From Termitomyces sp. T153 (Eukaryota > Basidiomycota > Agaricomycetes > Agaricales > Lyophyllaceae), in assembly GCA_018296165.2 (NCBI GenBank), contig JACKQL020000008.1, positions 1 to 64,000 of the forward strand: a stretch of 64,000 bases of DNA. The letters run 5' to 3'. Positions within the stretch are counted from its first letter, which is position 1, and each line of letters starts with the position of its first letter. Position numbers and translations under genes: made by a program. Positions 1-64,000 of the stretch are shown here, piece by piece. The notes beneath the pieces are model-generated. The model was not told the origin of the DNA, ran no database searches, and was given only the letters and a program-made list of their open reading frames with translations.

Positions 1-1133
1 GACATTGGGATGAGGTGGAGGGGCATTGACATGAGGGGTGCAGAGATTGAAGTGGGGAGGTCTGTCCTGCAAAGGGCTATTGCATGGGGCAGACTCATTA
101 GCAGGATTGCCAGGCTTGTCAATGTAGAAAAGAGTCTGGTTATTATTATCAACACACAAGGGCAGTTGTTGGGAGTGGGGTTTGGGGATGGTGGGCTGAT
201 TCCACATTCAAAAGGTGCTGTGGATGGAGTTGGCCTAGGAATGGGCAGAGAGAGCCAAAGTGTGGGTAGCGGGTTGGTTGAACAATCCCCCATAGGGTTG
301 AGGTTCTTCAAGATGCTGGAGGCTGTGTTGAGTTCTTTCTGCTGGTGGGGAATAGGAGGCAGGGCTTTGCTTCATGCTCTAATGGGTTCCTCATGTTGCA
401 CATGGAAGGAGCAGGAGGGGTCCAGAGGATCTTTGAAGGGGCAGGAGTTTGGACTGGTGTGAATTTCTTCAACCAATGCATGGAGCTCATTCCATAAGTT
501 AGCATCAATGCCCAGGGTGCCTTGCATAGTTTCTGGGAGGTTCTCTTGCAGGTAGTGTTCATGGAAGTCAAGAAGTTGATCCACCCAAACTTCCAGAATT
601 ATGAAGGTGTTGGGGTAGCCCAGATTGATAAGGAGAGTGCAGGTGCATCCTGCGAACTCTATGGGAGAGAGGCAGAGGAAGTGAAGGACTTCATTGTGCT
701 GTTGGACATAGGCTTCAACTCTTTGCTGTTTGGGGGATGAGGAAACTTGAGCAAAGAATAGCAGACAAGAGGGAGAATAATTATCTGAGTGCTCCAAAAG
801 GGCTGGGGCTGTAGCAGAAACTGGATACATGTAGTAGTGGGCAGGGGGAAGGTAGGCAGGGTTGGGGGTTGCTGCAGAATATTCTCCAGAGTACATGCAG
901 TGGTTGTTACCATTGGTAGGGAATGCTGGAGGGTGGTGCCAGCCTAGAGGGATTCCCTGGCTGATGGAGGGTGCATAGAATGCCTGGTTGGGGTCAGGAG
1001 TCCAGTGGTGGGAAACATACTGATCTGCAGGGGGGCCTGGGTAGAATGGAGCATAAGGATTTTCAGGAACTAGCTGACAATAGACGTTGGTTAGATAGCC
1101 GGTGAAGTTGTATGCAGGGTTATACGTGGACAT
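1..1133 (-). pseudogene. Gag of element A, 5' part
   Basis: The protein starts at the ATG at 1133, 21 bp past the primer-binding site, and runs 253 codons to a stop near 372. The reading then continues in other frames to the window edge. The N-terminus is rich in Pro, Tyr, Asn and Thr. A block reading AYVQQHNEVLHFLC is nearly identical to the Gag of element C (53.8-54.5 kb), which identifies it. As a retrotransposon Gag it would form the virus-like particle in the cytoplasm. The long open first segment suggests less decay here than in element C. It is partial because of the window edge, and stops and shifts after residue ~253 argue against function. Confidence 0.8.
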
Positions 1134-1153
1134 TGAGAACAGGGTAAGGAGGA

Positions 1154-1166
1154 AGTCTTGATATTA
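1154..1166 (-). promoter_or_regulatory. Primer-binding site of element A (self-priming type)
   Basis: Immediately inside the LTR the minus strand reads TAATATCAAGACT. The exact complement, AGTCTTGATATTA on the minus strand, occurs inside the same LTR (plus-strand 1741-1753), a short way downstream of a TATA-like stretch, so near the expected 5' end of the transcript. This is the arrangement used by Tf1-type elements, in which the RNA 5' end folds onto the primer-binding site and primes reverse transcription. The pairing is seen; the mechanism is inferred. Confidence 0.7.
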
Positions 1167-2230
1167 TGTCAGGTTCCACTGACAACAGGGGCTCAGCTAC
1201 ACTGGGTGAGTCCTTACTAGGTGGGTCCTTACTAGGTGGATGTGATGTCCTATGCTTATAACCTAGCACTCTGGAGTTTGTGTGGGGTGTAGGGACTTGT
1301 AAGGGGAAGCCAAGAGGAGTGATCCAAGCAAGTCTGGGGTGGTCTGGAGAAGTCTAAGACCAAATGTATTAGTATTGGACTGCAGGCATCAGGAAACAAG
1401 TTTGTAAGTGCATAAATAGATTGCGGGATAGGTGGAGGCTTTGCTAGAGATGGGGGTGGAGCCAGAGTTTGACAGCAGATCAATTAAGACTTGATGGGTT
1501 CAGGGCCAAGCAAAGAGTGAGGTCTGGAGTTGTCATAAGAATGTTCAGAAATTGGGGCACATGTACAGAGTTTGTACTGATGTCAGAGATAGAAGAAACT
1601 TAGAGAAATAAAGGAAATATGAACAGTCAAGATGAGACAGAGACAAGGCAAGACAAGGCAGAGAAAGAGATAGATCCAAGACTAAAAATAGAAACAGAGA
1701 TAGAACAAAACACAAGACACAAGAAACCAGTAAATGCAAGTAATATCAAGACTATCAAGACTAGAGTATGGGGAGCTATTCTACAACTGATATACTGACT
1801 ACTGGATAGCTCCAGAGGATGGCAGGCATGGCAGCAGGACTTGATGGGGCTGTGCAGAGTCAACAAGTGTTGAGTACAATTAAGGAGCAGGCTACAGTGA
1901 CATTCTGATAGGATCAGCTGGGGACATGGGCTGTTCCAGGGTTGTTGTGGTGCTTTGGAGCAGGTTGGGGGACCAGGGTAGAGGGGGTCAGAGGCATATG
2001 ATGGGGTCAGGAACAGCAGGGGAGGGTTCCAGGAACTCAGGAGAAGTGGCAATGACTGTGGAGAAGGCATTGGAGTTGGCCAGGAGATCATCAGGATTTG
2101 CCAGGAAAGCATCGAAGTTACCTAGAGTGGGCGCGGAGGGTTGGAGAAGTTGGGTGGGGCATTGGGAAGGACTTTGGGGAAACAAGGGAGCTGGGAGTGA
2201 TGGCAGAGGTCTGGAGAGCAGGTCGTGACA
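1167..2230 (-). repeat. 5' LTR of element A (1064 bp)
   Basis: In element orientation it begins TGTCACGACC at 2230 and ends AACCTGACA at 1167, so it has TG...CA ends. It aligns along its length with the LTRs at 24701-25760 and 54582-55639. A TATA-like GTATAT lies upstream of the self-complementary 13-mer at 1741-1753. A 15-bp tandem duplication at 1211-1240 is absent from the other two copies. Short reading frames inside it are chance. Confidence 0.9.
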
Positions 2231-2376
2231 CAGACATTATGTTACTACTGTGTCATATATTGTCTAATAAAAGCCTCAGATGATGATTCAACAAGAAATT
2301 TTAAGCAATGATAATCCTTTGTATTATGCATTAGATTGTGCCATTTCTTCTCCATGAAATTCCCCATGAGAGGTTC

Positions 2377-4788
2377 TCAGAAATTTATATTATTCATCTT
2401 ATTTAACTGCTGCACAAAACCATCTTTGTGTTGCCCATTCCAATGGCCATAATCCTTGCCACTCCTATTATAGGCCATCACTGTAGGGAACCAAGAGCAG
2501 AGAGCAGTCTGATTAACAACACCTGAGAGTATGTATATGAGGGCTGAATTGGATATAAGAAAGTAGACACTTACCAGTTTGGCAAAGATAGGAACCAGAG
2601 ATGAGGTTGAGTTCAACATCAGTGAGAGTGTTGTCAATAAATGACTCATGCATTTTTGAGTCATGAACTATGATCATTGTATTTAGGAGTGCTGACAGGC
2701 CAGTAGGTCCTTGAAGTACAGAAGAAAAGCTGACAGTTGAAATACTCAATCTCCAGATCATACCTTCTTGCATCAGTGCAGCATAACTCCAAGGCTGGGT
2801 TGGAAGATCTTCCTGATGCTGCACATATAAATGGTAATCCTTTGCCCCATACTGTGCATTGGATAGCCACATTGGTAGTACACAAGGAGGTAGGTTTGGT
2901 GGGCCACTTTCAGAGCATTTTCTGAAGCAAGAAAAGTTTGAAACATTGATACCATGTTGTAGAAGATACTCTGTGATTTCCAATTCACCTAACCGAGAAT
3001 CAAGGTGACAGACCATCAATGCATCTGCCACAGTAGTCATTGCCAACTTTCATGGCACTTCAGACTCTTCACCAAAGTCAAACATGTAGAAAGGTCAAGC
3101 CTTTGCACCCATACTCTCAATAATGCATATGCACCAGAAGTGCATAGACTTCAGCACCAGAAAATGGCTTACAGCATTCAGATCACAGGATTCATCTTTG
3201 GATAAAGATCCTTTTACAATTGCCTCCAGGTAAGAAATTGCCATATAGAATCTTCCTGATGTAAGGTCAACACCAAGACCACAACAACTCTAGCAAATAA
3301 GCAACCTTCTTGCCTTCTGCTTCACTGGTCAGCAAGAATATTGAAGGCAGATGGAAATTGAAAGGTATTGTGAAGCCATAGTGTAAAACTAGGATGTTGA
3401 AGATTTCTTGGGCCAAGGCATTGAGTTTGTGAGACTGCACAGTTGTGGACTCTGGCAATGCTTGTGACATGGCCATTGGTAATGAAGAACCTGGGAATGC
3501 TGATGTCTGAGGCATAGAAGATGATGTGGCTCAAGATGACTGCAAAGTTAGCACCCTTTCCAAGTGTTGGAAGGGGTGAATACAAAGCCCATCATGATGT
3601 TCAAAGTCTGAAAGGTGCTTTGACTGTTGTGGGAAAGTAAGAGCCCTTGGCAATTGAGCCTCCTCATGTGGAGACACAGGTGAACTTTACCAGTTAATTG
3701 GCTTGGCTCCAGCACCATAAAATTCTTCAAATTCAGCCTGATCTTTTTCTTCATTGCAAGCACCAAAATCCTCGCAGCAATTCCATTTATTCCAGAATGA
3801 ATTGTAGCATGACTGTGCTCCACTATAGTGTTCAAGCATTTCTTCTCTCTCAGACTTGCATACTTGAACATGGCACCAGATATTTTCATCTTCATCACTA
3901 GGAAGCCATTCAAAGACTTTAGCACTAACCATAGGTGGCTTGCACTCTCTGTTCAGGCAGGTCTGTTGCTCAGTCTTGCATTAAGCTTCTCATGTTTAGC
4001 AAAGAAGACTTCATATTCAGGCCATTTTCCTGCAGTGTATACTGCCAGCACAGGATTGGATAAAAGTTGTTTTGCACATTGTATTTGGTTTGAAGTAGGA
4101 CCTAAATAAGCAAGTGATGAGATCAACATTTCTTCAGCCCCCCATCAATACCATACAGGAATGTTATATTTCAAAAACCATTCTACACATGGTTGATTGG
4201 TGTTTTTCTTGGTGATGTTGAGGAAGATGCCAGCACATTGAGTACTCAAGGAAAAGTCACAGATGCTTGATGCAGTAAGCACATCTATGAGATCAGGCTC
4301 ATATCCATAGGCAGAGAGCACTTGTTGCCAGTAGACATCAGATTCATTGGCTAACTTGGCTTTGGCAATGAGATATGACAGCAATTCCATCCAAACTTGA
4401 AACCATCCTTGAGAGCAGTAAATTAAATTCATCATATGTCCATGGCTAAGCTGTGCTTGCTTGTAACAAGCACTCCAAGGGGAGAAGGGTTGAGCAGCTG
4501 ATATTCTGAGTTCTTTTGATATGACAGATGTTGCCAACATCAGCCACCAATCCAATTTGGTCCATGATTCTTTGATTGTGGCAGGTAGACAATACTAAGC
4601 TCACCCATTTTTGATGCGACTATCCAGATGTCTAGGGATTCTAGCAAGTCATTCCAATAGAGGGCCAGTATACAAAGGTGTGCATGGAACAAATGCAAGC
4701 CATCCAAAGGTTTCCATCCACTAATGGGGCTCCATGAAATTGGATACAGTAGATTTTTTGATGTCAAATACAAAGCATTCTGTGCCAA
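2377..4788 (-). pseudogene. Decayed large conserved Agaricomycete protein of unknown function
   Basis: Several minus-strand segments in shifting frames read as one protein: 4788-4540, 4555-4145, 3932-3687, 3585-3267 and 3046-2513. Recognisable stretches are SPISGWKPLDGLHLFH, a block ending IPVWY, then VFEWLPSDEDENIWCHV, and a C-terminal part with YVQHQEDLPTQPWSYAALM followed by IWRLSISTVSFSSVLQGPTG. I recall similar blocks in hypothetical proteins repeated many times in mushroom genomes, but know no function. Stops and frameshifts separate each block. A second fragment of the same protein (the DLLESLD...GIVYL region) lies at 13979-14222. It may be a passenger of a mobile element or an expanded gene family. 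Confidence 0.55.
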
Positions 4789-5110
4789 TTTTTGTATCTG
4801 ATACTGGAGGAGTTACATGATGACTGGAGTTTGGGGAATAGTAAAGAACCCCTTGGTAGAAAATCACTTTTACAGAACTCTTATCAATGCTGTAAAAGTC
4901 ATATTAAGGATGATGAGGGATTGGTAGAAAATTGCATGACTTACTTCTGATTCATTATGACAATAAAACCTAAAGTTGAAGGCTGTTCCTACTTTTCCAG
5001 GAGATACAATCTCTGTAGGTAACAACCTCTAGAATATAATTTGACTAGGGAATCTTGAAGCCATATAGGATGGGAAAAGCCAGAGTTACCAGAATGCAAG
5101 AGGAAGGGGA
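4789..5110. other. Short AT-rich spacer, nothing recognised
   Basis: No coding block, intron signal or repeat is recognised between the start of the unknown protein and the first foldback-like repeat. It could hold that gene's 5' end in unreadable form. Confidence 0.4.
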
Positions 5111-5385
5111 GAGCTTGGGTGAACCCAAAACTCCAGGGAAGGAAAGAGCTTGGGTAAACCCAAAACTCTGGGGAAGCAAAGAGCTTAGATAAACCCAGAG
5201 CTCAAGATGGCAAGAAAATCAAATGTACTGACCTTGACTGTGGCATTTGTAATCCAGTATTTGGCATGATGTTTGGCCAAAGCCTTGCAGCCAATTAGTA
5301 AGGACTTTATATTTTTCTCCAAGTTCTCCAGAGCATTGTCTTCCTGCCCTTGAGCTCTGGGTTTACTCATGCTCTCCTTTCTCCA
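5111..5385. repeat. Foldback-like repeat, copy 1
   Basis: The left arm has three units starting GAGCTTGGGT/GAGCTTAGAT at 5111, 5146 and 5181, exactly 35 bp apart. A core of about 145 bp follows, containing GGCATGATGTTTGGCCAAAG. The right arm has one unit in the opposite orientation (GAGCTCTGGGTTTACTCATG from 5352). Each unit is itself nearly palindromic. The core and right tail, including TCCAATATCTCCCTCAAGCT, match copy 2 at 14.2 kb closely, which shows a dispersed repeat family rather than a chance array. Confidence 0.75.
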
Positions 5386-7098
5386 ATATCTCCCTCAAGC
5401 TACATGTGTCCCAATTCAAATGCCTGCCCTCCTCTCCTTAAGTAACTCACTCATCACCAGCTCTTTCTTTCCTTGGTACCATGCAAAGTGAGTCTCACTC
5501 TTGATCTTCATCTCAAGGCCATTCATGCTTGCTTTATAAAGTTTTCTTAATATGCATTTTTATTATTCTATACTATGATTCATAATTTTACTAGACTTAC
5601 TTTACTTATTTGTTGTTTTCTCTATCTTTCTCTCTTATGCTTGAAAAGTTACATCATATCTTGTAGACCTGCTTATTCATTGTTTTCAATAACTATCATT
5701 TTTACACTGTTGCCAAGTAAGATTCATAAGGAATTACTATATCAAACATCAGGCAAATCTATCTCAAGCCACATTTGGTCAATGAAGTAGTTATAAGTCA
5801 CTGTGCATTTTTTACAAAATATCTTTCCCCCACCATTTAGAACCACACTATGAACAAAGTGAGTGTCCACAGGAAAGACTACATGGTAAAGTTAACAGAA
5901 CAATGAGATCAAAACATGCATGAAAGTTGACTTGCATAATCAAACTTGTGATTGGATTATAACAGATATTGCAGATGGCAACCTCCCTTAGCTTTGAAAC
6001 AATCTATGGTATAGTATTCAATACCCAATACAAAAGGATGGAATGTGACATCATACAGGAGCCAGATGGTCTTGGTCAGCCTTGACAGCTGTAAGCTCAC
6101 TCATTATTGCTGCAAGTTGGGTTTGTCATTGGAAAATTGAGCTTTAAGAATGTCATGATCCTAGCAAATCAATGAGGAGCAAGATTTCATTAAGGAAGAT
6201 AGACACCTACAAGTAGAGGTTCATCTCTTTGCTTCTGGAGCAATGCAACTTCTTTTTTGACACCATTCATCATGGCAGAAAGCTGGTGAACCTCCTGAGG
6301 TAGGTTTGTCAAAGAAGAGAAAGATTCCTATAGTAGAACCATACTTGATCTTTTTCCTCAAGTTCCTGAGCTGCTTAAAGATGTTCCATTCAGCACAGAG
6401 TTACCCTCTGTTCTGAGACATTTTCAGAATATTGAGACCAATGAGCACTGGTCCCAGCTTTCAAATGTTCCATTGGGCACTGTTGCCCAATATTGTTGTC
6501 TGCACATATTCTGAGTGGCAGGTTTGCTGAACATCATTTCCACTGCTTCCAGCCTCTGAAAAGAGTCCCTATGACTGCATGGTCAGGCAAAGAATATTGA
6601 CCAGAGAACAATTGTCATACTATGTGATCTTGGATAGCATCAGATTCATTGGATTTGAATAAGAGCTGCCCTATAGAGTTGATGGAAGTCTCATTCTTGC
6701 AAATTTGAATGGCCATGCTACTAGTACAGGGAAGAGAGATGCACAGAGTCTGGGTGTGAAACTTGTTGGATCTATCTGTGGGCATGGATAAGTAAGATGT
6801 CAGGGACTTTGCTGACCTATTCTCATTTCTTTTTGGCAAGGTGAACAAAGAACTGATGTTAGCCACATGACACAATGTCCCACAAGGCCACAAAAAGAAC
6901 AAATTTGAACAATTCCCAAAATATTAAATACATAAGCCATGTCCAAGCATGACTTGGGCAAAAACAAACACATAGATAAAGAAGAGATCAAAGATGCTTC
7001 AGAAAGTCCACAGATGTCTTGAAATTGTTAAATGCATCAAGGCAAATTTAAAGACTAATTGACAATCAGCACTATGACTTTATCACAGAATTGAAGAC
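5386..7098. other. No supportable gene; repeat tail then degenerate sequence
   Basis: The first ~75 bp are the tail shared with the foldback-like copy at 14.65-14.73 kb. The remainder is AT-rich with only short frames. A 95-codon minus frame at 6615-6902 has no family resemblance I can name. This may be decayed 3' sequence of the transposon that follows. Confidence 0.4.
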
Positions 7099-10000
7099 TC
7101 ATACATGATTCAGAGACACAACTGTCATAATATCATCCCACTTGAACCTTGCACAATGAGCTTCAATATCAGAGATTGATGCAACTTTGAGTTGTGTGTT
7201 TGTATGAGTGCTCCATATGCTTGCTCCAAGCTCAGGATATTCTTGGTATGGATTGTGAAGGATATCAGGCAGCTGATGATGCATTCCCACAATCCATACT
7301 CCTTGTAAGTGCCTGCTGTCCCTAGATACCTTGGGGAACTCAATAATCTGCTCAATAGTAAACAGAGCAGGTGAATTTTGTAATAGTACAGAGCTGTTGC
7401 TGTCATGTCTCATGTGAGTTGTGAAAGAGATACCAAGATGCTGAATATGAGATCTCATGATCCCATCTGATAAACAACACCAAGTGGTTCAGCACATTTG
7501 AATGCATCTACATATTTGGGGGAGATAGGCACAACTTTTCCTTTGATTCTTGAAGACTCATCAAAAGTATCTTCATTTTCCAAATCCAGAAAGGTGATTA
7601 CATTGTCATGCTCACTTGCAAGGATGCCATGAACTTGAGGTCAAACCACATCCAGAAAGAATGAGAGGCACTCTTTGATGACCCATGGACAGCTTTCCTT
7701 TAGAAAAAGGCCTCTCAATTAGAAGCTTTGTGCCAAGATCATGCTATTGTCTCTTCATACTCATCTATGCTGCAAGTTAACATCAGTTTGACCAAGGCTT
7801 GGTGGAAAACTTACACTTCTTATCATTTGTTGACAACTATTATAACTGGCCAATTGAACATTCAAAGGGAAACACCCACTATCCATAAACAGGGCCAAAT
7901 AGTTTTATTAATTCTGGAATGTGAAAGGCCATGTGGTGATTAGGAACACATTTGTAGAACAGAAATAGCCTCTGAAGTTCTTGCCAATACTCCATCATAC
8001 AATCTATATAACAAGTACAGTGTGCATTGCTGGTTATTGGAGAGCTTGCCAATGGAATTGCAGACATGAGGAGCATGGTAAGATGCAGCAACTCTATGCA
8101 TTCTGTATTTTGGTGTTTTGACCATTGGAAATAGACAAGTTCAAGCAACCAAGTGTGTGCCACTTGTCAGCTTTGAGCTTTGACCCCAACAAAAGAGGAA
8201 CAGATGGCACCTAGGAGGGTTTGACAATATAATCCATATCATCTTTAATTATGGACATCTCTTTGTCCATCAAGACATTACCAGGGTTTAGGTATTTGCT
8301 GATTTCAACTTGTTTCAATTGCTAAGTAAGGACATCAGTAGCAGTCAAAAGGAAAAAATAAGAAGCTGGACCCAGGTCATGATAGCTCAAGCATACTCCT
8401 CCCTGGTCAGTTTCTTCATATTAGGTTGCATCTCACATTCAAGACCTCTTGTAATGTAAACCAAAGCCAGTGAAGCAATATTAGCCCATTTTTTTACTGC
8501 TTCTTTGAATGCTGGATCTTGATCACTAAATGCTATATGCTCTGATAGGCAGTGTATGAGCAACCATGTAGCTTTCAAAGATGTTTTGGTCTGTGGCTCA
8601 GAGTTATCCAATGCAAAGAGTATCTTGACAATCAAACCTTTTTGTGCAACAGTTTGCTTTTGTAGCTTCATTTTCCCTTTGGGATTGTACTAAGGATACT
8701 CTGGAAATGCTCCTGAATGGCTTGTAATAAGGGAGTCTGAGAAGTTTGGTCCATTGTATACTGTGTTTTTCTATGAGTCCTTTGGCCACTTCTGAGGAGG
8801 AAGCAGATCTGTACTTCTCTGCTTTCCACCTACAGTCAGTATTGATGCAAAACCCAAACATCATAATCAAAATTGTTGCATGAATGGAAGGACCTGCAGC
8901 ATTTATAGTGCAAACAGAGAAATTTGTGATTGATTGCAGTGAAGCCTCCCACTTTATGCACCATCAGAAGGTTGCAGATAACTAGAATAATGGCACAGAA
9001 AATCAATTGCTCATAGAGATGGCTTGTAGTCTGAGTGAAGAAAACACCTTTGCAAAGTGCAAGGAAGGTGTTGACAATCAGTTTGAGATAGGAGTTTATA
9101 CCATCTACCTCTGCAGAGGGCTCCTGCAGACTAGGAATCACTTGAACAAACAGATTCTTGGGCTTGTGCCATTCTTCAATAGGTAGATTCAGACATGCAA
9201 CTGAAATCATCCCAGCAGAGATTTTCTTTCTGGCTTGCTTGTTGCCCAAAGGATTGGAAAAATCCATGTTCATCAAAAATAGATAGCACCCAGCATTCTT
9301 GTTGCTGGAGAGACTGAAGTGGGTTTTACCATTGGGTCCCATGAACTCCCAAATGGTGGAGCCATAAAAGATATTCCTTACTTTTCCATCCTCCAGTGCA
9401 TGCATTTTCTTCCGAGCTTTGTCCATCTTTTCCTCATATACATGGTGTAAAAGCAAGCCTGCAAGCCAGTCTTGGAAGTCAAAAACCACATATGGACATA
9501 TAGGGATGTATATGCAAAATTTCCATTGTCCAACAGATTTTGGATGAACAAGCAATTCCTTGCACTTCTTGCCATGATGCTTGGCACTACAATGATCTGG
9601 ATATACCAGGATGTCATCATTGTGTTTATTATCTTTGCCACTCTGGCCCTTCTTAATTGTCTTGTAAATTGAGTGGCATGCTGGGCAAGCTGCATAAACC
9701 TCTGATTTCCCATCCAAGCACAAAGACTTTGTTGCAGAACAAATATCACAGGGAAATCTTGTGGGAAACAGGAAACCAAGAGCTGTCAATGCACTAGGGA
9801 CTGCTTTGTTGACAATGCACTAGGGACTGCTTTGTTGACAATGTCCAACAGCTTTTTGCACATTTGGAATAGCCAAAGTGTGCCTTGACAAGGAAGACAG
9901 AAGATAATGTGGCACACAGCAACCATGGATTTTGCTATCTGTAAAAGCACTGTCACTCCAACAAAGCCAGGGAAAAAATGTGCTGCTAGGAGGATGTCAA

Positions 10001-10531
10001 TAAGAGCACATTATATGAATCTGATTGGTAATTACTGGTGTCAAACCTACTCCCAGCTGAAGCATCCAGTTTGGTAATGTGTCTCATCAAGGCATCTTGC
10101 CATGTCTGCATTGTTATTTCATAAAGTTTTTGAACCTCATCTCATAGCAACTTGACTGTCTCATAAGTTTGGACCACAGCTGGAATCTTTGACATTGCTA
10201 TTGGAAGAAGCATGATTGATTGCTCTGCCAAAGCTTGTTTGATTTTGCCAAGCTCCCTGGTCTTGTCTAACAAGGTAATATCACTGGCATCAGTAGGGGC
10301 ATTTCCAATGGCTGATATATCAGACTGCAGAGTTGTCAGAGCATCATTGATTTCATGAAGAACATGAACAAGCTTTTTAGTTCTGGTGAAATGTGATTCT
10401 ACCATAGAAGGGATTGATGGTTCTGCTGCTGAAGGATGCAAAGTTAGGTTGCCAATTGGAAGATCATCTACTGCTTTTGACAACTCAGCATCATGTGTTG
10501 CCTGAGCTGCTGCCTGAGCAGTGGATATCAT
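7099..10531 (-). pseudogene. Tnp2/Plavaka-like DNA transposase, decayed
   Basis: This is a class II transposase of the CACTA/Plavaka type found in mushroom genomes, expected to cut and paste its element in the nucleus. Segments in order are an N-terminal part (10531-10142), a Cys-containing part reading CDICSATKSLC and CPACHSIY (9789 onward), a core block MNMDFSNPLGNKQARKK then ISVACLNLP (about 9290-9180), a middle part (8870-8387), VPNHHMAFHIPELIKLFGPV (about 7940-7880) and a C-terminal part (7458-7099). The largest open piece is 317 codons (9789-8836), but its Met is not the real start. A 26-bp tandem duplication at 9787-9838 shifts the frame, and removing one copy reconnects the N-terminal and core parts. 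Terminal inverted repeats were not found. The family name is from memory of related proteins. Confidence 0.7.
9787..9838. repeat. 26-bp tandem microduplication inside the transposase
   Basis: The unit CAATGCACTAGGGACTGCTT (first 20 of 26 bases) occurs twice back to back, identically. Because 26 is not a multiple of three it breaks the transposase frame. With one copy removed, the minus strand reads VNKAVPSALTALGFLF straight into the 317-codon segment. Confidence 0.9.
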
Positions 10532-11136
10532 AGACCAAATTTGTTCAGTCTAATCTTTCTGATTATGCTTTTTCCAAGTATAAACGTTGATGAAACACCC
10601 TCACTGTGTGTCCAAGATCATCTCATCCTTGTACTGTGCCAAGGTACACTCACAGAGGACAAGCTTTTTGTTCTTGTCTGCATTGTTCATAATCAAGCAG
10701 AAGCAATTTTCAATGGAGGAAGAGTGGTGGACAAAGCTCAAGATGAAAGAACAAGGGTAAGGAAAATATGATTTCAAGGAGGGTAGTAGATAATTGAATG
10801 CTTATCAAGTAAGATGCAGATCTAGCTAATTTTGAGAAATTGTCACCCAGTCACACCACATCATTGACATTCCTCTAGCATCCTCAATAATCACTGTGAT
10901 GCATGCTACCTTGAATTCAATCATTGTCCAGCTGGTGAGCTGAAGACAACTGAACATTTGGTATGGTGCATGCTTATGTACAAGGTGCATGGCCATCATT
11001 TTTTTAATAAAAGAGATCAGAATTTGATTGAGGATCAGAAGAAGAGTGGACTTGATAAGTAATTCAATTTCAACTCTCAGAATTACAGCAGCTTCATATT
11101 GAGATTGGGAGGGGGGGCAAAACTATATATGATAGC
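10532..11136. other. No recognised gene
   Basis: A 92-codon plus frame (10493-10771) overlaps the transposase N-terminus and looks like chance. The rest is AT-rich with no feature I can name. It may contain the 5' region of the transposon. Confidence 0.4.
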
Positions 11137-13164
11137 TTATAGTATAGCCAGTACAACAAGCCATAGATTAGTCTGTATAGACTTCCTAGACCACAGTTGT
11201 ATCAAAAACTCCAGTCCTGATGGTGCTGCTGGGGGAGGGTTCCTTGACTGATTCATGCCAAGTGTTACAAGATTATTGGTAGACATAGTAGTTTTGTGCA
11301 TGGGTGAACTAGGTATAGTCTGAGTTGCAAACTCAGGGGCAGCCATGACTGTGCACATAATGTATATTGTTGCAACCAGTGTGGTATTACCACTGATAAT
11401 CAAGGGGATTTCAATCAATACTGGCTTAGCCATTTAATAGACAGTGTGTATGAAAACAACAGATGAGGACACAGGGGTAACTGAAATGGCAGCAATATTT
11501 TGGATGGGTCAAGCAAGGTACCTAGCCATTACAGAAGAAACAGGCTGAGGCATGTTCAATAATGAATGTGGAGAAAAGATGAAGAACTTACATTGAGAGA
11601 ACAAAAGAAAAAAGTGGGAAAGAAATATATGGTGGCAAATGCTAAGCACAAGAATACAAGGGCACCCCACTCAGCAGTTTGCAACCACTTATCCATAAGT
11701 GATGCTGAAGGTACAGGAACAGGTTCATTTACAGTTTTGGGGGACTATCAAGACAGTGAAAACAGGTTGCAGTGATATTCCAGCTTCATGCTCACCTGCT
11801 TGATCCACACTGAGTCATTGAAACTACCAGAACTTGACCCACCAATCAAGAGCCAAGGAGCAGCAACTGTCTGTATTGGTCCTATACACCTTGATGAATA
11901 CAAATAACAAACTTGCTGAAACATTCAAGCTTACTGCTCATTGGCAGCTTTTGAACTACTTCTTGTATTGTCATATCCAATATATAAACAATATCATGAT
12001 CACTTCCACACACAGCAACTTGACCATCTTTGGCCCAGGCATTTTGAATGGTGATCTGCCTCTGGAAGCTGGCAGGAAGGATTGCCTCAGGCAGAGAGCC
12101 CAGGAAACAATGGACTTGCACATAATGCTCTGTCAAACTATGTACCAGAAGAAAATCCTTGCAAGGATAAAGGGCTGCAGCCACTGGACAGAAGTCCACA
12201 TATAGCATCAATATAGACATGAGGAGCATACATAGCACATGACAAGTGTTTTTGCCATATAATTTCTGAGGTTTGCATGTACCAACAAAGCCTGGAAGCT
12301 AACATCAACAGTTGTCATATTTTGAGTGAGTAAACATACATTTCACCATTTTCAATCCTGTGGACCAGGATATTTTGATTGCCACCCCCAAAGAATGCCA
12401 TGCTGATGGGTATTGCTTTAGAATCTCCTGTGATGAACCACAATTCAATCAAATCTACTGTTTATGGTCAAGATGAGCAATCAACTATACATTGAGCTTG
12501 ACTCACCATCTGCATCAATGCTAAACAACTTCAATGTTCTGCCATGACTAGCAATTGCAAGCTGTTGATTCACATGGTCAAATACTTGAACAGCAACACT
12601 ATCATTAAACTCAAAGATTGTAAGAGACTTTGAAGACCTTTGGGCAAACCACTTGAAGCTGAGTCAGCAAGGAGTTCAAGTCAGAGTGGGAACACTCACA
12701 GTATTTTTTTTGGACCTAGGGATCAAGGAGACAAAGCCTTGTATGTTCCCTACACAGATAGACTCAACTTTGTCACCAGCTGCAAGCTGGATGTCTATGT
12801 ATGTCAAAGCAGTAACCTTTCCCCAAGTAGGATTGTGGAGAATTTGAGTAAGAGCAAAATCCTTAGTTGCATAGATGCAAATGTGGCCATCATCACCTAT
12901 AATTGACATTATGTGATGGGCCAATCAAGGCAGCATAGGCAACTCACTTCTGATACACATAATGGTAGCATCAGGACTAAAGACAACAGAACTAATTGGG
13001 CCTTTGCTTCCCTTAAGGTCAGCAAAGAATTTGTAAGAATTGTTCTGATTCTGGAGGAGATATGAGTAGGAAATCTTATATGCATAGAAAATAGGGATAC
13101 CTGAAGGGCAGACATGAAGATGAAATGGAACAGTATACAAGCAAACAGGCAAAAGAGAGGTCAT
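11137..13164 (-). pseudogene. WD40-repeat protein, decayed
   Basis: Minus-strand blocks in order resemble a beta-propeller protein: FADLKGSKGPISSVVFSPDA (about 13030-12960), IIGDDGHICIYATKDFAL and a following blade (12900-12680), a block with AIASHGRTLKLFSIDADG (about 12570-12510), and AVCGSDHDIVYILDMT (about 12030-11960). These are the GH...W/YD style blades of WD40 proteins of the type repeated in Agaricomycete genomes. A last segment, 11433-11137, is hydrophobic at its C-terminus and could be a membrane tail. Intron-like gaps separate the blocks. Stops and shifts occur, so it is not translatable as it stands. Role unknown; such proteins are usually binding scaffolds. Confidence 0.6.
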
Positions 13165-13276
13165 TTGATAAAGGACCTAGCAAAGATTATGTAACAAGAC
13201 AAATACCTGTTTTGAATCAAGTCCAGATGGGGATTGTAAGTGACAAAGTGCACTTGTCAAGACATATATATATCAT

Positions 13277-13940
13277 GTGAGGGTAACATTATTTCAACAA
13301 CTTGCAATGAGACTTTACATTGAAAGACCATATACTCTGCCATTGTCTTGCATTGAATTTACAGCACTTCCACCTCCACCATTCCCACCCACCATGGCAC
13401 ACATGGAGTTTGGGTCATACAATTTAGATGCAGCAGAGGTCATGGAGGTTCATGACACTGATAATGAATTTGAAAACAAAACTTTGCAGGAGACCAAGAC
13501 TCTCCATGCTCAAAGGGGAACTAACAAGAATATTCCCAGACCCCATGGTGAACCAGGGAGGCCTAACAGTGGTGGATCCACTCTTGCAGTTGAGCTTGCT
13601 AAGACTGGCTGGTCTAGAAAGTCTGTTGAGCAGCTATTGGTAGGTCTTTGTCTCCAGACAACTCCACTGGTTTTGATCATTTCCAACATAGGCAGCTACT
13701 CATGTTCTATATCAAGAAAGACTGGACTTGACAAAATGTTACAGGAAACAGAACAAGAGGGAGGTTCAAAAGACATGTGATGAGGTATGTGAATGTCCCA
13801 TGCTAATACAGAGAGTCTGATTTGTTACATCAGATTGCTAAAGATAAGAACTGGCCAAAACTGAAGGGATACAAGGATTGTTGGCCAGTAATTTGTATTC
13901 TCAAATGCATATTGAAAAATGGTGGTGCAGCTGCCTGATA
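13277..13940 (+). pseudogene. Conserved repetitive protein of unknown function
   Basis: A 167-codon frame (13277-13780) reads MEVHDTDNEFENKTLQETKT, then RPHGEPGRPNSGGSTL and KTGWSRKSVEQLL, and appears to resume in another frame with LKGYKDCWPVICILKCILK at about 13850-13915. I recall the ...YxxCWPVxxxLKxxLK ending from many mushroom hypothetical proteins, but no function. The true start is probably the ATG near 13394 (MAHMEFGSYNLDAAEV). The shift near 13790 could be an intron or decay. Confidence 0.45.
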
Positions 13941-13978
13941 GAGTGAGCTGAAAGATACACAGGCCTGGATGCAGGCAA

Positions 13979-14222
13979 TTATGAACAGGAGAGGAATAAG
14001 CCCAGAGATTTAGTGGAATTCAGCATTGGCACATGCATGAGAACTGCAAGGCAACAGGAGATGGTCATCAGGTCATAGTCACTATAGTCAGCTACATGAA
14101 TTGCCCATTGCAAAGCATCAATCCAATTTGCTTCACAATTATTCAACTGTAGGAGGTATACAATACCAAGCTTGTGTATTTTTGGCACAACTATCCAGGT
14201 GTCTAAAGATTCTAGCAAGTTG
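13979..14222 (-). pseudogene. Second fragment of the large unknown protein, cut by a repeat
   Basis: The segment reads LLESLDTWIVVPKIHKLGIV and then a Trp/Asp-containing block. It matches DLLESLDIWIVASKMGELSI of the copy at 2.4-4.8 kb. Similarity stops abruptly at about 14222, exactly where the foldback-like repeat begins; the other copy continues there with its own coding sequence. This suggests the repeat inserted into the gene or that its edge marks a rearrangement. Confidence 0.5.
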
Positions 14223-14730
14223 TGATAAGGGAAGAGCCTGGGTGAACCCAAAACTTGAAGGAAATAGAAGAGCTTGGATAAACTCAAAACTCTGGGGAAG
14301 GGAAGAGCTTGGGTAAACCTAGAGCTCAAGACAGCAAGAAAGTATGACATGTACTTGACCTCAACTTTAGCATTTGTAATCCAGTATTGGCATGATGTTT
14401 GGCCAAAGCCATGCAGCCAAATAGTGAGGACTTAGTGTTTTTTCAAGTTCTTCAAAGCATCATCTTCCTGCCCTTGAGCTCTGGGTTTACCCAAGCTCTA
14501 CTCCTCCTTTGAACTCTGGGTATACCCATGCTCAATCCCTCCTTTGAGCTCTGGGTTTACCCATACTCTACCCCTCCTTCAAGCTCTAGGTTTACCCAAT
14601 CTCCACTCTTCCTTTGAGCTCTGGATTCACTCAAGCTCTGCTCTCTCCAATATCTCCCTCAAGCTGCCTGTATCCCAATTCAAGTGCCTACTTTGTCTTT
14701 CCAGCTCAATCCCTTTGAGTGACTCACTCA
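14223..14730. repeat. Foldback-like repeat, copy 2
   Basis: The left arm has units beginning GAGCCTGGGTGAACCCA, GAGCTTGGATAAACTCA and GAGCTTGGGTAAACC about 35 bp apart. The core (about 14335-14475) is closely similar to copy 1, with GGCATGATGTTTGGCCAAAG. The right arm has five units in opposite orientation (GAGCTCTGGGTTTACCC type) at ~35 bp spacing to about 14640. The tail ends near GTGACTCACTCATTGCCAG, as in copy 1. Confidence 0.8.
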
Positions 14731-14802
14731 TTGCCAGCACCTCATATGTTGACTATCACTATCTTGAAGTTTGAGTTTCTCCTGTCTTATCCCTTCAAAG
14801 TT

Positions 14803-16101
14803 ATGGCAGAGGCAGTTGATCTACTGACCAAAGTAGCCTCCATTACTATAGAAAATGAACTTGTGCCCTCAATGTACTATAAAGTACTCTCAGCCAAATT
14901 AGCAGAAAAACCATACAACTCAGATTCCTAGAAAAGGCTGATCACTCTGGCTAAAGAATCATGCAATATAAAAAGAATATAGACCTCTTTTGAATCACTA
15001 TTGGACCACTATCCAAATGCTATAAGTGGTCTTAAAGGTTGTCTTCATGTGTCTGACACATTTGCTCAGTCATCTGCCCAGGCTTGTTATATTAGCCACT
15101 TCCTACAGCATTTGTCAACATTTGATCAAGAAAAAGACCTCATCAAAAGGTTTCTTGCCAAATCCTCAGAAGTTCTTCTATGGAAATTATATTTGGCATA
15201 TGTCACATATGTTGCTTTTTGATTTGTATCTTTTTTCATGTATTCAACATCCCACAGACAAATAAATACAGCTTCATCAAGGCATCATGCAATTTGTGAT
15301 GTGTACAAGTATGCACTCTGCCATGTTGGGCAGGACAAGGACAGCACTGATATCTGGATGAATTACATTCAGTTTCTATGCTCTGCAGAAACAAGGAGGA
15401 TATTGGGAGAGCAACAGACAATGCATGTGCTGAGAGAACCTTATCACCATATTGTTCATGTCCTTGTAGAAGGTCTTGAAACATTTTGGGACAAACTCAA
15501 GTTGCTCAAGTACAGCCTGGACCAGCTTGCAGCAGAGGAGGCCATGAACAATCTTGCCCTGGGGTATGTTTGGACTGTCTTTACCCTCCATCAGCTCTCC
15601 AATCATATGTGTACATTACTGCTCCCACCTGCTCTGCACCCCTGGATCATCCTGAGCTCATTCTCCCTACACTTCCTACATCTGATAGATTGGAGTGCAC
15701 ACACCTTGTGCAATGGAAAGCTTATCTAAAATGGGAGGAAAGTGATCCTCTAGAGCTTGCAAAGAATGAAAAGTGTGCCACTCTCATGTCTTCTATCCAG
15801 CATGTGTATGATAAAGCATTTATCTACATGTGGCATCACCATAAAATATGGCTCATGGCCTCTGAATGGTTGGACAAGGTTGGGGAGTATGACAGAGCTT
15901 TGATGATTCTGAACATGGGAATCAAAGCCACAAACAGGTATGTAGACCTTCATTGATTTCCATCCATTTTTCAATCTATGTACTTTTTCTTCTAGCAAGA
16001 AACTTATGGATGCCAAAGCTCTTCAAGGACAATCTTCTGTTGAGGCCCTCTTTCAACTTGACAGGCTCAGTCTTGGTGACAAAACTTTGACCCCAGAGTA
16101 G
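14803..16101 (+). pseudogene. Rna14/CstF-77-like mRNA 3'-end processing protein, decayed
   Basis: The gene resembles the HAT-repeat (Suf domain) protein Rna14/CstF-77, a scaffold of the nuclear cleavage and polyadenylation complex. It begins MAEAVDLLTKVASITIENEL at 14803. HAT-like blocks follow: LWKLYLAYV (about 15181), VGQDKDSTDIWMNYIQFLCS (15325-15385), then after a gap VQWKAYLKWEESDPLELAKN (about 15711-15770) and IWLMASEWLDKVGEYDRALM (about 15848-15907). Intron-like gaps lie near 15215-15280 and 15936-15995. The last piece ends at a TAG at 16101. Stops (for example at 14930) and shifts show decay. It is shorter than a full Rna14, so it is a truncated copy; the functional gene would be elsewhere. 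Confidence 0.6.
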
Positions 16102-16975
16102 CATGAGATTTGTAAATTGTTTCATATTTTGCTTCTGTATTCTATACTTTGACATCTTGTTTCAATGAAATAATGATATAGATCTTGCTGAATCTGCAGA
16201 GTGAACCTGTAGAGAGACAAATCACTTTCCTAAGAACAGAGTACTAACCTAGAGTGAGATCATCAAGGTAGAAGCTCCTTAGGAACTTGGTTTCACCTTG
16301 CATCCCATCCAGGTCTCTAGGATTATATGTGATTGTTGCCATGCTCAAGTTCTTTTCATTCCCCATTGATTTGGAGCTACCATATGGAAGGAGAATTGAG
16401 GAATAATAAAGAGAAGTGAACATAAATGACTAAATGAGAAGCTGAGGAGAAATGGAAGGATGACTGGAATAGAATGAGACTTAAGCTGTAGAGGTGGCCA
16501 GTAGCCAATGTGACAAGAGTGAAGGGTTTGGTGTACTGATCTCTGCCTGAATTACCCTGGACAACCCCACCTTCACATTGCCCAATCTATGAAAAATCTG
16601 TTTCAACTTCAGTCAATTTCAAAGGTATGTAAGCATCTATTTTGTATATTAATTTCACTTCAAAAAGCAAGCAGTTCTCATTGGTCTGATAAACCCATTG
16701 ATTAAACTAGCTGTGCATTAATTCTGTTACAAAAAAATGATCTAAAATAGATGATGGTGAACTACATTGCAAAACTAGATGTCAGGGTAAAATTTGAATA
16801 AGTTCTGAGTGTCAACCAGTCTTGCTCATTCCTCCTGTTGCCATGGCTTTGTTCAAGGCAAACAAACCTTTCAGCAAGTCCTCTTGTCTACATTCCTCAA
16901 CCATTGTTGTCCCTCCTTGCCATGCGGACCCAGAATACTAACAAACCTGTATCTATGCTTAAAACCAGAGAGAGC
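16102..16975. other. No recognised gene
   Basis: AT-rich sequence without a convincing coding block on either strand. Short frames at 16809-17003 run into the next repeat and look accidental. Confidence 0.4.
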
Positions 16976-17560
16976 CAGAGCTTGGGCAGACCCAGGGCTC
17001 TGAGAAAGGGAAGAGCTGGGTTCAAGTGGATACTGGGAATAGGCAAGAGCTGGTAAACCCAGAGCTCTGGGAAAAGAAAAGAGCTTGAGTAAATCCAGAG
17101 CTCAAAGGTTGAGAACTGCATGGAAGTCAGGACATGGTTGGACTTCAGCATCATCCAATTTGGCATGATATTTGGCCAGAACCAGACAGCCAAACAAGGG
17201 AGACTTCAAAATTCAAGTTTAACCATTGTCCTGCACATTTACAGAGCTATGGGTTCACCCAAGCTTTCTCATTTCTTTGAGCTGCAGGTTCACTCAAGCC
17301 CTCTTATTTCTTCAAGCTGCAGGTTCACCCAAGCCCTCTTATTCCTTCAAGCTGTGGGTTCACCTGAGCTCTCTCATTCCTTCAAGCTGCAGGTTCACCC
17401 AAGCTCTCTCATTCCTTTGAGCTGTGGGTTCATCAAAGCTCTCTCATTTCTTTGAGCTGTAGATTCACTCAAGCTCTCTCATTTCTTTGAGCTGTGGGTT
17501 CACCCAAGTTCTTCAATTCCCTTAGGGTACTCCCTTCTCCAGAGCTCTCAGTTCACCCAA
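16976..17560. repeat. Foldback-like repeat, copy 3
   Basis: A left arm of diverged units (16976-17105) ends AGTAAATCCAGAGCTC. The core contains TTGGCATGATATTTGGCCAG (about 17159-17178), matching the other cores. The right arm is the longest in the window: about nine units of 31-36 bp from 17244 to 17560, typically GAGCTGCAGGTTCACCCAAG. Chance frames through the array give repetitive Leu/Ser/Pro peptides that should not be annotated. Confidence 0.75.
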
Positions 17561-17672
17561 GCTTTTCCTGTCTGTCTCCAGTTGTCCATTTAAATCCAAG
17601 CACTAAGGTTGGTCAAAGTTTTTTTGTGAAGTTGAGCTTGAAGTTTGACAGCCCAAATCATTTGTACAGACT

Positions 17673-18617
17673 ATGTCTGATGAAATCAATGCTGCTTCCT
17701 TCAATTGACAATATCCTCACAGAGATACTCAGCAAAATCATCAGGATTGCAAAAAATCTCACTGATAAACCTACTGAGTGGATAACACAGGTTGTTATGG
17801 TGTCAAAAAGGTGGTATATGATTCTTGCAAATTTCCAAAAATTGTAGACATTATTTGAACTTCTGCCTGAGGAATACAAGACATTAATAAGCCCCAAAAT
17901 ATTCTTTCACCACTCCAGTTAAGACCCATGAATGTGGTGGTGCAAATCCTGGACCAATTTGCCACAGAAGCACAGTTACAGAATTTTTGTTGGATGAGAA
18001 GACATACCAATCAAATTTGGGCCCTTTGTATACAGGCAAACTGTCATGACTTCAGAAATCTTGTGCTTTGGGACATGCGCCAGCTTTCACAGCTATTGGA
18101 GGTAACACTCAATGCATTCATTAGATACTGATTCAAATCAAATGGATGATATATTCTCAAATTCTTATGGAAACTCCCTACTGTTCAATCACCATTTTTT
18201 TGGGTTTGATCTCCAGTATCCATTCTTGGAAACTGTGTTACTGTCTCCCTTTATGTGTAATACATGCTGCTATCAAGTCCTCTTCAAAGCCTGCCCTGCT
18301 CTGACTACACTGTCCATACATCTGTACCCCTTTTACTTTGGCTCAGATCCTGCAGCACTTTTGTTGATAGTCATACTCTTACTACATTGAATGTGAATCT
18401 AGGATATGCTGCATGTGTCTATCAAGAGGAAAGGTACACTTTTAAGCATGTTAATCTAGAAAATCTGCAAAATTTAAGCATTCATATAATAATGCATCAT
18501 GAACACCTACTAGCTCTTTTACATTGTGGACCTTTGCCAAAACTCCAGAACCTTACTTTGAAGTACCTGAAGCTATCCCTCAGGATATATCTTGTGTTTG
18601 TTCCTTCTGTGCTTTAA
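17673..18617 (+). pseudogene. F-box-like protein, decayed
   Basis: The start region reads MSDEINAASFN, then in a second frame LTEILSKIIRIAKNLTD and VVMVSKRWYMILANF. This resembles the LPxEIL...VCKRW pattern of mushroom F-box proteins, which recruit substrates to SCF ubiquitin ligases. Downstream pieces (18112-18617) are Leu-rich, as expected of the variable C-terminal part. Frames switch several times, so it is not functional as read. Assignment rests on the short F-box-like segment only. Confidence 0.4.
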
Positions 18618-19380
18618 AAGAATTGGTTTTGATTGACATGTGTTCTTTTCTGCTGTGGCAAAAGGTGACAGTAAATGCTTTGGCTTTTGACAGAATCTCT
18701 TAAGTATCAGGATTGAAGGGAGGTTGCAGGAGGACTTGCAGTAGCACTTGCAGGACATTGTAGGATCTAATTTGGCATGCCTTGTTTGAGGCCACACTAA
18801 AGCAGCACTACAGTAGTATTGGCAGATTAAGGGTTGAGGTGAATCTTTGCAATCTATACCATTGAGCATTCCCCTCTTCAAGCTGTGCACTCCCAGGAAG
18901 CCACCAGAGCCACCAAAGGTTCTCAGCAGGTCCCCTGACTCAGCAGACTCAGCTGCATGTACTCACTACCTAGTCATACATGCACCTTTGCCTTCACACA
19001 TGATGCTCACAGAAGTTGAAAATGTGGTCAGATCACATGAATGTTTGTATAGGAGTGAGGAATATGGGCTTATACTGTTCTGTAATTTGACATTTTCCAA
19101 TGGACTTGATTCATAATATAGCATAAAGTGGTTTATTTGTATCATTTGTACTACTTATAAATATTTCTTGATCTTCTGGTACTAAATTCTCAACATCTCA
19201 CCAAATATGAGTATATGCTGGGTGACACACAGTACTTGAGAATGCCTGCAAAAACCATCAGTGATCTGAAAAGTGTCTATGCACACCCCAGAGAATGTTT
19301 CCATTGTCAGGAGATAAGCCTGAGTGATGAAAACTGAGATGTTGGCTGATTTACAAAAAAAGAGTTTATTAAATCACATC
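18618..19380. other. No recognised gene
   Basis: May include remains of the F-box-like gene. An 89-codon plus frame at 18847-19116 has no family resemblance. Nothing else is supportable. Confidence 0.4.
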
Positions 19381-19760
19381 AAGAAAACAACACAGGAGGA
19401 ATCCTAGTAAAATTATGAACCCAGAGCTCAAGCATTCAAGGATGATGTCATCAAGGGGACTTAGAGAAATTTTGGCCAAATATCATGCTAATCTGTATTA
19501 TGCCAAAATCCAGCCAGAACCACATGTGTCAGATTTGTCCTGACCTTCCTTCAACCCTTTGAGAGCTCTGGGTTCACCCAAGTTCTTCCCTTCCCCCAAG
19601 TTTTGGGTTTACCCAAACTCTTTCCTTCCTTCAAGTTTTGGGTTCACCCAAACTCTTCTCTTCCTCTTGGTTCACCCAAGTGACTCACTCATCATCTCCC
19701 CAGAGCTTCAAGTTCACCTAAGCTCTTCCCTTTCTTTTTGTGTTCTGGTACACCCAGTTT
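19381..19760. repeat. Foldback-like repeat, copy 4 (core inverted)
   Basis: One degenerate left unit (GAACCCAGAGCTCAAG near 19418) precedes a core that matches copies 1-3 in reverse complement: TTTGGCCAAATATCATGC at about 19471-19488. A right array follows from 19562 with units such as GAGCTCTGGGTTCACCCAAG and CAAGTTTTGGGTTTACCC. GTGACTCACTCATCA at 19680 matches the tail of the other copies. Confidence 0.65.
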
Positions 19761-20265
19761 GTTGCCTGCCTCTTCAGATGACTTGCTCATTTTTTGCCTA
19801 CAATCATTATCCCATGTACTTGGTTGACTGACAGATTTCTTCATGGTGGTATCAATGCTCATGACATGCATAAAGATGTCCAACTGCAGAGTCTAGATCA
19901 CTACAGGAATACACTGAGAACAACATGTACCACAACCAAGAGAGATGAATTGCAAACCACAGGGCCATCTCAGGGGAATTCGTTGAACCTCTCCTCTCAA
20001 ACCTGTTATTGTATGTTGTGCATCAGTGAATTCTTTTGAATCATTATCAATTTCATTAGCTTCCACAGGAATACACTTACACCAAGAAAAGCTCTGCCTC
20101 AGTTGGAACAGTTTGGTTCACAACATGCCTGATGGTTTCACAAATACAAAGAAGGTCCCCACATTCACCACCCTAGTGTGTGAAAAAAGCATTTAGAAAA
20201 CCACAAAAAGATGGCTCAACATACAATATTCTTTTGGTGGGCCAAGCCTGCAGGGCCATATCCCC
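19761..20265. other. No recognised gene
   Basis: Short plus frames only (for example 19794-20039). It may be the upstream part of the Gypsy element that follows, but I see no LTR. Confidence 0.35.
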
Positions 20266-22740
20266 TTGTACCAGATGAAGAAGGAGGAAAAGGATGTTGG
20301 TGCCCAGGTTGCTGCACCTGTTATTATTGATCTCAAATCTGCAAGGCCTATTACAGGGAAGGAAACTTCAAGTCCAAATGACATTGTTGGACTGCCAGTG
20401 TCTGCTGTGTCTCTCAGCTCTCAAGACAAGCCAGTATATCTCAACTATGAACCTGGTAAGCTGATTTGTGACATTAATCACTGTTTGGATCTCACTTGTC
20501 ATAAATTTTTCTTTGAAAGGTGCACATTTGACCACAGACCCTCTCTCACCTCTGCCACCTCCCTAAGCCATGTTGAATGTTGACATCAAGTTGCCTGCCC
20601 CTCCTCATTCACCCCATCATAACTCACCTGTTGCATTAAGCACAAGAGGTAACATTGAGGCTGTCAAAACAGCCTTACAATTACCACCTTCTGTAATGGT
20701 TGTGCTTGCTTCACAAACTCCAAAGTCAAATACCTAAAAAATTCCTCAAGTTTCCAGAAAGTAAAGTGGTGTCTCCAGACTTACAACCAGAAGTAGAAAT
20801 AATGTATATGTTGTCTCCTCTTCACCATGCATTACAACCTTTTTTTGACATGTCCAATCTTCTAGATCAACAACTCCTCTGGAGTTACTCCAGGTCAGAT
20901 CAGTATACTGACATGAAGGTGCCATTTCACCTTCAACTTTGATGACAACAGCTGTCTTGAATAAAATGGTATCTCAAACATCAATGACCTCTGAAGATGG
21001 CCATCCATTTGGTGACATCAAAGTCATTAATGATACAAAATCCTTGAACAATCATACATCAGACAACAACACAGTTCCTCCACTTACTGTGATAAAGTTC
21101 TTCTTTGAGGGTTTGTCAGAGCTCAAGGACTGTGAATATATTAATAAGCTGTATTATTGAGTATGTAGTGCAAACATCTTTGTGCTTTTTTCCACCCTCT
21201 TTGCCCTCCTCCTCATCCTCCTCCTTCTCTTCCTCACCTTCACCATTCAAATTTGCCTTGAACTCATCACCATCCACTTCTACCTCCCCATCTGTACCTT
21301 CTTTCTTGACTTTCTTCTCCTTCTTAATCTTCTTTCCATCTGATGCTTGCTCCTCCTCTTTGTCTGCATTGATATTGATGACATTGGCATCTTTGGCATT
21401 CTCTTTCTTCTTTGGCTTCTTGAGCTTGTTAACTTTCCCAATTGCACTTGAGTCACTTGGACACAAAAGAATGCTACCATTAGCAGCCTCACCATCACTG
21501 ACAAAATGTACACCCTCCTTTGAAACTTTGATTCACACACTCTCACCAAGGAAAGAGACCCAGGACATCAGAAATCAGTTTAGGACAGCAGTGACACCCA
21601 AGCAACTCATAGGCACTAGTGCTAACATGGTACAGGACCCCAGCAATATTTTTGAAGATATTTTGCTGACTTTTGCTATCAAAGAACTCCAGTTTTCACT
21701 TGGATCCAACACCAATACCACTAATGGACTTACCTCAGACAAGGCACCCCTTGCATCTGTTGACCCTGTTGAAGCCTACATTGATTCACTACCCCATGGA
21801 GAAGAGCCTGTGGTGCTCACTGTCACTAAGGATTCCCAATCACTTTGTTCTATCATGATGCTGATTGACAACAAAGAAGAAGTGGAATGCATCTATGACA
21901 GCAGTTCCTAGATAATCTTGATGTCAGCAGAAATTGCTAGCAATCTTGGGCTATCCTATGACCCCAACATCATTTTAAATATGCAGAGTGCTAATGGCAC
22001 CATGGATCAATTGCTAGGACTTGCTTGTAATGTACCCTGCACTATTGGCAACATCACAGTGTATCTCCAAATTCATGTTTTACAGTCTCCCACCTATAAT
22101 ATTCTCCTCAGATGCCTCTTTGATGTTTTAACTCAAAGTACTGTCAACACTCTTAGTGATGTCAAAACTACCATTACAATCACAGACCCCAACACTGGCC
22201 AACAGTGCACTATTCTAACCTTTCCATGTAGTAAATCCAAAATAAACAACTGCCAAAATGCTCACTTCAAGACTGAAGCACCCCATTGCTTTCATCGCCA
22301 AAGGCATTAACAAAGAAGATAGCAACATAGCAATTGTTATCAGCTATAACCATTCAGCTGGTTTAGTGACTTGTGTAGCTTCTTGCAATTTTTTTTTTGG
22401 ACAAAGACATTATACTTCCTGATTCTAACACACAGACAAACCCTGCCAGCATATCTTCATGCTACTGCTAGCAACCTTTCTGAATTGTCCCTTCCACCTC
22501 ATTCCTATCTTGTTTCCACTGATACATCTAATCCCTTGATTTTTGGACAGACTTGACCCCTTGATACAAACAATACAAACATCACCCCTACCTATGTTAA
22601 CATTCCATTCCCCACTCAATTTGTCACTAACAAACCCCCTAAGCAAAAAGGAGTCCAGGTAAAGAAGAAGTACAAACCCATCACTATGAAAACCAAACCA
22701 GTCACCAGCCACATTATCTGGGGAGAAACCAGAGCTAACT
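20266..22740 (+). pseudogene. Element F: Gypsy gag-protease remnant
   Basis: A Gag-like part starts at 20266 (a 106-codon frame) and leads into a retropepsin-like domain. The latter covers ECIYDSSS (21885-21908), then a TAG, then SAEIASNLGLSYDPNIILNM and a block with NILLRCLFDVLTQSTVNTL (to about 22160). The remembered family motif is DSGS; here it is DSSS at 21897-21908, so the active-site Gly is lost. A linker with KKYKPITMKTKPVTS (about 22664-22705) normally precedes reverse transcriptase in this family. The element stops near 22740, where a minus-strand coiled-coil gene takes over, so RT, RNase H and integrase are missing. A pyrimidine-rich tract at 21190-21440 interrupts the middle. Confidence 0.65.
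21185..21440. repeat. Pyrimidine-rich low-complexity tract
   Basis: About 250 bp strongly biased to C and T on the plus strand (CTCCTCCTTCTCTTCCTC style). It yields a Ser/Phe-rich peptide on the plus strand and a Lys/Glu-rich one on the minus strand. It sits between gag and protease blocks of element F, and may derive from a charged gene segment on the minus strand. Confidence 0.6.
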
Positions 22741-23326
22741 TATGGAGAATCCCCCTCTGCCCAGAGGCCACCTCATTGGTGAGCCACTCCTCCTGCCTCC
22801 TTGCCACCTCTGCCAACACCCTGGAGACCCCCACACAAGACAGCCCCTCTGCCTGCTGTGCTGCCACCTCCACCCATGCCTCCAATGGCACCATCCATGC
22901 CTGCAGCTCCTGAAGCTGCAACAATTGTTCTATGGCTGTCCACATGGCTATATCCCTATCCCTCTGCACTGCATCCCTCTCCCTCCAAGCCTCATCTCTA
23001 TCCTCCCCAACTCTCTGGGCCTCCTCCTTGCAGGTAGCCAACAACTGTTCCAACCCCTCCACCCAACATTGCAGGAAGGCCTTGGCAACTGGCCATGACT
23101 CTTCTGCAGACTGTTCAACTGGGACCCTGGAGGTCAGGGAATACACAATGGGGCCTGGGGGGCCTGCCATTGCCTGCTCCCCCTGCACCCACTTGCTTGG
23201 CCCTGCCTCTAGTGAGGAGGATGCCCTCCATTTGCCCTTGTCACATGCTATGGAGGCTCCTTCCCTCCATCCACCCCATGGGGGCTCAACTATAAGGGCA
23301 ACCTCTGGAGGCTGTGGTTCAATCAC
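22740..23326 (-). pseudogene. Coiled-coil protein of unknown function, 3' end truncated
   Basis: The minus frame from 23326 is open for 195 codons to the junction with element F. After a Gly/Pro-rich start it is rich in Glu, Arg, Gln and Ala (REEAQ-like, then RDEAWRERDAVQRDRDIAMW), predicting a coiled coil, and ends in RRQEEWLTNEVASGQRGIL. I recall similar EEWLTNE...RG sequences in repeated mushroom proteins, without a function. Beyond about 22740 the frame runs into element F sequence, so its C-terminus is not its own. Plus-strand frames here are shadows. Confidence 0.5.
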
Positions 23327-24686
23327 ACAGCTGGCAAAGGAAAATCCAAAGTCTATTCAGTACTGTACAGTGTCTACTGAGATAACTACTCACCTAGCAA
23401 AGGGAAATCCAAAGAGAACAAGTCTGGGAATTCCTTAAACCAGGTGTGATGCTTCAGAGGCTTCAGAAGCATGAGAAACAACTGTACAGTATGACAGAGA
23501 AAGAAGACACAAGTGATGTATCAGCAATTGGTCAGCAGTTACATAAGCTGGTGGCAGTGCTAAAGGGGCCACACTTGTCTGATTTACAGACAGAGAATTG
23601 GTGCAGCCTGAGGGCTGAAACTAGGACCAATAGATAGAGAAAAGGAAGGAAAATAAAGGAAAACTATAATGGAGCAAATTTGACAAGAATTGGAGAAGGA
23701 GAAGGGGAAACAAGTGAGATGTTCCCTGACACTGACCTTCATTGGCAGGTGCCCTGTGCTGCCCCCATCCTTTGCTGCCCCCATCCTTTGCCACCTCACC
23801 TCTCTCCAACGCCTTACCCTGCTGCTCCTCCTCCATCTATGCCATGACCCATGCCCAATCCCAGCCCTGCTCTGCAGCAATGCAGCCTGCATGCCAACTC
23901 GACATAACAGAGCACCTCTTATGCCACAAATGATATAGAAGACACACCAACATGTCCTGCTGTAACCCCAGTGCAGGCTCCTCAAAATTGCACTGTTCTC
24001 CCTGCCAAACACAAGATGAACACTGCAGGAATGGGTTAACTGGAGAAAAGGTAGAATCACAATATCTGCTTACTGGGGCTGCCACTTGGCACCACTTGAG
24101 TGTCAGAGGACCCCTCACCCACCCTACCACCACCACAAACTGCTCTGGCATCACTTCCACCTATGCAACCCTGGAAGTGGAGGGAACAGGCCAGACTACT
24201 CAGGGACCCAGGATGGCTCTGGAATGTGAGGCAGGGGCCACCCCCACTGCCAACTGCACTGGGACCCTGCCTCACAAAAGCCCCAAGGGGCCTGCCACAG
24301 CCTCAGACAACTCTGTCAAGATTCTATCAGCACTCCAGAGCATGAAGACAAGACTGCACTTATGACTATGATACATTGCCTGTACTCACTTACAATCCCA
24401 ATGATCTTCAGAACCCTTAGAGGAAGAAGAGGGAGATTGGGCAGAAGAAGAAGAAGATGCCACTGGGGAATATGCAGAGGAAGACATTGCAAAGAGTTTG
24501 GAAACTCCAGGGTATGTCTGACCCTTTTAATGACTTGGGAAGAACTCCCTGACAAATGGTGGCCACACTTTGACTTTGTTCCTCATGCTGCAGCCACTCA
24601 CTGTGGTCTGATCAATATTACTCAACTTCAATTCCCACACCCTGCCGATCCCCAAACTGTTCCCTGCATCTTGAGGGTCTTGATGC
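23327..24686 (+). other. Unassigned coding-like remnants before LTR B
   Basis: Two stretches look like old coding sequence: a 138-codon plus frame (23952-24365), rich in Thr, Gly and Cys, and a strongly acidic stretch (EEEEGDWAEEEEDATGEYA at about 24420-24476). I cannot name either. The last ~100-170 bp before 24701 should belong to the retrotransposon 3' end because a polypurine tract follows. A probable inversion breakpoint lies between about 24520 and 24690. Confidence 0.35.
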
Positions 24687-24688
24687 TG

Positions 24689-24700
24689 AAGGGGGGGTAA
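24689..24700 (+). promoter_or_regulatory. Polypurine tract before 3' LTR B
   Basis: The stretch AAGGGGGGGTAA abuts the LTR start TGTCACAACC at 24701. Polypurine tracts directly upstream of the 3' LTR prime plus-strand DNA synthesis, so this marks the LTR as a 3' copy attached to some internal element sequence and not a solo LTR. Confidence 0.75.
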
Positions 24701-25760
24701 TGTCACAACCCACTCCCTGGACCCCTGACATTGTTCCCAGCCTGCTTGGTTCCCTGGAGTCCCTCCCCCAATGCCTTGTCAAAACCCCCAACCATCAAAC
24801 ACCCTCCACAGCCACTCCAGGTAACTCTGATGCTTCTCCAGCAAACTCTGATGGCTCCCTGGCTAACTCTGACACTTTCTCCACAGCCATCAATGCTTTT
24901 CTTAACTCTCCTGAGCCCCTGGAACCCTTCCCCACCATTCCTGACCCCATCATACAGCTCTGGCTCACTATCCTGACTCATCCAACCTACTCCAAGGCAT
25001 CATGACAACCCCAGAGCAACCTGTGCCCCCAACTGATCCCATCAGAATATTGCTGCAGCCCACTCCTCAATTGCAACCAACACCCAGTGACTCTGCATGG
25101 CTCCATCTAGCCCTGCTGCCACACCCACTGCCCCTTGGAGCTCTCCAGTAGTCAGTATATAATCCATAGAGTAGCACCTCACACTCTAGTCTTGATATTA
25201 CATTAACTGGTTACTTGTGTCTCATGTCTCTTTCTGTCTCTATTTCTATTTTTAGTCCTGAATCTATCTCTTCTCTCAGTCTCATCTTGTCTCGCCTCCA
25301 TCTTGTCTCAATTGTCTCTATCTTCTTTGTTTCTCTAAGTTCTTTTCATCTCCAATGTCAGTACAAACTCTGCACACATGCTATGATCCCCAAGCATTCT
25401 TATGACAACTCCAGACCTTGTCCATCACTTGGCCCCAGAACCCATCAAGTCTTGATTGATCCCCTGTCAAACTCCAGCTCTGCCTCCATCACTTGCAAAG
25501 CCTCTGCTTGCCCCACAATCTATTTGCACACCTATAAACTTGTTTCTGGCACCTGCCCAAGCCCAACATCTAATATACTTGGTCTTAGACTTCCCCAGAC
25601 CACTCTGGACTTGCTTGGACCACTTCCCTTAGCTTCCCCTCATAAGTCCCTCTAGTCTGTGCCAACCCTGGAGCACTAGGTTATAAGTGCAGGACATCAC
25701 ATCTGCCTAGTGAGGACTCACCCAGTGTAGCTGAGCCCCCATAGTCAGTGGAACCTGACA
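24701..25760 (+). repeat. LTR B: 3' LTR of the split element B/C (1060 bp)
   Basis: It starts TGTCACAACC and ends AACCTGACA (TG...CA). It aligns along its full length with the LTRs at 1167-2230 and 54582-55639, being nearest in length and detail to the latter. A TATA-like AGTATATAAT (25152-25161) stands about 27 bp before AGTCTTGATATTA (25188-25200), the 13-mer complementary to the family's primer-binding site. The next five bases, TCAAC (25761-25765), equal the five bases outside the 5' LTR of element C read in element orientation. Confidence 0.9.
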
Positions 25761-27339
25761 TCAACCATGCCACAGAGAGCAACAATGTCAACTTCATTCT
25801 GTGTGAGATGCTCAGCATGAGCCTCAACAGTTTGCTTTGTCCTGTTGAGGTCAGACATTATGCCCACAACACTTGTGCCCATGATGTCCATGTGCTCATT
25901 GAGTGCTCTAAGCATCATATTGTACCACCAGAGCATCATCTCTATCTCCCCACACCTCATCTCCTCAGCTAACACAAACCCTGACCTCATCTCTTCTTAC
26001 TAATACAGCCTTGATTCCTTCATTGATGAAATCAAGCTGTTGGTTCAACCACACCATAGCTTGTGTAAGGACAGCCTCAACAGATTTGGTGGAGGAGAGA
26101 GGATCTGCTTGCTGCTTGCTCTTTCCCTTTCCACTCATTGTCAGCAGGTCCACTCACTCCTTCCCCTTTCCACTGGCTGCTAGTGGATCTGTCTGTTCCT
26201 TTCCCCTTCCTGTTTCCATGGCTACTAGCATATCCACCAGGCAGATCATCAATGGCCCAGCAACTAGTGTTGTTAGTAAATGATTTCAGTTGGCAAAATC
26301 AACACTTACTCTTGACATACTCAGAAGACTTCAGTTTTCTCTGCCTTTTCTCCTTCTTTCCCTTCTTGCCCCTGTTCCTCCAGACCTCTTCTTTGTGATC
26401 CCTCATGAGACTGCATGTTTTTTTTTGAGGACAAGGCAGCAGGCATTGCATGAGGTTCCTCCTTTGCCTTGACACAGAGGAGCCCCTTCTTTTGACAGTA
26501 TTGGCAAGGGGAGTGGAGCTGTGCCCCTGTGCATGGAGGTGCCATCATGAGGTACTTTCCTAACCTTATTGATGGTGTGATCTTGCCCTGCCAATGTTCC
26601 TTGTCCTTGGAATGATTTTTGTTGTCATTCTCATCATTCTCATTGTCTTTGTCCAAGATGATTGATTCATACTTGGAATGGCTGGGTGGGGGAGGACTAT
26701 GAGGAGGAGTTTGGGCAGTGTATTTCCTCCATTCTCATTGGGGAATCTGTGCTTTGCTAGCCTTTCTGATCAGCCAGGGCCAGGCTGAGACCAGCTCTGC
26801 TGGGGACAATGGACTTGATTCCAATACTCTACCAGGTTTTGATGAGGGACCTGCTGGGGACACCAGACCTGCTACCAGCATCAGCAGATCAATTGCTGAA
26901 ATCCATTTAAAAATTTCCAAAGGTGAGGGATCCAACATTGAACATGGACCTGCTACTTGTCCTGCTGCCTGGCCCTTGTTGACCTCCTGGGCTTCCTTCC
27001 TTGCCTGTGACTCCTTGAAATATGCCTGTGCCTTCTCTTTCAACTCCTCAATTGCCTTTGCATCTGACAGCTTGCCTGATAAACTTCAGAGGGCCTCATT
27101 GAAAAAGCTTTTCCTAGCCTCCAGGATGAGTTGTTTGTTCTTGGCCTGGGAAATTTGCTTCCACAAAGATTTCTTGAACACCATCTGTGAGTGTTGCATA
27201 TTATCCTACAAGTAGGGTTGCTCACCAATTCTTTAACTCTACCCTGGAGATTTGACAAGTCTCCTCTCAGAGCAGAGACCAACACAGAGTTCTCAGTGTT
27301 GTAGAGCTGTTGTAAAAGGATCTCAGTGGATGAAGACAT
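25761..27339 (-). pseudogene. Cys-cluster gene, 5' half (split by retrotransposon)
   Basis: The protein starts MSSSTEILLQQLYNTENSVL at 27339. An intron-like gap (GTGAGC near 27222) follows, then a Lys/Glu/Gln-rich part (about 27060-26960), a Ser/Pro-rich part, and a cysteine cluster: PCQYCQKKGLLC (about 26507-26472) and, in another frame after a T-homopolymer (26418-26427), CNACCLVLKKK. Together these resemble a two-half Zn2Cys6-like cluster. The end is a heptad-like stretch to GMV at 25766. LTR B begins at the next base, with its 5-bp target duplication. The coding frame appears to continue at 55640 on the plus strand. A DNA-binding role is possible, not shown. Confidence 0.55.
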
Positions 27340-28149
27340 AGCATAGCAGACAGCAATGAGCAGATGAGCAGTGGCTGGTAAGCAAAAGAGGACTTGAAAG
27401 TCAAGAATTTGAAAAATAGGGTCACATGCCTCTGTTGATCTATGTGTACCATCCAAAAGCAGTATGGCTGCCAAAGAAGGTTGCAGCTTCCAAAGGATTT
27501 CATGCTTTGATGAGATTTTGATGGCTGCCAAAGAAGATTGATGCCTTCCAAAGAATCTGATCCTCTATGAAGAATTCTGATGCATTCCCAAGAATCTAAA
27601 AAAGCCATGACCAAGATGATGTGTTCTCCATTGATTTTGTTCAACTGACATAATGCTGTGTTTCTGCTGTTCCTTGATTGTTATTTCTGCAATTAAAATA
27701 GATCTTCATATCACTTTTCATTTAAGTGGCTTGTTGCCAATGGTGGTACCAGCTTTGGTCACCCCCCATCTTCTCAGCAGCTTTCTGATGGCACTGGGCA
27801 GATACATTCCTGAGGGCAGATTTTGTCACAAGTGGTGGCAGCCAGTCATGAGAAATAACTGGCAGCTGGACCCACTGCCAGTCCACTGACACCAGCAGAT
27901 TTGAGTGTTGAGCAGGGCTGGTCACTGTAAAATGTAATTGCAATGGACCCAGTAGTAATTAGCAGCTCCAGATCCTAGTCAAAGAACTCTACTGGATATG
28001 TATAATATGGCACAATGTATGGCCTCCATGGCACCTGTATAACACACTACATTGTGTGGATTCTGCTATGGTGTAGCAGACTCCATCAGTGACATAGGAT
28101 ACAATCCAAAGCGTGCTCTGCTGTAATGTAGGACACACTACATATGTAT
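27340..28149. other. No recognised gene
   Basis: Contains the upstream region of the Cys-cluster gene and a run of similar short phrases (GCCAAAGAAG.TTG repeated near 27470, 27517 and 27545). No coding block is supportable, and the left limit of element G is not sharply visible. Confidence 0.4.
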
Positions 28150-31100
28150 GTCTCTATGTGTCCTATCCTGGTTCAGAACCAAGTTCTGTGCCTCAGCAGT
28201 TCAACCAACCTCTCAGACTGCAGGTTGGCAAACCATAGTCCAATCTTCAAATCAGGGTTGCTGGCTGTGTCCATAGAGAGTAGGTCATCTGTATCTAGTA
28301 CCATGTCTGTAACAACCAACTCCTCATCTGATATCTTTAGACAGTACCTGGGTTTCCAGTGTTGCAGTATGTTTGTTGGATCACCTGGGTAAGGCTGCAT
28401 ACTCTCTAGAAAGGATTTAAGGGCATAGAATGATTCATTCCTAGACACTTCCATGGTCCTTTGTAAATCCTCAATGCTTCCAGGTGCTCCTCAGTATTCT
28501 CAATTGGGAAGGGGAATTCTAGTAAGTTCATGGGTGGACTCAGATGGACCTCCTCAAAGAATTCTAGCTCAGCTAGTTTGGCATTGGTCAGAGGTTGGAT
28601 AACCTCTTCCTCTTGCCCTGCAGGATGTGGCTCCACTTTCAAAATAATGCCAGCTCCCATGTCATTATCAGAACTTGGTCCCTTGGGAGGGTGTCCCCAC
28701 AACTGACAATTTCATTGTTATTTAGGCAGCCCCCTTCATCCTCCTCCACAGAGGAATCCAACATGGTCCCAAGTTCTGGTAGGTCATCCCATTCAGAACT
28801 CCAGGGAGAGGCTGACTGCTGACCAGATAAGGTCAAATGTGGTCTCTACCCAGGCTGCAGCTGGATGGTGCACCATACTCTGGTAGGGTGGGAGTGATAT
28901 CCTCAATGCTCAAGAGATCTGATGACATGGTCTGCAGGCTTGGTGGGCCTGAAACCACCAACCCCACATCCAGACTGCCATGTAGAAGGTCCCACAATGT
29001 GATGGCCCCAACAGGGAGTTCCATGGTCTCTTCAAAGCTAGCCAGTCAAAGTTGCTCCATCTCTTCCAGGTCCATGGACAGCCTATAGGCACTTATTCTG
29101 GGTGGTTTTCTGGTGGATGATTTGGCTGTGCATGCATGAGTGCAATTACATGCCATGTGGCCCTCCTCCCTACATACAAAACAATGATTTGCCATACACA
29201 GCTCTGCTTCCTCCTCTTTGGTCAATGGAATGCATGGATGGTGAAGCAAGGTTGCAGGTTGGTTGGATTGGGGTTGGTTGGATTGAGATTGCTGTCATTG
29301 TTCAGAGCCACCATATGCATAGATGCCAATTGGCAAGTAATGTTGGTCTTTTTGCCAAACATTGGATACTGTGGCCATCTGGGGCTCTTGGGTCTGTCCT
29401 GCTGTTCCTGCCAGGTTTTGTGGTGCCCCATGCAATGAGAGTTGGCCACCTTACAAGACTCTTCTACATCCACATTGTCTGCCATTTCCTGGTACTCAGC
29501 TTCCTGGACTATAGCATTCCAGCTCATCCATTCAGGGTTGAGGTGAGCATGAAGCAAAGGCTTTTGAATAGATGGTTTAAATCCATTGAATAGCTTCACT
29601 ACCCAAGTTTGGTGGCTATCTGACCCCACAATGGTGAATAATTTGTCCAGGTCAGCCACATAGTCTTTTACAGGTCTACTACCCTGCTCAGATCTCTCCA
29701 GTCACAACTGCTGTTGATTGCAATAATCTATTGGGAAGCAATAGTTAAACAGCTTGGTGAACAAATCCTTTTAATGTCCATTTATGTGGTGCTAATGACA
29801 TGTGGCAAGTATAGAACATATATGCACAGCCAGTCAAAAACTTGGAGAGCACTGTGACCTGTTGACATTTTTCTCCATAGCCATATATTACATAGGCTGT
29901 ACCATGAGTCAGGAATCTCTGGAAGGCCCAATACTCTGCTTGGCCTCCATACTTTTCTGGTGGTGTGGGCTTGATCAGTGTTTGCTGTCATTGGCTACTG
30001 TGGCAAGATCATGATTTTTGACTTTCCTTTCTCCTTACCCCCTTTCCTTTAGTGCAGCCCCAGTGACAATCTTGTCATCAGCCACATTGGCCATTGGAAG
30101 GTTCCAATAAATCTGCACTGGAAGAGCTTGAAGAGGAAGATGAAGAGGGTGGAGAACCTGCAGACAGTCCTGAGCTACTTGCTACCAATATATTATCACT
30201 ATCACTTTCAGATTCAGACTTGGGATCAGATGAGGATGATGCCAAGCTGTCAGAGGGATTGCCATTGGTCGCGCCACCCAGTCACTGAGATGCTTGGCCT
30301 AGAGCACTTTTTCTGGAAACTTGGGCAAAGGGGTTGTTTGCATTTCTCCATTGATTTGTTGACCCCTCAGTCCTGTGTGCATAGTGCAACTTGGTCCCAT
30401 TGTCTGTCACCCAGCCAATCAGTTTGGTGAGCTTGCCTGAGACAGGTGTTGAGCCCAACTGTTCCTTCCTGTTGTGGGCAGTCTGCTTTTTTTTGTTTCA
30501 AACGAGCTAGTTCCTTAGCTAGTAGTTGCTGGTCTTGTAAATAATTTTGCATTTCCTTATGTGACACTGCCTCCTCTGGAAAGATATGTCCTTTCGCAGA
30601 TTGAGCCTTAGTTACTATCAGGGGTTCAGGAGATACTTTGTCCCCCACTGTGGGAGCGTTGGGCTGTTTGGTGGCCGCTCCCGTGTTGGTGAGCCCTGAT
30701 TCCCTTTCATGAGTGGGTGCGCCACCCTTCAACCCAATATCATTGAGCAGCTGATGTTGTAACCCCAGGTCGACCTCAGTGTCTGATAGGCCAAGGCCTC
30801 CCCAGTTATGCAAGTTGACTCCCTTACCCTTGTCCTGAGTCAACCTCCAGATCCAAACTTCCGGAGTCACTGAAATTTTCATCAGCCCAAAATTTAGTCT
30901 CTTTGGACCTGGCCCTATGAGCTTGATTCACCCGCCGATCAACACACTCTCTTTCCTCATCAGTCATTGATTGACGAGCGAGGCTCACTGCTTTTTCCTG
31001 GTATGGAGTGAGTCCAGGTCTGCCAGCCTGAGGGTTCTCGACCTGAGCCTCTTTGACAGGTGGTTAATATCTCAATTTTTTACTGATTTGTACGGGAGTG

Positions 31101-31483
31101 GATTCTCCAGAAAAGATATTATTGCTACCAAAGACAGGACTATTGGTGTCTACTGTCAGGTGGGAGTAAGTGTCGCAGTACTCGTCAGTGCTGGACTTTT
31201 TGTCGTGAGGGCTAGATTGCCGTTCCACCAACATTCCTTCATTTCCTACAAAGTGAGCATCCCTACCAACTACAGGCTCGGGGGCATCCGCTTCACAAGC
31301 GGGCAAGTCGCCGGCTCCCCTGGAGCTCGCGGCGGTGTGGGGTGGTGGTCTCACGGAGTTGTCTAAGTCAGTCGGCCCCGGGGGAGCCTCTTGACTCAAA
31401 CCTTGCTCCCTGTCGACCTCGGGGATTCGTGCAGCTGCAGACTGAGCGATTGTCGCTGAACAAAGATGATTTATATAGGACAT
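28150..31483 (-). pseudogene. Element G: Gypsy-type Gag with CCHC zinc knuckle
   Basis: The N-terminal part starts at the ATG at 31483 (MSYINHLCSATIAQSAAARI) and stays open to 31064. The next segment (30882-30367) includes GKGVNLHNWGGLGLSDTEVD and a Gln/Lys-rich helix. A Gag core lies at 29659-29222 (DLDKLFTIVGSDSHQTWVVK), followed by a zinc knuckle CFVCREEGHMACNC (29183-29142). Later pieces to 28173 are acidic. This is a retrotransposon structural protein; no protease, RT or integrase follows, so the element is truncated at its 3' side. CpG is frequent near 31 kb and almost absent by 29 kb. Confidence 0.65.
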
Positions 31484-32054
31484 AGTTTTAGTAATAGTAT
31501 TTTGGAGTGGTTACTCACGTCTTTGGTAGGGCTGGTTGATCAGGCCAACGGCGTCCAGTGACGAGAGTGAGAGTGCGAAAATAAAAGCTAGGAGTTTGTT
31601 CCTGTTCAAACTATGTGACGTTTGCGTGAGTTGCATGGTGTGATGTTTGCGTGAATTACACAGTAACGTCGCATGAAGAGATACAGATCTTTTGAGACTT
31701 CCATAGGAGAACAGTTGTAAGTCCTAGTATTGGAAGAACTGACCCTGTGTTGGTCTCGGGGACTCGTGCAGCTGCAGACTGAACAATAGTTGCCGAGCGA
31801 AGACGATTCCTATAGGACATAGTTTAGTAATAGAATTTTGAGTGGTTACTCACGTCTTTTGGTAGGGCTGGTTGATCAGGCCAACGGTGTCCAGTGACGG
31901 GAGTAAGAGTGCAAAAAAAAAGAAGCTAGGGGCTTGTTCCTGTTCAGAATATGTGACGTTTGCGTGAATCACACGGTAACGTCGCACGAAGAGATATAGA
32001 AACTTTTGAGACTTCCGTAGGAGAACAGTTGTAAGTCCTAGTATTGGAAGAACT
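31411..32054. repeat. Tandem duplication of the element G leader and gag start
   Basis: A unit of about 310-340 bp occurs twice (about 31411-31748 and 31749-32054). Both copies hold GTGCAGCTGCAGACTGA, GGTAGGGCTGGTTGATCAGG and CAACTGTTCTCC-type sequence (plus strand GGAGAACAGTTG). On the minus strand each copy carries a start codon and the first ~20 codons of gag (starts at 31483 and 31820), so the 5' end of the Gag gene is duplicated. Confidence 0.8.
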
Positions 32055-32420
32055 GAGTAATACGATACATGATTATATATCGTAGGAACTGTAGTATGTA
32101 ATATATAACTGGTAATGTATCGGATAAGTGGAAGATTAGAGGTACCGTTAAATAAGGACCGCGTGGTAAGTCTTGGCAAAACGCGTCGTTACACACGGTA
32201 ACGTCGCACGAAAAGATATAGAAACTTTTAGAGACTTCCGTAGGAGAACAGTTGTAAGTCCTAGTATTGGAAGAACCAACTAATACGATACATCGGAGAG
32301 CTTTATATACCGTACGAACTGTAGTATGTAATATCTAACTGGTAATGTATCGGATTAGTGGGAAATCAGAGGTACCGTTGAATAAGGATCGCGTGGTAAG
32401 TCATGGCAACGCGTCGTTAC
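31971..32420 (-). repeat. Element G LTR with internal tandem duplication
   Basis: Two copies of a ~225-bp block lie head to tail: 31971-32192 and 32193-32420, both starting ACACGGTAACGTCGCACGAA and ending CGCGTCGTTAC. Read on the minus strand the outer edge begins TGTAACGACGCG and is followed by a TATA-like GTATATAAAG (about 32310-32301), pointing transcription toward the gag. I interpret this as the 5' LTR promoter of element G; its inner limit is uncertain. CpG is well preserved. Confidence 0.65.
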
Positions 32421-32502
32421 ATCGGGCCGATTTCGCAGACTATGTTGACGCGCCTAGCCTTTAAGTAGCTCAGCAGCTGAACGCCCATCAGAATTATCCA
32501 CA
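32421..32502 (+). promoter_or_regulatory. Short 5' region of the hydrolase gene next to an LTR
   Basis: Only 82 bp of non-repeat sequence separate the LTR edge of element G from the hydrolase ATG (context CCACAATG). The region is CpG-rich (ATCGGGCCGATTTCGC). The two transcription units diverge, so promoter elements of the gene may extend into the LTR. No clear TATA box is seen for the gene. Confidence 0.5.
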
Positions 32503-33760
32503 ATGTTTGCCTCTCGCACCTACAGGCTCATTGGTGGTATCGACATTTTCTTCACTGACAGTGGCCCACCAGCGCATTCTACTGATTACACGACTTTGAT
32601 CGTCCTCCACGGTAGTGCTTTTACTGGGCGTAAGTTGCCTTCCTCCGACCAGCATTCATGATCAAATAATTCGACAGACGGTTTCGAGAAATTGCACGGC
32701 TACGCTCACAAATGCAACTTGCGAACCGTCATCTGGAACCGTAGAGACTACCCTGGATCGACCAAATACTCGGATGCCGAGATCGACGACCTCAACAATG
32801 GAAGGAAGATTTTTCTCGATCGCCTTGCCATTCAAGTCGCCGACTTTCTTAAGCAATACATCGACAAGGAATCTATTCCGAAAATCAGTACTGACCGCAA
32901 ATCTGGAGGATTCGCCATTATGGGTTGGTCGATGGGTACAGCGACAGCGATGCCCTTGTTCTCCGACCCAAGTCTTATCAGTCCCGAGTTGTACGCTCTT
33001 TTGGAGCAATACGTTAAGGACTTGATCCTTGATGGTATGTATGAGAATTCTGGAAGTAACCTGGTACTGATATCATTCTCAAGATCCTCCCCATCTCTCT
33101 TTCGGCATCATACTTCCTCCTGATGAGAAGACCTACAACCCGTGGACCGATAAGGAGTGCAAGACACCCGAAGAGCTCTACCAGAATTTTGGGTTTTGGG
33201 TGAGCTCGTACTGGACGCACCCTGATGTCTCTGGCACGATCCATGGATTGAACTATCAAAGACGTGGAGATACTCCTACTATCACAACCTGGACTCCCGA
33301 GCAGTTTCACAAGTTTTACAACGAACCAGCTGCTGTGAGGTCTGAGTTGCGCATGTGAGTGCCGGGGGGTGTAATCCTGTTTGTATTGTGTCTCTAACTG
33401 CTCTTGCAGGTATGTTGCTCCGATGCAGTCTACCTTGAATGATCTCACTCACCGCGTACTATATGATGAGAAGCTTGTCAACTCGTTCTTCCCTATGGTT
33501 CCTGTGACGTACATCGGCGCAACGCACACGAACTGGCACTGTGTTTGGTCTTGGATTGAATGCCAAAAGATCTACAATATGTACTTGGCCAAGGGTGTCA
33601 AGGTTAGACTGACGCGTTTTTTCCAGGTCCAAGAAGGGAATCATTTTGTAAGGTGACCTTCAGATATGATGGATGTGCGACTGACGCGATCTGTGCCAAG
33701 GTCCACTGGGATAAACCCAAAGAATTGATGGAATTCATTGTCGCTGGCATCAGAGGATAA
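32503..33760 (+). CDS. Alpha/beta hydrolase, five exons, apparently intact
   Basis: Exons are 32503-32629, 32678-33034, 33084-33354, 33410-33647 and 33701-33760. The four introns of 48-55 bp all have GT...AG ends, and a CTAAC branch motif is visible in the third. The joined frame is 350 codons without stops. The nucleophile elbow GWSMG places the catalytic Ser at residue ~127. LHGSAF near residue 38 fits the oxyanion loop, and GNHFVHWD places the catalytic His at ~330. The acidic triad residue is not certain. There is no signal peptide, so a cytosolic serine hydrolase is likely; substrate unknown. Length suits small fungal alpha/beta hydrolases. It is the only clearly intact gene here and sits in CpG-rich sequence, with only ~82 bp between its ATG and a retrotransposon LTR. 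Confidence 0.88.
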
Positions 33761-34249
33761 AAAACCGTCTACTTTCAGTAAGTCCCAGCCCAAATTCTGT
33801 CAAATCTGTGGGCCTCTGCAGTTTATCGCGTCATGAAGTTTTTGTTGTTTTTTTTTGTTCTTGATCGAAATAGTGATTGTAGTGGGAATCAACCGCCCCG
33901 AACGTCCGCCTTTTTTGATTTTCTGCTGAAGCGACGAGCTGGGACTATCTGCTAAGAACTAATGTAAAGAAACAAAATGTAATATCCATGAACACAACAA
34001 AAAGGTGACGAAGAGAAGATAGGGAGAGGTGGGAGGGTGCGTTAAAACGAACGATACGACTAAACAAATCTTGCTAACGAAAAAATAATCAAGTAAGCTG
34101 ACTGAAAAGCCCGAATGTACTACGTTCGGCTTACTGTAAAAACGAAACTTCGATGCAGCGGACTATGCCTTAAATCAATAAGTTCGTTGTGATATTGCTG
34201 TTCCGAGGTCTACGAAGTAGCCGAGGCTTTACTCCATCTTCAACCGCCA
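33761..34249. other. 3' flank of the hydrolase gene
   Basis: CpG-containing, AT-moderate sequence with no coding block. It probably holds the 3' UTR and terminator of the hydrolase gene; a T-rich run lies at 33840-33860. Confidence 0.5.
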
Positions 34250-34780
34250 AATTTTGTCCTCGATTTTTGCTCCCACATGATTATTATTTAGTTATGCACG
34301 TGATCTTCTGACCGGTATCCTTTTCTTGTCCTCAATTTTTGCTCCCTTCTGGCTATTACCACCAGCTATATAAAATAAATCACATGACTTTGACCTACTC
34401 TGACTGGTATTCTTGTCCTTGATTTTTGCTCCTTTAAGCACGTGACTGGTTTCGACCAAGTATCTTTTTCTTGTCCTCAATTTTTGCTCCCTTCGGCTAT
34501 TACCACTAGCTATCCTCAATTTTTACTCCTTCTGGCTATGACCACCAGCTATTCCTGGCTTGTCCTCAATTTTTGCTCCCTTTGGCTATTACCACTGGCT
34601 ATTCTTGATTTTTACTCCTTCTGGCTATGACCAGTGGCTATTCCTGACTTGTCCTGGATTTTTGCTCCCTTCAGCTATTACCACCAGCTACAGCTATTCC
34701 TGGCTATTCTTTCTTGTCCTCAATTTTTGATTTTTGCTCCCTTCTGGCTATTCCTTGCTCATTCCAGCTAGGAACCACCA
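34250..34780. repeat. Minisatellite, TCCTCAATTTTTGCTCCCTT type
   Basis: At least nine imperfect units of roughly 45-65 bp share TCCTCAATTTTTGCTCC followed by GGCTATTACCACCAGCTAT. CpG persists in the left units (next to the hydrolase gene) and disappears in the right units. It forms the boundary between CpG-rich and CpG-depleted DNA. Confidence 0.85.
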
Positions 34781-37700
34781 GCTAATTAATGGAAACAACA
34801 CATGAGTTCTTTTTTATTGTTTTTATGTTTATTTTTCCTTTTGTATTCTTTTATTTTCTTTTATTCTGTTTTGTCTTCTTTTATTCTTGTTTCCTTTCTG
34901 TTCTTTGGTTGTGGTGTACAGACAATATATATCTCATATTTCTCTCAGTACAGTTTTGCAATGTGTCCCTGTTCATGAAAACAATTCAAATTTACAAAGG
35001 TAAATTTAAAATGTGTCAACTTTTCATTATTTGAGATTGAATACTTAATGAAAACACTGAGTTGGTTGGTCATCAACTGCTACAGCAATGGATTGTGTAA
35101 TTTGATTAACAAAAACACTTGTTTAGTTGATCAGTCATCTGTCAATACAGTGATGGAATGTGTAATCTGGTTGTGACATCTATGTGGAAGGAGGCACAAT
35201 AGGAGAGAAGACATATTTTGATGTGTGACAAACACATGACTGTGAGCCGTCAGAAACCAACCACCATCAACATGTTGTGAGGGATGCAAGGGTGTTGGAT
35301 CAGCTCTGTTATGGATTGTGTAATTTGGGTGAGCTAATTTTATAATGTGTTAACTTTGCATTATTTAAGATTGAATACATGAAAAACACTGGGTTGCTTG
35401 ATTATCTGCCACTGCAGCAATGATGTAATCCACTTAACAAAAGGTGGGTTGATTGGTCAGCCATTGCTACAGCAGTGGATTGCATAATCTGGGTCAACTG
35501 AATTGGGTAGTAACCCTGCATTTCTTTGGCCAGTCAATCTCATTGTTGTTGAGGCATGTTTATGCCTGACAATGTTATATTTATGTTGGGCTTTACAGTA
35601 TTATTCTGGAACTATGGGTGGCCATATTGTTCTTCAGTGCATTGAGCTAAGTCAACCTCCATTCTATGTGAGATGTTGCTCACTATCTCCTTGAGCTTCC
35701 TCTTGAGCTTACCTCCACTCTGCACTGAATTGTTAGATAGTGGGGTCAGCTATATATATATATGTCATTTGATACATTTGAGTTCTGGTGATGTGTGCTT
35801 ACTGATCTGAAGCTCTCATCAATGAGTGTAATGGGCCTTGATACTAGGAGCATTTTCAGTTTGCCTCTGCTCAGATTGATGACCTAGAACAATAGTTGAA
35901 CAGCTACTATGTCTCCTGTTCTGAATCTTTCCACTTTGCATAATTTGTACCTGAATGTATATTCATTTAATCTTGTGTTTTCTCTTTATTATTATTATTT
36001 TTTTTTTTAGATATATGAGATTTACCTATGTTTGCTTGTCATCTTCACCTAATCTTGCTCCGCAATACTGAACTAGGTTGTCCTCAGTTACCATAAAACC
36101 TTTGGGAAGTATCCTCTCAGTAAGTCTGTATGGGTCCAAATCCCTGTTCAATGGATGATGCTCTTAATTCAATGAAGCCTCTAATGTTGGCATGAATAAA
36201 TGGTTTGTAATGTCAATGTGTCTTGTGTCATGGCCTACATAGGCATCCCACCAACATTTGAGTTGGCCTTTGGCAAACTCATGATCAAAATGGTCACATA
36301 TCAACCCAGCACTCTTTATTGTGTCTTGGAAATGATGAATCCTGAGTCTGTTGAGCTTGACCAATTGTTTCATGTATTTTATGTGTTTGTAATCACTGAC
36401 CTTATAAGTCAGCTCTTTGTATCTGACATTTGACTGTCTTAAATGACCTCATATGCACATCCTTTTTAAGAGGGAGTAAATCTTTATCTGTAATTGCACT
36501 GTATACAGTGAATATAAGCTCCTCATCTGAAATCTCTCCATCTTCATGAATGTACACCAATCTCCATGTCTGTGGGTTTGCAATCTGTTTGATTCAGACT
36601 GCTTCTGCCCATGAAGGATCCTGTTCTTGGTCAGTATGCAATGGCAGCACTCATCTCTACTGAACTTACACTGGCAATGTTGGTGAGCATTGTTTTATCC
36701 TCTTTATGGTTAATAATTGCTTGCTCAAGTGCAGTCTCTGATGTTAAACCAAGGCAAGATAGTATTAATAGTAATGAATATTCAGTATGACCAAATATTT
36801 TATTCACTGACACTTGCTTTGTTGTAGTCCTTGGCCAACACCATGACCTGTGGAGCACAGTACAGTCTTTGGTACATTTAGGTACTGTTATATTTGCATA
36901 CTGAATCTACTGTGTGCTTATACACAATTTGAATTGTGTACTGGTTCTTGTCCCTCAGTTGATAGGTGTCCTGTCCTGATTCTCATGCTGCTGTCATGTC
37001 TTGTTTAATGATGCACAATTCACTATGTGTGTGTTGTTCTCATTTCCATAGTGTTTCTATTGCCTTGCTACTCTGTCTTCTTGTGTGAATCATCTCAATT
37101 GCTCATATTGCTTCCTGTCTCACATTGCTTCCAATGTGAACATCTGTTATTGAGTGCTTCTGACAGGCCTGTTGTGTTTGCCTTATTCCTTTGTTTTGCT
37201 GTCTCACAGTTGGCTTGTTTGGTGATTCCCTCAGAGACTTCTATTTTATGTTTGCCCTCTGTACATCTATTAATAGTGCTTTACTGTGTATTCCTTTTCT
37301 TTTTTTGTGCTATGCTGCCTTCTTTTGCTTTGTCATTGACTTTCATTAAAGTATCTTTATTCTTTGTATGAATTGCTCTGCCCTTTGACATGTCATCTAG
37401 TGGAATATACTGATATGGGGTGCTGTCTTGTTAGCTGTCAGGGGACTTCCATTTCTGACCTCTGCAACCTATTCCAGCACCTCCACAGCTTGTTTGATGT
37501 CTCTGGGGCTCATTCCAGAACCCCAGAGATCTCTGGAGAGCTGCAGAGTTCTCCATATTACCTCACCAATCATCATCCTAGGCTTAGGATTAGCTCTGGC
37601 CTTCTGTACAGTAGTTCCCATGCCCCTGCCACCTGCTGATGTTCCACACCATGCAGTGGGGATCCTTAGACTTCTTCTCTTGGGATTCCCCTCTGCTAGG

Positions 37701-37912
37701 TAATTAGTTTACTGATTGTATCATTGTCTACTCCTGCTAATATACTTTGGATTCCTCTCTGCTAGCTGTGTGACTCCAATCTGCTGCCCCAGAGGCTGCC
37801 CTTACAGCAGAACAAGTCTTCTAAAACTGATCTGGAAGCCCCTCATAGCTGCAAGAAATCTCCAAGCTGCTATTCATTGCTTCCCTACTAGGATTGAGCA
37901 CTGCATAGTTCT
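34781..37912. other. Long AT-rich region, no supportable gene
   Basis: A direct repeat of about 80 bp is visible at about 35011-35090 and 35343-35422 (ATTGAATAC...AAAACACTG...GCAATG in both). A 69-codon minus frame at 36164-36373 (FDHEFAKGQLKCWWDAYVGH) looks like an old coding fragment, perhaps of a transposon, unnamed. Sequence from about 36950 to 37750 may be the 5' region of element E; I could not delimit an LTR. Confidence 0.4.
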
Positions 37913-39965
37913 ATGTCTCAGCTTGGCAACCCAGACACACCCTCGGAGGCCCTGGCCCCACAGGACAAAGCCTGGACCTGCCTGCTACACCTAGAAACCC
38001 AGGTGCAATTAACACAATCATCTCTCCCCCACCATACAACCAAACTCTCTACCCTCCACCAAATCACAGATTTTATCTCCCAGTTGCTCCTGGCACTGCT
38101 CAAATGCCTAACTCCTACCTCCACACCTCCCCTGGCTGCAGAGCTAGCCCTGACTACATCTGCACCTGTTCCCACAGCTCCGGTGACTCTATAGCTGCAG
38201 ATCCTGCAACCCATGCTACCATGCATACAATGGTGCCTGCTCTAGTGGAGAACAATTCCTGCAATCCTGCCTCACCTACATCCACCTCAGTAGGGATGCC
38301 TTCAACTCTGATGCATTGAAAATAGCCTGGGTACTGTCATATATAAAGACCAGACATGCCTCCACCTATGCACTATGAGTCTTTTGTTGCCCCAGAGGTA
38401 TTGAAAGTTGTCCAGACTGGGCCACCTTTGAGAAGGACTTCCATGTGGAGTTTTTCCTGCTCAACCCTGCCAAGACTGCAGCATTGACACTATGCAATGG
38501 GGAGCAATATGGGCAAGGAAAGCATATATTGGATGAGTATATTGACTTGTTCTGGGCTCTGGTTAAGCAAGCTGCCTACTCTAACAGCCTTCAATTATGC
38601 CTCATCTTCCAGGATGACCTGCACCCCATGCTAGAGGAACACATTGACAATCTTGTGGAGGGTTGCCCAGACAACAAAAAGATTGTGTCATGGTATGAGG
38701 TGGCCCAGGACCAGTGGCAATTTATGGAGATTCAGAGGGAGCTCTGCTGCCCACATTTCATGATGTGCCCTGCTCCAATCACCAATCTCTGCCACCCCAT
38801 GCCTGCTCACCCAATGCCAGCCCTTACTCTGGCCATCCCCACAACATGTCTCCTGTTACTAGGTATCTCCATGGATGTAGACACCACCAGACAGCTCTGT
38901 GCCATGCCACTGCTATGCCAGAGATGCTAGAAGCCTGGGCACTTTGCATGGCACTGCCCCCTGGGACTGGAGGTGCATTACCTTTCTATAGCAGAGTAGG
39001 AGGAACTCCTTCTACAGCTGCGGGCTGTAAAGGATGCTGCCAGAGCTCCATTGCTAGATGGGCCTACACTGGGGTTGACTCTAGAGGAGATCAGTGCATG
39101 TGCATCACCTCTGGAGCTGGATGAGGATTTTAAATTGAGCAATGGATGAGGTGTATGCCTGCATTGCTGTGTGCTAATAGGTTCTCATGTCTGTTGATAG
39201 AAAATGAAATTCCTTTATTCTGAGACAGAAGAACCTCAATGTTCCCCTCCAGACATACAAATACTAACTTCAAAGCCCCCATGAAGCTCCCTGACACCTT
39301 CTAGGGTCTGCTAGCACAGCCCCACCTGGGTGTGTTGAATGCCCTGCCAGTACATGATGGCTTCCAGCCTGTTTGCCAACTCTTTGTGCCTTGATGTTGA
39401 GATAGAGACCACAGACACTCAGCAAGCCCATGGAGTCATGGCTCTTCTGTATAGTGGAGCAATGGGACTGTTTTTGGATTTGGAGTTTGTCAAATGCCAT
39501 AGTCTGACCATGGAGCCCTTCCCCAAGACAATTCCAGTCTACAACATTGACAGAACACTCAACAAAGCAGGTGCCATCTGCTCTGTGGTTGACCTGGTCT
39601 TCTGCTATTGGAATCACATGGAGCACACCATTTTTTCTGTCACCAGCTTGGGTAAATAGGACATAGTCATTGGTTTCACATGGCTCCATGAGCACAATTC
39701 CAAGATAGATTAGACCAAGTGAGAGGTAATCATGAGCAGATGCCCTTGGAAGTGCTCTGCCTGCCCCACTAAGGACAGGGAAGAATGCCAGGCTTGAGTC
39801 TAAGAGCACATGGCCATCTGCACATGTCATGCTGGGCCCCTCCCCTTTGCCAATCTGGACCTCCTAGATCCCCTGCCTCTGGCATTTCCTTGTAGAGAGG
39901 CCCTCTACAAGGATGCCTAGAGCAGAGGCAGAGCCTCAGAAGAGGAGTGTAGAGAGGAGTTTGGT
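37913..39965 (+). pseudogene. Element E: Gypsy gag-protease remnant
   Basis: Gag runs from about 37913. Its capsid-like part is open from 38445 (FFLLNPAKTAALTLCNGEQY) and covers KHILDEYIDLFWALVKQAAY. A CCHC knuckle (38916-38957) reads CQRC, stop, KPGHFAWHC, so its spacing is intact but a TAG sits inside. A retropepsin domain follows from about 39420: ALLYSGAMGLFLDLEFVKCH, with Tyr in place of the catalytic Asp (codon TAT at 39450), then VVDLVFCYWNHMEHTIFSV. Acidic remains continue to about 39965. No RT follows, so the element is truncated. Family known from mushroom Gypsy elements. Confidence 0.7.
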
Positions 39966-40740
39966 GGTGTACATGAGCTAGAGCTCCTGGCCAAAGCAGT
40001 AGAAGTGGGGGATCAAATCTGCTATCACCATTGATGTGCTCCTATGCCACCTAGTGCTGTGCAGGAAACCTAAAAAGAGAACCCTGGCACTAGTCACTAG
40101 ATAGGGTAGCTGGCAGTAGGAAGTTAATAGTAGAGAGCAAGTCAGTACTGTTCCAGAAAACAAGAGCAAGAGCTGTGTTATAAGGTGTAGTTGAGAGGAG
40201 TCGCTATCACTAGCCTAAGTCACTAGTGACTGAAAGAAGGATGGGTGAAGGCCAGAAGGGTTGCTAAGACAAAGCAAACTCTTAACAGTGGTAGGGGAGT
40301 GAGGGAATAGAATAGAAAGGAGGAAATGGTAATAGGGAGACAGAATCAGAGGACAAATATAAACTAGTCACTAGTTGCAGTCGCTAATGTTGCTAAGTCA
40401 AGATAACACAAAGGGCACCCACAGTTGGTACTGCACTAGGTTGAGGTCAAAGTTGGTAAGACTTGTTAATAAGTCAAAGTCAATAGCAAGTAAAGGAATA
40501 GAGTGAAGGTAGAGGCAAAGTGAACTCTCAAGCTGGTAGGCTTAGAGATAGATGGGTTTGATTTGAGGAGGATTTATTTGATGATGAAGTGTCTATGTAC
40601 AGGCAGTATTTATACAATTCAAAAGTATAGTATGGGAAAGTAAGCAAATAGTCACCACTAGCAATGGCATCTGTCAATGTGTTTATGGTTCATACAAGGC
40701 ATCAGTCTGTAACTAAGTGAAAAACTATAAGCAAAGTCTC
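39966..40740. other. No recognised gene
   Basis: Many CTAG-containing phrases such as TCACTAGTGAC, a word also common at 41.6-43.5 kb. A TATA-like stretch near 40605 on the minus strand is not enough to call an LTR. Probably flank of the KDZ fragment that follows. Confidence 0.35.
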
Positions 40741-41119
40741 TGAAGTGTAGACACCATTCAAGTATGTTTGTAAGCTCAATAAGGGGAATGATAGTAAAAA
40801 GGTACATGTCTGGCAATATGTCTGTATATAGTAAGAGAAAGCATTTTTGTTGCCAAAGAGTCATCAGAGTCACTGATAATCATCACTAGAAAAAGTCTTG
40901 GCCTTACTGTTCTAGACCCAAAGTCCAGACTCCACATGATATTCCTTGTGATCAATAAGTCTCATAGTTACTAAGATCCTGTGCGAGGGCTACATTAATC
41001 CTGACCATAGGCTGGGCTCTACGTGCTGAGTGTTGTGACTTGTGCCAAATTTAAACTAGTCAGCTGCTGCTAAATCCGAAATGCCAAAAATGGTGCTCAG
41101 TGACAACTGGGTCCTATTA
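40741..41119 (-). repeat. 3' end of a KDZ-type transposon, second copy
   Basis: The reverse complement matches 63580-63960 over nearly its whole length. Shared words include TTGTCACTGAGCACCAT, GGCACAAGTCACAACACTCA, GAGACTTATTGAT and GCTTACAAACATACTTGAAT. At 63.6 kb this sequence follows a KDZ transposase, so this is a detached 3' piece of the same transposon family in the opposite orientation. Confidence 0.75.
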
Positions 41120-41296
41120 TCCTCCTCTATACTGAAATCTTGACTGCCCTCAGTCAACTCCAAAGTTATGTGTTTGGTTGCTTAGTCCATGTGCCCAGAG
41201 AGATTAGAATGAAAAGAGCTGGTGGTTTTGCTTGAACTTCATCATCCCTCTTTCCTCCCATTTTATCTTTGCTTTAATCTCAGTCTTATTGCTATG

Positions 41297-43315
41297 TCTG
41301 ACCTTGCTTCTCAATTCAAAAAGATCATTATGGCCTGCACTTTTCTTGATCAGGTTGACTGTCTGCTCACTGTGGCCTGTGCATCCTTGGCAAAGGATCC
41401 TTATTTGGTAGTAACTGCCATCTTCCAGACTTGGCTGCAGCGGTTCAAGACTGCAGGGAGTGGGGTTGAGTGGCTGGAGTTGGCAAACATCGAGAGGGAG
41501 TGTTGCCAGCTCTATGAGCAGTACAAGAGGGAAGAATGGGTTCACCCATTTGATGTACACTTTGTAAGTTCTTCTCTTCTTTTTTTTCTCTTAGCAACAG
41601 TTCTAACAAGATTGCTAGGCTCTGGTCAATCCCTCCTTGGAGTTCTTGATGGATGACCTGACAGTGGGAATGATGGTAAGTGCCCTGGCAGTCGCTAGTG
41701 CTAGTGACACTACTAAGGTACATTAAATTTTTGAAGATTTATCACCAAATGACTAGTTCTTCTTCCAGCACCTGGTAGGTGCATTAGCAGTAGCGAGGGG
41801 AGAGGAATGGAGTGAGGGCTGTGGAGGCAAGGAGAGGGCAAATTGTGGGGACATTATAGAGGAGGGCCCCTTGACTCCCAAGGCTGTGGCTGGTGGCATT
41901 GCTAGGGGGTTGGTGACATTGCCAAGATTGGTGACAACCCTGAGGGGTGAAGGGGAGGGGAAGGGAAAGGGCAGGGCTTGAGAAGAGGATGAAGAAGATA
42001 TTGAAGTAAGTCCTCATCTTTTTGCTAGTTCTTGGCAGCAATTGCTTACTAACTTTTGCAGGAACAAATTAAAGAAACATTTTCTGACAAATGCTTGGCA
42101 ACATTAATCTATTGGCAAAAGGCATTGATGGTGGTGGACACTGGATTGGGGGCTGGGGTGGTGCTGATGAAGGCCAAGGGGAAAGTTACAGTGTTGCTAG
42201 AGAAGCAACAGGAGTTCAAGTGCATGCAAGGAGTGGTAAGTCCCTTAGTGGTTGTTTCTTCATTAGTTGCTAACTCTTTCTTAGTGTGACAACTGCTGGG
42301 CCAACAATGACCCAGAGGGCTGCTGGTACCCAATGGGGGCCCAGCCCTGCTATTGTTGCAACAGCACCAGGAAGAGCTGTTTGTACAGCAGTCAATTGTT
42401 GAGAAGCATGAGCAGCAAGTTTGCTAAGAGGATAGTGGTGAAGGCAGCATTGGTAAGGAATGTGAGGGCTTTTATAGAGCAACAGAGGGAGCTGGTGAGA
42501 AGAGGGGAGCCCATTGAAGTCAAGCCCTCTAGCTTGACCCTGCTAACATTGCAGGAGGAGGCAGCTATTGGAGGTAGCAGGGTCACTAGGGTAAAGAGCA
42601 GGGAAGTGGTGGAGAGCAACAAGGATGATGATGGCAATGACAGCAGCAATGGCAACGATGATGTGCCTCTGGCACAAAAATGACCAGCAAGTCCTGCATT
42701 GGTTGCTAGTGCTAAGTGACCAAGGATGGTCACTAGCAAGGGTGAGAAGGATGTGGAGATGAGGGAGACAACTCCCTCAGTGACAGTTGCCAAGGTGGAG
42801 CATGAGGCAAGCAATATGGAGGTTGAGGGCAAGGAGGAGTTCAAGGCTGCCCCAGTTGCCATTGAGGAGGAGAAGGATGAGGTTACCAAGGGGACCAAGG
42901 TCCAACAAAGAGTAAGTCCCTCAGTTTGCTATCTTCTTGTTTACTAACAATATTGCTAGTGGACCTGGAGTAACATGCCATTGTGCCAGGTTGGCAACAA
43001 TGAGCTGGAGTGGCTGGGTGAGAATCTGGCTTGGCTAACACCACTAACTCCAGCAATGTCACTAGTGGATTCTGATGAGAGGGCAGCAGGAGTGGAACAA
43101 TGGTTCCAGAGGGAGTTGGAGGTGGCAAGAGAGGAGTTGGTAGTAGCAAGGGCATGGTACACTGTTGCTAAGTGAATCTTGGCAACACTGGCAGAGTATT
43201 GGCATGACTGTCAGGCCTTCCTGGCCTGGCAAGAGGAGAACAACATCAGAGAGGGGGATTGGGAGGAGGAGGAGTTGGTGGAAGTGCCTGACAATGATGC
43301 TGACCTCGATGCCTA
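41297..43315 (+). pseudogene. Multi-exon gene with Zn2Cys6-like cysteine cluster
   Basis: The first exon starts MSDLASQFKKIIMACTFLDQ at 41297 and ends at GTAAGT near 41564. Further GTAAGT introns begin near 41673, 42005, 42236 and 42911, the later ones ending CAG or TAG after CTAAC-like branch motifs. The exon after 42284 reads CDNC, then C-x8-C-x2-C-x6-C spacing (42285-42380), close to a fungal Zn2Cys6 cluster. It is followed by a basic region and a Glu/Lys-rich acidic part, and the last exon ends near 43315. I recall this protein type as highly repeated in mushroom genomes; its function is unknown, DNA binding being possible. Introns look sound, and some exons need shifts. It converges on the pol of element D. 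Confidence 0.55.
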
Positions 43316-43372
43316 GCAACAGTTGCCTCCTGTATATAAATAGCAGACTTCTTAGTAGCATGGACATAGATT

Positions 43373-43436
43373 AGCCCCTTTAAGGGGCTTTGTCATCACA
43401 TATATATATCGCAGACTGGCCCCCTTCAGGGGCCCC
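43373..43436. terminator. Two GC-rich hairpins between convergent genes
   Basis: GCCCCTTTAAGGGGC (43373-43387) is a perfect palindrome, and GGCCCCCTTCAGGGGCC (about 43409-43430) is nearly so. They lie between the plus-strand Cys-cluster gene (ends ~43315) and the minus-strand pol of element D (ends ~43832). They could act at RNA 3' ends or be remains of an element terminus; function is inferred from position only. Confidence 0.4.
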
Positions 43437-43831
43437 AAAATTCATAGTAATTGCAATAGTTCAGGAACTTTGAGAGAAAGCAAAGAAAACAAGATCAAAA
43501 AGGCATATGCACTAGCAACTGTCACTTGATGCTAGCAATGCTTGGAGGAAAATGCTCAGGAAGTCATTATAGTGAAAAATCTCTAGAGGCATGCTGAGTG
43601 CTAGCAACAGAGGGGCCCAGCACAGCATCAAAAACAAGAGAATAGTGAAGTAGAGTGTCTGTGATAGGCTTCTTAAACAAAAGTAATATGAAGGAAGAGT
43701 AGCAAGAATGAAAGGACTTAATATTTTTGTAAGGTATTCTTGATAGTTTTTCTGGATAGTAGGGGACAAGTATAGTGAGAAATGAGGCAGAGTCAAGAAA
43801 AGTCACTAGAGCTTAGCAAAAGGTATGTTTT

Positions 43832-46800
43832 TTAATTTTCTTCTCCACTGGCGGCATTGCCAATATCATTGTCATCTATGAGGTCAGTTTGTTTGAGTTC
43901 TCTAAGTCACAAGGTGTCAATGTTGAAAGCATCACTAGGCACTGCTATATGTTCTCTAGTGAAATAAGGGACCAAACAAAAAGTGGCTATGGGGCAATGC
44001 AATACTGAACCATCTAGTTTGCAAAGAATGTAAGCACCACCATGGTTATAAGAAATTACCACCAGTGGGCCCAGGTAACAAGGCTTCATTTTCTTGTTAT
44101 GTGTCACCTCAATTTTAGTGTTCCTCATTAGTACAAGGTTGCCAGCTTGAAATTATTATAGTCACAGATCATAGCAGTGTGTTATGCTTCAAAGCAAATG
44201 GCTGCTAGGTGATGAGCGCTAAGGACATTACTGTGCAGGCAGTTGAGGTCCTCTTAGTGATGTTGAAGATTGATCACTTAGCAGGCTATGAGGTCTGTTG
44301 TTGACAATAGCAAGTTTGGCAGTGGTTGCAAATATGTTGCTTCCACTATGTCAGCCAGCAGGAGAGAGTGAGTACCTGTTGTTGCATAGTAGGGGGAGCA
44401 ACCCATTTGCTTGCAAACCATAACACATTCTGACCAAAAGGCAGAGTAAGTAGCTGTACTCTACCTGGACTGATCACTGTCAACAGCTTTAAAGAGGGCT
44501 TGGTGCACATCAAAGTGGGGTTGCTTGACTATTCCGTTAGCATGCTTATTGTAACCAGAGATCCAAATATAGTGCAAGTTATACTTCTTTGCCAGGTAGG
44601 TGACTGCCTTCAGGATTGGAGGTCCATTGTTGGTAATAATTTTGCTAAGCGCTCCCCAGTGACAGATAATGTCCTCATATATCCATTTGGTGATAGCTTC
44701 AGTGATCTCTCTGGCAAGCATATGGAACTTGGGGTAATGAGATAGCAAACAATGTCCTTGAATGATATATTTGAACTTATTAGAGGGTGGCATGAACATG
44801 GTGTCAACATATATCTTGCTAAACAAGGGCATTGGCATAGTAATGGTCAGTGGGATGAGAACTTTGGTCATCTGGTGTACCTGGCAGAGGTGGCAAGTCT
44901 GGATGTACTATATAATATCAGTGCTACCTTGAGGCCACCAAAATCATTCCAGAAGGGCTGAGCAGGTAGCAAAGAGGCCTCTATGTCCCAAATCATCATG
45001 CATGGCTTTCAAGACTTGCAGGCAACTGGTGGTGAAAACAAACAGCTTGTGAGCACCATCCTGACTTCTTTGCCAAAGTTTGCCTCCCATAACAAAAAAC
45101 ATAGAGGCATAGTTAGCAAATGTAGTATACTCATTGTTGCTAAGGCCTTCAGGTCTGCCAAGATCGTGAAGCCATTCCTTGACTAGAAGTATGCAGGTGT
45201 TGCTGGTAATAGCTTTAGCACTGCAGGGCACATTGCTATATGTAGTGGTGCTATCATCTCAGAGAGGCTGAATATCACTGCTAGTTGCTAGTTATGGGGC
45301 AGTGTCTTTATTGCTAACAAAAGTTGCTAAAGAGTGTAAATGAGGGAACTTGACCAGAGGAGGTAAACAATGGAAAGCTGTGGAGACTTAGCAAAGGAGC
45401 GGCAATAGAAGCTGAACTTGGTGAATGAATCCATGCAGCCAATTGATCCAGTCCTTATAAATGGAGTTGTCACTATCATCAACTGGGAGATTGCCAGGCT
45501 AGGGCAGGCATCACAAAAGACCATTGGGGCCATGGAAAGTTCCTTTGACATGAATGAGCTTGAAGTGGAACATTAATGTTGCCATAATCCATTGGTTCAT
45601 GCTGGCGGAGGGTTGGATATCAGGGTTCTGAAGCATACCCTTAATGTAGCAAGCGTCAACTTTGATGACAAGGTTCCTAATGCTAATAAGGTACATCCAC
45701 AAGGCTTTCAGTGCTTGATAAAGGCTGTAGAGTTCTAACTTGGGCTGACTGAATCTGGCTTCTCTGTTATTTAGTGTAATCAACCCAAAGTAGTTGTAGC
45801 GATGTTCTTTGTGATTGTTGCTAGTGCACTAGCAAAGGTAATAACCAATTGCTATATATGAAGTGTCAACTACTAAGATGACAGAGTCAGGCAATTCATA
45901 GTCAATAGGAACTAGGAACTTAGTGTCTTGTAAGGCTTTCACAAGGTCATGTTGGGCATTTATCTGGTCGGGGCCAAACTCAAAAGGGATGCCAACATGA
46001 GTAAGTTTTGTTAAGTTGTTAGTGCAGTGTGCAAAGTTCTTGACAAAAATCCTAAGTACCCCCACTATGCCCAGAAAAGCTTAGACTTCCAATAGCAACT
46101 TGCAAGGGCCCCACCACTTGATTAGGGCTAAGTGACTTTTGTCAGGGATTTGACCACTAGGAGTGCAAACATGACATAGAATCTTGAAAGTAGGGGCACA
46201 TAGAATGAGTTTGTGACCAGAGAAGGTGCTGCTACAATACTTTATTTGCTGGAAAATCCTGTTGAGAAGTTTGAAGAACTCCCATAGCACTAGGCAAATG
46301 TTTGGGTAAGCAGGATGCTTAGCAGGTTTACCATTAACAATCTTCCAGTCCTTGGGTCCCTTAGTGCCAACATTGTCAATAAAGCTGAGCACATTATAGG
46401 GGATCTCTGGCTGTAAAATAAAGGTAATATCATCATGAAATATAGGCACAGAGTTGGTCCAGCCCATTGGCAAAGTTACTAAGTGAAGGGCACCAAACAG
46501 AGTCTGGAATGTCATTAAGTCACATAAGGCAGGGTCAATAAGTTGCTTGTTATAGCCAATGTAGAGGTCAAGGATGGTGCTGCAGATGCATCCAGCAAAA
46601 GATTTGGCAACATGATCTGGAAAAGGTGACACTCTGGAATGGTGAATGGTGACATGATTTAGCAGCTCAAGGCTGTGCACAATCCTGAGCTTACCACTCT
46701 TCTTGAGAACACAAAACCATTGTGAGCAGTAAGCAGAGTTCAAGGTTCATAGATGCCAGCATTAATCTTGTCACAAATGATCTTACATACTTCCTTTTCC

Positions 46801-47521
46801 AGCCCTAGGGGTATGGGACAGTTGTGCTAAACCCAAGGTACATGAGGTATTGTTGGTATACATACTGGCAGGAAGAAGCCAGGGTGCAAGCTTCCCCATT
46901 CAGAATCCTTCCAGGCAAAAGCTTTTTCCTGCTTGGCAACCATGTTGACCAGCACTTTGATTTTGTCACTAGTGAGAAAGCCTATGTCATGGTCCTTGAC
47001 AAGTTTTGCTTGTCATTCGCTAGTGAATTGCTTTGTTGGGATGAAAGGTAGTGGGTTAGGATTGAGCAAAGGGATTGTTGCTAGTGGATTGCTAATAATC
47101 TGGTGCTTGATTCAGAAATCCTTGCTAAGTGCCTCTTGCACTGACATAATGTGGTAGATTAGGCCTGGCAGCACTGGATTCTCCTTAATGGAGTGTTGGT
47201 AGCACTTGCACTGATCTACAATGGGCTCTCCCACTGAAGTTGAGTCAGGGGGTCAGGCAGATGGATTGTTTGCTAGTGGGGCACTGACAGAGGGCCACAG
47301 CAGATCCTGGAGCATGGTAGAAGGTGGTGATGGATGTGGGAGAGCCACTTCTGGGACATCTAGAGGTCCTAGTAACAGTGGTGGCCCAACTGGAGGTGGA
47401 TATGGTGGGGAGGATAGCAGAGGTAGAGCCGGAGGGGGAGGAGGAGTAGGGGGTTTTCTTGGACTTGTCTTCTTGTGCTCTGTATTAACCCTTCTTGTGT
47501 AATATTGTGTAATACTGTACA
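43832..47521 (-). pseudogene. Element D: Gypsy pol (RT, RNase H, integrase)
   Basis: Blocks in order on the minus strand: a linker (QEKAFAWKDSE, then IPTIPHVPW) at 47000-46830; RT at 46743-46081 (WFCVLKKSGKLRIVHSLELL, FGALHLVTLPMGWTNSVPIF); RNase H-like at 46065-45511 (FEFGPDQINAQHDLVKAL, LNNREARFSQPKLELYSLYQ); integrase zinc region at 45231-44890 (LGHRGLF, TCHLCQ); integrase core at 44871-44461 (FSKIYVDTMFM, ITNNGPPILK); and a C-terminal beta part to 43832 (KPCYLGPLVVISYN). The RT catalytic motif reads FIDN (46372-46383): the second Asp is lost. Gag and protease are missing at the 47.5 kb side. Stops and shifts are numerous. Confidence 0.8.
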
Positions 47522-47655
47522 TGTTTCTACAATTGTTCTTCAGACTTCCAGCCTAGGGGGTTGAATTTTCTTAGTGTTAAGTGAGGGGGAGTGAATAAAG
47601 CATATAGGAGGTACTTGTGGGAGTTGAATCCCTAATAAATCCAGAGGTGGGAGTC

Positions 47656-50600
47656 ATGCCCAGCAATGCCATCTGTGTTTGCTAGTCCTAGGGGTCCCAG
47701 GGCTTGGTGGGGTGCTGTCAATGGAAGTCCTGGAGTTTTTCAGGGGCTCTGTCAAGGTTTTTTTGGGGTTTCCAAGTGTTGTCCTCAGGTTCATAGCCCT
47801 TCCAGTGGACCAAGTACTGGGATCAGCCATGGACCATGCAGGAGTTGAGGATTTGGTTGACCTCATAGTGATATTCATCCTTGACTTTGATAGGGGGCAG
47901 TCAACTGGGGTATTGCCCAGGGAAGAGGTCCAGAGCATATTTTTCAAGGGGTCATACATGGAACACAGGGTGGAGGCCCTTCAGGCCTGGGGGTAGGTTG
48001 AGCTTGTAGGCATGCATGGAGACCTTTTAGAGGACTTTGAAAGGACTAAGACATTTGTGATTGAGCTTGACAGAAGGCCTATAAGTCTTGAGATTTCTTT
48101 GATTGAGCTAGACCAAGGTGCTGGAGGGCCAGTCAGGGGTTGGTTTGCATCAGGTGTTGGCATACTTGGAGTAGGCTTGATTTGCAGTGTTGATCTCATC
48201 CTGGAGGAACTGGTAAAGGGACTGGAGGTCTTCAGCAACTTTGTGGGCAATGTGGGAAGGAATATCTATGAGGAATAGTGTAAGTTGGGAGTTGTAGCCC
48301 TTATTGGCATAGAAAGGGGAAACTCCAGTGGTGGAGTGCAGTGTGTTGTTGTAGGTAAACTTGGTGAGGGGGAGTTCCACATGCCAATTGTTCTGTAAAT
48401 AGCTAGCATAGAGGTGGAGATACTGTTCCAATGTCTGGTTTACTCATTCTATCTGTCCATTGGTCTCCAAGTGATAGGTGGTGGAGAGGTCAGTTCTTAT
48501 CTCAAGTGCTTTGCACAGCAATTGCCAGAAATGGGAGACAAACAGAGGTCTGCAGTCAAAGATGATGTCATCTTGGAGTTTGTGTTTGGAGAATACATGT
48601 TCAAGGAATAATTTGGCAAACTCCAGAGCATTGTTGGTGGTGTGGCAGGGGATGAAGAGAGCTTGTTTGGTGAGGCAGCAGACAATGATGAGGATTGTGT
48701 CAAAACCTTTGGAGTTGGGGAGTTCAATGATGTGATCCATTCAGATTGAGGACCAGGGGCACTAACCAATGGGAAGGGGCTTCAATAATTCAAGGGTGGT
48801 GGCAGAGTACCTTGGCTCAGAGACAAGGTTTGCAGGCCCTTACATATTGTGTGACATCCTTCTTCATTCTTGGCCAAAAGTAAATCCATGAGATGAGCTG
48901 AAAGGTCTTATGAATTCCTGGGTGCCCACAGAGCTTGTGGTTATGGTGTTGCTAGAGTATGTTGAGGCAAATGGACTTGTGGTCTGGAGCATAGATTCAT
49001 CCACTCCAGAGCAAGAGGCAGTGGTCTGGAGATAGCATGAAGGGGTTTTTGGCACTTGATTCATCAGTGGAGTTGTTGTGGGAATCATGCTGGGCAAAGA
49101 AGGAGTCTGGGGGTGAATTTCCAATTTGGTGGAGGATTCCTTCTTTGTTTAAAATTAGCATGGCATGTAGATGTTCAGGGGGAATTATCACTCAATGGTT
49201 GAATGTGTTCTGCTCAGCTTCAAATGACTTCTTTAGATACATGTCAGACCTTCACATAAGTATGTTGGGCTTTGTGCTAAGTCATCTGGGGCAGTAGTGG
49301 ATGGTAAAGTCATACTCCAAGAGTTCAGACCATTGAGCTTGGCAGCAGCTGAGTTGCTTTGTAGTTGTGAAGTATTGCAGATTGTTGTGATTGGAGTAGA
49401 CTTGAATGTGGTGCAGGGATCCCTCAAGGTAGGCCTGCCACTGATGGAAGGCTTTGACAATTGCAAGGAGTTCTTTGTCATAGATGTCATAGTTGAGCTC
49501 CATGGGGATCATTGAATGGGTGTAGAAGGTGACAGAGCAGAGATCCTTGCCTCTAGAGTCTGACTGGGAGAGTATTCCAGCAATAGCATAGTTGGAGGCA
49601 TCACACTCAAACATGATCAGCAGAGAGGGGTCAAAATAGTGGAGAACTGGAGCAGAGGTGAAGGCCTTTTTGAGGAGGAGGAATACACTTTGGCACTTGC
49701 TGTCTCAATCCCAAGGAGTGTCCTTCCACATGAGTGGGTTGAGGGGTTTGGTGATTCCAGAGTAGTTGTTGATGAATCAGCAATAAAAGTTAGCAAACTC
49801 CAGAAATGACTGTACCTCCTTGACATTCTGCAGTGGGGGCCAGTTGAGTATGGCTTTGACCTTGGCAGGGTCCATGCATACACCATCAGGAGTGATGATG
49901 ACTCCAAGGTATTTGACCTCCATCATGTGGAAGAAGCATTTCTTGGGTTTGGCATGGAGGTAGTACTCCTGAAGTCATTCTAGAATGCAGCAGACATGAT
50001 CTGGATGCTCCTTGGGTGAGTTTGAGTAGATCAGTATGTTGTCCAGGTACACAATAACAAAAATGTCATTCATGTTGTGGAAGATGTCATTCATGAAGTA
50101 CTGGAAAGTGGTGGGTGAGTTAGTCACTCTGAAGGGCATTACTAGGTACTAAAAGAGGCCATAGTGGATGTGAAAGGTGGTCTTCCATTCATGTCCTGGA
50201 GCAATCCAGACATTGTTGTAGCCAGAGCAGAGATCTATCTTTGTGTAGATCTTGGCACTGAAGAGGCAGTCAACAAGGTCTCCAATCAGGGGAAGAGAAT
50301 ACCAGTTCTTCTTTGTGACTTTGTTGAGTTCCCAGTAATCTACACAGAGTCAGAGTGATCTGTCCTTCTTCTTGGTAAACAAGACCAGAGCACCAGCAGC
50401 AGAGATTGACAGGCATATGAAGCCTTTGCCAAGCATGTCATTGAGGTATTTCTTCAGGGCCTGGAGCTCAATCTTAGACATGTTATAGATTTTGCCAAAT
50501 GGGGGTGAGGTGCGTCTTTCAAGGTTGATCTTGTGATCATAGGAGAAATGTAGGGGAAGTTCTTTGGCACTCCCTTTAGAGAACATGTCAGCAAATTCAT

Positions 50601-52049
50601 AATACTCTGGAGGAACTACTTTGTATAGAATCTGCTCCTCCATTTTGCACTCTGGCAGGGTAGTTTCTGCACAAAGGTGCTCCTCCAGTAGGGCTAGCAT
50701 GATTTGTAACTGAAAGGTGGGGGTGCCATCTTGTAAGATGCATGCAAAGGGGATGGTGCTGATGATTTTGATATCAAGGTTTCTGGAGTTGATGGGGGTA
50801 GGCAATGGGGTGGTAGCAGTTGTGTCTGGAGTGGTGGCAGAGCTGTTTGGAGGGGTTGAACATTGCTGGTTGGAGTACCACAGGCCTTTGTATCGATTCT
50901 GGGATATGTTGGGGGGCGGCCATTATGATTTGATTGAGGATGACCAAGGTGAGGGTGCATTTTCTTTACTTTCTGGGTTGCCATTGAAGGTGGAGGGGCT
51001 TTGGGTTGCTCCAGAAGTGCTGACACTAGGGTTGGGGATGTTGGAGTCTGAGATGGACTGGAGGCAAAGGGGGATGGCAGCTGCTAGACTTGCTTTGGGG
51101 CCAGGAAACCACATGGTGAGATTCTTCCAGTCAATGTTGGGGTTGACATCTTGTAGCCACAGAAGTCCAAGCATGATTGGAGTCATTGGGGGGAGTTGGG
51201 TGATGAGAAGCTAGGCCTGAAACCATAGGTCATTGTTAAGGGTGAGAGTGTTGTTGTGGTATTGAGTGATTCCTATCATGGCAGAGCTCCCATTGAAGAG
51301 TTGGAGCTCAAGGGGTTTGTCAAGGTTGTTGCATTGGAGGTCAAGTTGACTGCTAATGAAGATGCTGGAGGTGCCACTGTCAATGAGGGTGGGGAGGACC
51401 TTGGGTGAGTTGTCAAGTCAGACATTGATGACAAACAACTGCACAGACCTTGAGCAGAGCTGCAAAGGAGTCCAGAGTTGGTCAATCATGGCCTCAGAGT
51501 TCTTGGAGGGGGGTGAGACATCAAAGGGCACTAGTCTAGAGTTGGTCAGGTTGCCCCAGTCAAGGCAGAGGATGAGGCTGGGCCAGTCAATGCATGGATT
51601 GGTGGAGTAGAGCCATAAGAAGCCTAAGATGATGGAGGCAGAGGAGTGTAGTTTTGTGATGAGTAATTGGAGTTCTTGCTGTCACTCATTGGCAAAGGTC
51701 ATGGTCATCTCCAAGCAGTGTGTGATATCTCTGATGAGGGTGGGGTCATCATCAAAGAGCTTGAGGAGGATTGAAGTAGGGAGGCGTCAGAGGTGTTAGG
51801 AAGTAAGTGCCACCAGGGATTCATTGATGAAGTTATCTGTGGCACTACTGTCAACCAATGTGGGGACAGAGTTGTCAGAGAAGAAGAGGATGATGTGATG
51901 GAGGATGGTAGTGGAAGAGTGGGAGGGGAGGTGTGCTGGGAGGTTGTCTGGAGTGAATACCATTGCATGGAGAAGTGGGCCAGGGTGGAGAAGATGTTGG
52001 GGTCTGGTCCATGAGTCTAGTGTGTTTTCAAGACCTAAACTGCTGACTT
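47656..52049 (-). pseudogene. Pol of element C with chromodomain
   Basis: Two retropepsin-like motifs are seen: LVDSSAT (Asp codon at 51850-51852) and LIDSGTS (Asp codon at 51379-51381). RT begins around 50700 (VPPEYYEFADMFSKGSAKEL, SPPFGKIYNMSKIELQALKK) and its catalytic motif reads YLDN (50038-50049), so the second Asp is lost. RNase H covers 49614-49282 (ELNYDIYDKELLAIVKAFHQ). The integrase zinc region lies near 48960-48830, the integrase core at 48740-48444 (MDHIIELPNSKGFDTILIIV, ending LETNGQIE), then HVELPLTKFTYNNTLHSTTG (about 48375). A chromodomain reads [15 protein letters not shown] at about 47820-47775; such domains target integration to heterochromatin. Stops and shifts break all parts. 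Confidence 0.85.
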
Positions 52050-54549
52050 GTTTTCCATAAACTGGTAGTTGCAGTCTTCTCCATCAATAGTCCACATAGC
52101 ACATCCCATCACCTGGTGTTTAGGACAGTTACTAATAAAGTGTCCCTGCTCACCACATAGGATGCATGTGCCCTCCTTCTGTCATTTCTCCTGTGTCTTC
52201 TCTGGTACATTGACCCATAGTCTATTCCAAATTTTATTTGCACATAGGGCTTCTTGGTTGTCAGTGGAATCTGAAGTGTTATTGAAGTCATTGGAGTTGG
52301 TGTCCAGGGGTACTGGGGCCTCATGGAGGTCAGTGGCATTGAGTTGGGCAGGGAAGCACTGTTTTGGGAGTTGATTGGTGCTGGAAGGTCCTCAGCCCAG
52401 AGGGAAACAGAGTACAGAGTTGGCGGGATTGACAGAGATTGAAGGTCAATTGCTGTTGGTTGCTCTAGCCTGCCACTTGGTGTTGCTGGAGGTGTTCCAC
52501 AAGGTCCACAGTGCTGTGTTCTCACTCTGGTCCTCCCAGTGATGCTAGTTGACCTGAGTAACAAGTGCCTTGTATTTGTCATATGTGGTTTGCTTGGGTG
52601 TGAGACAGAGGACATCCTTGATCTGCTGAGGCAGGGTGTGATGGAGAGCAAATTGGAGAGTGTTATAGTTCCACCTGGTTTTGTAGGCTTCCCATTCAAA
52701 TCATATGATGAAGGTTGTGAAGTGCTCATTGTTGCACATTTGGAGGTTGAAGAATTTCTTCTCTGCTTCTGCTACAGTATCAAAGATGCCAAACTTACTA
52801 AAGAATTCCTGGGTGAAAGCAGGCTAGTTGGAAAGTATGGAGTTGTTGGGATCAAATTGGAGTAGTGTGGTGTAATGGTCAAAAGAGATACTCTGCAAAT
52901 ATGATGCAGCAAAGAGTACTCATGAGCTTTCAAGCTGGAAGGTAATGGGCTTAGCTTGGAACATCATTAGACACTGTGTTAGAAAGATGTGCCACTTCCA
53001 GGGGTCATGGCCAGTGAAAAGTTTGGACTTTTGAATGTCAAGTTTTCCTTCCCAAGCCAGTGTGTTGTGAGTATTGTCCTGTGTGTTTTGAGTTTGGGGT
53101 GGGGATCCAGCATAGTAGTAGTAATAAGAGTTGTTTTCATTTCTGCACTGGGGGGGAAAGTTGTCCATGGCTAGGCCCCATCCTCTAGGTAGTCCACTGT
53201 TGGGAGGCCTGCTGCCAGGGAGTTGACCTGCATTGCCCAGGGGAGGTTCTGGGGCCTATCAAGGGGGAGGGGGTCCTCTGGGGGTGGGGGGTTCAAAGTA
53301 ATTAGTGTTGGTGGAAGGGTTGGGCATCAGAATGGGTGGAGGATGAGGGAGGTTGGTGAGAAAAGGGGGTCAGAGTGCCCTGGGGCCCATGGGTTGTTTC
53401 AGAGGGACTGGGATGCTCTGGTGGGGTGGAGGGATGTTGATATAGAGGGTGTGGAGATCAAAATGGGGAGGTCTGTCTCATGGAGGGCCATTGCATGAGG
53501 TGAGCTTGTCGGTGGAGTTACCAGGCTTGTCAATATAGGAGAGAGTCCAGTTGTTGTTATTGATATATGGGAGCAGCCATTGTGCATGGGGCTCAGGGGT
53601 GGGTGGCAGGCTGATCCCATGTATGGAAAGCGCTGGGGACAGAGTTGGCCTAGGAACAAGTAGAGGGAGCCAGGGTGTGGGCAGCAGGTTGGTTAAACAA
53701 TCTTTCTGCAGGGTTGAAGTTCCTCAAAAGGCTGAAGGCTGTGTTAAGTTCTTCCTGCTGGTGGAGAATGGGAGGTAGGGCTTTGCTTTGTGTCCCAACA
53801 GGTTCCTTTCATTGCACATAGAAGGAGTAGGAGGAGTCCAGAGGGTCTTTGAATAGCCAGGAGTTCAGACTGGTGTGGATTTCTCTAATCAATGCATAGT
53901 GCTTATTTTGTAAATTAGTGTCAATTCCCAGAGTGCCTTGTGTAGTTTTGGGGAGGTTTCCCTGCAGGTAGCATTTGTAGAAGCCAAGGAGTTGGTCTGC
54001 CCAAACTTCTGGAGTGGTGGGGGTAGCAGGGTAGCCTAGGTTGACAAGGAGAGTGCAAGTGCACCTTGCAAACTCCACAGAGGAGAGGCAGAGGAAGTGG
54101 AGAACTTCATTATGCTGTTGGACATAGGCTTTGACCCTTTGCTGCTTAGAGGAAGGGAGGACTTGAATGGAAAATGGCAGACAAGGAGGAGAATAATTAT
54201 CTGGGTGCTTCAGAGGGGCTGGGGCTGCAGTGGGAACTGGGTATGCATAGTAGTGAGTGGAGGGAAGGTAGGTAGGGTTGGGGGGTGCTGTGGAGTATCC
54301 TCTAGGGTACATGCAGGGGTTGTTGCCATCAGCAGGAAATGCTAGAGAGTAGCACTAGCCTAGAGAGATTCCTTGGCTGATGGAGAGGGCATAGAATGCC
54401 TGGTTGGGGTCAGGGGTCTAATAGTGGGGAATGTACTGATCTGCAGGAGAGCTGGGGTAAAACGAGGCATATTGGTTTTTAGGGACTGGCTGACCATAGA
54501 CATCAGTTAGGTCACTGGCAGGATTGTACATGGAGTTATATACAGACAT
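52050..54549 (-). pseudogene. Gag of element C
   Basis: It starts at the ATG at 54549, just inside the primer-binding site, and matches the Gag of element A through the AYVQQHNEVLHFLC block (about 54130). A Pro-rich middle follows. A capsid-like Gag domain lies at 53168-52540 (FTGHDPWKWHIFLTQCLMMF, then a block with FFSKFGIFDTVAEAEKKFFN). A CCHC zinc knuckle CILCGEQGHFISNC (52166-52125) is intact in spacing, preceded by an in-frame TGA that probably was CGA. Acts as particle protein and RNA binder. Confidence 0.8.
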
Positions 54550-54568
54550 CAAGAATGGGGTAAGGGAG

Positions 54569-54581
54569 AGTCTTAATATTA
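54569..54581 (-). promoter_or_regulatory. Primer-binding site of element C
   Basis: Next to the LTR the minus strand reads TAATATTAAGACT. It differs by one base from the complement of the LTR 13-mer at 55141-55153 (AGTCTTGATATTA on the minus strand). The same arrangement is perfect in element A. It supports Tf1-like self-priming for the family. Confidence 0.65.
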
Positions 54582-55639
54582 TGTCAGGTTCCACTGACTA
54601 TAGGAGCTTAGCTACACTGGGTGAGTTCTTACTAGGCAGATGTGATGTCCTGCACTTATAACCTAGTGCTCCAGAGTTGGTGTGGACTAGAGGGACTTGT
54701 GAGGAGAAGCTAAGAGAAGTGGTCCAAGCAAGTCTGGAGTGGTCTGAGGAAGTCTAAGACCAAGTATATTAGACATTGGGCTTAGGCAAGTGCTAGAAAC
54801 AAGTTTGTAGGTGTGCAAATAGATTGTGGGGCAAGCAGAGCTTTGCAAGTGATGGAGGCAGAGCTGGAGTTGGATGGGGGATCAATCAAGACTTGATGGG
54901 TTCTGGGGCTGAGCAATGGATGAGGTCTGGAGTTGTCATAAGAATGTTTGGGGATCATAGCATGTGTGCCGAATTTGTACTGATATTGGAGATGAAAAGA
55001 ACTTAGAGAAACAAAGGAGATAGAGACAATTGAGACAAGACAGAGGCAAGACAAGATGAGACTGAGAGAAGAGATAGATTCAGGACTAAAAATAGAAATA
55101 GAGACAGAAAGAGACATGAGACACAAGTAACCAGTTAATGTAATATCAAGACTAGAGTACGAGGTGCTACTCTACGGATTATATACTAACTACTGGAGAG
55201 CTCCAGAGGGCAGTGGGTGTGACAGCAGGGCTTAATGGAGCCATGCAGAGTCAATGGGTGTCAGTTGCAATTGAGGGGTGGGCTGCAGTGATATCCTGAT
55301 AGGATCAGTTGGGAGTGCAGGTTGCTCTGGGGTCATTGTGATGCTTCAGAATAGGTTGGGTGAGTCAGGGTGGTGAGCCAGAGACATATAATAGAGTCAG
55401 GAACAGTGAGGGAGGATTCTAGGAGCTCAGGAGAGTCAAGGGAAGTGTTGACAGCTGTGGAGAAGGCATTGGAGTTAGCCAGGTGGCTGTCAGAGTTTTC
55501 CAGAGAAGTGTCAGAGTTACCTGGGGTGGCTACAGAGGGTGTTCAATGGTTGGGAGTTTTAACAAGGAATTGGGAAGGAACTCTGGAGAAGCAAGCAGGC
55601 TGGGCACAATGTCAGGAGTCCAGGGAGTGGATTGTAACA
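54582..55639 (-). repeat. 5' LTR of element C (1058 bp)
   Basis: In element orientation it begins TGTTACAATCC at 55639 and ends AACCTGACA at 54582. It aligns end to end with LTR B and LTR A. A TATA-like TATATAAT lies upstream of the 13-mer at 55141-55153. The five bases outside it are GTTGA (55640-55644), the complement of TCAAC outside LTR B. Confidence 0.9.
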
Positions 55640-56346
55640 GTTGACAACATTCAGAACCAGCTTCAAATCTCATCCCTCCCCATCCAACCAGCCTCCAGCA
55701 CCAGCAGCTTTCCACCTGTGCTGGCTCCTACTCTGGCACTCATTGCTGAGGCAGAAGAGCCCAACAATGACAAGGCTGCCCAGCCCAAAGAGGATGAGAG
55801 CAAGATGGACTGTGCCACTGCTGTTGATCAGTTTGCCATTGCTGACAACTCCACTCTCATCAGCAACCCTGTTGCTACTGTCACTAACTCTGGTATTCCC
55901 AGTGGGTCTGCCACTGACTCTGTCACTTCCACCAGGTCCACTGCTAGCATCACTGACTTGGCCATCACTACCAACTCCATCACTCCCACTGGGCCTACTA
56001 CCAGCATCATCAATTCTGCCATTGCCACCAGACTGGCAGCTAGCAATGAATCCACTGTGCCCATTGGTGTTGAATCCATTTTGGCCAGTCACATTGCTGC
56101 AACTGGGCAATTGATGGATGTGAATACAACAGGCCCAGCACCACCTCATGCTCCAGATGAGATTGTGCCATGATGTGGCTGCAGCACCTCCCATGTGACA
56201 TGACCCCCCACCAAATGTACCTGTTTCTCCAGTTGTCTAGCAAGTAATAGAAAGGCTGATGAACATGCTGAGGAAGCAATAGTCAAGAAGATGAAGGAAG
56301 CATGAAAAGGATGAGGGCCACTGAACTTTATTGACATTTTTTGGAC
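55640..56346 (+). pseudogene. Cys-cluster gene, 3' half (split by retrotransposon)
   Basis: The open frame begins exactly at the LTR edge (GTTGAC AAC ATT CAG, reading VDNIQNQLQISSLP) and stays open to a TGA at 56171-56173. It then continues recognisably (NRKADEHAEEAIVKKMKEA, about 56245-56301) to about 56346. The protein is rich in Ser, Thr, Ala and Ile with a Lys/Glu-rich end. No upstream start exists on this side because the LTR intervenes. The frame fits directly onto the 5' half at 27339-25761, which ends GMV at the same target sequence. Confidence 0.6.
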
Positions 56347-56429
56347 TTTTTCAAGATGTTCCAGCCTAGTTATTACATTGTTAGATTTTGTCATACTTGA
56401 TGAAAATGTATATATACTATTTGATTAGA

Positions 56430-57450
56430 ATTGAAATTGTAGGTTTGACTCCTAAAGCAATGTTCTTTGGAATTTTTTGACTTCTGTAGCTACAGTAACT
56501 CATTTGTGGTTGCATCAATATGATAGAAATACAATGGAAACATGGTCTACTGGTACTGCATTGTTACTTTGTATCAATTTCATGTGGCAGCTGCAGGTTT
56601 GACTCCTGTAACTGGCAATAGGTCACAACCTCATTTGTTTTTTAACCTTTCGTTGAACACATGCAAGTTGTTTCATTGAACAAGCTGCCTAAAATACAAT
56701 GCTATTACAATGGCAATGTGGTCTACTAGTAGTGTGTTGATGCTTTGTCTCAATCCTATGTGGCAGCCACAGGTTTTACTCCTGCAGTTGGCAATAATCA
56801 TTGTGGAAGATGGTTTTTGCATGTTTGATAAAGGAAGCACATGATTTTTGTTTATGGTATAATAAATATGACAGAATTACAACAGCAACATGGTGTATTG
56901 GTACTGTTTTGTCACTTTATACCAACCTTATGTGGCAGCTGCAGGTTCAATTCCTGTAACTGCTGATGTTACTACCTCATTTGTATTTTTGACCTTGGTA
57001 CTGCATCGATGCTTTGTACTTTTACATCACACATCTCATACTGCATTGTCACTGAACCAAACACAGTTCTCTGCTGTAGTGGAATTGCATTTGAAGCTTG
57101 TTAGCCTTCCATCCCCCATGACCTCTGGGTTTGACCTGCAGTGTTTGCATTATTGATCATATTCCATGACACTTTTCCATCACAGGTCTATGGTCTAGTG
57201 GAAATGGCTTTCAAACTTTAAAGTCTTCCATCACTCTGATCAATGTATTGTGTTGGTTGCAGGTTTGACTCCTGTAGCTGGCAATTTCCATGTATGATAT
57301 GATGTAAATTTTTCAACAAACAATCATTTTCAATTGCATGTGTGTTACACCTTCTATGGTGTAGTGGAGTTCCCATTGATTCAAAGCTTTCCATACCAGC
57401 AGGTTCTGGGTTTGACCCCCTATTCTTGCATTGTCTATCATGTTCCATGC
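56430..57450 (+). repeat. Cluster of tRNA-like SINE modules
   Basis: Six modules pair an A-box-like TGGTNTANTGG with a B-box-like GGTTTGACTCC: 56543/56596, 56719/56772, 56891/56944, 57072/57128, 57191/57262 and 57357/57409 (first base of each box). A seventh B box stands alone at 56442. Three modules have an identical 53-bp A-to-B distance. The one at 56944, GGTTCAATTCC, is a canonical B box; the others look like GGTTCGACTCC after CpG decay. Two modules also share a tail (TTGCATT...ATCAT.TTCCATG). These are internal RNA polymerase III promoters of tRNA-derived SINEs or tRNA relics. Confidence 0.6.
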
Positions 57451-57918
57451 CAATTTTTTTGATTTTAGTTTAACACCTGCAAAGTTGTTTTTTGAACCTT
57501 ATTGGAGCTACTGAGCATTTCTGGAATAACAATATGCTACAAGCAGAAAGGTTGCACCATTGGAAAGTCCTACCAGAAGTAGCACTGGATATATCTATTG
57601 GAAGCGATGGAAAATGAAATCTGCCTGAATATGCAGTCCATCAACAATGTAGGGCTGTTCAAGCAGAATGAAATCCACTGAAATATGCACTCCATCAACA
57701 ATGCTGGGCTGTTCAAGTGGATTTGTTGTGAGTACTACTTCTTGTTGGAGTTGTAGATCCCTGGATGTAACAAGCTGCATTCTCTTTCAATCTCTCTGCT
57801 TGAGATCTCCTTTGTCTCTTTGAGATGATTGGTAGCAGGTCAGGTGATGCCTTGTGCTTCTGATGTGCCAGTTAATGAGATGGTGTTTATCTGTTCCTGT
57901 TTCATGTGTGTCCCCTTC
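57451..57918. other. Short duplicated phrases, no gene
   Basis: A ~60-bp direct duplication is visible near 57600-57720 (GAAATC.GCCTGAATATGCA.TCCATCAACAATG twice, each followed by GGGCTGTTCAAG). No coding block is recognised. Confidence 0.5.
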
Positions 57919-58989
57919 CTAGTTGAGAATTTCAAGAACAGATCTAGGAACTGCATAATGAGGAGACCCATCTGCTGGGCCATTGATTGGAGTTACTAGG
58001 TTATTCCATTCTCTTTGCCATAGCTGTTGTATAGTGTCATCATTGACAATCTCAAGACTTATTTGGAGATCAGACATGGGTGTAGTGCCAGGTTTGCCAG
58101 ACAGATCTGGCTCTACAGTGCTGGCATCACTAGCCAGATTGCCTGAAGGATCTGGTTGGCTTACAATGCCAGGTTTGCTAGATGGATTGGGTTGGCCTGC
58201 AATGCCAAGAGTGCCAGCAGGTTTGCCAGCCAGATCTGGGGGGCCTACCATGCTGGATTTTCTGGCCAGAGAATTTCCCACCATATCACCATTGAGTGAC
58301 CCAACATGCTTTTGTTTCCTCTGATGTTCTCCTTTCTTTTAAGCTGCCTTACATGACACTGCAGCAGCAGCCCTCTTTTCATGGTCAGCATGAGTGCCAT
58401 ACTCAGCAGGAACCTTGTCCTTATTCTTGTTGACATAACCTTCCACTGGAAGGTATAACTGGATCCATGTTCTTCCTGATGATCTCTCCAGAACTTCAGA
58501 AGGTGCAACAGCTCTGACTGACCAAGATTGTGAGGATCCTTGAACTCCAGTGATTTAGGAAGATATCTTGAATTGATGAATTTGGTACAATTCAACCACA
58601 CAGCATTGTATGAAGCCAATTTGTAATGAAAGCCTGAGGGAATTTTCTGAGAATTTTTCAGTGAGAAAGATTCAAAGAACCAGGACAACAAATTTACTAT
58701 GATGACTGTTCAAGTAGTCTTGGATGAGCATTTCCAATTCTGTCCAGGTTTGGACCATGTTGCTTGATGGAGGTGGTAGTATTGGGAAACCATCACTGTC
58801 TTGCTCAAGTGCAAGATCAGAATGGGTCAAAACAGAAGGAGTAGTGTCCTGTTGAAAGGTGTTATTTGTTGCTCTATGTGTGCTCAGGAGAGGGGACATG
58901 TAGTCCACCATCTTTTGTTTGAAGTCACCTACAAGGTCAGGAAAGATATTTTCAAATGAATACTGGTTGGTCTGTGTCAAGTGAGACAT
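57919..58989 (-). pseudogene. Conserved repetitive protein of unknown function
   Basis: It starts MSHLTQTNQYSFENIFPDLV at 58989. A block DSDGFPILPP leads to a helix-rich part. The frame shifts near 58685 into NAVWLNCTKFINSRYLPKSL and LLHLLKFWRDHQEEHG, and again near 58330 into a Pro/Gly/Ser-rich tail with tandem PDxSGKPG-like repeats (about 58250-58070). It ends HYAVPRSVLEILN at 57919. I recall the DGFP...LxFRDPxxM type from repeated mushroom proteins, often near transposons; function unknown. Confidence 0.5.
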
Positions 58990-60715
58990 ATTGTCATGTC
59001 TACAAGTACAATGTGGTTAAAAAAAATTCAAATCTGGCATAACATGCACCTACACCCTAAGAGTCATGCCTTCTTCTGCAATCCATCCTACAACAGTCCA
59101 GCTCAACATGCCCATCTCCTTAAAACAAAGGATGTCTGCATCATTAACCCATTTCAAACTATATTTGTCTGCCTTTCAATAAAAAACATCAGAACAGATC
59201 TTGAGACAGATAGCAGATACTGGAGGCTGGAGTGGACAGGAGACTGACAGCTCTACATTGGACAGAAGTGAGGATCAGACAGCAGGCACCAGATAGCAGA
59301 CAGCCAGCAGGTTAAGGGGCAATATGATGACTTTGGAACAAAAAAAAAGACTACTCACTTGCCCTGGATATTCAGCAGATTTCCTTTCTTGCTCCACTGA
59401 GCAGCTGTCCTCCATAAGAGGTTTTCCTCCTCAACATTGCTCACAGCCACATTGTACTGTGAAAATGCCTCTAGTCATGAGCTGTCAAGATCCTCAACCA
59501 CCCAGCAAGTTTTTTATTTCCTGATTTATTTCCTTTGACATTGTTTGCCAGATCATGTCCCTGATAGAAATTTGCATGAGTGCCCTTGGATCTTTATGTT
59601 GGTTATATGGTCTTGAGGAATTTTTTATGTAGTTTCCAACTTTCTACCAGAAGGCATTTGAAGTCTGGATTTAGCAAATGTGAATGGGGACTCACCTTGA
59701 TTTTCTCTGCCCACTCTTCACTCTTCTCCGGTTTCTAGTGCTGTTCCCTTGCTGGCCCAATAGTTGAAAATATCAGTGAGGATTTGATCTTTTAAGATGG
59801 TGGTTCTAGCCTGACAATTTGGCTCTCACTGGTATATTTCCTTATATAGTTCAAAAATTGCCCTCTCATCTGCAGTGAAGAGTGGTTCTGTTTGTCTTTT
59901 TTTCAGAGAAAATATTGGTTCTGGTGCCTGGCAGACATTGGGTATGGGCTCATTGGACAAGGACATTTTGTAGGCCCATTTGTTAAATTCAATTTTTGTC
60001 AAAACTGAATTACATGATCTTTCACTCACATGAAAAACTTTCATAGAAAATGCACTGGAGCCATCATCTGCCCACTGGAGCAGATGAATGCTGGCTGGGA
60101 AGGTCTGTCTCTCTCTGTGTCAAAAAACTGTCTGTCTCTTCATTAAATTGTCTTGCACCAATTGAAGAATGTCCATAGATGGCCTACTAGATCAGATGAC
60201 CTACTGGATCCAATGCCTGTTCAGCAGACCAGACATCAGCTGGCAGTCCACAAGTTCCACCAATTCAATCAAATTGTCTTGTACCAGTCTTGCTAATTTT
60301 TTCCTCACCTACTAAGGCACACATAAATTTCAGAAAACCTTGAAGAACTACACCAGCTGTGAGGAAATCTGATTTGTTGCTAATGTCACCAACACCAATG
60401 AATATCTGTTTTTCTATTGTCCCTTCTATTGTCCATCTTGGCAGACAGTCTGATGGTGGCTTTCCTACCTTAGCCTAGTGCATATCACTCGAGGAAAACT
60501 TTCACAACAAAATTTTCTTTAAGAATACCTAATGTTGTGGAAAGATTGCTGATATCAATCATCATCTGTTGCACATCACTTGCACCTCTTCACATCAACC
60601 AATCATCCTGTATGGGGCTCATAACAATTTTTATTTCCCATCTCATACATGCTGTTACATATATTCCAGGAAATCACCTGCTGGCAGGCATACTCTTTGA
60701 CACCTCATTTTCACC
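58990..60715. other. No recognised gene; one small coding-like fragment
   Basis: A 72-codon minus frame at 59826-60044 (NKWAYKMSLSNEPIPNVCQA) has coding-like composition but no family. The rest is degenerate, with scattered GCAGACAG-type phrases at 59200-59310. Confidence 0.4.
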
Positions 60716-63700
60716 ATGAATTTGAATGCTATGATGAAGCACCAGCATTGCAAGCAACCAAAACCTACAGTTCTCAGGCAAAGAGCTCTTATGCCTGCTG
60801 AAGAAAAGACAAGAGTCATCCAGAACTCTAGAGGATTACCTATACTGGTAGAAGAACAAGTGCCCATTGGTCCAATTCCAGTTGTCACTTCTGCTGTACC
60901 ATTCTCAGCCACTCATGAGGACCATGATTTCTTTGGGGATGCTACAATGGTAGATGATATATATCCTGTCCCCATGAAGCATGGCAAGGAAAATTTTCAT
61001 GGAAAAATTGTGCAACATATTATTGTTCATATCTTATAGACACAGGCAGACTATTTCAATGACTTCATCAACTATGTTCCACAGTTGCTCAATGGTTTAC
61101 TTAGTCATGAATCCATTGGTGATATTAGCCATTGTCATGCATGTCCTGACAAACATCTTGCACAATAGCAATGCTGTGATTGCATTGGTTCAAGACTTTT
61201 TTGTCATAGGTGTTTATGCCAAACACACCAGTCCAACCCACTTCACCAACCACAGATATGGAATGGCAAATACTTCCAGCCCATGAACTTATCTGATGCA
61301 GGTGGCTATTTCTATGTTTCCCACAATGCAATTCACAATTGCCATGGTGGCATGACCTGGATGAATGTTCTTGAGGACTATGAACAAAAAAATGACATTA
61401 AAGAGCAAGACTTCCTACAAGCCATCCAGAGTATGTCAACATTGTCACGGTGTTATCAGGCATGCTGAAATTACTAATACAGGTCATGATGAACCAATTG
61501 ATATCAATGTAGAAACAGGGATCAATAGAAACATGTTTCCAGCACTGAATCCACCAGCAGAAATGTAGTTTTTATCAAGTAATCCATCCCTGATAATGCA
61601 GTTTTTAGCAGTGGATCCATCCTACAGAGTGGTAGATCTGCTGTCTATTAGTTGCTGCAGAAGAAGCAATGGTTTTTGTCAGCAGATTCCATGGATCTAG
61701 GGCCAAATCTGTCAAATGTCTCTATACCTACCTCACATGCTGAGATTCTGGCTAGAATTCAGATACTAGAGGAGGAGCAACAGGAACTAGAGGACAATGA
61801 CACCATGGAAGGTGGAGAACTGCCATTGGAACAAGTACCAATGGAAGATGTTCCTTCACATGGACCACATGAAGTGGAGGAAAATCATACTGCTCATGTT
61901 GATGGACTTCCTCTCTCTGCAGCCACTGCTGGTTTCAATCTGCCATCTGCATATGAGTGCCATATTGAGAGAATTGATTGCTTTGGAAACCTAACTGCAC
62001 ACATTGTACACACAACTGGTGTGCACTACATCACTGGTGTTGCATGCAAGTGCTCTGGCCAAGATGTCTGGTTCAAGAATCTCATTCACTCCCAGCTGAT
62101 TCCCAGCACTTTCAACTGGATGAGAACATATTTTACAACACCTGTTCTGGACAATTTTTGTCTGACTGATTTAGAGGGCAAAGCCTCTGCTTATCAGTAT
62201 TGGCAGAAACTTGTGAGGATTACTTCATCAATTGCTTCTTCAGGTTAAGTAGATAACCTCTATCATGAATTACAATGACTTTTGCATTCATGGGCACTGG
62301 TTGAAAAAATTGGAATGGGCAGGTTTTTGACATGATGACAAAAGAACCAATGGCACCAGAGCATGGTGAGCTTGCAATATTCTGTCCCACTTGCCCTCAA
62401 CCAGGAGTGAATATTCTGTCAAACTGGGAAGAAGATCCAGTTCAGTGAAAGTTTAATCACTCATTGATGATGGATGGAAACTTCAAGGCAGATCATGTCC
62501 ATCATCATAATCCTGCTCAGGATGTATGACATTCTGAAGGAGGTGGAATGATGCCCAGGAGGGATTAACTTGGTTAATATCTTAAGTTTGCAAAGGATAG
62601 GCCAACAGTGAGTTTTTTCTTGGATTGCTAACATGTGCCATTATTGATTGACTATTAATGTTTGCATCCAAATTGCCCCCATCTGCCATCTGCTATTAAC
62701 CTCCACTCCAGCTATTAACTTGATCCAAACACCCCATCTGATATTTGCCATCTGCCATCCACTATTAACCTCCACTCCAGCTGTCTGCTGGGTCCATTGC
62801 CAGGGAGCTCCTTGTGAGAACACATTCAAGGCCATAGAAAAGGCACTTCTATTGAACAAATCATGTGACATTACTGGAGTTGTTGCAACAGCATGCACCT
62901 GCCACAGCTGCTTTGCTTCCAACAGCATAACAAACTTAACCTATGGTAAAGGCCAAGTGTATACAGACTTTTTCATCACACATGTACTGAAGACAACCAA
63001 CATGGAATCTATTAAGTGTCTCTTGCTGGTATATTACATAGCATGCTAGTGGTGTGTCAAGTTTTTCAAACAATTAGCAGAGGCAGGGGAAGTTTTACCA
63101 GATAATCTACTGGTTGACTATGCAATTGGCCTCCTTCATATCCATGGCCACAAAGAAAATTGCTTTTTCCACTTTGCCCCATCATTTATTCCAGGAGTTT
63201 GCCACATTGCTGGAGAGATAATTGAAAGTCTTTGATCTACTCTCAATGAAGTTTCACAGATGGCACAAACTGCTACTCTTGCACATCAGGCAGAAATTCT
63301 TGATGATCATATATATGACTCCAACTGGAAGAAGTTACTCAATATGGTTCCTTCCCTATGCCAAAAATACTTGACAGCCATTGAGATGAGTGAGGCTGCT
63401 GTTCATTATTTTGCTGAATGGTCCACAGGAATCTCAACATGACTGATATCAAGCTGGGAGGCTGAGATCACCATTGCTGAAAATCTGAGGGACCAAGACA
63501 AAAGGGCAATGGACATTCTTAAGGCTCAGACCATAGGCCTTCAAGCCAGACATGGTGGTAATCTGGCATACACTAGATTAGAAGCTAGTGATAAGACCCA
63601 CTTGTCACTGAGCACCATCTTTGGCATTTCTGACTGGACAGCAGCTGATTAGTTTGACATGGCACAAGTCACAACACTCAGCATGTGGAGCCTAGCCACA

Positions 63701-63960
63701 AGATCTGGAATAGCATAGACTTTGCACAGGATTTTAGCAACCATGAGACTTATTGATTATGAGCCATATCACATGGAGTCTGAACTTTGAATCTAGAACA
63801 ACAAGGCTGGGACCTTTCTTAGCAACAATTGCTAGCAACTTTCTGGGAAACAATACAGCTTTCCCACCAAAAATGGATATATTGATAGTTGTGTGATTTC
63901 TTACTTATCATTTTTCTTGTCAAGCTTACAAACATACTTGAATGGCATTTACACTTCAGG
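60716..63960 (+). pseudogene. KDZ transposase with CxC2-like cysteine cluster, decayed
   Basis: Blocks in order: an N-terminal part from 60716; a cysteine cluster CHACPDKHLAQ, stop, QCCDCIGSRLFCHRCLCQTH (61121-61240) followed by IWNGKYFQPMNLSDAGGYFY, which matches the CxC2 zinc cluster of KDZ transposases; a linker with DCFGNLTAHIVHTTGVHYIT (61977-62036); CPTCPQPGVNILSNWEEDP and DGNFKADH (62382-62497); DITGVVATACTCHSCFAS (62868-62921); then LLHIHGHKENCFFHFAPSFI (63134-63193) and ATLAHQAEILDDHIYDSNWK (63270-63329). The shared 3' sequence ends near 63960. Expected to move a class II element; many stops and shifts make it dead. The family was named by recognition of these blocks. Confidence 0.75.
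62680..62782. repeat. 34-bp direct repeat inside the KDZ gene
   Basis: CATCTGCCATC..CTATTAACCTCCACTCCAGCT occurs at 62680-62713 and 62749-62782, 69 bp apart, with partial phrases between. It interrupts the transposase between two recognisable blocks and looks like a local insertion or duplication. Confidence 0.75.
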
Positions 63961-64000
63961 TATTGACATCAAACTTGCTCTTTTCTTGTGATTGATCAGC

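Follow-up and report, generated by a model that had tools for sequence, protein, structure and literature searches.

Two long terminal repeats with one target sequence

How did two long terminal repeats (LTRs) on opposite strands of one stretch of DNA, with outer flanks now 29.9 kb apart and in opposite orientation, come to adjoin the same five-base target? The window, the whole 64,000-nucleotide stretch analyzed here, is positions 1–64000 of contig C8 in the genome (72.4 Mb in 307 contigs) of Termitomyces sp. T153; Termitomyces is a termite-cultivated agaric. An earlier note on this DNA proposed one antisense retrotransposon insertion, later split by an inversion that broke inside the element. 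We found LTR B (24701–25760, plus strand) and LTR C (54582–55639, minus strand) as it had described them, B adjoined by TCAAC (25761–25765, plus strand) and C by GTTGA (55640–55644, plus strand), the same 5-bp target outside both. In this element, hereafter element 1, the LTRs are 1.06 kb long and have TG...CA ends, and the target duplication is short; C is the 5′ LTR and B the 3′ LTR. A 5-bp match alone would arise by chance about once in 1000 (arithmetic assuming equal base use); the B–C match goes beyond chance, since the host halves flanking the LTRs are contiguous in 22 other places in the genome and the two halves of a second repeat, E, in 15. Part of a related element, A, lies at 11–2230 (minus strand), with an LTR (1166–2230) that shares about 76% identity with B and C.

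The interrupted host sequence is a multicopy repeat

Outside LTR B, a minus-strand frame ends in ...VDIVALCGMV with GA left over, and outside LTR C the plus-strand letters read GTT GAC AAC in the same phase, confirming the claimed in-phase join across a single target copy. The frame also stays open past the junction, although for 177 codons from 55640 (ORF 55364–56173) rather than the suggested 165 or so. We searched the strain's own genome separately with the left host stretch (25761–27000, minus strand) and the right one (55640–56400, plus strand, frame open to 56173), scoring the best 40 candidates per search (of 106 for the left half) and obtaining 41 and 40 non-self rows, respectively. 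The 22 contiguous places, drawn from these best-scored rows, divide into 11 in which the halves overlap by exactly 5 bp, so that the target is present once, and 11 with a 2-nt gap at the target; three of them (C244, C168 and C78) share one score, as duplicates of a single copy might.

Locus L012 holds the joined form as one open frame (...NIVALQGMVNNIQNQLQN...), and 16 of the 55 Termitomyces proteins homologous to that frame span the GMV/DNIQNQ point at our alignment threshold. Uninterrupted homologues joining at this point, which the earlier note had proposed as a check, were thus found both in the strain's own genome and among Termitomyces proteins. The L012 frame, the one frame of the repeat that we scanned, has no Pfam match that would confirm the Cys-cluster label of the earlier note. 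Contiguity in 22 places, the open L012 frame and the spanning proteins together indicate that the interrupted sequence is a multicopy, coding-like repeat (106 first-look candidates, best 40 scored).

The two parts of element 1 meet at a single base

The 5′ part of element 1, outside the inverted block (47132–55639, minus strand), comprises LTR C and ~7 kb of internal sequence; the 3′ part, inside the block (22718–25760, plus strand), comprises ~2 kb of internal sequence, a purine run directly upstream of LTR B (by eye) and LTR B itself. Small inserts lie at about 50776–50938 and 51078–51425 in the 5′ part and at about 23286–23765 in the 3′ part, the last being ~480 bp long, with pieces that recur in L003, L007 and L082. 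The element at B had been described as a 3′ end with a polypurine tract alone, which holds for the purine run but overlooks the internal sequence from 22718; similarly, the element at C does lack its 3′ end, but stops at 47132, not at ~47.65 kb.

A near-complete relative, L049 (C10:576900–585899), places the break. Its positions 1–7026 map to window 54654–47132 on the minus strand and its positions 7028–9000 to 22718–25157 on the plus strand, with small inserts on the window side in both; a single L049 base separates the parts that map to 47132 and 22718, and base-level alignment returned an identical break. The breaks therefore lie between 22717 and 22718 and between 47131 and 47132, bounding an inverted block of 24,414 bp (22718–47131), and the ~24.6- and ~47.65-kb breakpoints of the earlier note are rejected. 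In L004, the 3′ part upstream of its LTR matches that of element 1, and the break point is intact in L004 and in 8 of 13 further copies (L060–L072), with the length seen in L049; L065, counted among the eight, is the L004 locus again, and L059 is L049 itself. The remaining five comprise L063 and L066, which are off by one base, and L067, L070 and L071, with gapped or partial alignments.

A Pfam scan that included the L049 and L012 frames returned families for 3 of 10 frames. L049 frames matched reverse transcriptase and RNase H families (PF00078, 1.3e-31; PF17919, 2e-29; PF17917, 1.2e-27), and L049:6040–6366 matched a chromodomain (PF00385, 1.2e-7) and PF24626 (1.4e-14); the frame at L049:5291–5854 has no Pfam match and resembles an integrase by eye only. 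On these predicted domains, which belong to the relative and not to the window copy's pol, element 1 is a chromodomain-type Ty3 LTR retrotransposon. Chromoviruses are the chromodomain-bearing Ty3/Gypsy LTR retrotransposons. Like them, L049 carries RVT_1, RNase H, Tf2-1-like SH3 and chromo domains, in separate frames, and element 1 has LTRs, a 5-bp target duplication and a purine run; the window copy differs in being split, in carrying small inserts and in being CpG-depleted.

A second repeat, E, is restored by the same reversal

If the breaks lie here, the stretch up to 22717 and the stretch from 47131, read in reverse, would once have been neighbors. The stretches tested were 21918–22717 (plus strand), left of the inversion, where 22717 itself looks like a 1-nt filler, and 46332–47131 (minus strand), inside the block, where 47129–47131 is either filler (CAC on the minus strand) or a decayed piece of E. 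From 40 left and 39 right non-self rows came the 15 contiguous places, 13 with the halves within 3 nt of each other and two with an 18-nt unaligned gap. Decayed E frames at 44461–46746 (minus strand) resemble reverse transcriptase, RNase H and integrase zinc-binding domains. In Pfam these frames gave RNase H (E = 2.3e-4) and H2C2 (E = 0.022), both below the gathering score, and no family for the frames at 46081–46746 and 44461–44907; the scan containing them returned families for 3 of 10 frames, all under the curated cut-off. The frame at 46081–46746 has 504 homologues, and PF00078 appears on some of the 120 matches listed. By homology, E is classed as a reverse transcriptase-related repeat distinct from element 1.

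Each present join is crossed by the window's own locus alone among the hits scored. At the left join, all 39 other hits end at 22716 or earlier (best 40 of 300 candidates); at the right join, 38 other hits stop at 47128 and the remaining one falls entirely beyond the join (best 40 of 117 candidates). The claim that one reversal restores the host repeat, the element and the target duplication together holds once the reversal is placed at 22718–47131, where it makes E whole too.

With matching targets, contiguous host halves, complementary parts of element 1 and of E, and joins that no other scored hit crosses, the locus very probably reflects a single insertion of element 1 and a subsequent inversion of 22718–47131 by end-joining of two breaks. 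Insertion plus inversion fits the four half-sites to within 1–3 nt, and contiguity of the host and E halves supports the earlier proposal of an antisense insertion and a later inversion with a break in the element. Element 1 would have inserted antisense into one copy of the coding-like host repeat, duplicating TCAAC, with E to its left and the later break point in E 24.4 kb from that in element 1. Two later double-strand breaks, one within element 1, in its 3′ internal part, and the other within E, would then have released a segment that was rejoined turned round as today's 22718–47131. The order of events and the two-break mechanism are what we infer from this fit. The inversion cut two different elements, an ordinary type of event that is unusually well witnessed here.

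Letters at the joins point to end-joining

The present left join reads ...CCACATTA, T, CTGGGG..., and the right join, on the minus strand, ...GCAAGAGG, CAC, TTAGCAAGG.... In uninterrupted E copies, TTA precedes GTGAGG or GCAAGG; at the break point, L004 has AAGAGG, A, CTGGGG. Set against these letters, E's TTA is present at each join, element 1 has lost one base, and 1 and 3 nt look like filler (unless CAC is decayed E). The breaks show no long inverted match; the best local score over ~600 bp was 13, compared with 10 for direct matches, without a shuffled control. Short filler, the 3-bp duplication and the lack of a long inverted match favor end-joining as the most likely route of repair over recombination between inverted repeats.

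In Drosophila, PMC4965816 describes inversions arising through staggered double-strand breaks and their repair. The present case resembles these in having two breaks without repeat recombination and a duplication at a break, and differs in that 24 kb is involved, within a mushroom repeat island, with a duplication of only 3 bp (TTA), and in being deduced by fitting two repeats in one genome rather than by comparing arrangements. Inversions in Atlantic cod are ascribed to ectopic recombination between transposable elements, according to the part of PMC12368964 consulted; there as here, transposable elements lie at both breakpoints, but those in the window are unrelated at the break points and gave no long inverted match.

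Alternative explanations

An assembly error that placed a 24-kb segment backwards has a small chance of being correct. Both breaks fall in multicopy repeats, which speaks for it, but the error would require two reciprocal chimeric joins. The repeats joined there are unrelated and have no long inverted match, so the assembler cannot have been misled by shared sequence. Moreover, the window contains zero N, and a second case occurs on another contig (C35), although in the same assembly.

Two separate insertions into two host-repeat copies at the same site, truncated later, are less probable still. The many copies of the host repeat would have offered such sites, and the LTRs leave room for this reading. 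B and C are mutual best matches by raw identity, at 88% (best 40 of about 3,560–3,573 candidates), the next best among the 40 scored being 86% for B and 85% for C. The divergence check proposed in the earlier note found B and C closest by raw identity, which we count as uninformative. B and C differ by 113 transitions and 10 transversions, and each differs from L004 by 8 transversions, so the two are no closer to each other by that count. Private changes common to B and C were absent among 17 LTRs, in which the C10 pair has 4 and the C35 pair 8. A tree of the same 17 LTRs (without that of element A, which is present in a separate 10-row tree) left B and C ungrouped while grouping the pairs on C10 (100/98) and on C35 (100/100), the latter recognized as a pair only after this tree; a tree holding B and C together was not rejected (p-AU 0.19). 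Because transitions dominate, B is short-branched in the LTR trees and no private site is shared, we set aside LTR identity as support for the pairing of B and C. An insertion from a copy without private changes would give such a pattern, which still does not support the pairing. Two insertions, however, leave unexplained why the parts of element 1 are complementary to one base, why the host parts are complementary, and why the halves of E fall at these same two points.

Homologous recombination between inverted copies of a repeat, which dense repeats and the present inverted arrangement of LTRs B and C might suggest as the cause of the inversion, is the least credible of all, as the breaks lie outside the LTRs, a long inverted match is absent there and, if the inversion took place as proposed, the LTRs had direct orientation beforehand.

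An insertion apparently shared with strain J132

In Termitomyces sp. J132, protein J132_09534 (P0033) is 98.75% identical over 160 amino acids to the right host half (window 55691–56170), and the 27 residues at its start align with the outer end of LTR C at 89%, the gene model spanning window 55546–56170. Since it matches both the outer end of LTR C and the right host half, the insertion appears to be common to J132 and the window strain. The protein cluster of the hydrolase described below (P0056) bears the name J132_09537, and the closeness of this tag to J132_09534 fits either orientation of the block. Among the 120 matches listed of the 504 homologues of the E reverse-transcriptase frame, we saw no J132_0953x name.

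Contents of the inverted block

Besides the left host half, repeats and part of E, the inverted block holds one alpha/beta-hydrolase gene (32503–33674, plus strand), confirming its placement there in the earlier note. It matches P0056, a 350-amino-acid Termitomyces protein, in three stretches and, when spliced by eye, agrees with it at 92% identity. Elsewhere in the genome this gene has a single match, at 65% over about 400 bp; with no other close copy, no second haplotype of the block was seen by that test.

The CpG observed/expected ratio in the window is 0.025 outside 30.5–35 kb and 0.81 inside. Within the CpG-normal island (30500–34500) lie the hydrolase gene and, at about 31.4–32.4 kb, direct repeats. 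Elsewhere in the window, one repeat family with 35-bp spacing occupies 14466–14640, 17269–17513 and 19553–19692, with a lone copy at 5342–5411. Rfam gave 0 matches at gathering score, and a separate Pfam scan returned families for 0 of 10 frames. A literature search combining basidiomycete CpG depletion, transposable elements and methylation found none with these terms. Raw identity between LTRs can be a misleading guide in DNA with so little CpG.

A second split element and its implications

At C35:437656–463119 (L076, L077, L082–L085), an LTR pair of the element 1 family lies in opposite orientation 23.3 kb apart, the 5′ LTR preceded by CTTGG and the 3′ LTR accompanied by a purine run and followed by CTTGG. 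The outer flanks, which lie 24.4 kb apart here, adjoin each other in 17 other places (39 non-self rows for each flank; counted by eye), with an overlap of 5 bp in 15, 4 bp in one and 3 bp in one. From these matches, the C35 element is apparently another family member split by inversion. Among the LTR matches scored, the pairs on C8 and C35 are the two near-full-length pairs on opposite strands within 40 kb, and each reads as the two halves of a single insertion; this count sets aside LTR fragments at 2.68 Mb on C1. The phrase "split by an inversion" was absent for LTR retrotransposons among the literature matches listed, and we make no claim that such cases are unreported.

Two repeats and a target duplication, serving as internal witnesses, allow an inversion to be placed to a few bases from a single genome. 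The window and C35 suggest an inexpensive screen for inversions, namely opposite-strand LTR pairs with equal target duplications in gene-poor repeat islands; in T. cryptogamus, such islands are named in the part of PMC10021994 consulted. We offer it as a tentative idea, on balance doubtful, that Termitomyces repeat islands may be inversion-prone, with inversions of tens of kilobases recurring in them, and that many seemingly truncated LTR elements of this genome may be the halves of inverted pairs.
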